Source of the DNA: Tetradesmus obliquus
Lineage: Eukaryota > Chlorophyta > Chlorophyceae > Sphaeropleales > Scenedesmaceae
DNA length: 64,000 bases
Direction: 5' to 3'
NCBI GenBank assembly: GCA_030272155.1
Contig: CP126198.1
Location: 5,270,001-5,334,000 of the forward strand
Made by a program: the position numbers and the translations under genes
Notes under the pieces: model-generated
Database searches by the model: none
Seen by the model: the letters and a program-made list of their open reading frames with translations, nothing else
Told to the model about the DNA's origin: nothing
Shown here: piece by piece, positions 1 to 64,000 of the stretch
How positions within the stretch are numbered: position 1 is the stretch's first letter
Layout: each line of letters begins with the position of its first letter

Positions 1-2616
1 CCTCCAGGAACTCAGCCAGTGCCCGCTGGCAGGCGTCCAGCTGAGCAGCCATGGCCGACAGCCTCGCCAGCACGCCAGGCAGATCAGCGAAGCCCACCAC
101 CTTGCCGGCAGCCTGCACAGCAGAGCAAGGCAGCAGGTAATCACGCTAGTGCACAAGCAACCAATGACTGTCAGCAGAAACAGCCAGCACGCCGGGCAGC
201 TCAGCAAAGCCCACCACCTTGCCGGCAGCCTGCACAGCAGAGCAAGGCAGCAGGTGATCACGCTAGTCCGCATGCAACCAATGAGTGTCAGCAGAGATAG
301 CCAGCACGCCGGGCAGATCAGCGAAGCCCACCACCTTGCCGGCAGCCTGCGCAGCAGAGCAGGTCAGCAGATAGTCTCGCTAGTGCACAAGCAACCAATG
401 AGGGTCAGCAGAGATAGCCAGCACGTCGGGCAGCTCAGCACGGCCCACCACCTTGCCGGCAGCCTGCGCAGCAAGGCAAGGAAGCAGCCATGTCAGCCAA
501 CACGTTGAGCATCGCAAGGCATGATGTCAACCCAGATTGCCAATACAAGACAGGCAGCTCGGCAGAGGCCAACCCCTTACCGACAGCTTGAAACACAAAG
601 CAATCGCCACCAGCTGTTGTCGGCTGCCGTCAACGCATCATGCAGTACCAGAACATATGGTAAGCAGGCATAGCCAGCATACGCCAGGCAGCTCAGCAGA
701 GCCCAGCACCTCGCCGGCGGGCTGCAGCCTGCGCAGCGACCCAAGTGATCAGGCAGTTTTGTCTTTTGATACACACCATACAATGCAGCACAGGACCAGA
801 GATCCAAATGAGTATCCAGCGCATGCCACCCTGCAAAGCCAGCCTCCTTTACAGCAGGCCTAAAAAAAGCACTCACCGCCAGCTGGCCCATGATAGCCCT
901 GAACTCCCCATCAACATGCTTGAAGCGTCCAGCCACAGCAGGCAGCGCCCCTCTGCCGAAAATGGGCTCCAGGTACAGCCAGCGCCGCTGGATGCCCTGC
1001 AGCAGGCCCAAGCCCTCCACAAGTGTGGCCAGGCGGCTTTCCCACGATGCCACCTCATCCTGCAAAGCAGCAGCAGCACATGCAGCAGTTTGACCAGACT
1101 TCCACCAAACATCTGACAAGCCCCTCATCAGTGAGGGCAGGTGGCTCCTGCAGGACGCCACCTCATCCTGCAAGAGCAGCAGCAGAGGCAGCAGTTGATT
1201 TGACCGGGGTTTGACCAAGGTCCAATGGACCATGTCATTGATGGGCTCCAGGTACAGCCAGCGCCGCTAGATGCCCTGCAGCAAGCCCAGGCCTTCTACA
1301 AGTGTGGCCAGGCGGCTTTCCCAGGATGCCACCTCATCCTGCAAAGCAGCAGCACCACACAGCAGTTTGACCAGGGTCTGACCAAAGTATTCATGGGCTC
1401 CAGGTACAGCCAGCGCCGCTGGATGCCCTGCAGCAAGCCCAGGCCTTCTACAAGTGTGGCCAGGCGGCTTCCCCAGGATGCCACCTCATCCTGCAAAGCA
1501 GCAGCACCACACAGCAGTTTGACCAGAGTAGACCAAAGTATTCATGGGCTCCAGGTACAGCCAGCGCCGCTGGATGCCCTGCAGCAAGCCCAGGCCTTCT
1601 ACAAGTGTGGCCAGGCGGCTTCCCCAGGATGCCACTTCATCCTGCAAAGCAGCAGCACCACACAGCAGTTTGACCAGAGTAGACCAAAGTATTCATGGGC
1701 TCCAGGTACAGCCAGCGCCGCTGGATGCCCTGCAGCAAGCCCAGGCCTTCTACAAGTGTGGCCAGGCGGCTTTCCCAGGATGCCACCTCATCCTGCAAAG
1801 CAGCAGCACCACACAGCAGTTTGACCAGGGTCTGACCAAAGTATTCATGGGCTCCAGGTACAGCCAGCGCCGCTGGATGCCCTGCAGCAAGCCCAGGCCT
1901 TCTACAAGTGTGGCCAGGCGGCTTCCCCAGGATGCCACCTCATCCTGCAAAGCAGCAGCACCACACAGCAGTTTGACCAGGGTCTGACCAAAGTATTCAT
2001 GGGCTCCAGGTACAGCCAGCGCCGCTGGATGCCCTGCAGCAGGCCCAGGCCTTCTACAAGTGTGGCCAGGCGGCTTTCCCAGGACGCCACCTCATCCTGC
2101 ACATCCATTTCAACAGTAGCAGCAGCAGCAGCCCATCAGGAACGGCAGGTTGATGGTGGATGCCCTGCAGCAGGCCCAGGCCTTCGACTAGCATTGCTAG
2201 GTGCCTTTTCCAGGACGCCACCTCATCCTGACGGCAGCAGCAGCAGCACCAGCAGCAGAGGCATGCGCAGCATGTTTGACCAGGAAAGATGTTGGCCAGG
2301 CCGGCCACCAACGATGCAGCCACATCCTGCAAAGCAGCAGCAGCAGCAGCCGAACCACGCACCTTAAACAAGTGGTGGTAGGCTGACATCTTCAGGCTCG
2401 CCACCAGACTTTGGTGGTTGCCCAGCTCACTCAGCACCTCGGACCACTCCTTGATCAGCTGCACAGCACGAGAGCCGGCGGCCTGACCAGCAGCAGCAGG
2501 CGCTGTGTTGCTGCTGCTGCTGCTGTCCTTGCTGGGGACGAAGGTGAAGCTGCGCTGCAGGCCCCACAGCTTCAGCTCGGACAGTGCCTTGCGGATGAGG
2601 GCCTCGCCTTGAGCCT

Positions 2617-2658
<42 letters not shown>

Positions 2659-5600
2659 CCAGCAGACAGGGCCAGCGGCAGTAGCAGCAAGGGCAGCGGC
2701 AACACCTAGCATCAGATGCGGCAAGCACCAAGAGTTGCAGGTGGTGTGTTGTTGCAAGCTTGCATCTTGCGCTGACTAGAGTAGCAGTGAGCACAGCGGC
2801 TGCAGCCACATAGGGGCAACCAGGCAAGCTGCAACAATTCTGTTGAATGCTGCATGCATTAGGGCAGAATTTTCACCAGTAGCTGCAGGATGAATACAGC
2901 ACTATATGCAGACTCATTGCATCATGAATGTCATCGCTCCATCACCTGAGTAGAAACACTGCAAAACCCAACCCACCATGGCATCCAGAGCCTTGATCTT
3001 TTCCAAATGAATGTCATGGCTCCATCACCTGAGTAGAAACACTGCAAAACCCAACCCACCATGGCATCCAGAGCCTTGATCTTTTCCAAATGAATGTCAT
3101 GGCTCCATCACCTGAGTAGAAACACTGCAAAACCCAACCCACCATGGCATCCAGAGCCTTGATCTTTTCCAAATGAATGTCATCACTCCATTACCTGAGT
3201 AGAAACACTGCAAAACCCAATCCACCATGGCATCCAGAGCCTTGATCTTTTCCAAATGAATGTCATCACTCTATTACCTGAGTAGAAACACTGCAAAACC
3301 CAACCCACCATGGCATCCAGAGCCTTGATCTTTTCCACATTCGCAATGATTGCATCGGCCTTGTCCAGAAAGTGCGCGAGTGTCACTGTTTCTTTGGCCA
3401 AGCTGCCCTGCTTGAAGCCCAGCAGGGAGAAGAGCTGCAGCCAGTGGTTGTCCTCCCAGCCGATGCCGCGCATGCAGCTCTTGAGGTGCGGCAGGCAGCG
3501 TCTGTGCAGCACATGCGGCATACCAAGCCATAATCCATGTAACAGCTGTGTTAGTGTGCCATTTTGTTATTGTGCAAGATGCAATGTACAGTTGATAGGC
3601 GAGGTTGATGAGCGGGCATGGTGAGTGTGTCGCGCAAGGCAGCCAGCGGCTGTCCTCCCAGCCGATGCCACGCAAGCAGCTCTTCAGATGAGGAAGGCAG
3701 CACCTGCACATAAAGGCGCACATTTCACAGAGCAGGCGTACAATGCATTGATGTAAGTTAGGGTTTTACGGATGCCAGGTGGAGATGTTGCGCGAAACAT
3801 GGCAGTAAGTGGTGGTATGCCGGTTTGCCAGCCAGCGGGCTTCTTAGTCAGTTTGGTGATCCGACAGGCTAGGCTGAACAGCAGCAGCAGCAGCAGCAGT
3901 TGCCGCACCTGTACGCGTTGATCACAGATCTCCTGCAGCAGAACCTGTGCAATACCTGCCTTACCAGGCCCTACCACCCCGCTGCTATACCAACGTGAAA
4001 TACGCCCAACAGCAGCAGCAATTGGCCGCACCTGTAGGTGTCAATCTCCTGCAGCAGTACCAGAGCAATAGCTGCCTTGCCAGGGTCGGCTGCTGAGGCG
4101 CCGCTGCAGCTGCTCTCCCACTTGGTGAGGAAGTCCTCGATCTTCCACACCTGAGAGAATGGAGTGTCAGCACAGCAGCAGGGCGCTTAGCTGCACAATC
4201 CTCGCGTATCTTGGGCTGTCATGAACACTGCAGAAGCCCGAGCAACATGATGCAAGTACAGCAATGAGGTGGTATCGTAACGAGCATCCACTTATCACTC
4301 CTCCGCACGCATTGCACCGCAACACGCTGCGCTACGCCGAGCTCCAATGAAATTTAATGTGGACTGCGCCTGCCGTACAGTGTCAGGAGGCCGAGCTTAT
4401 GGACTGCAATGCACAGTAAGCAGCAAAAAGCCATAAAAGGCAAAGCAGGCCGCACCTGGTCCCTCATGCTGAGCCAGTCCTTGTGCGCCAGTGCGTCCCG
4501 CTCTGCCAGGAAGTCCCGGTAGCCGCCCCAGCTGGCCTGGGTAGCCGTTAGGTCAGCCGCCACCTCCTCCAGCTGGGGGAAAGCGGGCAGGGACAGCCCC
4601 AACGCCTCACACTCCTGCATTGACAGTGAAAATGCCGGAAGCAATTGCATAAGCGTGCATAGACAGTGAAAAAATGCCGGCAGTAGTTTGCAAGGGTGCT
4701 CAAAGTGGGTCTGGTATAGGTTGGCAGCCACCTCCTCCAGCTGGGCGAAGGCTGGAAGGGCTACACTACTAGTGCTACACTACTAGTGCCTCACACTCCT
4801 GCAAGCAGATTTGATGTAAGAGTGGTGGGCAGCAGTTTCAAAGTGGCACTCAAGTCAGCAGCCACCTCCTCCAGCTGGGGAAAGCCGGAAGGTCTACACC
4901 CAGTGCCTCACACTCCTGCAGGCAGAAATGAACAAGGTTGTTCGGCAGGTAAATAGGGGTCACTGAGTCTGCGTTAGGTCAGCCGCGACCACAACAAGCT
5001 GGGGGAAGGCTGGCGGGGACAGCCCCCGCGCCTCACACTCCTGCAGGGACAGCTGAGATGGTCGAGATATTGGAGAAGGGTGCTAGATCTATAGAAGTGT
5101 ACACCAGCTCGGCAGCGGTCCACGCACAAATATATAACATGTACAGCATTTATGAGTTCTCCCGCCTTTTTCTGGCCGGGCCAACTAATGCACAGCGAGG
5201 GTTACGCACCTTGCACAGCTGTTCTGCCTCCTCCTGCACGTCCTGCAGCTGCCGTGCAGCATCTTCCAGCTGAGCCATCACCACAGCGGGATTGCCGGAT
5301 GGCCCGCCACGCGGCTTGATGGACTGCCACCTGCAGCAGCAGCAGAAAGCACATGTTCACAATCGGTGCGTATACTCCAACTGAGCAATCACCACAGCAG
5401 GGTTGCCTGAGGGAACACTGCGCGGCATGATGGACTGCCACCTGCATCAGCAACAACAACATCACAAGCACATGATGCACAGCGTTGCAGCCGTCAAGGC
5501 ATACACGTCACTTGATGATTGACACATACCACGCAGTGGTATGAAAGTCAGCAACCTAGCTCGCATCAAGTACTTGCACCCACCTTGACGCAAAGCCAGC

Positions 5601-7049
5601 TACAGTGCCGCCAAAGTCTTCGAGCTTCTTCCCAAGCTGCTGCTGCAGCCCCGCCCGCTGCCCCTCCAAGTGGCTGTCATACGCCTGCAGCTGCCCTACA
5701 AAGCCGTCCCAGCGCTCAGAGAGGCCCGCTAGGTCAACGACGGTCAACGCTGAGCTGGAGGCAGCACCAGCAGGCGTTGCTGCTGCCATCTGACGCAGCA
5801 GGCGGTTCTTCTCCTCCACACGCTTGCGCAGCTGCAAACAAACAGCCCAAGAGCAACAGCAGCTGCATGGTCAGCAAAAACTGCATACTTTCTTTGCGTA
5901 GCAGCTGGCAGGTTGGGAATGCCAGACAAAACAGATAAAACAATCAGACTAACTTTCACACACAGCTGCGTTGCAAACACATGTGGCGTGAACAACCAGT
6001 AGTTACAAGGCAGGCCGTACATGAAATACAAATCAAACCTTCTTACCACTGTGCAACTGCACATGGTACACAAGCCATCTGCTGCACGATATCTGTTTCC
6101 TTTGTCAACCGCACCTGAGGCACCTCCCCAAGCCGTGCCACCAGCGCCCGAGCCTCCTGCCCTGCGCGCCCGATCTCCTCCACACTGCTGGCCTGCAGCG
6201 CCAGCAGCGCAGCGCCCGCTGACAGGAAGTCCTCGATTGCCTGGCGCTCAGCAAACGCCTGCAGGAACGGCGGCAGTGCAATAGCAGGAGCAGCATCAGA
6301 GCAGCAGCAGCAGCAGTAGCAGCAGCAGGAAGTGCATGACATCAATGTGTTAGTGATGCTGGCTTGAGTGGAAAGCCAGCTAGTGGACGTACATGCTAGC
6401 AGCGGGGTGCAGAAGCAACACGTGGCGGATGGCAGAGCAGTAAGAAGCGCACAGCAGGCATTCCTAGTGCGCTGCAGTACATGTGATCGGAGCTGCTGCC
6501 AGAAACTAGCGTAATTCATGGCATCCGCATGTGCACATGTAAAGTTTCGAAAATGCAGTTGAGTAGCACCCCCGCACCTTCTTGCGCAGACTGGCTCCCA
6601 GGGCTTCTCTTAGCCGCTTGATCATCTCTTCTACATATGCCTTGAATGGGCTCAGGCTCACGCGGTAGCAGTCCAGCCGCACCTGAGTATTGCAAAGAGT
6701 AGCAGCAGCACTGATCAGCAAGCACTGCGCATGTCTGCTGTTGCACACATGCATCAAGAGGCTTGAGCTTGCGCTTGGCTGCACAGCACCGCCAGTAAAA
6801 AAGCAGATGCAGCAAGCTTGCACACATCACAACACACGTTGTCTGCGCAGAAGGCAGGCAGGATCAAAATGCTGGCGGCAGTAGCCCACTGAGCATATAA
6901 CATATGATGTTGATCCAACAAGCAGGCACGTTGCAAAGATCACCCGCTACCCTGCAGTCACTCACCTCGTTCGGCAGCTTGTTCAAATCATGTGCAGCTG
7001 TCTTCAGCATCCGCAAATTCAGCTCCCAGTCGCCAACATCACCGCCAGC

Positions 7050-7083
<34 letters not shown>

Positions 7084-7540
7084 TCTCCACACAGCGCAGC
7101 CTCCACGTGCTCCTCAAGCTCCCCTGCCACGTCACCCAGCACCAGCCAGTCGCTGCTAATTGCTCACAACCAGCAAGCCAACACCACAAACTGCAGTCAA
7201 TCTGCAGCCACTCACCTCGTTTGGCAGCTTGTTCAGATCATGTGCAGCTGTCTTGAGCATCCACAGATTCAGCTCACAATCACCGACTTCACTGCCTGCA
7301 AAGCTGGTGCTGCTGCTGCTGTCATCGCCGCACAGCGCAGCCTCCACGTGCTCCTCAAGCTCCCCTGCCACGTCACCCAGCACCAGCCAGTCGCTGCAAA
7401 GTGCTCACAACCAGCAAGCCAACACCACAAACTGCAGTCAATCTGCAGTTGCTCACCTCATTTGGCAGCTTGTTCAGATCATGTGCAGCTGTCTTCAGCA
7501 TTCGCAGGTTGAGCTCCCAGCCCCCCACATCACCGCCAGC

Positions 7541-7576
<36 letters not shown>

Positions 7577-8267
7577 GTCCCCGCACAGCACAGCCTCCAC
7601 GTGCTCTTCAAGCTCCCCTGCCACGTCACCCAGCACCAGCCAGTCGCTGTACTTCTTGGCTTCGTCAGCCAGAGCAGCAAACAGTGCTTCGCAGGACTCG
7701 TAGACCTGCAGACGCGTGAGGTGGAGTCAGTGGGTGTGCGAGCAATGAGAATCAGAGCATGGAGCAGCAGAGCTGCGTATGTGCAGACCCGGGCAATGGT
7801 TCTTTCATATTGCAGTGGATGTACTTGCTTGTGGTGTGCAGGCCATAGATAGAGTTTGACAACATGTAAGCCAATGACATGCGTTGACGCATGCATGCAG
7901 GCCAACCACCAGTAATAACCGTCAGTGCAAGCACTCACCCTTGCAATGGCCGTTGGGTCTGCATCAGCAATGGGTGCAAAGAAGCCTTGCCTTTCACTCA
8001 AATTGCTCACGCCCTTCATGCGCAGCGGCAGCCCCAGGAAGCCATTCAAGTGGCGGCTGTAGTGCTGCAGGCGCAGTGTCTCCAAAGGAGGGTCAAACTG
8101 CAGCCGCTTGTTCTTGTATACAAGGGACACCTCCACCTGCGGACGAATGCAGCAACAGCATTATACGGTGCTCACTCTCCTTCTCTGGTCTCAGATCATG
8201 TGTTCAACCTGTTGTGGCTCATACCATCTAAGATGGTGCCAGGACCCACATGTTACTATCCTCTCTG

Positions 8268-8332
<65 letters not shown>

Positions 8333-8919
8333 CACCTTCATGTATAGGCTCCAGCTCCCCACTGAAGGCATATGTGGGTGTTTGGGCTGGTGTTGTAGCA
8401 TGCTGATCAAAATGCCTTGAATCAGGTCCTATGTGGGGCAAACAAAATCAAGGGCGCATGGTGCCTGGCCAGCCAGTTGGCAACAAACCACACTAGCCTA
8501 AGGTGCCAGCTGCCTGCAGAGCAACATAGTGTGCAAAGCTATTGGCTGCCGCCGCACCTCTGGCAGGCTCTTGTGTATGCTCTCCAGCCCCGCCCTGAAC
8601 TGCACCTCCAGCGCCTTATACAGCTGGAAGTCCCAGTGCGCGCGCCACACCTGCAAAGATGACAATTTTCAGATGCTAAATCCACAAATATCCAGGTGTA
8701 CGACACTGTCCATATCAGGAGCGTATGTGCAGCTGACAATGGTGACCGACAGCGCCTTGTACAGCTGGATGTCCCAGTGATAGATTTGCGCTTGCATGGT
8801 GCCATGGGCTGCTGCATACACTTGCAGCGCAGCCGCACCTCCTGCCTTTCGCGCGGGTAGCCTTGGGCCTCCAGGTTGGCAAAGATTCCCCGCATGTCCT
8901 TCACCACAGACACCCACCT

Positions 8920-9016
<97 letters not shown>

Positions 9017-12000
9017 GCAGCACAACACATCACATTGACATGTTACTTTTCAGGTGCTGGTTGAGTAGGGTGCACCTACGCAGGTCACGACTCCCACAAG
9101 CCTCCCACTCTGGTGTCCACGTGTTGCCAGAACATCTGCTGACAAGGCAAGCTGCCCGGTGCCACGTCCACCAGTGCAAGCATGCAACCCATCAGCTGAT
9201 GCAGCCAAATCACGCCAACTTGTCAGCACATGTGCGCATGGCTGGCGCTGCCACAACACAACATAAATGTGTGCAAGTCTTTGAAACGTCACAGACACGA
9301 TGACGTGTGATGGGTCGTACTCACGTGTCCTTGTGTCGCACAAGGTCTGTGCTCATGAGCGTTACCACCTTGCCTGCCAGCACGCTGTGCCACTGGCGCA
9401 GCTGGCGGTTGGAGGCTGCCAGGCGCTCCTGCGGGCAAGCATGCATCAGCAAACCACAGCAGATGAGCAGACACTTGAGCTGCAAGTGCTACACGCACGC
9501 TGCATCTCAAGGACAGGATGCTGTGTGGGCATGTTGCATACAAGATCTGCAGATCTTGTGTTCTTACATGCAGGATCTAAAAAAAGGCTTGGAAGCTGCA
9601 GGTGCCAATGCCAGGCTCATGCGCTGCTGCGTGTGCTCACCGCTACTGCGCTTAGGCGCCGCACGTATCCCTCCAGTGCTGATGCGTTGTGCCAGGTAAT
9701 GTCCCTGCCAGTCGCGTCCTTGGGATTCATGAGCACCTGATCAATCAGCAAGTCAATGTGAGCGAGGTGTGTGTTTGACTGAGCGGTCAGCCAAGGTGCA
9801 TGCGGGCACCAATTGGTGCTTTGCATAGCATTATTCACACATGCACAAAGGCAGGTGCTTGCAAGCTGTGACGCAGAAGAGTCAGGTGTCAGCAAGTGCT
9901 GGTTTACAACTGCCTGAATGGCAACCATAAGCCCTACAAAAAGCAAAACCACCAAACTACTAAACCATACAGCCCCCGCACCTCCTCAAACTCCACCGCG
10001 TCAGCCAGCATCAGCGGCTTCTGGCAGGGGATCATCTCCGTGGCGATGTTGTTGTAGAAGTGAGCACACTGCTGCAGCACCATGCCGTACCTGCAGCAGT
10101 AGCAGCAGCACGGCCGTTGTTGAACAATGCAAAAAAAGAGCACACGCCAACACTGCAGCATGCAATCAAAGGCATAGCTTGCAAATGACATTTGAGGGCA
10201 ACTCCAATCAACCCAGCCGCACCTGTAGAACTTGCCGGCTGTTTCCACCTCTGCCAGCAGCTCCCTCCTCATGCTGAACCCCAGCGCCTGCAGCTGCCGC
10301 ACTTCTCTCAACAGCCCCACCAGTCCCTCACTGAATTGGCAGCGCACGTGGCTGCTGGCAGCATCAACAGCCATCAGCCTGCTGCTTTTCCAGGAGGCTG
10401 CATCAGCCAGCTGGGACAGCACGTCCTCCTGCAGGGTTTAAGAGATTTGAGGTTGGGGTCGAGACATGTGTGCGGCGCACAGCAGGCAGGAGTGATGAGT
10501 CGACGTGTTGGTTGTGAGCTGCTGGTGTTCAGGCCTTGAAGCATCGCTGGGGTAGAGATATTCAAAGCAGCAGCCAAGTGCTGCACAGTTCTAGTGTCAC
10601 CAGTGTCACTTTCCTTCCATTTCTAATCCGCCTTGACATTTGGCAAAGCAGGCGCAACCCTATGCATCAAGCCCACCACCTATGTGGAATGCAGTCTCAC
10701 CTGCCAGGCCTGAAACACCTCTTTCTTATGAGCTGCCAGGGCCTGCACTAGCAAAGTGGCAGTCCCCAAGCAGCCACGCAAAGCAGCAGCAGCAGCAGCA
10801 GCACTGCCTGCGTCATCTATAGCGGCAGGCGCTGCAGTGCTGCCCTTGCTGCTGCCTCTGCACGTGAGCAGCTGCAGAATGTCCTGCACGCTGTTGGCTT
10901 TGGCCTGGCATTGCATTAGCCGTGACATCTTGTCTGCAACGCCTGCATCGTTGAACATGCAGCAGCCACAAAAGCAAGGTTTGAAGTGTAAGAAAAAAAC
11001 AACTGCGCCAGCAAGCCAGCGGGTGAGGTTGACGACAGCAGTGCACACCACCATGAAAGGATAGTGGTATGACTGCGCCACCGCCTCTAACACTGAACTG
11101 ACACTCACTGCCCATGCAGCTGACTTGCACTGACAATGCTGTGACTGCAGGAGTGCGTTTTGTGTGTGTCTGGCCAGACCACAAGTTCTAGGGGCTCTTC
11201 TATCGCTGTGGTTGACCACCCACCATGCATGAGGCGACCCGTGCTAGCAGCATCCGCATTGATGTCGCCAGTCTCCAAGTGGTCAAACTCCTGCTGCAGA
11301 TGCTCTAGGTAGGAATCAATCTGCAGCGGCATTTGAAGTTGAGTTTTTTGCTTACTGTTCCCAGCACATGCGCAAGCGGCATCATGACATCAACTGAAGA
11401 CAGTGACAGCAGCAGCTGTGCCAAAGGTAGCTTGACAGCGTCTAGCAACCTCTCAGTAGGGACATCACATCTTGGTTGTGGCACGAACAAAAAAACAGGA
11501 ACAGCTACAGCGCGATGAGCAGAATAGGTTGAAACCAGCAAGTGGACACAGCTCATGCAAAGTCAGCATGTCCACCCACCTGTTTGGCAAGTGCCAGCAG
11601 CTCTGCCTCCAGTGCTGCTGCCAGCCCCCGCCTGCTGAGCAGCCTGCTGTACTGCCTCAGCTCTTGGAAGAGCTGCTGCGGATGTGCAACAGAGCCAGCA
11701 CCTGCTGCTGCTGCTGCTGCCGCTGCTGCAGCACTTGCGCCGCCGCGCTGTCCAGCCTGCTGGCTGATTGATAAGGCCATGTTTGGGATGATGACAGTGG
11801 CTGCGGAAAGGACAGCATGTTGTATGCAGCGTCAGAGTTGCAGCACAGGTGGCAACAATGTTTGATGTGCTTTCGCGGCAGGCATGCACATTATCCTCAT
11901 TTTTACCAGACTCCCTCAGCTTCTGGCTGATCCTCGCCTCCACAGCCTCCAGCCGCCGCTCATGCTCCGCACCCAGGCACCATACTCACCCTTTAGTCCA

Positions 12001-15000
12001 AACCTTCTGTACAGCGCGCCTTATGGTTTCTGCGAAACGGTGCAACACGCAGGCCAAACACCTGAAGCTTGATCACATAGTATTCTCTGTTTTTATAACC
12101 TCTTACCGAACAGCTCACTCAGCTTCTGGCTGATCCTCGCCTGCACAGCCTCCGGCCGCGGCTCATGCTCTGCAGTAGCATTGGTTGCCACATGCATAAA
12201 AAAACCCTGTTACAAATCACAAAACCCCTCACCAAACAGCTCCCTCACCTTCTGGCTGATCCTCGCCTCCACAGCCTCCGGCCGCCGCTCATGCTCTGCA
12301 GTAGCATTGGTTGCCACATGCACATAAAACCCTGTTACAAATCACAAAACCCCTCACCAAACAGCTCTCTGAGCTTCTGGCTGATCCTGGCCTCCACAGC
12401 CTCCAGCCGCCGCTCATGCTCCGCAGCAGCAGTGGCCCACGCCGCGCCCGTGAACTCGCTCACGTGCAGCGCTGCCAGCTGGCCAAAAGGCGCAAAGGCA
12501 GCGGCCAGGCCCAGTGCTGAGGATTCCTCCTGGCTCAGCAGCGCGGTGAGCTCCTCGTGCAACTCCCGCAGCGCGTAGATCTGCGGATTTGGGGAGGCGG
12601 TGCAAGAGCAAGATATCAATTATATGCATGAGCCTGTGTCAGGCAGCAACAGCAGCGCTGTGAGCTCCTCATGCAGCTCCTGCATTACGTAGATCTGCAG
12701 TAGCACGCATAGGCAGAATAACAGCACAGCGTTAGAAGGCAGCGGTTAGGCCCAGCGCTGAGGCCTGCTGCTGGCTCAACAGCGCGGTGAGCTCCTCGTG
12801 CAACTCCCGCAGCGCGTAGATCTGCCGGGGAGTGAAAGCGTGGGGGCGTGCAGCAGTGATGTTACAGTCCAACGCTGCCATGCCAACAGACAATCCTCAC
12901 GTGACCGTGGTCTCTCAAGAGAGATGTGATCAGCAGCATGCATAGGCATGCGTTGCAGCGGCATGCACAATATGATGTTCTCCTTTCACACTTTGCACAA
13001 TACTCATATGCATACCCACCTGCTCAAGTCGCTCTTGGAATGCAGCAGTGTAGCTGTCAGCAGCAGCCGGACCCTCCCAGGCATGGCCTCCTGCATCCAC
13101 GCCCGCTGCCCAATCGCTGCTGAGCGTGCGCGCCTCAGCGGCCCATGCAGAGAGCAGCTGCCCCGCAGATATGAGGCTGCCTTTGAGCACGTTGAAGGAG
13201 GTGTGCCAAAGATCCACGCCCTGCAGCTTGCGCTGCAGTAGAAAACACAGGGGTTTTGCAGGCGCAGGAGTGGGAATGAAGAAGCAGCAACGAGTGCCAG
13301 GTGCAGGGCATATGGAGAAGAGGGAGCACAAGAGGAAGTCACTAGTAAAGACATTGTGGCTCTAGCAAGCTGCGCCTGGCGACTGCATCACGCATATGCC
13401 GCTGCCACAACCACAGCATGCATAACAGCAACCACAGAGCACTGCCTGCAGTCGTAAGAAGCCGCATGTGTTCCAATGCAGCAGTGGCCACGTACAGGTC
13501 AGCAAAACCCCACCCACCTGTACGAACACAGCAAAGACTGCGCCCAGCACCTTCAAAAATGCTGTACAACACAGCTGCCTGCTGCCAGGCAAACGAATCG
13601 CAAGCACCAACTCACCTGGACATACGCAGCAAAGGCTGCGCCCAGCACCTTCAAAAATGCTGCACAACACAGCTGCCTGCTGTCAGGCAAACGAATGACA
13701 TGCACCAACTCACCTGGACATACGCAGCAAAGGCTGCGCCCAGCACCTTGATGAAGTGCTGCACAGCACAGCTGCCTGCTGTCAGGCAAACGAAACACAT
13801 GCACCAACTCACTTGAATCAATCAACACGAGGCTTCGGGTGTGCGTAATGCTTGCAAACACGAGGGTGTAGTTGCCGCTCCATTGGGGCGCGGGGCCGAT
13901 GGCGTTGATGCTATGGCTTGATGAGTAACATGATGATGATGATGCACCAACTCACCTGCACAAATGCAGCAAAGGCTGCGCCCAGCACCTTGATGAAGTG
14001 CTGCATGCGCCGCTGAGGGAAGGCCCAGCCTGCCGGCGGCATCTTTAGCGGCCACACCTGCAGCAGCAGCAGCCATCGGGAACGCATACAGTTGATAATA
14101 TAGAGGACCACAGCCTGCCGGCGGCATCTTCAACGGCCACACCTGCAGCAGCCGCAGCGGCAGCAACCAGCACGGCATGCATGTTTGCATGCATATGGAG
14201 CACATAACTGTCAGCGGTGCAGATCAGCCTGCTGGCGGCATCCCAGTGGCCACAAAGCAGCACCATACAGCAGCACCCGCGGCGGTGCTGCATTTGCTGA
14301 GAACACCACAACGCTGGTCAGCTGCAGAACAGCACTGCTGCTGGCACTGATCTGGCGCAGGGCATCTCCCAAGTGTCCCACCAACTCCAGCGCCCCTTCC
14401 CACTCCCCTTCCGGCTGCCAGCAAACGACATACAAAGCAAACAGAACACCAAAACACCGACAGAGCTGCTGACCTGGCGCAGTGCATCTCCCAAGTGCCC
14501 CACCAGCTCCAGCGCCCCTTCCCACTCCCCTTCCAAGCTACCAGCTGCCAGGCCTGCTAGCTGCTGCTGCAACGGCTCCAGCTGGCGCAGCACTTGAGCT
14601 GCTGTGTGGGCGTGCACACCTGCCAGCAGCAGCAGCAGCAGCAGCAGCAGTAGGAGCAGCAGTGCACCGTTACTTTACCTGCTAAAGGGAACAACATTCA
14701 CATGCAACTTGGCACCTGAAGCGTCTGTACACACAGCCCCGCCTTCGCCAAACATGCCTCGCTGCTTGCACCCACGTGCCTTCTGCAGCGCCACTCCCAT
14801 TGAGAGAAGATAGTTACATGTGGGTCCTGGCACCATCTTGGATGGTATGAGCCACAACAGGTTGCACACAGGTCTGTGACCAGAAGAGGAGAGTGAGCAG
14901 CGTAAAACACATTGAGGACGTTCTCTGTTGCACCGTCTCTATAATTTATCGCAGCAGCTGCATCTGCAGTGCCGCACCGCATTCAGCCAAGTGACAACAC

Positions 15001-15995
15001 TGGCTGCTCATTGCCTGTTGAGCTGCTTACCCATTGCTGGATTGCCCGCCAGGTCAGCCCAGTATTGTAGCTCATCAAGTGGGTTGAGGATTTCAGCCAG
15101 GCTAGCTGCTGCTGCTGCTTGATCCCCAGCCTGCACATCACCACACACAAAGAGCGTCAGCACAAGAGCGGTAGCTGCATAAATCGTGCTTAGAGCTGCG
15201 ATTAATGCTGCTGTGGCTGCCTGCTGCACATGGCTACGCCTGCCAGCATGGCTGCTGCTGTGCCGAAGGAACTCTTACAGTTCATACATCTGCTGCAAAG
15301 GAGCCTGATGAAAATTTGCTTGTTGCGAAACATTGCTTGTCTAACAAGTGGGCAACACACTGCTTCAACACCAATATGAGCTTGCAACCAAGTTGCGTTT
15401 TTAGTACAATCCATACTGCACCAATAGCAGCTGCTGCAGAGTCCACCCCCCGGGCAGGTCCCCAAAGCTGCAGGCCCCTACGCCTGCCACCCCACCTGTG
15501 CATCCCATGTGCAGTAGTACCTGACGCAGCTGCAGCAGCAGATGCATATGCAATTGACACAGCTGCAGGGCCCTAAACCTGCCACCGCACCTGTGCGGCA
15601 TCTGCTCCCCGCAGCGCCTTTCCCAGGCCAGCCTGCACATGCAGGATGAGCTCCTGCAGCCGAGGGTCCACAGCCGTCTGCTGCTGCTGCTGTTTTTTTG
15701 TGAAGCCTCTACTGCCCGCCTGCTCAATGCCCAGAACTGGGCAGTACACGTTGCTGAGGGAGTGATACAAGCTGCAAGCAGCAACAGGTAGGCGACAGGT
15801 AGGCAACGTGGTTAACCACTATAGGGGGGAGCAGCTGATGCAGCTACACTTATCTTGATGTGATCCCAGTGCTGCTTATGAAAGTGATAGTTTGCCTGCT
15901 GCTGCTGCTGATGTTGATGTTGCTGCAGGCGCACGTGCTGCTATTGCTGCAAGCGCACGTGCTGCGGCGGCGGCGCCTGCTGCTGCTGCTACCGC

Positions 15996-16067
<72 letters not shown>

Positions 16068-17005
16068 CAGCAGCCGTGCTACTGCTCACCTGCTCAAAGG
16101 CGAGTTGGCAATTGTTGACAGGGCAATGCTGCCTGGTATGTCTGCCAGAGCAAGCACCCCCGGCTTCACCTTGCTCAGAGATAGCTGCAGGCAAACAGCA
16201 TGGATGTTGATTTCAAGTGTGGGTCTGCAACACACACACTATCAGCTGCAGCAGCACCACAGGCTGCTCACGCACGGTTGGGGATATCAATAACAAAGCG
16301 TAGTGCAGCTGCTGACGGCTTGTGTATGTGCACCAGAATCAGGCTGGGCAGCATGCTTTGCTCTGCAGGACTGCACCTGTTGGTGTTCACAGATATGTCC
16401 TTCAAGCATGTAACACTAGCCTGTTTACACGCATCCAATTGCAGCGTTGCTGTCCACATAAGGCCAGCAGCCTCCCCAGCAATACACACCTGATAGAAGC
16501 ATGTCTGTGGGAAGTCAGCTGCGTTGGTGAGCCGCACTTGCAGCTGACCATTTGCTGACTTGGCAACACTGACCTGCATCCGGCAGCAAGCGAGTAGGTG
16601 AAACAACGAGAAGTTTGGGCATACGCTCTAGACCCCTCGGCTTTGCACAAGCAGCATTGCCCCGTCCTGCAAGTGCAACGCTGCACAGCTGTGGTGGGCG
16701 CGCAGTGCCTGCTGATGAAGGCTACGCCACCTGCTCTGCCTATATGTAAGGTATGACGTTCACCTGCAGCAAGTTTGTTGTTGCATCGTCGAGGAAAGCA
16801 GCGATGGCGCCGCTGTCATCCTTTCCCAAGTACTCTGCATAGGCAGCCTGGACAAAACAGCAGCAGCGTTTGTGAGCATGAGTTGCAGCAAGCTGTTGCA
16901 TGATATACCATGGGTCCTGCTCACCCTTTGATCCGGAACAGGCGCTATGGCTCCAGCTATAGTGTCGACCACGAACGCCTTGCGAGGATCTTGACCTGCT
17001 GCCAT
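1..17005 (-). CDS. DYNC2H1 (DHC1b): Cytoplasmic dynein-2 heavy chain (IFT retrograde motor), N-terminal part, runs off left edge
   Basis: Motor subunit of the dynein-2 complex that returns intraflagellar transport trains from the ciliary tip. I place 31 exons, all GT-AG and phase-consistent (about 1,546 codons): 16925-17005, 16764-16847, 16490-16573, 16090-16184, 15591-15771, 15031-15130, 14474-14619, 13956-14057, 13020-13232, 12358-12580, 11580-11800, 11224-11320, 10701-10942, 10223-10428, 9982-10090, 9641-9736, 9325-9428, 8839-8917, 8558-8650, 7939-8136, 7457-7705, 6578-6682, 6115-6258, 5584-5831, 5210-5330, 4456-4614, 4032-4150, 3309-3501, 2363-2614, 877-1059, 1-112. The start MAAGQDPRKAF resembles dynein-2 N-termini. 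Family blocks include LLREVRQLQALGF, HFYNNIATEMIPCQKPLML, QLYKALEVQF, EEKNRLL and, in the linker, WLYLEPIFGRGALP, which favours dynein-2 over axonemal chains. The tail and start of the linker are seen; the AAA motor lies beyond base 1. Exon 21 carries a Ser run absent from the family. Many introns hold exon-edge copies. Confidence 0.94.
113..745 (-). repeat. 117-bp tandem copies of the 5' edge of dynein exon 31
   Basis: Immediately upstream (gene sense) of the real exon at 1-112, the acceptor plus about 60 nt of exon is repeated. The shared CTTGCCGGCAGCCTGC block occurs at 101 (real), 218, 335 and 452, exactly 117 bp apart, with a degraded copy near 700-725. Every copy keeps the CTGTGCAG-type acceptor. 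Because 117 is a multiple of three, inclusion would not itself shift frame. Confidence 0.85.
1100..2360 (-). repeat. ~152-bp array: six copies of the 5' edge of dynein exon 30
   Basis: Near-identical units begin at 1241, 1393, 1544, 1695, 1847 and 1999 (spacing 151-152 bp). Each contains the acceptor TTTGCAG, about 108 nt of exon 30 encoding DEVASW through WLYLEP, then about 44 nt of intron. More degraded pieces flank the array at 1100-1200 and 2150-2360. The real exon is 877-1059, where the same start continues into IFGRGALP. The unit is not a multiple of three, so inclusion of extra copies would shift the frame. Confidence 0.9.
2926..3308 (-). repeat. 83-bp array: copies of the 3' edge of dynein exon 28
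   Basis: Units beginning GAATGTCAT start at 2926, 3009, 3092, 3175 and 3258, exactly 83 bp apart. On the minus strand each carries the end of exon 28 (EKIKALDAM), the donor GTGGGTTGG and a short intron stretch. The real exon is 3309-3501. Each copy retains an intact donor but no matching acceptor. Confidence 0.9.
3640..3985 (-). repeat. Single diverged exon-edge copies of dynein exons 28 (5' side) and 27 (3' side)
   Basis: Minus-strand 3640-3705 repeats the acceptor and start of exon 28 (CLPHLKSCLRGIGWED versus CLPHLKSCMRGIGWED in the real exon). About 3905-3985 repeats the end and donor of exon 27 (GKAGIAQVLLQEI versus GKAAIALVLLQEI). Both sit in the intron between 3501 and 4032. Confidence 0.75.
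4720..5050 (-). repeat. Three diverged copies of the 5' edge of dynein exon 26
   Basis: Three pieces (about 4725-4802, 4855-4917 and 4975-5045) repeat the acceptor CTGCAG plus ECEAxG...PAFPQLEEVAAD of exon 26 (4456-4614). They are older and less regular than the exon 28 and 30 arrays; spacing varies from about 115 to 130 bp. A single similar copy of the 5' edge of exon 25 lies at 5370-5442. Confidence 0.75.
6965..7400 (-). repeat. Two extra near-complete copies of dynein exon 21
   Basis: About 6967-7155 and 7217-7395 repeat exon 21 (7457-7705) from the codons for DWLVLGDVAGELEEHVEA through to KLPNE and the GTGAG donor, including the polymorphic Ser-run codons. Each copy also has an acceptor directly before CGACTGG. 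Preceding exons end in phase 0, so splicing into that acceptor would read CGA CTG GCT ... and hit TGA within about seven codons. The copies therefore look like decoys. Confidence 0.85.
8161..8266 (+). repeat. Dispersed ~110-bp element, copy A
   Basis: About 105-110 bp of this intron matches the reverse complement of 14801-14915 at roughly 85% by eye. The longest perfect blocks cover TGTTGTGGCTCATACCATC and GATGGTGCCAGGACCCACATG. Copy A is followed immediately by an (AAT)n tract, which would suit the tail of a retroposed element. No coding capacity is seen. Confidence 0.7.
8266..8335 (+). repeat. (AAT)n microsatellite
   Basis: About 22 perfect AAT units lie in the intron between dynein exons 19 and 20, abutting the dispersed element on its left. 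Confidence 0.95.
8740..8795 (-). repeat. Fragmentary copy of dynein exon 19
   Basis: Minus-strand 8740-8795 encodes YHWDIQLYKALS, a degraded repeat of HWDFQLYKALE in exon 19 (8558-8650). It sits 5' of the real exon in the intron before it. Confidence 0.6.
8918..9022 (-). repeat. (CTG)n tract forming the 3' end of an intron
   Basis: In gene sense, about 30 CTG units run directly into the acceptor CTAG of dynein exon 18. This is the most extreme case in the window of a triplet repeat standing in the place of the polypyrimidine tract. Confidence 0.9.
11905..12357 (-). repeat. Copies of the 3' edge of dynein exon 10
   Basis: The CTTCTGGCTGATCCT block near the end of exon 10 (12358-12580) recurs at about 12375 (real), 12249, 12123 and 11918. 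The first three are 126 bp apart. Each copy encodes EARISQKLRE and retains a GT donor. The flanking intron piece CAAATCACAAAACCCCTCACC is copied with it. Confidence 0.85.
12655..12830 (-). repeat. Two copies of the 5' edge of dynein exon 10
   Basis: Minus-strand 12655-12700 and 12745-12825 repeat the start of exon 10 (IYALRELHEELTALLSQ), each with a CAG acceptor. Exon 10 is therefore flanked by duplicated edges on both sides. Confidence 0.75.
13500..13812 (-). repeat. Three to four copies of the 3' edge of dynein exon 8
   Basis: About 110-bp units encode KVLGAAFAAYVQ followed by a GTGAG or GTGGG donor, and share an upstream TTTGCCTGACAGCAGGCAG acceptor-like stretch. The real exon, with the complete N-terminal half, is 13956-14057. 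Two copies of its 5' edge (VWPLKMPPAG-type, with CTGCAG acceptors) lie on the other side at about 14097-14145 and 14221-14260. Confidence 0.8.
13905..13943 (-). repeat. 39-bp dispersed motif, copy 1
   Basis: This intronic stretch is identical, in reverse complement, to 22168-22206. A diverged third copy lies near 60482-60515. Confidence 0.7.
14340..14430 (-). repeat. Copy of the 3' edge of dynein exon 7
   Basis: Minus-strand 14340-14415 encodes PEGEWEGALELVGHLGDALRQ, repeating the end of exon 7 (14474-14619). The position after DALRQ reads ATCAG instead of the GTCAG donor of the real exon, so this copy has lost its donor. Confidence 0.8.
14801..14915 (-). repeat. Dispersed ~110-bp element, copy B (inverted relative to 8161-8266)
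   Basis: The second copy of the element lies in another intron of the same gene and in opposite orientation. It has no AAT tail. It begins TGAGAGAAGATAGTTACATG on the plus strand. Confidence 0.7.
15985..16080 (-). repeat. CAG/CTG triplet tract in an intron
   Basis: A long CTG run on the plus strand (CAG in gene sense) lies just after the donor of dynein exon 4 and encodes nothing in the gene frame. Confidence 0.85.
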
Positions 17006-17558
17006 CTTTCCTTGTGCAGAGTGCTGTTCAGTGCTGCTGCGTAGCCTGGCAGTGCCAGGCAGGTTCTGATGTTACGCCATGGCTGTTAAGCGTGAACTTC
17101 GAGTCACAGTTGGCAGTTTGGCACTGATGCTGTCCCAGTTCCAAGCCGGATATGGACTGTCAAAAGCAGTCGTGTGTTTGAACGGGCGGTTCCTTGGTCT
17201 GGCTGCGGTCCAGCTGCAAATGACATCAAAACTGCGATCAGACAAACAAATATAGTTTCAACCCGATTGGACCGGAAAGCACGGCGTCTAAGTTGTGTAA
17301 CATCACAACTAGGGCTCTGCTGCTGTCAAACGCTTGCGAATGACACGATAGTCGTGAATCAGTCCCTGACACAGCGCTCGTTTAGCATCACATGTTAATT
17401 CAACAGTATACATGCCCAGCTAGACCCAGGCCACGGCACTGCTTGCAGGGAGCCCCTTCCCTCCTTGCCAGTGCACAGCATCTGCAGACCTGACATGTGC
17501 TGCGTTGCAAACAACAACGCTGACCACCGCAACTAGTTTTCAAAACGACAGGTAGAGG
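17006..17558. other. Intergenic: makorin 3' flank and dynein-2 promoter region
   Basis: About 550 bp between two minus-strand genes. I see no ORF with family resemblance, no tRNA and no clear TATA box. It is presumably the makorin 3' UTR followed by the dynein-2 5' region. Confidence 0.6.
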
Positions 17559-17806
17559 TCAAACGTGCATGTCTGCCAACCCCTGCTGCAGCTCCTGCTC
17601 ATCAGCAGCATCCGCATGCCCAGCTCGCTGGTGCTGCTCAGCCACACCAGGCCGCTCAGTGCCTTGCTCCTCAGCTGCTGCCAGCGGTGCCGACTCTGCT
17701 GCTGCCAGTTCCACTGCTGCTGCTGCGTCACTACTGTTACTACTTCTGCTGCTGCTACCTCCTGCGCCAGGTTCCTGCTGCTGTTGCCGCTGCTCTCGCC
17801 CTCTTC

Positions 17807-17851
<45 letters not shown>

Positions 17852-20800
17852 GCTGCGGGGCCGCTGTCCTGCATGAGAATGCCCGCTGTGCAGTGAGCGA
17901 GGCCTCCAGGAAGCTTGACAGCTGCACTGGACCCAGCACCCGCACTTGGCCCTCATCATTAGCTGCCCTCCGCAGCTGAACCTCCTGCAAGGCATACAGG
18001 GCAGAGCAAAGCACAGCAGAGCAGGCACAATCATGTGCTGGGGGACGGGTTTAGGTTTAGGGTTCGAGGTTCAGGTGACCTAAACCCTAAACAGATACAT
18101 GAGCAGGCATGCTTTGCAGCTCACCAGCACCATGAAGCGCAGCCGTATAAGTCCTCTGGTGTAACAGCTGGCATTGCTGCGGCCACGGGAGCATGGCAAA
18201 ACGCATGAGCATCAAACAAACCAGAGCAGCTGAAGGGCAGGAGTGTGGCTGCAGCATGAACTGCGCAGTGCATGCTGGACTCAAGAAACAAACCAACACA
18301 CAACTGTCCACTGGAAACCATGCAGCAGGCACCCGGCACTGCTGCGGCCACACGAGCATGCCAGCATGTGAAACACACCAGAGCAGCCGAAGGTCAGGCG
18401 CAGGGCAGGCAGTGTGGCTACAGCATGCACTGTGGGACTCAGGCAAGCAACATACACACAAAGCACTGCCGATGATCTACTGCGGGCACCACAAGGCAGC
18501 AGGCATATGAGAGGAGACTTACATGAGCATCACATGTGCACCACAATGCATGAGGCCCCTGCATGCCCGCCTCACCTCTGGCCGGCCATCCTTGTAAGCG
18601 TGCCTGTAGAAGCAGCTGGTGCCAAAGGGGCAGCTGCCCTCCCCAAAGTCAAAATGGCTGCAGTCCCGCTAGCCCATAGCTGCCTTGCAACTGTCCTACC
18701 CAAGCATCATGCAGCAAGCCCAAAGCCATGCGGTGCTTTGCCTCACATTTACAAGCTTGCAGTCCATGGCGCAAGCAAAACCAATGCATCAAGCATCCAA
18801 TTCAGACACCACAATGCAGCAGACGTGCGCATGCTGCATGCCCGCCTTACCTCTAGCCGGCCATCCCTGTAGGCATGCCTGTAGAAGCAGCTGGTCCCAA
18901 AGGGGCAGCTGCCCTCCCCAAAGTCAAAATGGCTGCAGTCCCGCTGGCCCATAGCTGCCTTGCAACTGTCCTACCCAAGCATCATGCAGCAAGCCCAAAG
19001 CCATGCAGTGCTTTGCCCCACATTTACAAGCTTGCAGTCCATGGCGCAAGCAAAACCAATGCATCAAGCATCCAATTCAGACACCACAATGCAGCAGACG
19101 TGCGCATGCTGCATGCCCGCCTCACCTCTAGCCGGCCATCCCTGTAGGCATGCCTGTAGAAGCAGCTGGTCCCAAAGGGGCAGCTGCCCTCCCCAAAGTC
19201 AAAATGGCTGCAGTCCCGCTGGCCCATAGCTGCCTTGCAACTGTCCTACCCAAGCATCATGCAGCAAGCCCAAAGCCATGCAGTGCTTTGCCTCACATTT
19301 ACAAGCTTGGAGTCCATGGCGCAAGCAAAACCAATGCATCAAGCATCCAATTCAGACACCACAATGCAGCAGACGTGCGCATGCTGCATGCCCGCCTCAC
19401 CTCTAGCCGGCCATCCCTGTAGGCATGCCTGTAGAAGCAGCTGGTGCCAAAGGGGCAGCTGCCCTCCCCAAAATCAAAGTGGCTGCAGTCCCGCTGGCCC
19501 ATAGCTGCCTTGTAAGCAGACACGATCGCCTCTTTGTCTGCTGCTGTGTCAGGCCACTTGCCGCTTGGGGTGATGAAGTGCGTGGGGGTGCGGCAGATGG
19601 GGCAGGTGCGCAGGGCCTGCGACATGCAGTAGACATCGAGACGTAGGCAATTAGTAGAGGGGTTTTACTGGTGTACTCATGCGGCATACGCCACCACCAA
19701 CACCTGAAAGGATTGGAACACCAAGTAAGTGCAACTGTCGGTTGCTTTCATCATGGATAGATAGTTTTGGCCTTCAGCTTGCCAAATTTTGGCCGAACAT
19801 GCTGTGGTGCCTGACTGGATAGCAGGGCAAGCTCTGCACAGTGCAGGGCTTTCAAACCCCCGTAGCAGCATGTCACACGGCAACCATAGCTGTTTGTCAT
19901 GCCAAGCATGGCTGACATTCCACCAGCAGCGTTGCTGGCCTTGCAAGCAAGCTGCAGCCCGTAGCCGCTCTGAGCGTGCTCACCTGTCGATGAACACCAC
20001 GGATGCTTCATCAACCCTGCCATGCTGCAGCAGCTGTGCCAGCTGCACAAGCAACAGATGCTGCGCCGCGGAGTGCAGTAGTATCATCACAGCCAACACA
20101 CAAGCCAGCACTGCACACTCTCACCGTGACCTTGTCCACCTCTGCTGTGCTGCGCCAGCTGCGGATGCAGCCTCAAACTACAGTGAGTGTGCAGTGCCTC
20201 ACAACGATCACTAATGCACCAGACCCTCACCGTGACCTTGTCCACCTCTGCCGTGCTGCGCCAGCTGCGGATGCAGCCTCAAACTACAGTGAGTGTGTAG
20301 TGCCTCACAACAATCACTTAATGCACCAGACCCTCACCGTGACCTTGTCCACCTCTGCTGTGCTGCGCCAGCTGCGGATGCAGCCTCAAACTACAGTGAG
20401 TGTGTAGTGCCTCACAACAATCACTTGCGCCAGACCCTCACCGTGACCTTGTCCACCTCTGCCGTGCTGCGCCAGCTGCGGATGCAGCCCAGGCAGAAGG
20501 AGTGCTCACACGCCATCAGCCCAAAGCGGCGCGACGACACGTCAGCCTTGCCCAGCACCTGCGCAGGCAAGCAAAAAGGAAACAAATGCAGGCAGGCAGG
20601 TGAGCAAGCAGGGGTAGATTGGTTGGTTGGTTGGTTGAGGTGAGCAAGCAGGGGTAGACGATGCTTCAGCCTTGCCCAGCACCTGCGCAGGCAAGCAAGA
20701 AGGAAACAAATGCAGGCAGGCAGGTGAGCAAGCAGGGGTAGATTGGTTGGTTGATTGGTTGAGGTGAGCAAGCAGGGGTAGGCGATGCGTCAGCCTTGCC

Positions 20801-21552
20801 CAGCACCTGCGCAGGCAAGCAAGAAGGAAACAGTGGCAGGCAGGCAGGTGAGCAAGCAGGGGTAGATTGACTGGCAGGCAGGCAGGTAATCAAGCAGGGG
20901 TAGATTGATGAGCCTGTCATTGGCTCAAAAACGGGCTGTGTTGCGGTCGTGTAACACACAAATCGTGATTGACTGATTGATTGATTGATTGAGGTGGGCA
21001 AGCAGGTGTGGACAACGCGTCAGCCTTGCCCCGCACCTGGGCAGGCAGGCAAGCATGCATTAAGCGCACGGGGCAGGCAAGCATGCAGTGAGCGCACGGG
21101 GCAGCAGGTAGGCAGCACAAGGATGCCTTGTCACTGTCGAGTGCTTAAGCAGCAAGTCTGTTCAAAAATGCTACCTGACATGGACTGTCGAGCCGCTGAT
21201 CAGATCCCTGGCCGGCACCAGCCTGCTGCCTACTGCAAAGTCATCACGCAATGTAATGCAGCGCAGCAGCAACAGACACGACAGCTGACCCTTTCATCAT
21301 GAGCAGATGCCGCATTCACTGGCCCCACCTCTTCAGCTGCCCATGCACTGCACATGTGCAAAGCATCGCAGCTGTTTCAGCACAGCAGCTCACCTTTTCA
21401 TAGCAGATGCCGCACTCAATGGCGCCGTCCCTCTTGCGCTTGGCAATGCTGGCTGCCAGTGCGGCACAGCTGGTGGCGTGCTGCTGCGCTGCCGCCGCGT
21501 TGAAGGGGTGCAGGGCGTGCTGCTGGCAGCTCTGCGGGAAGCAGCGGGTCAG

Positions 21553-21616
<64 letters not shown>

Positions 21617-24600
21617 CAAGGAGCTGAGCAGGATGCGGCTCAGCCGTGTAGCGGCTACACAACCCTTCCTCAGCAATGTTGCAGCTCTTTACAAAGTTGC
21701 TCGGAGGGAGAAAGGCCAATCAGTGTCTGCAGCCTACAAATGCGGCAAGGCCTTGGGGCACAAGCTTGTACTTGTGAAGCTGTGAATGCATCCAGGGTTT
21801 TGACAGTGCGGTGTTGCGACGTAAGGCACATTCAGTGAGCGGCGCAGGCCACTGGCTAGCTGCATGGCCATCGGCACCCACTGAAAGCACGAGGCATTGA
21901 ATGCCTACGCACTTGTTGACAGAGGCATTGCATTTGCATGCATGTAAGAAGCCCTCAGGCTGTTGTACAGATCAGTGAGCCCTGTTGGTGAGTGAGCAGG
22001 CGTCAACTGGCGCAGTAATACGAGGCGCTATCAACACAATGCTGCTGAGCAACCAAGGACATGGCATCCTGCGGCATCACGCAGCGCTGTCAGCCCTGTC
22101 TGCTGCTTCACAGCTGTTGCACAGCTGTTGCGCAGTCGACTGTGCACGACGTCGTGCAGGGTCGAGAATCATCATCATCATGTTACTCATCAAGCCATAG
22201 CATCAAGGGTCGAGCGCAATGCGGCGCACAAAAACGTGGCGCATAGCCAGGTGCACGGCTGCAGCTGGCAGCTGCCTGGCTGCTGCAGCAGCGCATCTAT
22301 TGTGTTGTGGCCCCCGTCATTGCAGCCCAAGTAGCCTACACGATGTTACAGACCAGAATATCCCTCGCATGGCACAACCGCAAGCACAGGGTCACGTGGA
22401 CCTGGATATGCTGCAGTGTTTTGCAGCACCGCGCCAAATTGGCAAGGGCAACCCCCTCGAGCGATATAATTCTTGCTGCGCTGCTGACACGCACATGCCA
22501 GCATAGCAACTGTAGTGACTACGTAGTATACTGTACCAGGCAAGCAATGCTCAGCCAGCAGGCAACCAAACATGCATGACACATATTTCCACGCTGAGCA
22601 GCAGCTGACACAGCAGCGGCAGCAGCCAGCGCCTAGTAACCCGGACTGATGCACACTACGCGATGCATAAGTGATGCCATGCAGCCATGCATGCCGCCAA
22701 CTCAACATGCTTTCAATGCATGGGCCTTTAGGCAGTGCAGCAGTAACAGCGCTGCAACAGGGATTGCACGCACTAGCCGCGAACAAACAGCAGTGTCAAA
22801 AACCCACATGGTTCAGCTAGCACACAGCCAGCATCACATGCTTGAGCACGTATGCACCAGCGCCCGCAGCATTGAACATGCAAGTCCGCCAACATGCACA
22901 ACAACAAGCGGAACAGCTGCTGCCATGCAATGTGCTTGTAGGTGGTCGTCCGTCCTCTAGTCAAAACACCCAAATCATCCAAACATGGATGGTCAGTCAT
23001 GCAGTCCCTGCCTACGGTATGATCCGGCTGCTACTGCACGATACAGTATGGTACACTTGCCATGAAACACAATACACACAATGGGACTGCTTTTGTGTGT
23101 GTCGGTGCAGGTTCGCAACATGTCCACAGCGTGCTACACTGTCACCTGCTAAAAGATACCCAACACAACGGTGACATCAAGATAAAGGCACATCCTGTGT
23201 GGGACATGCCCTCACGCGTTAGTCACCAGGCTAGTCCTTGATCAACACGTAGTCTTATGCTTGCAGCACCCGCCTCAAAATCCAAAACAGCTGCAGAAAG
23301 CGCAGGAAAGCTTCAGCAGCCTGCAGGCCCCATGCTGCTGCTGCTGCTTTTACTACGCCAGCACAGCAGCTGGCACATGCCAAAGCAACAGCTGCTGGCA
23401 GCTTGCCACAGCAGCGCTATCGGTACATAGTTGTGACTGCTTGATCACCAGGCATAGCAACACGATACCTGCCGCACAACAAAACTCAGCAGCACGCCTT
23501 TTGCGTACTGTCTGCACTTGACAGCCTGTAGATGCAGCTGCGAAGCAGCACAGCAGCCGCATCAGCTGCTGATGCTTGTCTCAGCGAGCTTATCAGCAAC
23601 TGCATCAGCGACAGCAGCCACAGCACCCTTGCCCTCTTCCTCTCCCTCATCAGCAGCAGCTGCTGCATCTGCATCAGCTGCTGCGGGCTCCGCAGCTGCG
23701 CCGTCCTCACCCTCAGCAGCAGCAGCAGCTGCTGCTGCTGCAGGCTCTGATTCCGCATCAACAGCAGCTGCATCATCCTCAGCAGCTGCTGCCTCGCCTT
23801 GCGTGTCCTCTGCGGCAGCACCATCCTCCTGCTGCTGCTGCTGCTCCTCGCCCTGCTGGCCTGCCTCCTCCATGGCTTGCTTGCATGCTTCCTGGTGCTG
23901 AGCTGTCCAGTCTGGGTTGTACGGGTGCACGCAGTAGTACCCGCAGATCTGCACGGCAGCAGCAGCGGCAGCAGCAGCAGGCCCTGGCTTGATGCATGCT
24001 GCAGGTTTGCATGGAATTTATTTTGGATGTAAATTAGCTGGCAGGATTACCGGTTTCAAGCTGGCGAACGACAGGCCACAGGCTAGCCGATGTGTGCTGA
24101 TGAGCCTGACGGGACTGCCAGCAGCGACAGGCTTCACAGCGTTACAAACAAACTAAAGCCAGGGCCTTGGCCGCTACTGCTGCTGCCACTTGTGTTCATT
24201 TTCAGCGATCTCGGCGGTTCAATCATGTGCCTCGCTTTGGGAAGAGATGCGGGATGGCGAATGCGCTTGTGCGGACTGCATGTGGGGAGGACACAGCACG
24301 ACTCGATGAAGGCAGGCGTCACACGCGGTGACGCTGCCGCGAAGTTGCGTCATCTCACACGTAGGTCACGCCTTTCATGCCAGCCGCCAACGGTGCTGCT
24401 GCCGTTGCAGTTGGACCTTCGTGCAGCGACGACGTGCATGAACACTGCAGTGTGCGTGGCTCTGTGACGAAGTAAACTCCGCACGTGTGCGCAGCGAGGA
24501 AAACCTATGCGGCTACCAGCAATCGCAGCAGCAGCGCTGCCAGAACCCTCAGCGCACCTCGCACACTTCGCCGTGGACATACAGGCAGTCCTCGCCAGCG

Positions 24601-26001
24601 CTGCATGCCCCCGTGGCAGCGTACTCGTTGCACAGCGGGATGTCTGCTGGGTCCATGATCTCACCCTCAACGTCACCACCTGCAGCAGCAGCGGCAATGC
24701 AACCGCACAAGAGCGTGGGCTTGCAGATCATGTAACCGGATGCGGTAATTAGGCCAGGCTCTCCCCCAGTTAAATGTGACAACAGGAACAGCATGTGCAT
24801 CACTGCCGCGCCACATTTGTTGATAAAACAATCGGTGGGTGATGCAGCAACCAAGCAAGAGCTGACATTGTAGATCGTGCATCCCTGTACATGCATCCCT
24901 GTACACGCGCTGATGAAGGCTGCGTGTCAGCAGGAGACAGCCTGAGTGGCGCAACAGCATCCATGCACCAAGCACTCATCCTCACCTTGCTGTGCTGCTG
25001 CTGCTGCCTCGGCGCCATCGATCTGGTCCTGCTCGGCCTGCCACTGCTCAAACTCATCCATCTCATCAGGTGTCATGTAGTCATCCCAATTGGGCTTGCC
25101 GCCTGAAGGGGCCCTGCCCAGGTCAGCAGCCTGTGCCGGCCCACTGACCGGCGGCTTGGGCACGCTGCGCGGCGCCTGGTAGTTGCTGCTTGCAGGAAAG
25201 GTGCAGGAAGGACGCGGGGAGCCAATGATGCAGAGATATGGAAAGCAGAAGTGGTCAGAGGTAGCCAGGCATTCACATACTGTTGGCTGTAAGTTGCCAC
25301 CATGCAGCAGGCGTGATGCGGCTGCACGTGGTGGCAGGGCGCAGCATGTGGCTGGTTCGGCAGCAGCTGCAATACAACATCAGCAGCCGTCGTTCTTTTT
25401 TACTTCAATGGCACGTGCCCTATGTTAAGCACAGAGCAGCTGATCATGCTCTGCTGACAAAGGCACTGTTTGGTGTCCCAAAAGGAAGCACACCTGGGAG
25501 CAGCCGGCTGGCCTCTGCCACTCCAGCTAGGCTTGCTGTGCTCATATCGGCACCTGTCGCCGTATGCACAGTTGCCCTGAAGGTAGTACTTGCACACCTG
25601 CACAGTGATCAGAGCAGTGTGTAAGGTGCCTGCAGGGCGCAGCCATGCATCTTCAAACAGCAGCAAACAGCAGCTACATGCTTGCTTGCAGCAGCAGCAT
25701 GCTTGTTTGCAGCCTGATGCCTGGTCGGGGTGGCCCTCACCTGTGATGTTTCGTCTTGTATATTGTGCGAGAAGCGACATTGATCACCAAAGGCGCAGGC
25801 GCCTTGCTGGTAGTACTTGCACAACACGCTGCAGGCACAGCAGCAGCATAGGGGAGCAGGACAGCATCAGCATGCATACAACCCTTACATATTGCTGCAC
25901 ACAGCTCCATACATATGCAACTCTGCTGATGCTGACGCTGCCGCTGCTGCCACGCACTGCTGCAAAGGCTGTGGGGTGTTCGGTGCTCACTTTGAAGTCA
26001 T
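17559..26001 (-). CDS. MKRN: Makorin-type CCCH/RING E3 ubiquitin ligase
   Basis: RNA-associated E3 ubiquitin ligase. Exons of the RING isoform: 25991-26001 (ATG at 26001), 25741-25828, 25494-25597, 24986-25185, 24558-24679, 21394-21531, 20442-20558, 19401-19616, 17559-17984; 473 codons in one frame. Domains in order: two CCCH fingers of type C-x7-C-x5-C-x3-H (residues ~6-24 and ~35-53), an acidic linker ([18 protein letters not shown]), a third CCCH finger ([20 protein letters not shown]), the makorin Cys/His segment [12 protein letters not shown], a C3HC4 RING split over three exons ([17 protein letters not shown]), a fourth CCCH ([17 protein letters not shown]) and a C-terminal block [14 protein letters not shown]...LSSFL like plant makorins. 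The 11-nt first exon is inferred from phase only. A Gln/Ser/Ala-rich tail of about 90 residues is unusual. It is divergent from the gene at 26244, 242 bp away. Confidence 0.93.
18047..18092. repeat. Inverted pair of plant-type telomere-like repeats
   Basis: GGTTTAGGTTTAGGG is followed by a short spacer and GACCTAAACCCTAAAC, i.e. TTTAGGG-like units in opposite orientations separated by about 15 bp. It lies inside the last makorin intron. Confidence 0.75.
18576..19400 (-). repeat. 275-bp array: three copies of the 3' edge of the makorin CCCH4 exon
   Basis: Exon-like segments begin (plus side) at 18576, 18851 and 19126, exactly 275 bp apart, and the real exon follows at 19401. Each copy encodes [20 protein letters not shown]... 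through DGRLE, ends in a GT donor and carries an AAGGCAG acceptor-like site. Read from that site in phase 0 the copies hit TAG at the GGCTAG just before the donor. Copies are more than 95% identical to one another by eye. Confidence 0.92.
20100..20441 (-). repeat. ~107-bp array: copies of the 3' edge of the makorin RING exon
   Basis: Three units on the 3' side of exon 20442-20558 repeat the codons for [18 protein letters not shown] sequence plus the GTGAGGGTC donor, about 107 bp apart. Confidence 0.85.
20559..21060 (-). repeat. Copies of the 5' edge of the makorin RING exon, with a GGTT-rich minisatellite
   Basis: On the 5' side of the same exon the acceptor GCGCAG plus VLGKAD codons is repeated near 20664-20690, 20795-20820 and 21018-21045. 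The copies are separated by AGCAAGCAGGGGTAGATTGG-type minisatellite blocks. Confidence 0.8.
20913..20967 (+). repeat. 55-bp dispersed repeat, copy 1
   Basis: The stretch starting CCTGTCATTGGCTCAAAAAC matches 29339-29393 in the same orientation with only a few differences. Function unknown. Confidence 0.65.
21555..21618 (+). repeat. (CAGG)n microsatellite
   Basis: About 16 tandem CAGG units lie just upstream (gene sense) of the makorin exon 21394-21531. Confidence 0.95.
22158..22214 (+). repeat. 39-bp dispersed motif, copy 2, flanked by 9-bp direct repeats
   Basis: The motif at 22168-22206 is the reverse complement of 13905-13943. It is bracketed by AGGGTCGAG at 22158-22166 and 22206-22214, which looks like a target-site duplication. 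It lies in the long makorin intron. Confidence 0.6.
23562..23948 (-). CDS. Alternative terminal exon of the makorin gene (RING-less isoform)
   Basis: The acceptor GTGCAG at 23949-23954 leads into [24 protein letters not shown] in the same phase 0 as exon 21394-21531, and makes CEICG...CVHPY with the preceding GEVCE exon. That is the same makorin Cys/His segment encoded again by the downstream exon ([12 protein letters not shown]). This exon then runs into an Ala/Glu/Gln-rich stretch and stops, giving a 303-residue protein with three CCCH fingers and no RING. It could be a mutually exclusive last exon or a remnant of gene duplication. Transcript data would decide. Confidence 0.7.
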   Translation of the reverse strand: MCGYYCVHPYNPDWTAQHQEACKQAMEEAGQQGEEQQQQQEDGAAAEDTQGEAAAAEDDAAAVDAESEPAAAAAAAAAEGEDGAAAEPAAADADAAAAADEGEEEGKGAVAAVADAVADKLAETSISS

Positions 26002-26243
26002 GTTTTTAACTTTTTCAGCATGAAAAGGTTTAGTTTCAGGGAAAGGCGCCCTGATCAAACACGGACGCTAAAAGCAGCAATGCCGGGAAGTCGGGATGTG
26101 ATGCCGTCTGATCAATGTGCCTGGGTTTCAAATGCTGTCGGGAGCAGAAAATTGCATGTTTTACAGCTTGTTGTCTGCAGATATGCCTACCTGGCGCTTC
26201 CCTTGCACTGACAAAGTGACGCCTCGAGTGGTTCTGAGGCCAT

Positions 26244-27523
26244 ATGGGGGCAGTGTTTGACGTGCTGAGCATTGGCAAGTGCCTTGTACTTTCGCTACTA
26301 GGCGTGTATCTCCATGCCTTGCTGCGAGCTTGCTGTGATAGTTTGATTTTGCCGCTTGTTCTGAGCTGGTGTTCGCCAAATGCATCCGTGCACATGCCTG
26401 TGAGCCATTCATCGTACTGCCGAGCTTTTAGAACGCTGTTGTTAGGCCTGAAAGGCGAGGCTGGCCCGGTTTCCCTGCAGGGCCAGGTGCTGCTGCTGCC
26501 TTGGCTCTCGTTCTCTATCATGCAGCCTCTGCCACGGGGCCTGCAGCGGGGTCCAATCCACCAGGCTCGAGCTATCTCTGCTCTGCAGCCTCTTCCTGCT
26601 GCTGCGCACCCGCAGCATCAGGCGAAGCAGCATGGAGGAGCAGGCCAGCATGCAGTAGTAGATCACACAGTGCACAGGCATACGTTTGCAGCAGGGCAGG
26701 CTGCAGCACAGCCAGGGCCAAATCCATACAGGAGATGGCGCAGCAGCACAACCAGCAAGTCCCCACAGGCTGATCCTGCAGCAGCAGGCCCCAGCAGAGC
26801 GCTCAGCAGCGCTGCATTGAAGGCCGCGCAGCAAAGCGCGCAGGAGTGGCAGCAGCAGCAGGGGCCAAGTGCAGCTGCAGCCAGTGCAGCTGTCCCCAGC
26901 AGCACAGGATTATCAGCCAGTCGTCTGCAGCAGCAGCAACAGCAGCAGAAGCACAGCACCGCTCCAGCAGCTGCAAGCAGAGGCCGCAGCACCAGCAGCA
27001 GCATGGCACCACCTCGGCAGCGGAGAGTCAGCTCTTCTCTTGCCACTGCTGTTGCTACCGCTAGTGCACTTGCCATGCAAGCTGCAGCTGTCTCCTCACC
27101 AGTAACGCCTCGCGGCATGGCCGTTGTTGCTGCCGCCGCAGCAGCAGCAGCAGCCAACAGCAGCGGAGGCCCCAGCCGCAGCCGCAGCACCAGCAGCAGC
27201 ATTGAGCCAATGAGGCGACGCAGGGTCAGCTCGTCTCTGGTTGCATCTATTGCTGCTGCTGCCGACAGTGACACATCCGTCAGCCAGAAGAGCAGCAGAA
27301 GGAGCAGCAGCAGCAGCAGGACGGCAAGCAGTGCAGCTGTTGATGCTTTCACCGCGCCTGCAAAGGCACAGCCAGCCAGTGAGCAGCCAACCGCCAACCT
27401 GCAGATGAGGCGGCAGCAACAGCAGCAGCAGCAGCAGCACCTTCGTCCACAGCACCGTCAACGCTTGGCAGGCCCCACGCGACGCAGCACATCCAGCTTA
27501 TGGCCTGTGCAGCAGCAGTGGAT

Positions 27524-27558
<35 letters not shown>

Positions 27559-28101
27559 CTGGTCCTGCACATCAGCAGCAGCACGAGATCCAGCGGCTGC
27601 AGCAGCTGTGCAGCAACCCGGATCAGCATTGGCAGCATGTGCACCACTATCACCAGCAGCAGCAGCAGCAGCAGCAGCATGAGCTGCAGCACGGTGATGA
27701 GCAGCAGTATCCGACCTGGCAGCAGCAACAGCAGCAGATGCTGCTGCAGTGGCCGCCAGAGCTAGTCCAGCAGCCTCCTTCAGACGAGGCAGTGCTGCTC
27801 GATATCACAGCTCTCTGGCGAGAGAATCAACAGGAGATGCTCGCCAGCCAGCAGCAGCAAGAGCAGAAGCAGCAGCAGAATCTGCTGCTGCAGCACCAGC
27901 AGGTGATGTGGGTGGCAGTGCATCAGCCTAATGGTCCTGGCAGCCCAGCTGCTGTATGGGTGTCTGCTGCAAAGCTGGAGCTTTCAGCGGAGCAGCTGCT
28001 GCTGTTAGGGCATGGTGAGCAGCAGCGGGCACTTGTGCAGCTGCATCGGCCAGGCATGGGGCAGGCTCCTGCAGCAGTTGTGGAAGGCCTCAGCTTCCAG
28101 C

Positions 28102-28133
<32 letters not shown>

Positions 28134-28775
28134 TTGCAACAGCAGCTGCCGAGTGGCTCAAACCAAGCTGGTGATGGCAATGCAGCTGCTGTGGCTGGGA
28201 ATGCGGCAGCAGCGGCAGCAGCAGCTCAAGGCACAGAGGCCAGCATGCTTTTGGACGCCAGCAGCGCTGGCAGCAGCACCGGCGGCTGGTACGACTACCT
28301 GTTGCTCTCTGATGGTGCCTTCTCTGTAGAAGAAGCTGCCAACATGTTCCCCAACAGCTTTGCGCACTGCGGCGAGGGCCGCTCGCTGCACAATGCGCGC
28401 ATTGCAGCGGATGTGGCTGCCTTCGTGGCTGAGCCTTCTGAGCTGGCACTGCGGCAGCACATGCTCAACCTGATCCGGACAGCTTGGGACAGGCGCAACT
28501 ATGAGGAGGGCAGCAGCAGCTTCAGCAGCAGCAGCAGCAGCAGTGGTGCGAATAGTGGTAACAGGAGCAGGGGCAGCAGGGGACTGGATCCGCGCTGGAT
28601 CATGCAAAGGATCATGCAGCGCTGGGGTGCAGCAGCAATGGCAAAGTTTGGCGTGGATGATGCGTACTTCAGTGCGAGGTTCTTTGAGTCTGGCGTGGTG
28701 TCGCTGCCGCAACCGACTACTGTTGGCGGCGCTGCAGCAGCTGTGCCTGATGTCAGCTCGTACAGCAAGCTGTGA
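26244..28775 (+). CDS. Gln/Ser/Ala-rich protein of unknown function
   Basis: An uninterrupted frame of 843 codons, not recognised. Residues ~10-50 are hydrophobic (LVLSLLGVYLHALL, LILPLVLSW), but the start is uncertain; a second possible Met (MQPLPRGLQRGP) lies at about 26520. The middle is Ser/Arg-rich with a repeated motif (RSTSSSMAPPRQRRVSSSLATAVA, then RSTSSSIEPMRRRRVSSSLVASIA), then long Gln runs. Only the last ~170 residues look folded: GGWYDYLLLSDGAFSVEEAANMF, and WIMQRIMQRWGAAAMAKFGVDD before a C-terminal PDVSSYSKL. The RS-rich repeats suggest a nuclear or RNA-related role, but this is a guess. No intron is evident, and it is divergently placed to makorin. Confidence 0.6.
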
Positions 28776-28900
28776 TGCTTAGTCGACCGTTGCTGCTGCT
28801 GCAGCCACTGTGCCGGATGTCAGCTCGTACAACAAGCGCTGATGCGCAGCCGCCTGTTGCTGCTGCAGCAGCAGCTGTGCCAGACGCGAGCACTTACACT
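28776..28900 (+). repeat. Two copies of the 3' coding end plus stop of the preceding gene
   Basis: Just past the stop, the codons for AAAAVPDVSSYSKL and the TGA recur as AATVPDVSSYNKR-TGA (to about 28842) and a degraded VPDASTY (to about 28900), roughly 65-70 bp apart. Confidence 0.7.
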
Positions 28901-29595
28901 GGCAGCAGCGCTGGCGCGCAGCAGCGTGCTCAGCAGCAAGGCAGTGATGTTGTGGCACATGTATACTAATATTTACACATGGTGATGCGTTGTTGTGCGT
29001 GCAGTGCTTGCTGGTGGCATGGTTGATATGCAAGCCCACCAGTGTGTGTTGTGGTTCCAGCGTTATGACCATGTTTGTGGTGCATGTTGTTTGTTGTACG
29101 CGTTGGAAGTCGTCCATATACCGAGGGTTGCGCTGAGCGTCAAGGCTGTTGCAGCAGCTGTGCCTAATTGTGGACTGATTGCAACACGCACAATAATGCT
29201 GTTGCACGGGATGCACAACTTTATTACAAGTTACGGTGATTTGTTTGCACCTGTTGGGCATGTAACACATAGGTTGCATTTGGTGTGTATCAAGCTGCTA
29301 CTTTCCTGCACCTTGGTCAACACTAACAAAATGAACCACCTGTCATTGGCTCAAAAACGGGCTGTGTTCCCGCCGTGTAACATACAAGTCGTGGGTTGGC
29401 AGATGGTATGCCCTTGTGAAAAGGACAGTCTATGTCATCATCTATCATCTATCATGGAACATTCAAAGCTGCTTGTACAGAAGTCGGCCTGCGTGGTGGA
29501 GAGGTGTACAGGCTGTTGCCAAAAATTACCATGATCACGCCATTGTAATCAACCCCATTCGCGCTTGGATGCTCCGGATTCGTAACAATTGCCAC
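28901..29595. other. Intergenic stretch without a supportable gene
   Basis: Lies between convergent genes. It contains the second copy of the 55-bp dispersed repeat (29339-29393). No family-like ORF is seen. Confidence 0.5.
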
Positions 29596-29730
29596 AAGTG
29601 CACTTGTGTTGCTGATGATGACCACAAGTGTACTTTTGTTGCTGATGATGACCACAAGGGTACTTGTGTTGCTGATGATGACCATAAGTGTACTTGTGTT
29701 GCTGATGATGACCACAAGTGTACTTGTGTG
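29596..29730 (+). repeat. 30-bp minisatellite
   Basis: GCTGATGATGACCACAAGTG-type units start at 29611, 29641, 29671 and 29701. The open frames across it on both strands are a by-product of the 30-bp period. Confidence 0.9.
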
Positions 29731-29765
29731 GCAAGCCATGCCGACGCAAGGACGAAACGTCAACA

Positions 29766-31061
29766 TCATACCAAATCGGTCACACAACTCATGTGGGTGT
29801 CTGCAGCTGAGCACCCCGGCGCTGGTGCTTGTTTCACCAGGAGCGCCTCCTTCACCCACTTCGGGTAAAACCCGGCCCAGCCAATCAACATGGGGCTCTG
29901 GAAGCACCATAAACCCTGGAGATCATGCGGGACGTCCTCGGTATCGAAGCCACACCTCTGTGCGCACTCCAGAGTGCATGCGCTGTGCAGAAGCGACATG
30001 TGGTTGCGGAGGTACGCTAGCTGCTGACAACAACCGCTGGTAGGAGCCTCGCTGACATTTTGGGGGCACTTCCCAGAAGCTGGAATGTCAAGAGTCGCAT
30101 CTCTGCGATTTCCAACCCCAAACACCTCAAACCTTGGCTCCGGCTTGTAATGCGCCAGCCAGTCCTTGTGCCTGCGCAAGTCGTGGCAACATGTCTGCCA
30201 GCAGCGGTCACAACATCCTGGGTTGCCGGATGCATGCACTTCCTGCAAGGTCAATGTCTCACACCGGTCGTCGCGTTTGAGGGCGCTGGCAGCGCCTGCT
30301 TCGTAGGCGTACACGCCGTTGTCGTTCAACGTCCCGCCTAGCACTCGAACCGTGCACCTGGGAGTGCAGAACTTGGGGCTGTTCGCTGACGCCTCATAGT
30401 CCCCACATACGTTCTTGGTGTAGCCCACATTGAACGCAACAATCGTTGTCAGCCCAGCACCAGTGCATGGGGCGTTGACTGCTTCAATGCCGAATCGGTC
30501 AAGGCAGCAGCGATGCTCTGTGTCTGTTGCTTTGACACACCCTATGCAATCAGAGAAGATTGCCGGGGCGGGGACAAGTGGTTGTTGTACTGCCAGTTGC
30601 CCTGCCAACGCGGACACTGATGCGACATACGTGCCGCAACAGGAGCCTCCTTGGTTTGAAGATGGTCCGCAACACCCAGGTGCTTCGTTGCATTCACCAC
30701 AATAAGGCCTGGTGTCCCAACGCAACTCCATGTTGTCAAACAACCTGTTTGTGGTGATGTTTGCCAGGTCCGGAGGTTTGGCTGCACCTGCAGCTGTGAA
30801 GTAGACCTTCGTACCAATGAGCCAGCCATCTGTGGTAAACATGGTACAGGAGGGGTCCGCGGTGCATGCTGCTTGTGCTGCTGCTGTGCTGGCCTGCTGC
30901 TGTCCGTGGAGGTAGGTGACGGAAGCGCCAGACGGCCTCATGCCTGGCTTGAAAACGTATCCAGGGATGTGACAACTCTCATCGGGCTTCTGATCGGTGC
31001 TGGCGTGGGCCACAAGCACGGCGAGCAAGAGCAGCACAGCTGCGACACCGTGTCTATGCAT
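29766..31061 (-). CDS. Secreted cysteine-rich protein, unknown family
   Basis: A single-exon gene of 431 codons starting at the ATG at 31061. Residues 1-21 (MHRHGVAAVLLLLAVLVAHAS) form a clean signal peptide with a plausible AHA-S cleavage site, and no later transmembrane segment is visible, so the product is probably exported to the cell wall or medium. The mature part has many Cys in pairs: CGECNEAPGCCG, GGSCCGTY, CIGC, RCCLDRFG, GCCDRCWQTCCHD, GCCQQL, CTLECAQRC. Residues ~30-85 (YVFKPGMRP ... CTADPSCTMFTTDGW) weakly recall a PAN/apple-type fold, but I would not assign it. Being intronless is unlike most neighbours. It is divergent from the septin-like gene at 31453. Confidence 0.75.
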   Translation of the reverse strand: MHRHGVAAVLLLLAVLVAHASTDQKPDESCHIPGYVFKPGMRPSGASVTYLHGQQQASTAAAQAACTADPSCTMFTTDGWLIGTKVYFTAAGAAKPPDLANITTNRLFDNMELRWDTRPYCGECNEAPGCCGPSSNQGGSCCGTYVASVSALAGQLAVQQPLVPAPAIFSDCIGCVKATDTEHRCCLDRFGIEAVNAPCTGAGLTTIVAFNVGYTKNVCGDYEASANSPKFCTPRCTVRVLGGTLNDNGVYAYEAGAASALKRDDRCETLTLQEVHASGNPGCCDRCWQTCCHDLRRHKDWLAHYKPEPRFEVFGVGNRRDATLDIPASGKCPQNVSEAPTSGCCQQLAYLRNHMSLLHSACTLECAQRCGFDTEDVPHDLQGLWCFQSPMLIGWAGFYPKWVKEALLVKQAPAPGCSAADTHMSCVTDLV

Positions 31062-31452
31062 GCTGGTGGGAATGTTCAGTGTTTGAAGGTACGTATGCGG
31101 CCTCAGGAAATTCTTTTATAACTCTGAAGACTCAGAAAATAGTATAACATCAATGATGAAGTGGCACACTGGTACAGCAGGTCAGCGACCTTCCAACCCG
31201 GCCCGGTAATTACAAGGAACACGAGAGACAAAATGACACACGCTGAGGCTGGAAAGGCTGTCATCTCAATAAATATGCCCTTGATTCCAAAACAAGTAAT
31301 GCGAAGAAGGTGACTTGGTGACATGTGCAGAGGTCGGAGAGCTAGGGTTTGGCTTGCCGTGGCTTGTCCGTGGCTTATCTGTGCCCGGTGCTGTCTGCTT
31401 CACGACCTGCCTCTCACCCTACAGTCACATATTTCATCGACCTGTTCTCGGA

Positions 31453-31888
31453 ATGAGCGATTTTGAGCTCGTTTCCGGTCCGAGCAGCCCACGCTCCTCC
31501 TGCTCCAGCCAGTCTAGCCACAGCTCGATTGCAGGTGAGTTGGCCGAGGACGCAAACAAACAGTGTCAAAACATCCCAATACACCAAGTTGGTTTACGTA
31601 GCGGTAGTTGTGCTGCAGGTTGCAGCGGTCCAAGCAGCACCCCTGCACTGCAAGGTGTTATCTGTGCCAGCGAGACCGCCACTCCCACTGCGCAGGGAGA
31701 CACTCATCAGGCTGACTTCAACACTCAAAAGTCTTCCTGCAAGCAGCAGCAGCGCACCATGGCCTCCATCAAGCCCAGGCTGAGCATGCGGCTCATCATT
31801 ACGCCAATCAACCTGCTGCTGTGTGGTGCCAGCGGCAGCGGCAAGAGCAGCTTCATCAGAGCCTTTACCAAGATGCTGCATGCTGACT

Positions 31889-31920
<32 letters not shown>

Positions 31921-32290
31921 CAGCCTGCCACAGAAGCCGTGACTCTGAGTCCTGGAAGGTGTCCGGAACAGGCGCGTCTGCCGACCCCCATGCTGTGCTG
32001 CTGGCCGGGTCTGGCGGCTTTGCTGCTGCTGTGGGGCCCATCTCACTGCCAGAGGCTGGCAGGGAGCTGCTCTACAGGCTGCAGGTGGGGCGTCCTTCAA
32101 GCTGCCCTGCATCCAGCCTGTAAAACCAAACTTATAGCAGAGTATCAGCTGTGGTGCACGTATGGGCTGTGCTGCGAACAGATGTTGTTGCACAACAGAA
32201 TCAGCACATGACTGCCGCGCATGTCCTAGATTTGAAAGGATAACTCCTGTCATAGCGCTGTGCTACTCTCGCGTCGCCGCCGGTGCCACC

Positions 32291-32330
<40 letters not shown>

Positions 32331-32573
32331 AAGGACTGCCCCGGGCATGGTGCCAGCCTGGACCCTGCCGGCTACCTTGAGGCGCTGCTGAGCTTCATTT
32401 TCAGCCAGCAGCAGAAGGACTTCCAGCAGCTGCACGGCAGCAGTGGCATGCCAAAGTGAGTGACCTGTTCCATAGCTGAGCCTTGCCAACGACGTGGTCA
32501 TGAAAGGCTGTGCAGCACAGTGCGTCATGGTTTTGTGCATTGCCAGATCATGATGCACTGACTTTCTAAAAAC

Positions 32574-32633
<60 letters not shown>

Positions 32634-33085
32634 ACAGGTCACTGGTGTGTGGCTCGCTGGCCCACAGCGTGACCGCCTGCCTCTACTTTCTGCCACCTCA
32701 CGGCCCCACCCAGCTGGACCTGGTGTTGATGGCAGGCCTGGCGCTTCATGTGGCGCTGCTGCCAGTTGTAGGCAAGGCAGACAGCATGACAGATGATGAG
32801 GCCCAAGATTGCGTCAGGCTGGTGCGGCACATGCTGGCTCAGCCTGAGGAGTATGTGCCGGGCCTGAAGCCCATCAAATTATACAGGTAAGACTCATCAA
32901 GCAACAACTATTGGTTGCCCGCAACCTGCCAGAAACCTGACAACGGCAGCACAGACGCATTGTGGAGGCCGGCTGACCGCTGCATTCCATGAGTGCTGCT
33001 GCTGCTGCCGCTGCAATGGCTGAGTATCCGCTATTTCAACAATGAGCCGTTGCCGTCACCGCTGCTACCAATAAAACTGCTTTCA

Positions 33086-33116
<31 letters not shown>

Positions 33117-34053
33117 TGTGCAGGTCATATGACAGCGAGCTGCCCTTCCTGCTGAACACCCGCAGCCCTCCCATAGCAGCACCAGGCGCTGCCGCAGAGG
33201 CTGGTCAGGCGGGCCTGCACACATTGCTTCAGCTGCTGACGGGAGACGAGGTGCAGCTGACAATTGAGATGATGTGTTCCTGACGTTGCAGCTGTTGCTG
33301 GCAGCCTAAAATCTGCCTTGCGAGCAGCGCATGCGCAGCAAAGCTGTTCATGTGCCAAGCCCGCTTTAAGCAGCCAAATTGCTCGAAATCCAAAGTCCGC
33401 CACCTGCTGCGAGCTGCACACTTGACAAACAACACTGCGACCATCGTAAACGGTTGTCAGCGCAGCTACAATTAAGAATCATCAATGCCTCACAGCTTTG
33501 CAGCTCTGACCTGATGAGAGATGTGATAACAGATCACAAGTCCTTGAGCTAGCAGTGCATCTCAAATGTGTGTTCACTCGTGTGGATCATGAGCACTGAT
33601 CTGTACTCTGTCACTGTGCACTGCATCGTATAGGTGTATGGCCTGCTGGATCATGCCTGGGACAACTACACAACCTTCTGCAGCGCCTACGAGGACGCTG
33701 GCGGCAGCAGCATCGCACACCTGGTGTCAGCGGCATGCGCTGCAGCCACCCAGGCAGTCATGCCCAGCTGTGCAGCCATTGACGAAGTGTCAAAGCAGCT
33801 GGACCAGAAGCAGCAGGAGGCTGATCTGCTGCGCACTGCGCTGGAAGTGATCCAGAGCAAAGCGGATGAGTGGCAGGCTCGGCACAGGGCTGCGCAAGCT
33901 GCCACGTCAAAGGAGTCCAAGTTTCTGGATGAGCTGTGGCAGGTGTTCGCGACGTACAGGAGCAAGCTGAACCACAAGTACCACTCGATCTCTCAGTATA
34001 CAGGCATCATCTTTTCTGATGAATTGAAGGAGCGACTGCCCCAGCTCAAGTGA
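31453..34053 (+). CDS. Septin-like GTPase, copy A (P-loop present; frame break in exon 2)
   Basis: Septins are filament-forming GTPases at membranes and, in algae, at the flagellar base or division site. Exons: 31453-31534, 31619-32084, 32334-32455, 32638-32886, 33124-33250, 33634-34053. Visible motifs: G1 GASGSGKSS, G3 DCPGHG opening exon 3, CLYFLPPHG (septin CLYFI.P.GH), G4 GKADSMT (septin AKADTLT), and a C-terminal helical tail rich in K/Q/E (QLDQKQQEADLLRTALEVIQ) suited to a coiled coil. Exon 2 is 2 nt out of phase: N-terminus and P-loop share one frame, while ESWKVSGTG...LLYRLQ, which must join DCPG, is in another. The change falls in or just after the (GCA)9 tract at 31889-31917. The copy is thus a pseudogene, a sequence error or unusually expressed. 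Confidence 0.75.
32290..32333 (+). repeat. (CTG)n tract at a 3' splice site
   Basis: About 13 CTG units run straight into the AAG acceptor of exon 3 of septin-like copy A. A second tract of about 18 units (32579-32632) precedes the CACAG acceptor of exon 4. Confidence 0.9.
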
Positions 34054-35745
34054 GCCTCCAAGGCCTGCCTCCTGCTAACAAGAACAAGCCTTCACGGCTG
34101 GCAGCGGCTGCTGTGATTTGATTGCTGAGCTGTTACATCTAATGCTCTGGGACTGAAGGTCCAGCAGCGTCACCAGTGTTGCGGCCCGCGGCTGACTGAT
34201 GTGTGTTCAAGAGCAGCACGCTCGCTGCTGATCAAGCCCCCTACGCAAACCCGGTTGTAGGGCAGGCTAGTGTAGCATTGCTGCTGCTTCGTTGTGTAGA
34301 CCGCCACTCACGGTGTGAATGTTGCATGACGAGGAACACAGCCGTTGTCTCCTCATACAGTTGGTGTGTGGTTCAAGCAGCACCTGGCACTATCAGCCCG
34401 CCATTGTCCCTCAGGTTCCACGCATCCAGTGACAGGGGTGTTGGCAGTACTGCTTCCATGTATCTATATGTAACGATATCAACGGGCAAATGGGTGCCTC
34501 CGTTGCTTCTGCTGCGCCTGATCTGCCTAATCTCAGCGTACACAGCAGCACAGATCCGGAGCATGCGCGGCGGCGAATGTAGCTGTGATGGGTAGGCAGG
34601 TGTTGATGTGATTGCAGAATCACACTTCTTGCTGGTGGCATATTTATTACGCGAAGCAGCGAGCATGGTGTGGTCCAAGTGCTGGCCAACATCCGTGCCC
34701 AGCAACATTGCGCCAGACCGCACCAACTACAGCTGCAGCCACATGGTATGACGGGGAGCTTTAAGCCCATTGAATGGAGAAGGACGGAAAAATCAGCAAC
34801 GCAGCCTCACCAGTAACCCATCACTGCAGCAGTAAACGATGGGCCACAAAGCATGCATGCATGCACCCCCTACTTTTATTACAACTGCTGCTGCTGCTCC
34901 TGCTTCTTTGCGAGGAAAACCATCCAATTTTCACACTTGTGCTGAAAGTGACGACCTAAGAGTGTCACTGACAACACTACACCAGGGCTACCTCAGGCTA
35001 CGAAGGAGCAGAAGCCCGTCAGTGCTCGTTACCCCCCAGGCATCGTGGCTACTGGGAACAGCACTGACCAGGTTTTAATTTGTTTGCCGGTAATACTAGA
35101 ACAAGTAGATCTAGAAGGAGCAGCAGCAATAGAGTCTGAAGTTGCAGCAGCCATGAGTGGCCCGGGGGAGCCGTCTAGCTATGTGAGTATGCATGATGTT
35201 GCATTATGCACATGCTTGTAATGTATGCAATCGGCAAATTCCTTTATGAGCTGGGCACTGTATGCACTCCTGGCACAGGGGTGTCAGGCGTGTCTTGCTG
35301 GTGGCGGCGGTGAGCGGTACCGCTCTGCCGGTCTGCACAGCTTGCGCATGCCACAGTGCCAGGAGGTGCATGCATTGTGGCGGTTCGCCAAGTGGCTTCA
35401 GCTTTTGGGGTGTTTGTTGGGCATAGGTGCCCGGTGTCCTACTAGGATAGGTATCAGCAGATCTGCTGTCTAGACAGCAGTGCACTTCCTATTGGTGGTG
35501 CGGGTTGGCGCTACATACGGTCAGTGCGTGCGGGCTTTTATTCAAAAAAAAAATATTTGGACATCAAATGCATTTAATCTGTTGAAACACTGTTTTCGTG
35601 TCGACCGAGGCATTGCAGATCCGGGTCGTATTTTCCGAGGCATTGGAGCTTTGGGGGACCTGTTCTCGACATGGTGCTTATTTTCCGTGCTCGAGGAATT
35701 TGTGTCAATGAACCTCACCACCGCCTACAGCCAGATGTTGCATCG
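34054..35745. other. Intergenic between the two septin-like genes
   Basis: About 1.7 kb presumably holding the 3' UTR of copy A and the promoter of copy B. A TGTAA motif, the usual green-algal polyadenylation signal, occurs near 34468. A run of ten A lies at about 35547. No gene is supportable. Confidence 0.5.
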
Positions 35746-36568
35746 ATGAGTGATTGCAGCTACGAGCTTGTTTCTGGTCCGATCAGCCCACGCTCTACCT
35801 GCTCCAGCCAGTCCAGCCACGGCTCCTCTGCAGGTGGTGTGACTGAGATGGCTTTTTTCAAATCTCGAAAAGCACACGTGAATTGATGCAGCTTAACACG
35901 GCTGTTCTTGCGCTGCAGACAGCAGCGTGCTAAGCGCAACTGCAGCCCGAGTTATCCAAGGTGTCTATGCCAACGGGACTACGCAGAAAAGCACAATGGC
36001 ATCATCTGCGCCATTCAAGCCCAAGCTGAGCATGTGCCCCATCACCACGCCAGTCAACCTGCTGGTGTTGGCGCCAGCGGCAGCGGCAAGAGCAGCTTCA
36101 TCACCGCCTTCAGCAAGACCCTCAACCCTGCTGATACTGCAGCAGCACTCCCTGCCGCAGAGGCAGACAGGTCTTGAGACTTGGAGGGTGTCAGGCACAG
36201 GCGCTGCTGCAGACCCCCATGCTGTGCTGCTTGCGGGCCCTGACGGGTTTGCTGCTACTGTTGGGCCCATCCTGGTTCCAGGGGCTGGAAGGGAGCTGCT
36301 GTACAGGCTGCAGGTGAAAACTGTGCTTCTTCATGCTGCCAGTCTGTCAAACTAAACTGTACGGTACCTGCTGCTCAGTTTGCAGCGCTGTAAGAGCATA
36401 GATCTATGATATTTCTTGATAGCTGTGATTGCATCACAGCACAGCACAGCCATAGCTTCGTGGCCTCGGCAGGTCGTGTCGCTGGTTTGCAGGCCACAAC
36501 AGTACGTATTATACAACATCAAGTTGCGGGCTTGTTTGTTGTAGGAGTACATGTGCGACCATGGCCTT

Positions 36569-36638
<70 letters not shown>

Positions 36639-38439
36639 AGGACTGCCCTGGTACTGGCGCCACGCTTGACCCTGCAAGCTATCTTGAGGCTCTGCTGAGC
36701 TTCATCTTTACACGGCAGCAGGAGGATCTCCAGCAGCTGCAAGTCAGCAGGGGCATGCCAAAGTAAGTGTCACGCCTTTGCTAAAGCGGTAGAATTGTCT
36801 TTTACAGTGGCTGTAAACCCGTGCGTGCTGCAATCTGTTGCCAGAACAAGCGCTCTGAGCCTTTTGCTGAATTGCTGATGGGCTCTTGGGCCGTTGTTGA
36901 GTGACGCAAGTTCTGTACGCTGCGTTTTATGCCACAGGTCCCTAGTGTGTGGCTCGCCGGCCCACAGCGTCACCGCCTGCCTCTATTTCGTGCCTCCCCA
37001 CGGCCCTTCAAAATGTGACCTGGTGATCATGGCAGGCCTGGCACCCCACGTGGCGCTACTGCCTGTGGTGGGACGGGCAGACAGCATGACAGAGGATGAG
37101 GCTGTGGACTGCTGCAGGCTGGTGCGGCACATGCTGGCTCAGCCTGAGGAGTATGTGCCAGGCCTGAAGCCCATCAAGGCTTACACGTAAGTAGCGATAA
37201 TGAAACGCATTTTGACGCATGTGCAATTCCCTTGGTTACAAAGCTGCTGCAGCAGCAGCAGCAGCACACACTAGGTAGCCCGTGTCCCTGCAAATGACGT
37301 TGACCACGCATGCTTTGTTGAAATAACAGCACAGAAGAGCATGAGGTTGAGCAGCCTGCTTCTGCTGTGTATGTCCTGCAACCTGGCTGTCGCTCTTTGC
37401 CGTCGTGTTGTCTGGCGCTACGAGCAAACAAATGGCTAGTTGCATTCTCTGTCACAAACAGCTGCTGCTGCCACTGCTACACACACTGTCGATGCTGTTG
37501 CTGCTGCCGTTGCTGCTGCTGCTGCTGCTGCTCCTGCTGCGCAGGTCATCTGCCAGCAGACCGCCCTTTCTGCTGCAAACCCGCAGCGCTGCCACAGACA
37601 GCTGCCAGGGTGGCCTAGGGCAGCTGCTGGACCTGCTCAAAGGGGACGAGTTGAGGCGCGTGCACTGCAGTCCGCAGTCAACGTTGGGCTACTTAGTGTT
37701 GGATGTGCTCAGCCTGTGTACAGTTACAGGCACTGCCTGCTGAGTAATGCACACTCCCAAGCTTCCCAAGTCAGAACCTTGCTTAGGCCTGTTATCAGGC
37801 GTGTTTGCCAATTACAACCCAGGTTAGCATTGCTGCCGCACTGCTGTTTCTTTGGAACGTGAGCATTGTCAGAACCAATGAATACCTCTCAAGGTAGCCC
37901 TACGCAGTCTGTGTTCGAAAGAGATATTTTCATGTGTGTCTGGCACTGCACTTCCGCAACCTTTGCATTGCGCCCATACTGTGCAGATGTATGGCCTGCT
38001 GGACAATGCCTGGGACAGCTACACAAGCTTTTGCAGCGCTTCCGTGGGCTCTGGCGGCAGCAGCATTGCGGCGCTGGTGTCAGCAGCAACTGCTGCAGCC
38101 ACCAAGGCAGGGCTGCCGAGCTGCGCTTCCGTTGAAGAAGGCAAACAACAGCTGCAGGATAAGCAGCAGGAGGCTGACCTGCTGCGCAGGAAGCTGAATG
38201 CTGCAGTGGGCACAGCAGGGATGCTGCAAGATCAGCTGACTGATGCAGAAGCTGCAAAGAAGGCCGCAGCTGCAGGCAAGGCGCATGAAGCAAAGCTGCT
38301 GGACGAGCTTTGGCAGGTGTTCCAGGCCTTTAGGACCAAGATAGGCTACACGGACCATAACGGCTACCAGGTCTCCAAATATATAGGCAGCAACACAGTC
38401 TCCAAGGACTTGCAGCAGCGGCTGCCAGACCTCAGATGA
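35746..38439 (+). CDS. Septin-like GTPase, copy B (open frame, but P-loop out of frame)
   Basis: Tandem paralogue of the gene at 31453 with identical exon order and phases: 35746-35833, 35919-36313, 36641-36762, 36938-37186, 37545-37659, 37987-38439; 473 codons, no stop. N-terminus MSDCSYELVSGP parallels MSDFELVSGP. DCPGTG (G3), CLYFVPPHG, GRADSMT (G4, Lys replaced by Arg) and a coiled-coil-like tail (QQLQDKQQEADLLRRKL) are in frame. The P-loop codons GASGSGKSSFITAF exist at 36072-36113 but one frame off. One base is missing before them relative to copy A, and the frame recovers before ETWRVSGTG, so the product would carry about 36 scrambled residues instead of the G1 motif. The exon 5 donor is displaced relative to copy A (DELRR rather than DE before the tail). 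Confidence 0.78.
36572..36640 (+). repeat. (CCG)n-(CTG)n compound tract at a 3' splice site
   Basis: About nine CCG units followed by about 14 CTG units end directly in the CAG acceptor of exon 3 of septin-like copy B. Confidence 0.92.
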
Positions 38440-38645
38440 GCCTCCCAGGCCTTCAAGCCTGGCAGCAGCGATTGCTATTGATGATTTCAGCCCTTTGAAT
38501 AGCATAAGGAGTTGCTTGTATGTATGTCAACACATAACGCATGGATACATCCCATCCCAAATCAGAAGGGATGCTCATAGCTGCTCCGTGCTTACGTAAG
38601 CAAGTCGGTCAACATAAACACGCCAGCAGCACTGCAGCAAGCACC

Positions 38646-39244
38646 TCATGCAGCCTTGACACCAAGGTACTTTAACGCAGCCAGGAAGCCAGGCAGCACA
38701 TCTGCTGAGGCCGATAGCGGCACTGGCACAGCTGCATTTACTGAGCAGGCAGCGCTGGCGCCCCAAATACCAGCTTGCAGGGCAGTTGCTGCACCATACC
38801 CTGAAGTTATGTGCACTGCACCGGCTGCCAGCCTGGCGCGCTTGCTTGCGGGCACCACAAGCCCAACTGCTGACACTGCCGCTGCTGCGTCAACACCACC
38901 TGCTGTCCCATTACAATTGGCTTGCACACTCCCGTGCTGCTGCTGCTGCTGCCGGAAATCAGCTGGCTCATCCTCCCCATAATGCACCTCCATTGCTTTC
39001 ACAGCAGCATCCTGCGCCAAGGCCTCGCATGCAGCCATTTCGCCCCAGGCAGAGTCTGCCCTGCCTCGCTTCCTGCTGCTGCTGCCGCTGTCGCCAAGCT
39101 GCTGCAGCCGCACTACTGCTGCCAGCGCCTCCAGCTGCTGCTGCCGCTGCTGCTCCTGGCCCTCATCAAACCAGCCTGCCAGGTCAGCCAGGATCAGCTG
39201 CCTGGCCTGCTGCCCCAGCACCTTGGCTCCTCGCTTCTTCTCCA

Positions 39245-39276
<32 letters not shown>

Positions 39277-40551
39277 GTTTTGTCGCCCAGGTGAGCAGCA
39301 GCAGCATTTGCAGACTCCTGACCTGCTGCTACTGGCATAACTGCTGCATCTCTTGCTGCTAGCATAAATGTGGCACTGCCAAGCTCCTCCGCCTCATCCT
39401 GTCCCGCTGCTGCTGCTGCCTTCTGCCCTGCTGCCTCCTGCCCTGCCGCTGCCACGCACGCATGTGCCCCATCCTGCCCTGCTGCGCCATGCTCATGTGC
39501 ATACAGCGGCAGCTGTGGCTGCGGCTGTGGCAACTCTGACAGCTCCTCCTCAGCCACCAGGTAACCACCTGCACGCACACTTGCAACAGCCCGCTCTGCT
39601 GCCCCATGCACAGGAGCTGCATGTGGCAGCTGTTGCTGCGACTGTGGCTGTGGCAACTTTGACAGCTCCTCCTCAACCACCAGGTGACCACCTGCATTTG
39701 CTGGCTCGGCACATGCTGTTGTTGGTGCTGGTGCAATGCTATCTACGCCCGCTGCTGCTGCTGGGGAAGATGGTCCTGAAGCCTGCTCTGTCACCACAAG
39801 TGCAGCAGCCTCTGCAACAGCCGCTTGCCTTTGTAGGCCTGCTGGGGCGCTGCCAGGTGACAGCTGATGACCACCACATGCAGGGCTTGGCAGCTGCTGC
39901 TTGGCAGGGCTGGCTGGCGGTTCATGTTGCTGCTGCTGCTGCTGCATGTTCTCAGAAAGAGCAGCATCTGCAAGATCACCTGCAACACGGTCACTACAGC
40001 TTGCTTCAACAGCCTCTGCAGCAGCCTGACCTGCAGCCTCTGCTGCACCTGCTGACACTGTCAAGTCAACAGTTGCGGCAGCTGCCTCAGAAATTGCTCC
40101 TGTGCCTGCTACGTTTGGCACAGTGAGCCTGCCAACTGCTGATGCAGCTGTTGCAGCTGTTGTGCCTGCTGTTGCTGCTGCTGCTGCCACGCCTATGTTG
40201 TCTGATGCTGTGGCGGGAGGCACAGCCACCGTTGCAGTGGGCAGCTGTTGCTGCTGCCACTGCTGTTGCGATGCACTGTCGCCGAATTGCGGATCAGCCA
40301 TGCACCTTGATGCTGCTCCTCCTGTGATGACTGCCGCTTCTGCACTTGCTGCCACTCCCTGCTGCTGCCCCAGCTGCTCCATCTCAGCAGGCTGGTGCTG
40401 CAGTGCAGCGGCCTCTGCAGCAGCTGCTGCTGCAGTGGCTACAGCCGCTCTCCTCAGCCAGCTTGGCTGCTGCTGCCGCAGCTGATGCCCCAGCCGCCTG
40501 CGGACCCCAGCACTGCTGCTGTTTGTTGCTGCTGGCAAGCGCCCAGGAGCA

Positions 40552-40582
<31 letters not shown>

Positions 40583-40806
40583 GTGATAACAGGTGGGGTG
40601 TAGGGGCAGGTGCTGGTGTGTTGCTGCTGCTGTGGCACAGCTGCTGCACCATGTCACCTACTGCTGCCAGGCTGGCCTGCAGCTGTGCCTGGTTGGGTGT
40701 TGCGAAAGGAGAGGGACCTGGCATCAGCTGCCGCTGCTGCTGCTGCGGTGAAGCCTGCAACATGGCTGGCACTGGCGCATTGCCTGCAGCGGCAGCAGAA
40801 TCCTTG

Positions 40807-40837
<31 letters not shown>

Positions 40838-43558
40838 AGTGCACTGTGTGCACAAGAGGCTGTCGAGGTGAGCTGCCAATAGCCACTGTAATCGCTGCTG
40901 CTGGCGCTGCTGCTGCTGCTGCTGCTGCAGCAGCAGCGCCTGTTGACATCGCTGCCAAGCCGCCTCCCACTGCCGCCAGCTGCTGCTGCAGTGCTGCTGC
41001 TGCTGCCTCATCATTAGCAGCCGCTGTGCCACTGCCCTCTGCACCGCCTGCTGCAGCTGCTGCACCAACATCTTCACATGCTGCTGCTGCTGCTGCTGCT
41101 GGCAGTGCCGGGCTAATGCCAGCACACTGTACTGCTGTAGTTGGTGCTGTCTCTTTGTTCTCATTGCTGCCAGCATCAGCCCCAACAGCTGCTGCAACTG
41201 CTGCTGCCCCAGCAGTACCAGCTGCATGTGCTGGCGCCTGTCGCTGACCGCACATAGTCTGCTGCTGCTGCTTCTGCTGCTCTGCTGCTGCCAGCATCTC
41301 AGCGGGTATGTCAGCCAGCACAGCAGCAGCAAGCGCTGCCAGGTCAGCAGGCAGCAGCGTGGCCTGCTGCTGCTTGGGCGCAGCAGGCATATTCAAAGTT
41401 GCGCCTGAGCCTGCTGCTGCTGAGCTGTTTGCTTGTTTGCTGTTCACTGCTGGCACATCAGGCGGCACAGCACCTGCTACTGCTGCCGCCTCTTGCCCTT
41501 CTGCTGCTGCACCTTGGTCATCTGCTGCTGCTGTTGTTGCTGCTGCTAGCACAGCTGCATCGTTCCCCACCTTTGTGGAGCCTTCTGCTATCGATGCTGG
41601 CAGGGCTGGTGGCGTGCACTCAACTGCTTGCTCAGCATGCCCCAACTGGCAGCCCTGCACTGGCAGCAGCACTGCTGCTGCTGCCTCTCTAACACAGCTG
41701 GCACCGACTGCTGGCTCAGGCACTTCCCGCATGACTGCTACCTCTGCTGCTGCTGCTGCTGCCTCCTGATTACTGCTAGCTGCAGCTGCCGGCTCCCGTG
41801 CTTCCTCTGCGACTGCTGCCGCTGCTGCTGCAGCTGCTACCTCCTGATCACTGCTAGCTGCAGCTGCCGGCTCCGGCACGTCCACCATGACTGCTACCGC
41901 TGCTAGTGCCGATGCCTCTTCATCAATACTGGCAGCGGCTGTTGGCTCAAGCACATCCACAATGACTGCTGCCCCTGCTGCTGCAGCCGCTGCCACTGCC
42001 TCAACCGCGCCGCCAGCAGTGGCTGCTGGCTTGGGCACTGCCGCACTGACCGCTGCCCCTGCTCCTGCAGCTGCTGCTGCTTCATCCACCCTGACAGCCC
42101 CAGCTGCCAGCTGTGGCAATCGCAGCATCTGCGCTGCCGCAGCATCTGCTGCAGCTTCGTTAGCAGGTGTTTCAACGCCATCATTTTCAGCAGCAGCAGC
42201 AGCATGGCGCTCAGGTGATGCAGGTGCTGTGGGTGGCATGCAGCAGCCGTCATAAAGCTGCTGCAGAGCAGCCGGCAGCTGCAGAACGCCAGGCTGCTGC
42301 AAAGCAAGAGGCAGCTGCAGCGGAAGCTGCTGCAGAACAGCAGGCTGCTGCAGAACAGCAGGCTGCTGCAGCAGCAACTCACATCCCTCTGGTGCAGGCC
42401 CTGGAGCTGTCTGTGCAGGCGCAGTCACAGCTTCTACTGCTGCTGCTGCTGCAATTGGCTCTGTGTCTGCTGCTGTGATTGGCTCAATGTCTGCTGCTGC
42501 CACCGCTGCTGGTGCTGCTGCTGCTTGCCGTGCTGGTGAGGCTGGCTCTGTGATGAGCTCCAAGTCAGCAGCATCTGCACACGCTGCAGCCGCGGCCGCT
42601 GCTGCTGTTGCTGCTGTGCTTGTTGAGGCGGTTGCGCAAGCTGCCTCTGTTACAGCTGATGAACCAGGTGTGGTGTTAACCACAGTGCTAGCTGCATGCG
42701 CGTCTGCCGTGACTTCTGCCACAGCTGTCACCACTGGTGCTGCTGCAGCTGGTGAATCTGGCTGTGTAGTGATGTATGCATCAGCCATGTCCTCACCAGC
42801 TGCAGCATCAACAGCAACAATCTCACCTGCTGCTGCTGCCTCAGCTAGAGATGCGGGAGCTGTGGGTATCTCTGCTGTTGCTGCTGCTGCTGCGTCGACC
42901 CCTGCTGCTTGATCTGCCTCTGCTGCAGCTGGCGAAGCAGGCTCTGTTGCAGGCAGCTCACCCAAAGAGACCTCGCTCGCTGCAGGGGAGGCAGCAGCTG
43001 TGGAGGGCATGAACTCACTGCCCAGCTGCTGTACTGGCTGCTCAATTACAGTTGCTGCAGCGTTACTGGGTGTGACTGCAGGCTCGGTTCCTGCTGGTGT
43101 CCTTGCTGTTGCTGCTGCTGTGCCTGCTGCAGCAAGGGCCTCAGCTTGCTGCTGCTGCCTGCTAAGCGCAGCAGCAGCTGCCAGCAGGCGGGGCAGGGTG
43201 TGGCGTTGCATCTGCATACCTGGCACTGCCGCTGCTGCTGCTGGGTCCTCTTCAGACACTCGAGCAGCTGCTGCTGGCTCAGTTGCAGCGGCACCTGCTG
43301 CTCCTGGTGTTGCTCGCCCCGCTGTCACCATTGAGGATCTGCTAGCAGCAATGTCAGGCTCATCTAGCTGCTGCTGCTGCTCCTGCTGCTGTTGCTGTGG
43401 CTGCTGCTGATGAGTACCGGCAGCATGCTGCTGCAGGTCATACCTGCTGCTGCCACCAGCCACGCCACTGGATAACACAGTGCCAGCAGCCTCACCTTCA
43501 ACAACATCAACACCATGCCTATCCACAGCAGAGGCAGTCTCTGCTGCTACAGCAGCTC

Positions 43559-43589
<31 letters not shown>

Positions 43590-46500
43590 GTTAACTGTGG
43601 TCACTGGTTGAGCCCCCACAGCAGCAGCTGCTAGGGCTGCAGTGGCACAGTGTTCTAGCTGCCGCTCCCCAGCTGGCTGCTGCTGGTGGACAACTGCCCC
43701 ACCAGCTGTGCTGCCAGTGCCAGCAAAGAGCACCAGATGTGGTGCAGCAGGGGATGGAGGCGCTGCAGCTGTTGCTGGTGCGGCATGGTCAGGCGCTATG
43801 CCTTCAGCAACTGCTGCTGCTGGATCTGCAACCAGTGGACCTATTGGGGCATCCAGTGGCGCTGCTGCTGTTGGCTGTGCAGTTCCAGATGCTGGCGCTG
43901 CTGGCACTGCTGCGGTCTGAGTTGCATGCACATGCGTTGGCATCAGCCGCCGCTGTGCCTGCTGTGACAGCTGCAGCTGCAGCTGCACCCTCTGCAGCAG
44001 CAGCGCTGTTGTATCCACAGCAGCGGCATCCTGCTGCAGCTGCTGCTGCTGCTCCTTCTGGCTGCTGTTGCTGGGCAGGGGTTGGAACAGGGGCAGGCTG
44101 CTGTGCCTATGCAGCGGCAGCTGCAGCAACTTGGGTGGGCCTGCACCCTCACGCTGCTGCTGCTGCTGGTAATCAGCAACAGCTGGCCCCATCGGGCTTG
44201 GACTGATGCCGCCTCCTGCTGCTGCTGCTGCTGCTGCCGCTGGTGGTGGTGCCGGCGTTGCTCCTGCTGCAGGGCTGCCGAATGCATCACCCTCATCATC
44301 CTCAGCAGGCTTGGCAAGATTCATCGTCCCACTAGGTGCCACTGCATCCTGTGTTGCTGCTGCTGCTGCTGCTGCCTCTTCTTCTGCTGCTGTGGCGTTG
44401 ATGGGTTCTTCCTGGCTGACAGCAGGACCTGCAGGAACAACAGCGGCTGCAGCAGCGTCCCCTGCTGCCGCTGCTGCTGCGGCAGGACTGCCAAGCACCT
44501 CAGTGGCAACAGGGCTTGCAGGATCTGCAGCAGGCACGGCAGAAGCTGCTGCAGCAGCATCACCATCGCCACCATGGTGTAAGCTGCTGCTTGTGGGGCT
44601 AGCTGGCTGCGTCTGCAGCAGCTGAGCTGCACTCACACCCTCCTGCTGCTGCTGCATGCTGTGCTGCCAGCCTGGCCGCCCACCTGCAGCTGCAGCCTTG
44701 CGATCAACTGGCTCCTCTGCTACTTGCTGTCCTCCAGCTGTCGCCACTCCTGCATCTGCACCCTCATGGGCACCTGCGCTATGCTGTGCAGACATAGCAG
44801 GGGCTCCATGTCCCTGTCGCTGTTCTTGCAACCGTAGCTGCTCACCATGCTCTTCACTCTGGTGTTGCTGTGAAAGCTGCTGCTGTGACTGCTGCTGCTC
44901 CTCCAGCTCGTGCCACTCTTCACTGACTGCCTCCCCAGCATCCTGTTGCTGCTGCTGCTGCTGCTGCCACTCTGGTTGCTGCCACTCTTGCTGGTGCTGC
45001 TGCTGACTGTCCTGCAAACCAGATTGCTCCAAGCCTGACTGCCGCCTCCTGTACCATCCGCCAACATCACCAGCAGCATCACTCAACCCAGGCTCACCCT
45101 CTGACACCGCTCCTGCAAGCCCCTGCTGCTGCTGCTGCCCCACAGCAGCAGTAGGTGCTTCTGGCCTGCGGACCTCTGAGCACACTGGTGACAAGACCAC
45201 AGCAGCACATGCTTGCGGCCCCAGGGGTAGGCTTGGCCAGCTGGCCAGTGCATTACTGGGCAGAGGGCCGTCACCGCTGCTGTTGCTAAAGGCAGGGAGA
45301 GCTGGAAAGCCTGGAGCTGGCATAGCTAGGTGCTGCTGCTGCTGCTGCTGCTGCTGGCCCTGCATAGTGAGGTTATGTTGAGGTAGGCTGCGTGCAACTG
45401 TGGTGAAGGGAGCAGCAACAGCAGCAGCAGCAGTGGCGATGCTTGCTGCCCTGCTGACCGCCCTGCCACCTGCTGCTGTGGACACTTCAGGACCCTCATC
45501 AAAGTTGCTGTACTGCTGATTGTACTGCTGATTGTACTGCTGATTGTACTGCTGCCACTCCCATTGCTGCTGTGGGTTTAGCATGCCGTAGCCATAGGCT
45601 TGGTTGTACTGCTGCTGATATGGGTCCTGCTGGTTGTACTGCTCATGGTACTGCTGGTGCAGCAGTGCGGCAGCATCCTGGCCTCCACCTGCTGCTGCAT
45701 TTAGTGCTGCAAAGTTTGGTGCTGCGCCATGCTGCTGCAGGTTCAGAGGAGGCAGGGGGCTGAAGTCATTCTGGGCGTCTTGGAATTCATCTTCATCTTG
45801 CTCCTGCTGCTCCCGCTGCTCCTGCTGCTGCCGTGAATGAGGCGTCTGTAGGACTGTGCGGGGTGTGCGCCACACCTCTTCAGCGGCAGCAGCAGTAGCC
45901 GCTGCAGGAGTGGCAGCGGCAGCGCCTTCTGCAGCAGCTGCGAAGTCCTCTAGGCCGTCTGCGATTGCTAGGCCCCCAGCTGCTGCTGCTGCTATTGGGG
46001 TGCATGGCAGCGGTGAGGCAGGAGCATCGTGCCACTGCTCACCAACAGGGGAGGCAGCAGCAGCTGCTGCTGCCATGTCGCTGCCACCACTACCCATGCC
46101 ACCACCGCTTCCATTGTCTAGCCAAGGTGGCACGCTTGCTGCTGCTGCTGCTGCTGCTGCGTTAGGCTCTGGATCGCCTGCAGCTAAAGGTGATGATGTT
46201 GTGTCCTGCCAACTGCCAGGAAGCTGAGAACTGGTACCCACTGCTGCTGCTGCTGTTAGTCCTGCTGCTGTTGCTGGTGTCTGCCACCCTGCCTGCCACT
46301 GCTGCTGCTGCTGCAAGCGATGATGGCGGAGAGACAGAGGATGTACAACGGGGCTCTGGTGGTCGTGGTGAAGGCAGGGGTCCTGAAAAAGCTCATTCTC
46401 CTGCTGTTGCTGCTGCTGCCACTGCTGGCTGTCAAGGTGGCTGGGTGTTGCAAAGGTGCCACCGCTCCCTGCAGCTCCATCGCCTGCAGGACTGCTGGGG

Positions 46501-47711
46501 TCTTCCATGCTGTGTGCTGCTTGCAGGAAAGGCTGGCCAGCACTTGCAGGACCGCCGGCATTGCCAATGCTGTGTGCTGCTTGCAGGAAAGGCCGGCCAG
46601 CACTTGCAGGACTGGCAGGTAGGCTGCCGCTTGGTGAGGTGACAGGATGCTGCAGCCCTGGGTTGCTGCTGCTGTTGCTGCCATGGTGTGTGTTCTTGGC
46701 AGGCCCAAGCCTGAGCAGCGGCAGGCCTGCTGCTGCTGCTGCTGCTGCTGCTTTTGGCTGTGGGCTGTCCCCTTCTGCTACCGGGCTTGCAATGGGCACA
46801 CGCGCCGCAGCTGCATCAGCAGCAGGTGCACTGGCACCAGCTGCCAAGGTGCTGATGTCAAGCGTACTGTGCATGCTTGGGTTGCTGCTGCCAACCTGGC
46901 GGCGTCCTTGCTCCGAGTCACCAGCAGCATGTCTAACATGATAGCTGCTGCTGTGAAGCTGCTGCGTGTCCTGCAAGTGACCTTCCGTGCGCAGCTCATC
47001 ACTGATATTATTTGCTTGCTGCTGCTGTTGACGCCTTGCAGGCACGTAGTGTGTTGGCGCTGCTGCAGCTGCAGCTGCTGCACTCTGCTGCGGCCCAGGC
47101 ATTGCTGGCGCATGCTGCACTCGACCTCCACTTGCAGGAAAGCTCCTGCTGCCCCACACACCCCCGCCAGAGGCTGCTGCTGCTGCTGCCGCTGATGCTG
47201 TGCCCGAGCCTGCCTGGCCTCCTGTGCCTGCCCCTGAAGCAGTACGCATCACCATCTGCTTTGCTGGGTTGAGCAGGCGGCCGAGGTAGCTGTAGAGGGA
47301 GTTCTTCATGCCTGGCTGCTGCTGCTGCATGCCCTCTTTGCCTGCTGCTGCTGGCGCTGCTGATCCTGCTAGATGCACAGCTGCCGGTGGCAGGCCTATT
47401 GGTGGCCTCAGGCTGCCTGCTGCTTGCTGGCCAACAGCAGTCGCAGCAGCAACAGCACTGCCGACAGGAGGCAGCAGCATGTTGCTGCCTGCAGCTCCTG
47501 CACTGACATTGGGCCTGCTGAATCCGGTGGAATCTTGCGCTGCAGCTGGTTTGAGCGCCAGGGCACCAGCAGCGGTGATGGCGCCATGTGAATCAGCTTG
47601 CAGGATAGGCCGTTGCTGCTGCTGCAGAGTGGGGGCCACCCTGCTTGCTGGCCCTACGAAAGACTGATCATGCTGTGTAAAATGCTGCCTGGTATCGTCG
47701 AAGCTCTCCAT
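38646..47711 (-). CDS. Giant intronless Ala/Gln-rich protein, function unknown
   Basis: One open frame of 3,021 codons from ATG at 47711 to TGA at 38646. I recognise no domain. Composition is dominated by Ala and Gln with Ser, Pro, Gly and acidic residues. Internal repeats include QQYNQQYNQQYNQQY (about 45480-45555), a doublet SAGRPFLQAAHS / SAGQPFLQAAHS, a VPEPAAAASSDQE series, and AVLQQPAVLQQ. Long tracts are poly-A in this frame and poly-Q or poly-S in shifted frames, which is expected of CAG/CTG DNA. The last ~145 residues look more complex and carry basic clusters (SRKRGR, KRARL) that could be nuclear signals. Absence of stops over 9 kb argues for selection, though low-stop triplet repeats also help keep frames open. 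It may be a disordered nuclear scaffold, or several introns may be hidden inside. Confidence 0.65.
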
Positions 47712-49396
47712 TATTGCATGCTTAACTGAGGCTCAGCTCATCAGCCCAGCAAGGCACCTGCAGCAGCAAGGACACATGAGAACCTGGCAGGACGGCGCAC
47801 GCTAGCAGTCACAAAATTTCAAGCACGTATCTAAAGATATAATCTAGCTGCGCAAGCTGCGTGTTGGTGGTGGTGTGCCTCACCTTTTGCTGCTTGAACA
47901 AATCGCTCTGTTTGAATTGCTGGCATGATCCAAACAAGGAAAGCTAACAGATAACCTTCAACGCAAGAATGAATTCCATTGACGCTTGCCAACAACGCTG
48001 CCAAACAGGTGAAGGAGCCCTAGCAAGACTGAATTGGATGCAGGGTTATTTTCCGAAGAGTACCGGAAACTACTCTAACATCTGTTCCTGAATGTAATGA
48101 GTTGCCAAGAATTCACACCTCAAACTCGTGTATAATTTCTGGTTGCATACAAGGCGGCTGCCGTTCCCATGTGCCATGAAAGCAGGCTGGTGATGTCCAA
48201 CATTTCAAACTTGCTGCAACTGTCACACACAGCCTGCGATGAGCAGTCTCGTTTGCCGGGCGGTTTGAAATAGTATATGTTATTATTTTGTACTTCAACT
48301 CAAAGGCTCTGAACTCGCAATAACGTAAACGGTCCTTCCAGTGCTCAACGGATGCAGGCTGAACAGCGACCACTGCAGTGCAGATCACTGCCAGTAAACT
48401 CTCATCAGGCACTGCCAATAAACTGTCATTAGGCAATGGTCATGATGATTTCATCCAAACTTACAGCATGCTGACCACATACATTGTCAGCTGCTGATCA
48501 AGCAACAGGCAGGGACACCAGAGCTGCTGTAAGACAGGAGGCTTTCACTGATGCGTGTCCTGCTGCATCATGAATTCGGCGTACTAGGCCACATGCGGTG
48601 CGTGCTGGCAGCCACTTGAGTTACTTCTGGCATCTGGCAGTGGACATGCATCTCCAGGGCTGATACACACAGCCTGTGGATGAACACAGCAGACAATGGG
48701 CCCCATGAGGCGGCCTCAATGCACCTCTCCAAGGCCATAAACCACATATGCCGTCATGAACCACCACTCGTGCTTTCGACGGCGAGCACGTTGAGCAGTA
48801 GAGCGTCTATTTATAGAATACTAAGGCCAGCCATTTGAGTAGCCTGCAGCTGCTGCCCTGGTGCTAGGCCCAAAGAAGGCGAGGTGCAAACAAGAGGCAA
48901 AATAGCGAGTGCGGTCACGCACTGCATAACCAATCATCAAAAGTTCACACTCTGAGGCTTCACACAACAATACTGCTACCAGCCATTCCATGAAATCCTG
49001 CATCTGGCCTGCCTACACAAACGTTTCTGAGTTTCCTGACCATGAAACAGTCTGACGTAATGGTTTCATGCATGCTTGATGTGCCCTGGCCAGCCGTGGC
49101 TGCAACCCCTGAACTTAGCCTTCAGACTGCACTGTGCTGCAATCACTTTATGTTAGGCGGTGAGCCAGAACAAGCAGAGCTGTTTTCAATACAGTGATAG
49201 AAACCAACCGTCCGCAGTTGCAGCCAGTCTGGCCAAGTCCAGTACCAACCCATCCAGCAGCACCCATCTGTCTGGCATGAGTTCAGCACAGTTGTAGTCA
49301 GGGACCTCTGTTTCTGACAAGTTACTACTGCAGCAACTGGCAGTTGAATCGCAAGTAGCAGCACTTACACTCACATAAGTAGCACACACCTGTCAC
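47712..49396. other. Intergenic, no supportable gene
   Basis: About 1.7 kb, less triplet-rich than its surroundings. A 107-codon minus-strand frame at 48113-48436 has no recognisable features. A TGTAA (minus strand, 49365-49369) lies 28 bp past the stop of the next gene and may be its polyadenylation signal. Confidence 0.5.
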
Positions 49397-51703
49397 CTAT
49401 GAGCGCTCCAGCAGAGGGTTGACATCACACAGCTCGACATTCTGCAACTGCCCCATGTCATCAGAGTCCGTTGATCCACGCGCAGCACTCAGCCTTGCTG
49501 TGCGTGCTGGTCTGCTGTTGTTGACCGCTGCTTCCGAGGCGAAGGCTGCCTGAACGTAGCCTGCTGCAATGCGCTCAACGCCGCCCTCACTGGCGGTGCC
49601 GCCTGCAGCCCCGCCCGTGCTGACCTTTGCTGCCACCTTTCCTGCAAGGTCCGTACTGCTGGCGTTTTCCTCCAGCTGCTTAAGCTGCTCATTGTACGAA
49701 GCCTGCACCAGCGCTAACCGCTCGTACTTGCCGGCCCAGCCGCTGGCGATGAACGCATCAATGAACAGCTGCATGATGTAGAACACGATGCATGGGATTG
49801 TCATAAGGCCCAGGTTGCCCACAGCTGCTGCATCAAAGTAGGAGATGATGACTGCTGCTGTCGGCAGGTTCTTTTGGCTGCCCATGACGATGATTGCCTT
49901 GCGCTCCTTCTCAGGGAAGCGCAGCAGCCAGCTGAGCAGGATGTTGGTGAAGAGGAACACAAAGTGCAGCACAATTGCTGCGAGACCTGCACGCAGAACC
50001 AAACATAGCACAAGCTTGATCAGCATCCGCGAGTTGAGAAGCTCTGGCTCTTTGCCTGCTCATCCTGCCTCATGGTCAATGGCAGACCACACAACATGTG
50101 CTGACTGTGTTCATGACTTGCTTGCAGGCAGTCCAATGACTGTGAACTGCAGCTGCAGCTCAACACCATGCTGCTGACAACGCCTGCTCACCAGCCAGCA
50201 GCACATCGCCCAGGTCCTGCTCCACCAGCACTGACCGTGCAGATGACAGCTTCTGCCACACAATCATCGTGATCTGCAGGTTGTTGATGAGGTACAGCGG
50301 CACCTTGTACTTTGCCACGTTGTCCCTGATGGGCTTGATCAGCTCGCGCGTGGCCTTGCCGACAAGCACAGGCATCAGGATTGACACGCCCAGCTTCACC
50401 AGCAGGTCGCCGCTGTCCACATGCGCATCTGTCCGGCTGCCCAGCACCACCTTGACCGCCAGCGGGCTGGTGATGATGCCAAGAATGTTGCCTACGGGCA
50501 GCACGATGCATTGCAGCACAGACAGCATGTGTGAATTTCTGAATTGCTGTACTTTCTTTCTTTGTGGAGTGCATACTGCAGAACCTTCCAATGATGGTAC
50601 GGGCTGAAAAACTGGCAGTACGATGGCCTGCCACGTGCCCGGCGCAGGCTGTAGATTGCAGGAACCGTACTGTACCCGCCAGCTCACAGCTGCTTGCAGG
50701 AGACGTAGCTACCCAACTGCGGATAGCTCCTGAAGCTGGTAGTGGGAGCCGAGGTGGTCTCCCTGCCAGTTGCTTTGCATGTGACTGCAAGCTGCCAGTC
50801 TGAAAACTGCCACCTTCGCACCTTGGCTGATCGTACGTGGCAAGACAATAGAGGCAGTGCAAATGACTGTCAAAGCAACCATTGGCCTGAACTTAGCAGC
50901 TCACCTGTGACTGTGAACAGCAGCGCCAGTGCGCCGTTGCCATATGCTCCGATCACCAGCGTCACACCAGATGACAGCGACGTCGGCACGCATGCCATGA
51001 CTGCCAAGCCCAGCGCAAACTCGTATGGCTTGAAGGGCAGCAGCATGCAGATGAAGCCGAACAGCGGGCAGATGACCAGCATGGACACCAGCCCGAAGAT
51101 GATGGCCTTCCATGCCTTGAGCGCCAGCAGCAGCTCAGACGTGTCCAGCGTCACGCCAAAGATGAAGAAGATGACGGCCATGTTGGTGGTGGTGACCACC
51201 TTCCAGCCATTGACCTGCGCAGAGCAAAGCAGCCATGAGTGAAACAAATGAGCACAAGCGGCACAATGACTTGCGGCAGACTGTGCCTTCAAACCAGGTA
51301 CCGCATGTTAGCCTCATAGCTTGCAGGATGCACTCGGTGCACTGCAGTACAGCGCTATACATCTCTGCTGCGTTACCATCCAACATATGACTACCACTCC
51401 AAGCACCATTCGCTGCTTTAATTGCGCTGACTGGCGCTGCATCTGTTGCCAGTTGCTGGAAGCATTAGGCCATTGCACCGCTGTCGATGCCACGTGCAGA
51501 AGTCGGCCCGGCTAGCCATGCTGCTTGAACTGAAGCATGCTGTTGCATGTGCATCAAGCAGCAGGACCAAGTCTGCTGCTGCCCAGCTGCACCATCCAGA
51601 CATGTCTTGCAGGCGCAATTGCTGCTATGGCTCACCGCCCAGTGAGCCACGTGCAGTCCAGGTGTGTCCCAGCTCATGGACACGATGATGGCCAGCAGAA
51701 AGC
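49397..51703 (-). CDS. SLC10A7-like / SBF-family membrane carrier, 5' end unresolved
   Basis: Bile acid:sodium symporter superfamily, closest by eye to the SLC10A7/RCH1 branch, whose members affect cellular calcium handling. Coding exons: 51636-51703, 50905-51214, 50192-50491, 49397-49986 (421 residues, phases consistent). Visible blocks: FLLAIIVSMSW, MAVIFFIFGVTLDTSELLLAL, MACVPTSLSSGVTLVIGAYGNG (family CMPPPVSSAVILT..GGNE), GNILGIITSPLAVKVVLG, LMPVLVGKATRELI, and GSQKNLPTAAVIISYF. About nine to ten hydrophobic segments are present, then a hydrophilic tail of about 100 residues absent from animal relatives. The first exon is not found: an ATG segment at 52003-52031 (MALQAEPSFG) has a good donor but the wrong phase for exon 51636-51703. 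Substrate cannot be stated. Confidence 0.82.
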
Positions 51704-53011
51704 CTGCAGTCAACCATCAGTATGTTCAGCAACTGCTCATTGATTCTTGATGCATCAACAATAGAGCTGTAACCTCATGGCCACTTAGCTGCCATTGTGT
51801 CTGACTGCACCCGCGCTGGACTACCTGCTGTTGCGCGATGGCAGTGTGCTGCACTGGGTCAGCCTGGACTGCCCGGCCCAGCATCAGTGCCGCTGCACGT
51901 CTCATGACAGCAATGCCAACACTGATGTCCTAGGCCAGGCTCAGTAATGGTCAACCTGTTTTGTGCTTTATTCTATGTCTCTTGAAGTATCCAGTTGCTC
52001 ACCCAAAGGAAGGCTCTGCTTGAAGAGCCATTTTGTCACCTTTTCTCTGTCAGCAACAGCAGCAGCAGTGAACAGTAGCAATCGTGCGTGATTATGAGAT
52101 TGAAGTGCACCGACGGCTGCCTCGGCCCTAGTAGTTGGAGGACAGCCTACACAGCTGCTGATTACTGCACTTGTACTGGCGTGTTGTGCTGTCTCACTTG
52201 GTGAATCGCTCCCGCCAGCTCATTTCTGCCGACGACACCAGCCAACGCTATATTTTTCTATTAATTGTGTATTCGACGTGCTTTTCAAACAGCTAAAGAC
52301 AGTCGAACTTTGAATGTCACTGTTCGGTCCACGGCAGCGTTCTCCCCGCATCAATCACGTCTGCTGTTGTCCAGACAGTTGAACTGAGAGGATTAAAGCA
52401 AAAATATAGCAAATGAGAGTAGCCACAGCGACCATGGACGGACCTCAGTAGTAGCATTGCTAATCAGTCAAAACCCTAACATCGCCTTCAAACATAGCTG
52501 CCCAGCTATCAGCTGTAAAAGAACCGATGCCGCTGCATCGATGGTTTGTGCTGGAGTACTTCGTTGCTACAATCTTGAAAGCATGATCGCCTGCCAGGCT
52601 GGCTGTTGCGGAGGTCTGCTGCGGTCGCACTTGTGCCTGGATACCTGTACCTCTGCTTCTGTCCACAGCTACGTAGCTGTATACACTCACGGGATGACAG
52701 AAAAGAAAAGGTGCTCAGCTCACCCCAATGTGACGTGCAGTATCCTGTGCCACTGGTATAAAAGCAGGTTCTCAAGGGAATTGGTTTACATGTGTTGCAA
52801 TTTTCACAAGATGATGCTGTCAGCACCAAGCGCATCGAAGCACCAAATCGTCACCAACACCATCATGAAGTTAATGAGGGCACTTTCATGGCGCCTCTTC
52901 CGACGCCCGCCTCAGGCCTGAAGACCTAACGATGCTGGACCCGGCTGCATCAACGCGGTCTGCTGCTGCTGCTGCCGCTGCTGGACGCAGCCGAGCTGCA
53001 CTGCAGCAGCC
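51704..53011. other. 5' region of the carrier gene and 3' flank of UNC-50
   Basis: Probably contains the undetected first exon of the carrier and the UNC-50 3' UTR. A TGTAA (minus strand) at 52785-52789 lies about 220 bp past the UNC-50 stop. No independent gene is supported. Confidence 0.45.
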
Positions 53012-56000
53012 TCATCCGAAGTAGATGCTGAGCACAAACCGCGTGGGGTTGAACCCCACCAGCGCTGCAAATGGCAGCGCTAAGAAGATCAGGCCTATGG
53101 GCCACAGAAACACCTGCAGGCATCAGGCGCAAGTATTCGGTGTAAGCCGAAAGGCAGCAGCATCACTTGCAGGAACACGGCTGTGCCATATCTGAGGCAC
53201 GCTGCACAGCCAGGCACCTGCCAAGTTCAACGCAAATGCACAACGCTCCCAACATGTACGCGAGCACAGCCAGTCACTTCCACACACGCCCTGCAGGCCA
53301 TGCACGACCATGCACAGCATACCCACACGCATGAGTGCTGTGCCAGCTTCTGCACGTCACTGCTGTACCTGCATCACCGCTGTCTCTCAATGGCGACATG
53401 CTGCTGCTGTGCTGCTGCTGCTGCCAACATTGATCACCCCCTGCCACCCAGCCTAACTCTGCCCGCTCCAGGAGGTTTTGTGCGCTGTAGCCCAGGAGGT
53501 TAGTGTAGCTGATGGCAAGCTCAAGTGGCAAACAGAGCACGAATACTCGCACACACAGCATGACCGCGGCACCCACCTCTTGTCCGCTCTAGGAGCGGCA
53601 GTGCGCTGTAGCCCACGAAGTTTATGAAGCTGATGGCAAGCTCAAGTGGCAAACAGAGCACGAACACTTGCACCACACAGCATGACTGCAACACCCACTT
53701 CTATTTGCTTCAGGAAGGGCAGTGCGCTGTAGCCCAGGAAGTTTATGAAGCTGATGGCAAGGTCAAGTGGCAAACAGAACACGAATACTCGCACCACACA
53801 GCATGCCAGCTTCAGTCAACTGCCGACATGTGCACTGCAAACTCTCTGTCGACAGCATGACTGCAGCACCCACCCCTGTCCACTCCAGGAAGGGCAGTGC
53901 GCTGTAGCCCAGGTTGTTCATGAAGCTGATGGCAAGCTCAAGCGGTAAAAAGAGCACCACACACGCACCACACAGCATGCCCGCTTCGGTCAACTGCTGA
54001 CATGTGCACTGCAAACTCTCTGTCGACAGCATGACTGCAGCACCCACCTCTGTCCGCTCCAGGAAGGGCAGTGCGCTGTAGCCCAGGAAGTTTATGAAGC
54101 TGATGGCAAGCTCGATTGAGCAAGTGGCAAACAGAGCACAGATACTTGCACCACACAGCATGCCCTCTATGGTCAACTGCTGACATGTGCACTGCAAACT
54201 CCTCTGTCAATACCATGACTGCAGCACCCACCTCTGTCCGCTCCAGGAAGGGCAGTGCGCTGTAGCCCAGGAAGTTGAGGTAGTGGTAGTACGCCAGCAC
54301 CACAGCGTACAGCACACACGACACCACGCCCGACACGAAGCTCTTCCACAGCAGGAAGGGGCTGCCCAGGAACTGCAGCACTGCAGGCGGGGTGTGATGA
54401 GGCGCAGCACACAGCACACAAGAGCAGCAACACAGGCAGAGGTGTTAGCAGAGATATCGCAGCAGCTCATAACAAACAAGGCGTGCAGCGTTGTGGTGGG
54501 TACAGCCACAGCAAACATGGAATGCCCAGGAACTGCCGGCAGCTGGGTGAGGCACAGCACATAGCACACAAGAGCAGCAAGGCGAGGCAGCAGATGCGAA
54601 AGTTTACCATAAAGCATGCAGAAGCTCATAGCGAGGCGAGCAGCATTCTGGTGGGTACAGCGAGATGAGACAGCAGCTGATACAGACCGTTATAGTGCTG
54701 GAGCATGCAGCAAAGATGTGATAGGCGTGTGGCAATTGCTGGGCTGTGTGCTTCAGCTACTGTGCATGTCTACTGTAATGTAAACAAGGTGACTGCTGCA
54801 GGCATTGCTCGCGGAGACCAGTCCTGCAGGAACATCTGTACACAAGCGCAAGCAGCAGTGTCCCAGACAAGCAACATAGACTGACAGCCCACCCGCTGGC
54901 GCTGCTGCTACTGCTCACCATACAGCAGCAGGAACAGCGGGAAGTATGAGTTGCAGTGCACGTCAAACGCATACAGCCTGCAACAGCAAAAAGATGCAAG
55001 CAGCAGCATGAGCTCCTGCAAGCAACTGCAGCAGGTGATGCACAGGTTCAAGCACTGCTGCATGCCCGCCGCTGCTGCTGGTGTAGCACAGTGCACTATG
55101 CTGCTGCTGCTTGTTGCCAACGCTGCCTTAAAGCATAGCAGCTGCTGCTGCTGCCCACGCACTGTCAGTGCTGCTGCCAGACCGTGATGCCAGCCTGTGC
55201 AATCAGGAGCAGCAATAGCGGCTCATACCATCGCCACGGGTGATCCATTTACTGCTCATGAGCTGCGTGCATTTTGCTGCTGCTGCTGCTGTTCTGCTCA
55301 CCACTCGAGGTGCTGCTCTACTTGATGCTGCGGCAAGTTCTTCTTGCGAAGAAACCTGTTTGCGATGAACCTGCAATGCATAGTAGCAGCAGGGCAGCAG
55401 CAGCTTAGCAAAGGTTCAAGGCTCCGCAGCACCTGTCTCAAGCAGGTTGCTGAGCACTGCTTGCACTTTTGTGTTTATCCACATAGTGGATGCCGCTAGT
55501 GATGCTGATGCGGTGCACTGCTCTGCCTTTGCTTCGACGTACAAAACCTGCCTAGCAACAGGTGTGCTAACAGTGATGTCCATTGCACCTCACTACTGTA
55601 AGTACTACTGCTGCTGCTGCTGCTGCTGCTTCACTCAATGCTACAGCTGCTGTCTCTGCTGCCATCAATGCTACAGCTGCTGTCTCTGTTGCCACCAATG
55701 CTGCAGCTGCCGTCTCTCGGCTCACCAGCATGCTGTGGAGATGGCTATGCCCAGTAGCAGGCAGTCTGCTGCACCCCACTACTGTGAGTACTGCTGCTGC
55801 TGCTGTTGCTGCAACGCGTGCTACAGCTGCTGTCTCTGCTGCCACCAATGCTACATCTGCTGTCTCTGCTGCCATCAATGCTACCGTCTCTCAGTGCTGC
55901 TGTCTCTCGGCTCACCAGCATGCTGTGGAGATGGCTATGCCCAGTAACAGGCAGTCAACAATGACAGCTGACAAGATGGTCAGCAGCGAGTGCCACAGGT

Positions 56001-57051
56001 TGTCGCCATACCTGCAGCAAAAACAAGGCACACTGATAATATTGCGACCTGCATGCTGGATACGCTGGGTGACGTGTTGTTGGCATTCCACCAAACACGC
56101 ATAAGATGGTTCAAAAGCTGCCTAGCGGTGCAGCAACATTGAAGCACTTGTGTAGAATGCAAGGTGACTGCTTGTGTCAAGGTGACTGTAAATGGAGCTG
56201 TGCCAGGGCGCATCTGTGTGCCTGCAGCAACGTTGCACGCTTGGTTCGAAGATTTGTGGGCCATTGCACTGCGCCATACACATTATGGTGGCTGCTGCAA
56301 AAGCGTCGCAAGTGCCTGCATGCTTCACCGCCGCTTCTGCTGCTGTGGCTGCTGTGGCTGAACACATCAGGGCTGCTGCTGCTGCTGCTGCGGCTGCTGG
56401 TCCGTGCTGCTGCCATTGCGCTGCTGTTCCGACTCACGTGACGCAGTATGCTGTTGCTGCAAGTGCTACCAGCAGGCACAGCACCACCACAAAAGCAGGG
56501 TCGTCCCTTGCCCACTGGTTCTTTGTCTGCTTGTGGTACGAGGTGTGCCGGTACCTGCAGCAATGTAAGCATCCACCAGCCTTCACTTGCAGGAACTGCA
56601 AGGTGTACAGGCAGAGTCTGATGTCTACAGGATTGCTGTGCAGGTGAGCCGATGCTGCCCCGCCATGATGCAGCAGCTGCAACAGGCAGCGAGATGACAC
56701 TGCAACGTCACACTCCTCCTAGCTGCTGATGCGAGTCACCCAGCTGCTAACGCAAGGTACTTATGGTTTCCATGCACCGGCACTTGATTCACTCACGCTG
56801 TTTTTGGTGAGATGCACAGCTGCAGCATCAGCCAGAAGGTGTACCTGCAGGACAGCAGAACAGCAGGTCATGCCAGTGGGCCAACAGGAGGTAGCATCAT
56901 GAACTAGGCTTGAATTTGCTGTTGGTAACACGTGTGCTTACTCAAAATCCATCTGCCTTGGCTTGACGATGCGCCTGAAGTAGGTAGAGAAGTACCCATG
57001 ACTCTTGCCCCTCCTTTGGCTCCCCCCATTTGTTGTGGTTGTGGGGAGCAT
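53012..57051 (-). CDS. UNC50: UNC-50 family Golgi membrane protein, complete
   Basis: Small multi-pass Golgi/early secretory protein required in animals for trafficking of certain membrane receptors. Eight exons: 56942-57051 (ATG at 57051), 56797-56844, 56438-56554, 55916-56011, 55302-55370, 54919-54977, 54232-54380, 53012-53113; 249 residues in one frame, matching the usual ~250-260. The start MLPTTTTNGG resembles animal UNC-50. Conserved blocks in order: FRRIVKPRQMDFE, FWLMLQLCISPKTAYRHTSYHKQTKNQWARDDPAF (split by an intron), LSAVIVDCLLLGIAIST, WFIANRFL, YAFDVHCNSYFPLFLLLY, and YYHYLNFLGYSALPFLERTEVFLWPIG. Five to six membrane segments are visible. Nothing essential seems missing. The introns after exons 4 and 7 contain exon-edge copies. 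Confidence 0.95.
53460..54231 (-). repeat. Five copies of the 3' edge of UNC-50 exon 7
   Basis: Segments near 53465, 53576, 53698, 53870 and 54047 repeat the codons for FINFLGYSALPFLERTE and usually a GTGGGTG donor. The real exon ends at 54232. Spacing grows from about 110 to 185 bp and divergence is clear, so this array is older than the makorin 275-bp array. Confidence 0.85.
55600..55790 (-). repeat. Copy of the 3' edge of UNC-50 exon 4 plus short tandem repeats
   Basis: About 55720-55790 repeats the end of exon 4 (GIAISTACW with GTGAGCC donor; the real exon ends at 55916). Adjacent TCTCTGCTGCCATCAATGCT-type units repeat several times between 55640 and 55890. Confidence 0.75.
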
Positions 57052-57695
57052 GCTGCAGACCCCTCCACCAACTATACGAAGCTAGGTCAGCTCTGTAACA
57101 CACGCTGCTTGTGCTGTGGCGTGCTCATCATTGGCCAGCCCGCTGGCCAAACTGTCGTGTCAGTTCGCAGCAACAGGGGCTGATCGCAACGAATTTGCAA
57201 CACGACAATGTCAGAGCAGTTATACAGAATTTTATGTCAACGTATCTGAAGTCCAACGGATTGCAATGGCAGTTGCTGCTTGTGCACTGCAGTGCTGGCC
57301 TGCGTGAGTCAAGTGGGTGTCTCAACGTCGCTTCCAAGGGATCCAAGTGGTTCTTAACAAAACGTTTTGCAGCAAAGGACTGTTGTACAGCATGAGGGAA
57401 CGTGGAGGCAATATCATCATGGTCCTTAGTAACACAAGGGGGTTAGGGCACTGCTGTGCTTTGTACCTGACTGTCGCTGCATGGGTCCGCGTAATCCGTG
57501 TTTGTTCACAACAATAGAAAATGGTGCCAGCAATATTATGTGCACGCCTTCATGCTTCACCATCAAGACGATGTGCCATGTTGCTGAGGTGAGAACGCCT
57601 GCCGCCATCTTGCCAGCACATGAGTTGTACAGCACATGTGCAGCTGCCTCAGTTCACCAATCCTGACCAGCGTTTGAGCAATTGCCATCATGTGA
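57052..57695. other. UNC-50 upstream region, no gene seen
   Basis: Presumed promoter and 5' UTR. Short open frames on both strands lack any family resemblance. Confidence 0.45.
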
Positions 57696-58001
57696 TCCCA
57701 AAAAAAAATTTTTTTTTGGAAAAGGAAACCAAAGAGGGTGATAGTCCCGTATAGATGCTTTTCTTTTTTCTTTGGAAAAAACTTTTGGTTCTAACGAACC
57801 AAAAAGCCAACAGGCTTTTTTAGAAATATATTTTTATAAGTCGTAAAAATGTATAAAAACTTTGTTTCTTTTCTTAGAGCAAAGACTGGGGGAACCACCC
57901 TCCTAATAATAAAACGCTGTGTGATAGATAGTGCACGAGTATCGTGAGAGAAAGGTGAAAAAGAAGGGCCACCGTTGTCCTGTGAAATAGTACTGAAACC
58001 G
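57696..58001 (+). rRNA. Inserted fragment of mitochondrial large-subunit rRNA (5' domain), non-functional here
   Basis: A sharp AT-rich stretch. GAGGGTGATAGTCCCGTATA corresponds to the conserved LSU GGGTGACAGCCCCGTACA region. Then come ACTGGGGGAACCACCCTCCT, GATAGATAGTGCACGAGTAT, CGTGAGAGAAAGGTGAAAAA and ACTGAAACCG, in the order found in bacterial 23S rRNA (CCATCCTCC, ACCGATAGTGAACCAGTACC, GTGAGGGAAAGGCGAAAAG, CCTGAAACCG). AT content and the adjoining nad1 piece point to a mitochondrial rather than chloroplast source. It is a nuclear mitochondrial insertion (NUMT). Confidence 0.85.
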
Positions 58002-58301
58002 TTCGATTAGCCTGAAGCCGAGGCGGAGCTAGTTGCCGGCTATAACGTTGAATACAGGTCTATGGGCTTTGCACTTTTTTTCATTAGGGAATATAGGTCT
58101 ATGATTATGATGGCAACTGTCACAAGGCTATTGTTTTTGGGTGGAACTGCTGCACCTATGAATCTTTTCTTTTAGAATTGGCTTCCTGGAAGTTTTTGGC
58201 TAAGGCTTAAAGCAACATCTGTTGTATTTATTTATATTTGGGTTCGAGCAACTCTTCCTCGTTATAAATATAGTGACCTTATGGATTAGGGATGGAAACG
58301 T
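58002..58301 (+). pseudogene. nad1: Inserted mitochondrial nad1 fragment; TAG used at Leu positions
   Basis: One frame encodes [47 protein letters not shown], and IYIWVRATLPRYKYSDLMD-x-GWK, all hallmarks of NADH dehydrogenase subunit 1. In-frame TAG occurs at 58008, 58173 and 58287. The first and last of these fall exactly where Leu is invariant (DLPEAE, MDLGWK). No TAA or TGA interrupts the ~100 codons. This fits chlorophycean or Scenedesmus mitochondrial translation, where TAG reads Leu. The N-terminal two-thirds of nad1 is missing, and the piece abuts the LSU fragment directly. Confidence 0.92.
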
Positions 58302-61300
58302 CTCTAAGTTGAGACTAACTTTTACCACAGAGATCACGGTCTGTTACAAGACTCGGGCAACCATGCCTGCACCACCGGCTGTGCACCTACCCTAAGTCAA
58401 TGCCCGTTCCACGCTTGCATGCTGGTTCAAAAGGTTCTCTATTCACCGCCAAATCATATAACAAACACAGCATGTGGCGACACCATTGTCACTGCACGAT
58501 GACGTCAGTGTGCATGCAATGATAGCACCGCGCCATGCGCTGACCTAATGACTTGTCAGCCAGATGCATAATTATGTTTTTTTATAAAGTTAACGGATCC
58601 ATGGGGATGCGCTGTCTGGGCCGTCCACATGCAAGAAGAAACAGGGCTTTGCCAACACCAAATCTATATCATTTTCCCAAAGTTGATAACATAATAAGCC
58701 CATAAACCCGCTCAAGGCTTTCATGTGGAACCTGGCCCTGGTGCTCGCACAATAATTGTGTTCTTATACCTGAAACACTACAGCAGACCCCGCAAAAAGG
58801 ATACCAAGGCCTTCAAGCACTGGTTGCTGTCACATGTATAGCCTTGCAGTCAACATGCGTAGCAGGAGGTACTCAAGTATACGATTGTGGTACAATTGTG
58901 GGATCCCACGCCGCATCCCTGCAACCACCATACAGCATAGCAAAGCATCATCATGACGCGGCATAACAATGCAACACACGACAAGGCTGGTGATGTACGT
59001 GCACTGTTGAAGCAATACCCCGTAGTAGCACCCCAACAGCCATTGAGGCTCTTAGCGCGGGTGCGTCTGCTGCGGGTTTGAGTATAACACATGTTAGGTT
59101 CCTGCAAGATCTCACCCTCGCAACAAACCCAACCCCAGGCACGATCCCAAGGTAGGTAGATCTGCATCACATCATCAACCAAAACAGCGTCACGGGGCCC
59201 GGGGCACGATGCTTTCAAAGCATGCCAAAACCATCCCAAATACCACACATGCATTTGTCCTGGAGCTGCTGGCAACACAGTACAGCGGACAGCTGCAGGG
59301 GTTCCAACAGTGCCCAGCAGCTGCCGCTGCTGCGAGAGCATGGCCAGTGCTATTTGACTTCAAAGGCGAGCACCATACCAACCAGGAACGCTGCGCAGCA
59401 GTCTGACTGGTGTCAGTGGAAGTAGCAGTCGACATGCACGCCTTTGACAGACAGTCCAAGGGAGCAGTCAAAGGCTCAGCATGTCCATCAGCAGCTGGCA
59501 GACAGTCGAAACATGCATTTGCATCACATGCATTTCCAAAGCAACAAGCCCCTTTGCTTGCACACACCGGCACTCGCCAAGCCGAAATCACAAGTGTAGC
59601 GGTCAGAGGGCAACACAACCCTGCCCTTCTGCCAACCCTGTTCATACGAGGCAACAACAGCTCAAATAAACGCTGCCGCAACACTATCAACAGGCTGCAA
59701 TGCGTCCACGTTGGACACAGCAGCATGGCCACAGTACAGCTGTGCAACAAACCTACATGCTCGTAACACGTCTCGCAAACCAACGCCTGACCCAAACCAT
59801 GCAGCTGCCACCTTGGAGGGTAAGCGAGCAGCCCAGTATGCAGTGCCCATCCAATGCTATGATGCTTCTAGCTCACAAGTGTTCAAGGGAAGAGGTTGTG
59901 TGCAGCGCTTCCTCACCACGCAGCTGCAGCACATGTGTGTGCTCCCACACATTCACGACAGAATACCACACGCACCAAACAACCATGCATCCGATACACA
60001 ACCATTGGGGACGTGGCTTAACACGCACTGTCTCACTACGCCCCCTCAACCCACTGTTGGTACTGGCTGCCACACGCCAGACGGCACACCTGTGACACCA
60101 TATGTCTGTAGCAGCACAGCAGCAAAGCTGGCGCACGGCATCCAACTCCAGAGCTACACACCACGTGCACTGCCAACCCACGCGATTGAAATACCGTCAT
60201 ATGACACAGGCCAGCAGGCACAGCTGCCACAGTGTGCCACAAAACTGCAATCACACCAGCAGCCGCTGAGCCCCGACCGTCAACAACGGCAATGCGCAGT
60301 TACATGCATTGCATCAGCACCGTCATTTCCACCGCCGCACACACCAGTGTCCAAGTCGCGCAAGGTGCACCCCACAATGCCATGCCGTCATGCCAAACCA
60401 ACCCTGGAAGCTCATTGTGTTTGCCAGCATCAACAGCGGCATGCCTCTCAGTGCAACACAACCCACAACCCTTACGCAGCATGTCATCATCCTGTTACCC
60501 ATCAAGCAACAGCACCAACGCCATTGGCTTATGCAGCATATGCGCAGAAGGCTGCACATCAGGAGGCAGCCCAAATTGGCAGCCAGGCCATCCTCAGAAA
60601 TATCTCGAGTGTTGAATCAACGCGGTTGAGTGCTGCGTTGAATCAAGCGGCATTGCCATCAACCGATCAACTAGATTGATTCGACACTCAGGACGTTTCC
60701 AAAAATCCGCCACACATGCCCTGATGCCTGCCTGTGGTGACCAGCCGCCTCAGCTAGTGTTGATGCGCCTCTGCATGTACTCGGCTGTTCCACCTGGTTT
60801 GCGGCCGCTTGACAGCGGCCTCACAGGACGGGAGTCCGGATGGTGCTGTTTCAAACATGCATATGCAATCATGTGTTGGTATGGTGACAAGCAGGCGCCA
60901 GAGTATGCACAGCATTGCCTAAGCCTCGTACGTATTCAAGTTCAGCCAAATGTGTGGGTGTGGTGCCACCGCCACGCCAGCGGCACCAGACCCCAAGAGG
61001 GTGTACCCCGCACACAACAGCAGCAACACACAAAACACATTCCCATCATGCAAAGTTCCCTGGAATTCAAGCACTGTTTGGGATTGATTCCGAATCCTGC
61101 AACGTTCATCTTCAATAGTGAGGGATCTAAACAAGTACAGGCCACAGGTACGGACGAAGCGACTGGGCACAGGGCAAGGCAGCTGCAGCGCAACACGCCA
61201 TGCAGCATCAAACAACATACAGCATCACCAGCATGCAGCACCACACAGCACCACAGCACGCAGCATCACACACCATGCAGCACCACACAGCTTTGGGGCT

Positions 61301-61318
61301 GTGCATGCCCAGGCACCC
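58302..61318. other. About 3 kb without a supportable gene
   Basis: CA-rich, low-complexity DNA. A 322-codon plus frame at 59711-60679 and a 201-codon minus frame at 59190-59795 have biased composition (Thr/His/Gln or Cys/Ala), no recognisable motif and poor start context. I leave them unannotated. A diverged copy of the 39-bp motif lies near 60482-60515. Confidence 0.5.
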
Positions 61319-62356
61319 TCACGCCAGCTTGCTGTGCTTGCTCTTGCCGTACAACAGCAGGAACAGGTTCCTGCAGGTGCAACGCGGCGCAGCAAGGGTG
61401 ACATGGCAGCTGGTGAGCTGGCAGGTACTGAAAGCGACTACAGGGAAAGCAAGATGTGCATGGCAGCGACCAAAAATGCGGCCAACACAGGCAGTGCACT
61501 AGCAAGTAGCTGCGCTCACACTGCAGGTCAGCGTAGAGCCAACGTATGTGCAGGTGCATGCGTCAGCACAGCTGCAATGCATGCTATGACACGTGATAGA
61601 AGAGCTGCCCCTGCCTCACCTGTCGACATGCTCGCAGACGATACACACAAAGCATGCGCCAGCAAAGCTGCGATACACACCAGCAAAGCTGCGATACAGG
61701 TTGTGATCAAAAAGCTGCCCCTGTCTCACCTGTCGACGTGCTCGCAGACGATACACACAAAGCATGCGCCAGCAAAGCTGCAATACACACCAGCAAAGCT
61801 GCGGTACAGGCTGTGATCAAAAAGCTGCCCCTGCCTCACCTGTCGACGTGCTCGCAGACGTACAGCAACGGCAGCACCGCCAGCGGCAGCAGCATCTGCA
61901 CCCAGCCCACCACTGGCACCTGCCATAGGCCTGCAAGCAGACAGCCCTGATCCGCATACAGCAGCATCAGGCATGCCCCCACATCCCACAGCACCTGCCA
62001 CACTGCCCACGACAGCCGCTGCTGGAACACCAGCAGCAGCACCGCTGCAGCGCAGCTGTGGAACAGCGCCGGGTGGCAGGCGGTAGCGCCGCCTGCTGCT
62101 GCTGCTGCAACCAGCAGCGGCCGCCGCAGCACAACTAGCAGCAGGCTCTGCACAGCTGCAAGCAAGCTGTCCCTCATGCTGTGGTAGCTGCAGGGGTTGG
62201 ACAGCAGTGCTGCAAGCGGCATGCCTCCAGCCACTATGCCAGCTAGCTGGTGGCTCACTGGCAGTGCCCAGCTGCTGCTGCTGCTGCTGCTAAGAGCTGC
62301 AGAGAGATCCTGCTGCTGCTGCGGCAATGGAGCTGCAGCAGGCTGGAGCCACGCTG

Positions 62357-62388
<32 letters not shown>

Positions 62389-63981
62389 AGGCGCACGAAG
62401 AGCGGCAGCAGGTGGACTGCTGTCTTGGTAAACGCTGACAGCACAGCATCAACTGCAAGCCGTGAGTCAGCCAGCACCTGCAGCAGCAGCAGCAGCAGCA
62501 GAGCCGGGGTTATGTACAGGTAATCAGCATGATGCGCGGCAGACAGAGCGCCCTTCATCTCTTGAATAGTTATGCCCGCATGCTGCTGTTGAAGCAGGCC
62601 CATCCACGCACACCCAACAGCAGTGCTTGCGCTGTGTGCACAGCTTGCCCTGCTGCAGACTGTACAACAAAACCAAGCCAAGCCCCTTGCAATAAACATC
62701 ATTTACGGTAAGAATGCCGATCAGAAATGCAGGCTACCCGCTGCTCACCTTGCGGTAGCGGCCCTCCAGCCTTGCATCCTCAAAGGCAAGCGTCCTTAGG
62801 CGAACACGTTTGCATCATTACATATGCACAGTGTCACCATGCTCACCTTGCGGTAGTGACCCTCCAGCATTGCATCCTCAAAAGCAAGCTTCCTTAGGCG
62901 AAAACCTTTGCATCATTACATACGCACCGTACCAAGCTGCTCACCTTGCGGTAGTGACCCTCCAGCATTGCATCCTCAAAAGCAAGCTTCCTTAGGCGAA
63001 AACCTTTGCATCATTACATACGCACCGTACCAAGCTGCTCACCTTGCGATAGTGACCCTCCAGCCTTGCGTCCTCAAAGGCAAGCGTCCAGCTGCTGTGC
63101 GGCACACCTAGCGGCCGCACTGCACAGTGCGCCAGCAGCCGCAGCTGCGCCTGCAGGCCTGCAGCATGCGCCACTTTCGCCTTCAGCTGCGGCTGACTCA
63201 CCAGCACCAGCAGGCGCTGCAGCATAGTGCAGCCCAGCAAACCTGCCACACACAGCAGCAGCTGGCCCTGCGCGTGGCGCAGCAGTGATGCCAGCAGCAG
63301 CAGCGTGAGGGCAAATTGCATGGCAGCAGCAGCCGCCAGCAGGGACAGCCGCAGCCAGGGCTTGCAGGAAAGCTGACTGTGCATGCGCTGCAGGCAGCCT
63401 GCTGCAAAGCGAGCAGCAGCGCCAGGTGGCAATGCTGCTGCAGCTGCATCTGGCTCATCAGCATCAGCTGTGGATGTGGCCTGGCAGCCTGGCAAGAGAT
63501 CAGAAGGCAGGGCGGCACCCGGCAGCCATGTGGCGCCGCCGCTGCTGCTGCTGCTGCTGCCGTCTTTCTGTGCTCCATCATTGCACACGCTGCAATCCGG
63601 CCGCTGAGCTGCCGCTGCTGCTGCTGCTGCTGCAGAGGAGCCGGAGCGGCAGCTGCTGCTGCTGTCCTCTCGCAGGGAACCCAACTCCTGCTGCTGCTGC
63701 TGCAGGTTGTGTGCCGCTGATGCCTCCCAGCCGGCGTCTAAGCTGCTCCTGTTGCTGTACGAGCCTACGCTGCTGCTGAACGGCACTGCTGCCTCAGATC
63801 CTGAAAAGCTGTCAGGGCGAGGGCCGCCTACACTAGCAAAACCGTCTTCAAGCTTATCAGCAGCACCAAACTCTGCAGGTGCGTTCGCCGCTGCGGCTTC
63901 ATGCGCGCCCCCAGACATCGCATTGTCAGCGATGCCTGCGACAGCAGCGGCAGCGCTGCAAGAGCAAGAACCTGCAGCCAC
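61319..63981 (-). CDS. Multi-pass membrane protein of unknown family, 5' end uncertain
   Basis: Three exons are supported by splice sites and phase: 63043 to at least 63981, 61840-62477, and 61319-61370 (ending YGKSKHSKLA-stop). The N-terminal ~200 residues are low-complexity Ser/Ala/Gly with a CSVCND motif. Then come hydrophobic segments: LSLLAAAAAMQFALTLLLLASLL, LLLCVAGLLGCTMLQRLLVLV, several in the middle exon ([39 protein letters not shown]) and LFLLLYG at the end. The reading frame remains open towards the right edge without a clear ATG, so the start may lie outside the window; an internal candidate is MSGGAHE. I do not recognise the family. Intervening Ser runs are products of CTG/CAG repeats. 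Confidence 0.68.
61611..61839 (-). repeat. ~107-bp copies of the 3' edge of the membrane-protein middle exon
   Basis: At about 61615 and 61728, copies of CEHVD-R codons plus the GTGAG(A/G)CAGG donor precede the real exon end at 61840. The flanking GATACACACAAAGCATGCGCC intron segment is copied with them. A smaller repeat of AGCAAAGCTGCGATACA lies within each unit. Confidence 0.85.
62744..63042 (-). repeat. 98-bp array: three copies of the 3' edge of the membrane-protein first visible exon
   Basis: CTCACCTTGCG blocks at about 62746, 62844 and 62942 precede the real exon end at 63043, 98 bp apart. Each copy encodes LAFEDA(R/M)LEGHY(R/H)RK-type sequence with its donor, followed by the same intron piece TTTGCATCATTACATA. 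Confidence 0.9.
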
Positions 63982-64000
63982 AGAAGCAGCATGCTCGACA

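Follow-up and report, generated by a model that had tools for sequence, protein, structure and literature searches.

Exon-intron junctions of Tetradesmus obliquus are straddled by direct tandem duplications, most of them about 80-275 bp long, and each array consists of one real exon edge and at least one intronic copy of that edge, its splice site and a piece of intron. The arrays were studied in a window of nuclear DNA (the whole 64-kb stretch that was analysed), and they recur in other parts of the genome. In the sample examined, exon borders are significantly over-represented beyond what the purging of exon-internal duplications would produce, an excess that becomes weaker under stricter detection.

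Exon-edge arrays in the window

With permissive TRF settings and a unit of at least 80 bp, 13 tandem arrays in the window lie across exon-intron borders and one is confined to an intron. In four genes, dynein-2 (seven border arrays), makorin (three), UNC-50 (one) and one further gene (two), the copied unit spans an exon edge, the splice site there and adjoining intron, placed in tandem into the intron, as the original prediction had described for at least four genes; its own estimate was about 15-20 events. The makorin gene was identified by its homologues and the UNC-50 gene by Pfam, and a 1176-aa dynein protein, hand-cleaned by removal of the decoy copies, matches human DYNC2H1 with E=4e-162; the dynein-2 arrays at 13509-13815 and 14115-14345 lie in a part of the gene without homology validation. 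Gene models were produced with a GHMM, an earlier version with too many tiny exons having been replaced, and the gene finder incorporated decoy pieces into the predicted dynein and makorin proteins. The border arrays are as follows.

66..603, minus strand: dynein-2 array of the 3' splice-site type, unit 117 bp (TRF); the unit is the intron end plus the first ~47 bp of exon -21..112, copied upstream, with the outermost copies oldest; the exon matches DHC_N2 and DYNC2H1
1209..2101, minus strand: dynein-2 array of the 3' splice-site type, unit 152 bp (TRF), joined by decayed copies to the real exon 877-1059, which aligns to the DYNC2H1 linker
2924..3340, minus strand: dynein-2 array, unit 83 bp, 5 copies of the last ~32 bp of exon 3309-3501, the 5' splice site and the intron head
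7018..7654, minus strand: dynein-2 array with a 241-bp unit, in which an exon tail and its 5' splice site occur three times; the real exon ends at 7457 (TRF and protein continuity with DYNC2H1)
12097..12435, minus strand: dynein-2 array with a 125-bp unit, in which the tail of exon 12358-12580 and its 5' splice site occur three times; the DYNC2H1 match of this exon is weak (i-Evalue 0.52)
13509..13815, minus strand: tentative dynein-2 array, unit 98 bp, with predicted exon edges inside and the real exon not validated; the strict test classed it as intron-only
14115..14345, minus strand: decayed dynein-2 array, unit 109 bp, 68% match, tentatively of the 5' splice-site type
18559..19515, minus strand: makorin array with a 275-bp unit, in which the tail of exon 19401-19616 and its 5' splice site occur four times; predicted protein P0002 confirms the junction
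20114..20489, minus strand: four copies of a 107-bp unit on the 5' splice-site side of the makorin RING exon (20442-20558) (TRF, P0002)
20533..20910, minus strand: three copies of a 124-bp unit on the 3' splice-site side of the same makorin RING exon (TRF)
53463..54276, minus strand: UNC-50 array, unit 174 bp (outer part 121 bp), exon tail ending at 54232 and 5' splice site, similarity dropping with distance
61567..62056, minus strand: array in the further gene with a 110-bp unit, in which the tail of exon 61840-62477 and its 5' splice site occur three times
62735..63089, minus strand: array in the further gene with a 98-bp unit, in which the tail of exon 63043-63955 and its 5' splice site occur four times

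Strict TRF recovered every period that had been claimed for the window (83, 98, 107, 117, 152 and 275 bp, with 125/124 for 126) and also 241, 121/174 and 110 bp; on array-collapsed models it classed 13515-13812 as intron-only. Two of the 13 periods (117 and 174) are divisible by three and the other 11 would shift the frame if included, in line with the predicted predominance of periods that are not multiples of three. The predicted range of ages, from near-identical to decayed, corresponds to TRF matches from 97% to 68%, and outward duplication on both sides of the makorin RING exon is borne out by its two arrays. Septin-like and intronless genes had been said to lack such arrays. Between 26 and 53 kb, where septin-like, intronless and transporter genes lie, four arrays are on the permissive list, and each has a unit of 60-68 bp.

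Recurrence elsewhere in the genome

Border arrays are also present in the 30 kb upstream of the window, in four of six 40-kb blocks elsewhere (blocks b1 and b3 held none with a unit of at least 80 bp), and, from family searches, in a kinesin gene and a second dynein gene. Statements about the genome are based on 334 kb of 104.7 Mb and these two loci. In the window, 10.1% of the sequence belongs to strict-TRF arrays of period 40-500, compared with 0.4-4.8% in the five blocks measured. At the score used and with a unit of at least 60 bp, the 334-kb sample contains 60 arrays and its block-shuffled counterpart 2.

Excess of arrays at exon borders

The original prediction called for enrichment of tandem repeats at exon borders, and in the 334-kb sample 35 arrays lie at borders and 6 in introns only, against an expectation of 21.9 border arrays in 41 (odds ratio 5.1, P=1e-5). 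These figures come from a minimum unit of 80 bp, a score of at least 150 and permissive TRF weights, all chosen after the output had been seen; strict TRF gave 25 border arrays in 30 (17.35 expected, P=0.0018) for the whole sample and 7 in 10 (4.95 expected, P=0.16) for the sample blocks alone. With the window left out, the permissive counts are 22 and 5 (14.4 of 27 expected, P=0.0017). The null model, random tandem duplication followed by purging of exon-internal copies, itself places 53% of surviving gene arrays at borders. About half of the border placement needs no special process, because introns, with a median of 271.5 bp after array collapse, are only two to three units long.

Several sources of the remaining excess were considered and rejected. 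Planted arrays speak against bias of the gene finder: 92 of each kind were planted, and 85 of the 86 intron-only arrays and 87 of the 90 border arrays detected were correctly classed. Slower decay at borders is too weak to be the full cause, since exon anchoring without re-expansion gave a simulated ratio of just 1.15. Short direct repeats fare no better as seeds, 6-mers spaced at 80-200 bp being only 1.09 (low-complexity words removed) to 1.14 (all words) times denser across borders than in introns. The corresponding ratios for 8- and 10-mers are 1.53 and 2.07 without low-complexity words and 1.13 and 1.06 with them, a rise attributed to putative residual, decayed duplications.

The excess extends to arrays of two copies, of which 10 in 12 are at borders (6.4 expected, P=0.028; 8 of 9 against 5.0 in the sample blocks, P=0.033). 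Within the unit the junction tends to be central, falling in the outer zones in 3 of 29 cases against 31% expected (P=0.0085), with a KS test of its position not significant (P=0.29); both use 29 of 33 values, the four above 1 having been discarded as wrong borders.

Divergence and constraint among the copies

Divergence was compared in hand-picked arrays with a clear border. The first comparisons, on 20 arrays (19 of the 40 border arrays and L036), favoured the exon parts (copy-copy 17 of 18 arrays, then 16 of 18) and hence coding constraint on the decoys. This apparent conservation proved to be an artefact of the intron piece at the outer end, which in many cases can barely be aligned and has a mean divergence of 0.41 against 0.12 for internal pieces (17 arrays). 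With that piece left out (19 arrays given, 17 reported), the exon part diverged less than the intron part in 9 of 17 real-copy comparisons (P=0.22) and 5 of 7 copy-copy comparisons (P=0.22), and copy-copy divergence in seven arrays was 0.085 for exon-derived and 0.094 for intron-derived parts. Outer array ends excluded, decoy copies evolve about like the adjoining intron pieces. Their differences at the three codon positions stand at 34:23:39 (P=0.12, not significant), those of real exons at 6:8:18. Decoy splice sites are kept at about the same rate as the remainder of the copy (GT in 29 of 32 copies, AG in 21 of 23; 18 arrays). The suggestion that the outer intron is never homologous was also dropped: junctions inspected by eye suggest homologous, indel-rich outer pieces in several arrays, and ordinary tandem duplication therefore stands.

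Border arrays are more homogeneous than intron-only ones (P=0.002; sample blocks alone, P=0.06, not significant), and all 14 genic arrays with a match of at least 88% are at borders. Similarity to the real exon declines with distance more often than it rises, the farthest copy exceeding the nearest in 4 of 18 arrays. P0002, the T. obliquus makorin, which is a predicted protein and not a transcript, joins the outermost exon edges exactly and contains no decoy peptide. A genome-wide process that manufactures decoy splice sites had been proposed; its recurrence and border focus are supported in the 334-kb sample, and its supposed product is not, given intron-like evolution, the non-significant codon-position bias and splice-site retention at about the copy-wide rate. 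The arrays look like tolerated minisatellites and not like a decoy-making device.

Relation to known repeat systems

Minisatellites have comparable unit sizes and copy numbers, a homogeneous middle and a diverged outer end, and the arrays, as detected by TRF, likewise consist of head-to-tail copies with units of tens to hundreds of bases. Unlike minisatellites generally, most of the algal arrays contain a splice junction together with the real exon edge. Dispersed, introner-like intron sequence was not found in the makorin region searched (18300-20600), where a single 63-bp element, situated outside the arrays, accounts for 52 of 55 matches and local copies for 2.

Human segmental-duplication genes carry internal tandem repeats across exon-intron boundaries that alter gene structure, differ between paralogues and, as transcripts support, can give rise to new introns (PMC2812944), whereas the algal arrays sit within existing introns of single genes. 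Intron gain by tandem duplication of an exonic AGGT segment also places duplicated splice sites in a gene (PMC3443670); the algal case, in contrast, copies an existing junction into an existing intron, and the intron exceeds the array in all 10 window arrays with both flanking exons modelled. Tandem exon duplication likewise sets exon sequence and splice sites in tandem (PMC9013439), whereas the algal copies usually hold one exon edge and not a whole exon with both sites: among the 40 border arrays with units of 60 bp or more, 37 have an array end inside an exon and 3 have none, some gene-finder borders being uncertain. Tetrahymena LRR genes contain 90-bp exon arrays, for whose exon/intron units unequal crossing over was proposed (PMC6564038); that case concerns complete coding exons within a single gene family, the algal one noncoding exon-edge copies in unrelated genes.

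Origin and persistence of the border arrays

The best explanation, held with moderate confidence, combines exon-anchored re-expansion of border arrays with purging of exon-internal duplications. Duplications entirely within exons would be purged, and those across a border would persist because splicing keeps to the outermost sites, next to an exon body that is still whole. Held constant by selection, the real exon edge would offer a durable partner for slippage or unequal exchange, by which border arrays would be renewed and expanded again, with older copies ending up on the outside and decaying; slippage or template switching is also a possible origin of the arrays. In favour of this explanation are the anatomy and recurrence of the arrays, the border excess with its planted-array controls, the unconstrained copies with their diverged outermost intron piece, the greater homogeneity of border arrays and the exon joins of P0002. 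Several results count against this explanation, namely the small simulated effect of anchoring without re-expansion, the occasional arrays in which the farthest copy is the more exon-like, the weaker homogeneity and border signals in the sample blocks, and the status of P0002 as a predicted protein. So does the excess of two-copy arrays, which need no re-expansion, and part of the border focus therefore probably reflects where duplications begin.

This last point leads to a tentative alternative, in which splice junctions are mutational hotspots and breaks or fork stalling around the junction are repaired with duplication of the surrounding 100-150 bp. A transcription, splicing or chromatin feature of exon borders, such as an R-loop, a bound spliceosome or a nucleosome edge, is a candidate cause. 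The two-copy excess, the central junction and the failure of decay and short direct repeats to explain the excess all favour hotspots; the small numbers and the KS result do not. It is possible, at rather less than even chances, that junctions are birth hotspots of such duplications and steadily supply the genome with duplicated splice sites. Random duplication, exon-internal purging and short introns might instead suffice with no border focus at all, as the high expected border share, the strict result for the sample blocks and the post hoc thresholds would allow; the excess outside the window and under strict detection overall, together with the correctly classified planted arrays, makes this unlikely. 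Selection that retains the copies for alternative or regulatory use, whether as splice sites or as exons, could account for the well-kept GT and AG, but is very improbable given the non-significant codon-position bias, the lack of extra conservation in the exon part, the mostly frame-shifting periods and the absence of decoy peptide from P0002. An assembly artefact is hardly credible, as copy differences are graded and arrays occur in many genes on several contigs.

Should the border excess hold with transcript-based models, these arrays would provide a natural dataset on the origin and tolerance of duplicated splice sites, bearing on how the spliceosome chooses between adjacent sites that are almost the same and on how the evolution of an alternative exon begins. 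Other gene predictors may likewise build decoy pieces into proteins. If junctions are indeed hotspots, duplicated splice sites would be raw material from which alternative splicing and altered introns could develop.

Sampled sequence and gene models

The window corresponds to contig C8, positions 5270001-5334000, of the assembly (G000; 104.66 Mb, 17 contigs), and positions without a contig prefix below are window positions. A two-strand GHMM was trained on 334 kb, comprising the window, the 30 kb upstream of it, and six 40-kb blocks (three from contig C1, two from C2, one from C9), a clustered sample representing 0.3% of the genome. The model converged on the donor AG|GTGAG and the acceptor TGCAG|G, with 441 introns in the 334 kb. 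Gene models are ab initio, save where homology backs them. The window dynein exons, with decoy copies removed by hand, align with residues 724-1633 of human DYNC2H1 (6rla_A, E=4e-162), and Pfam matches confirmed UNC-50, an SBF-like transporter and the dynein exons upstream of the window. The makorin gene (~17.6-25.3 kb) is 99% identical to the predicted T. obliquus protein A0A383WCS5 over 47% of the query, and its junctions AEVDKVT|ALRTCP and GRLE|EVQLRR agree with that protein, which the small sequence differences show to come from a different strain or a very closely related species. The last exons of the putative "septin-like" genes (31759-34050 and 35996-38436) gave no Pfam match when searched, leaving the name unconfirmed. 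On the minus strand, 38646-47732 holds a 3028-codon stop-free frame, rich in glutamine and alanine, that the gene finder split once.

Anatomy of border arrays

The original prediction, that exon edges of dynein-2, makorin, UNC-50 and membrane-protein genes are recurrently copied in tandem into adjoining introns, was borne out in the window as regards array positions. The typical unit of these border arrays, which straddle an exon-intron border, is ~20-180 bp of exon edge joined to ~40-160 bp of intron, with the real exon as the first copy in 5' splice-site arrays and the last copy in 3' splice-site arrays. The two types are nearly equal, with 21 and 19 array ends, respectively, lying inside exons in 37 of the 40 border arrays with units of at least 60 bp; the other three have no array end inside an exon. 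Decoy copies, anchored on the exon part only, kept GT in 29 of 32 cases and AG in 21 of 23. In the array at 7018-7654, the intron segment separating copies one and two (7394-7456) reads GT...AG over ~63 bp, which in principle would allow a copy to be spliced in as a mini-exon.

One makorin intron carries a 63-bp element (19656-19718) with 52 additional matches, at 85-94% identity, distributed over many contigs; several of these form local series with a spacing of ~215-241 bp. The element is a dispersed or satellite-like repeat. Satellite-like intergenic arrays were also seen:
C9:2306527-2311112, two arrays (L031-L032) with 50/54-bp units
C1:9283977-9285239, 36 copies of a 35-bp unit
C1:5606185-5608529, 2.7 copies of an 869-bp unit

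Recurrence and excess at borders

Recurrence extends beyond the window, to sequence the original prediction had not covered: the upstream 30 kb contains eight border arrays and no intron-only arrays, and four of the six sampled blocks contain six (b0), five (b2), one (b4) and two (b5), with none in b1 and b3. Furthermore, a whole-assembly Pfam search, judged by eye, found tandem exon-like hits with one model edge in common. In a dynein gene (C8:5.4584-5.4591 Mb) three hits stop at DHC_N2 position 277, and the DNA reads as three exon tails with 5' sites; in a kinesin gene (C2:7.4307-7.4314 Mb) four hits begin at positions 260-263, and the 900 bp of DNA examined has five exon-head copies upstream of the real one. 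Further overlapping hit pairs are ambiguous. Dynein exon hits with identical scores at C1:5554757-5559416 and C1:5650967-5655626, 96,210 bp apart, reflect either a segmental duplication that happened recently or a duplicate introduced by the assembly.

A random gene duplication of ~110 bp, exon-internal cases removed, already spans a border in about half of cases, and arrays were therefore tested against random placement on array-collapsed models. Permissive TRF (unit at least 80 bp) gave 35 border, 6 intron-only, 3 exon-only and 2 intergenic arrays, corresponding to an odds ratio of 5.1.

Border arrays observed and expected under random placement (set; border/tested; expected; P)
Strict TRF, unit at least 60 bp; 25/30; 17.35; 0.0018
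Strict TRF, unit at least 60 bp, sample blocks alone; 7/10; 4.95; 0.16
Permissive TRF, unit at least 80 bp, within-block placement; 35/41; 22.0 (21.9 on repeating the run); 9.6e-6
Permissive TRF, without window; 22/27; 14.4; 0.0017
Permissive TRF, window; 13/14; 7.4; 0.0016
Permissive TRF, upstream 30 kb; 8/8; 5.0; 0.019
Permissive TRF, sample blocks; 14/19; 9.4; 0.025
Two-copy arrays; 10/12; 6.4; 0.028

The predicted enrichment at splice junctions holds as an excess over random placement in the 334-kb sample; for the sample blocks alone under strict TRF the excess is not significant. Detection thresholds were set after inspection of the data, and one array-rich region supplies much of the excess. 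Every one of the 14 genic arrays with a match of 88% or more lies at a border, and 13 belong to the window or upstream 30 kb; one additional such array is intergenic.

One potential source of the excess is that the exon copy, being constrained, decays more slowly, and another is short direct repeats at borders. The former raises detectability only 1.15-fold and the latter, as six-base repeats across borders, are only 1.09-1.14 times denser, which leaves neither able to produce an odds ratio of 4-5. Among planted arrays, 86 of 92 intron arrays were detected (85 classed intron-only), as were 90 of 92 border arrays (87 classed border).

Divergence of the copies

In real exon edges, private changes are biased towards third codon positions (6:8:18, P=0.02), and those in copies show no significant departure from an even distribution (34:23:39, P=0.12); as far as these tests have the power to show, the copies are without detectable constraint. 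Once array ends are excluded, the parts derived from exon and from intron show similar divergence, both between copies (0.085 and 0.094, pooled over 7 arrays) and between real edge and copy (0.079 and 0.106, 17 arrays). Across 17 arrays the outermost intron piece has a mean divergence of 0.41, a value raised by indels (an unrelated control gives 0.54), versus 0.12 internally, and the terminal exon edge 0.12. The copy nearest the exon resembles it more than the farthest copy does in 11 of 18 arrays; in 4 the farthest is the more exon-like, and in 3 the two are equal. Homogeneity is higher in border than in intron-only arrays (P=0.002 overall; P=0.06 when the sample blocks are taken alone). These patterns are consistent with old duplications re-expanded beside an exon edge that is conserved, the older copies remaining outside. 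The outermost copy of the makorin array (18559-19515) encodes AYKDGR and the real exon AYRDGR; AYKDGR also occurs in A0A383WCS5 and Scenedesmus NREL 46B-D3, and is a weak sign of an older state because Scenedesmus PABB004 also has R.

Origin and persistence of the arrays

Tandem repeats span exon-intron boundaries in human duplicated genes (PMC2812944), tandem duplication is one route of intron gain (PMC3443670), and unequal crossing over was proposed for Tetrahymena exon arrays (PMC6564038). The pattern was not found reported for green algae in the literature searched, a library with few subscription journals and no bioRxiv preprints.

Anatomy, recurrence and, for this sample, border excess are direct observations. 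Two-copy arrays suggest that borders are hit already at the birth of the duplications. The junction tends to mid-unit, with 3 of 29 in outer zones versus 31% expected (P=0.0085; KS test not significant, P=0.29). Expansion would proceed by slippage or unequal exchange, splicing would use the outermost splice sites, and anchoring by the exon may be why the arrays persist.
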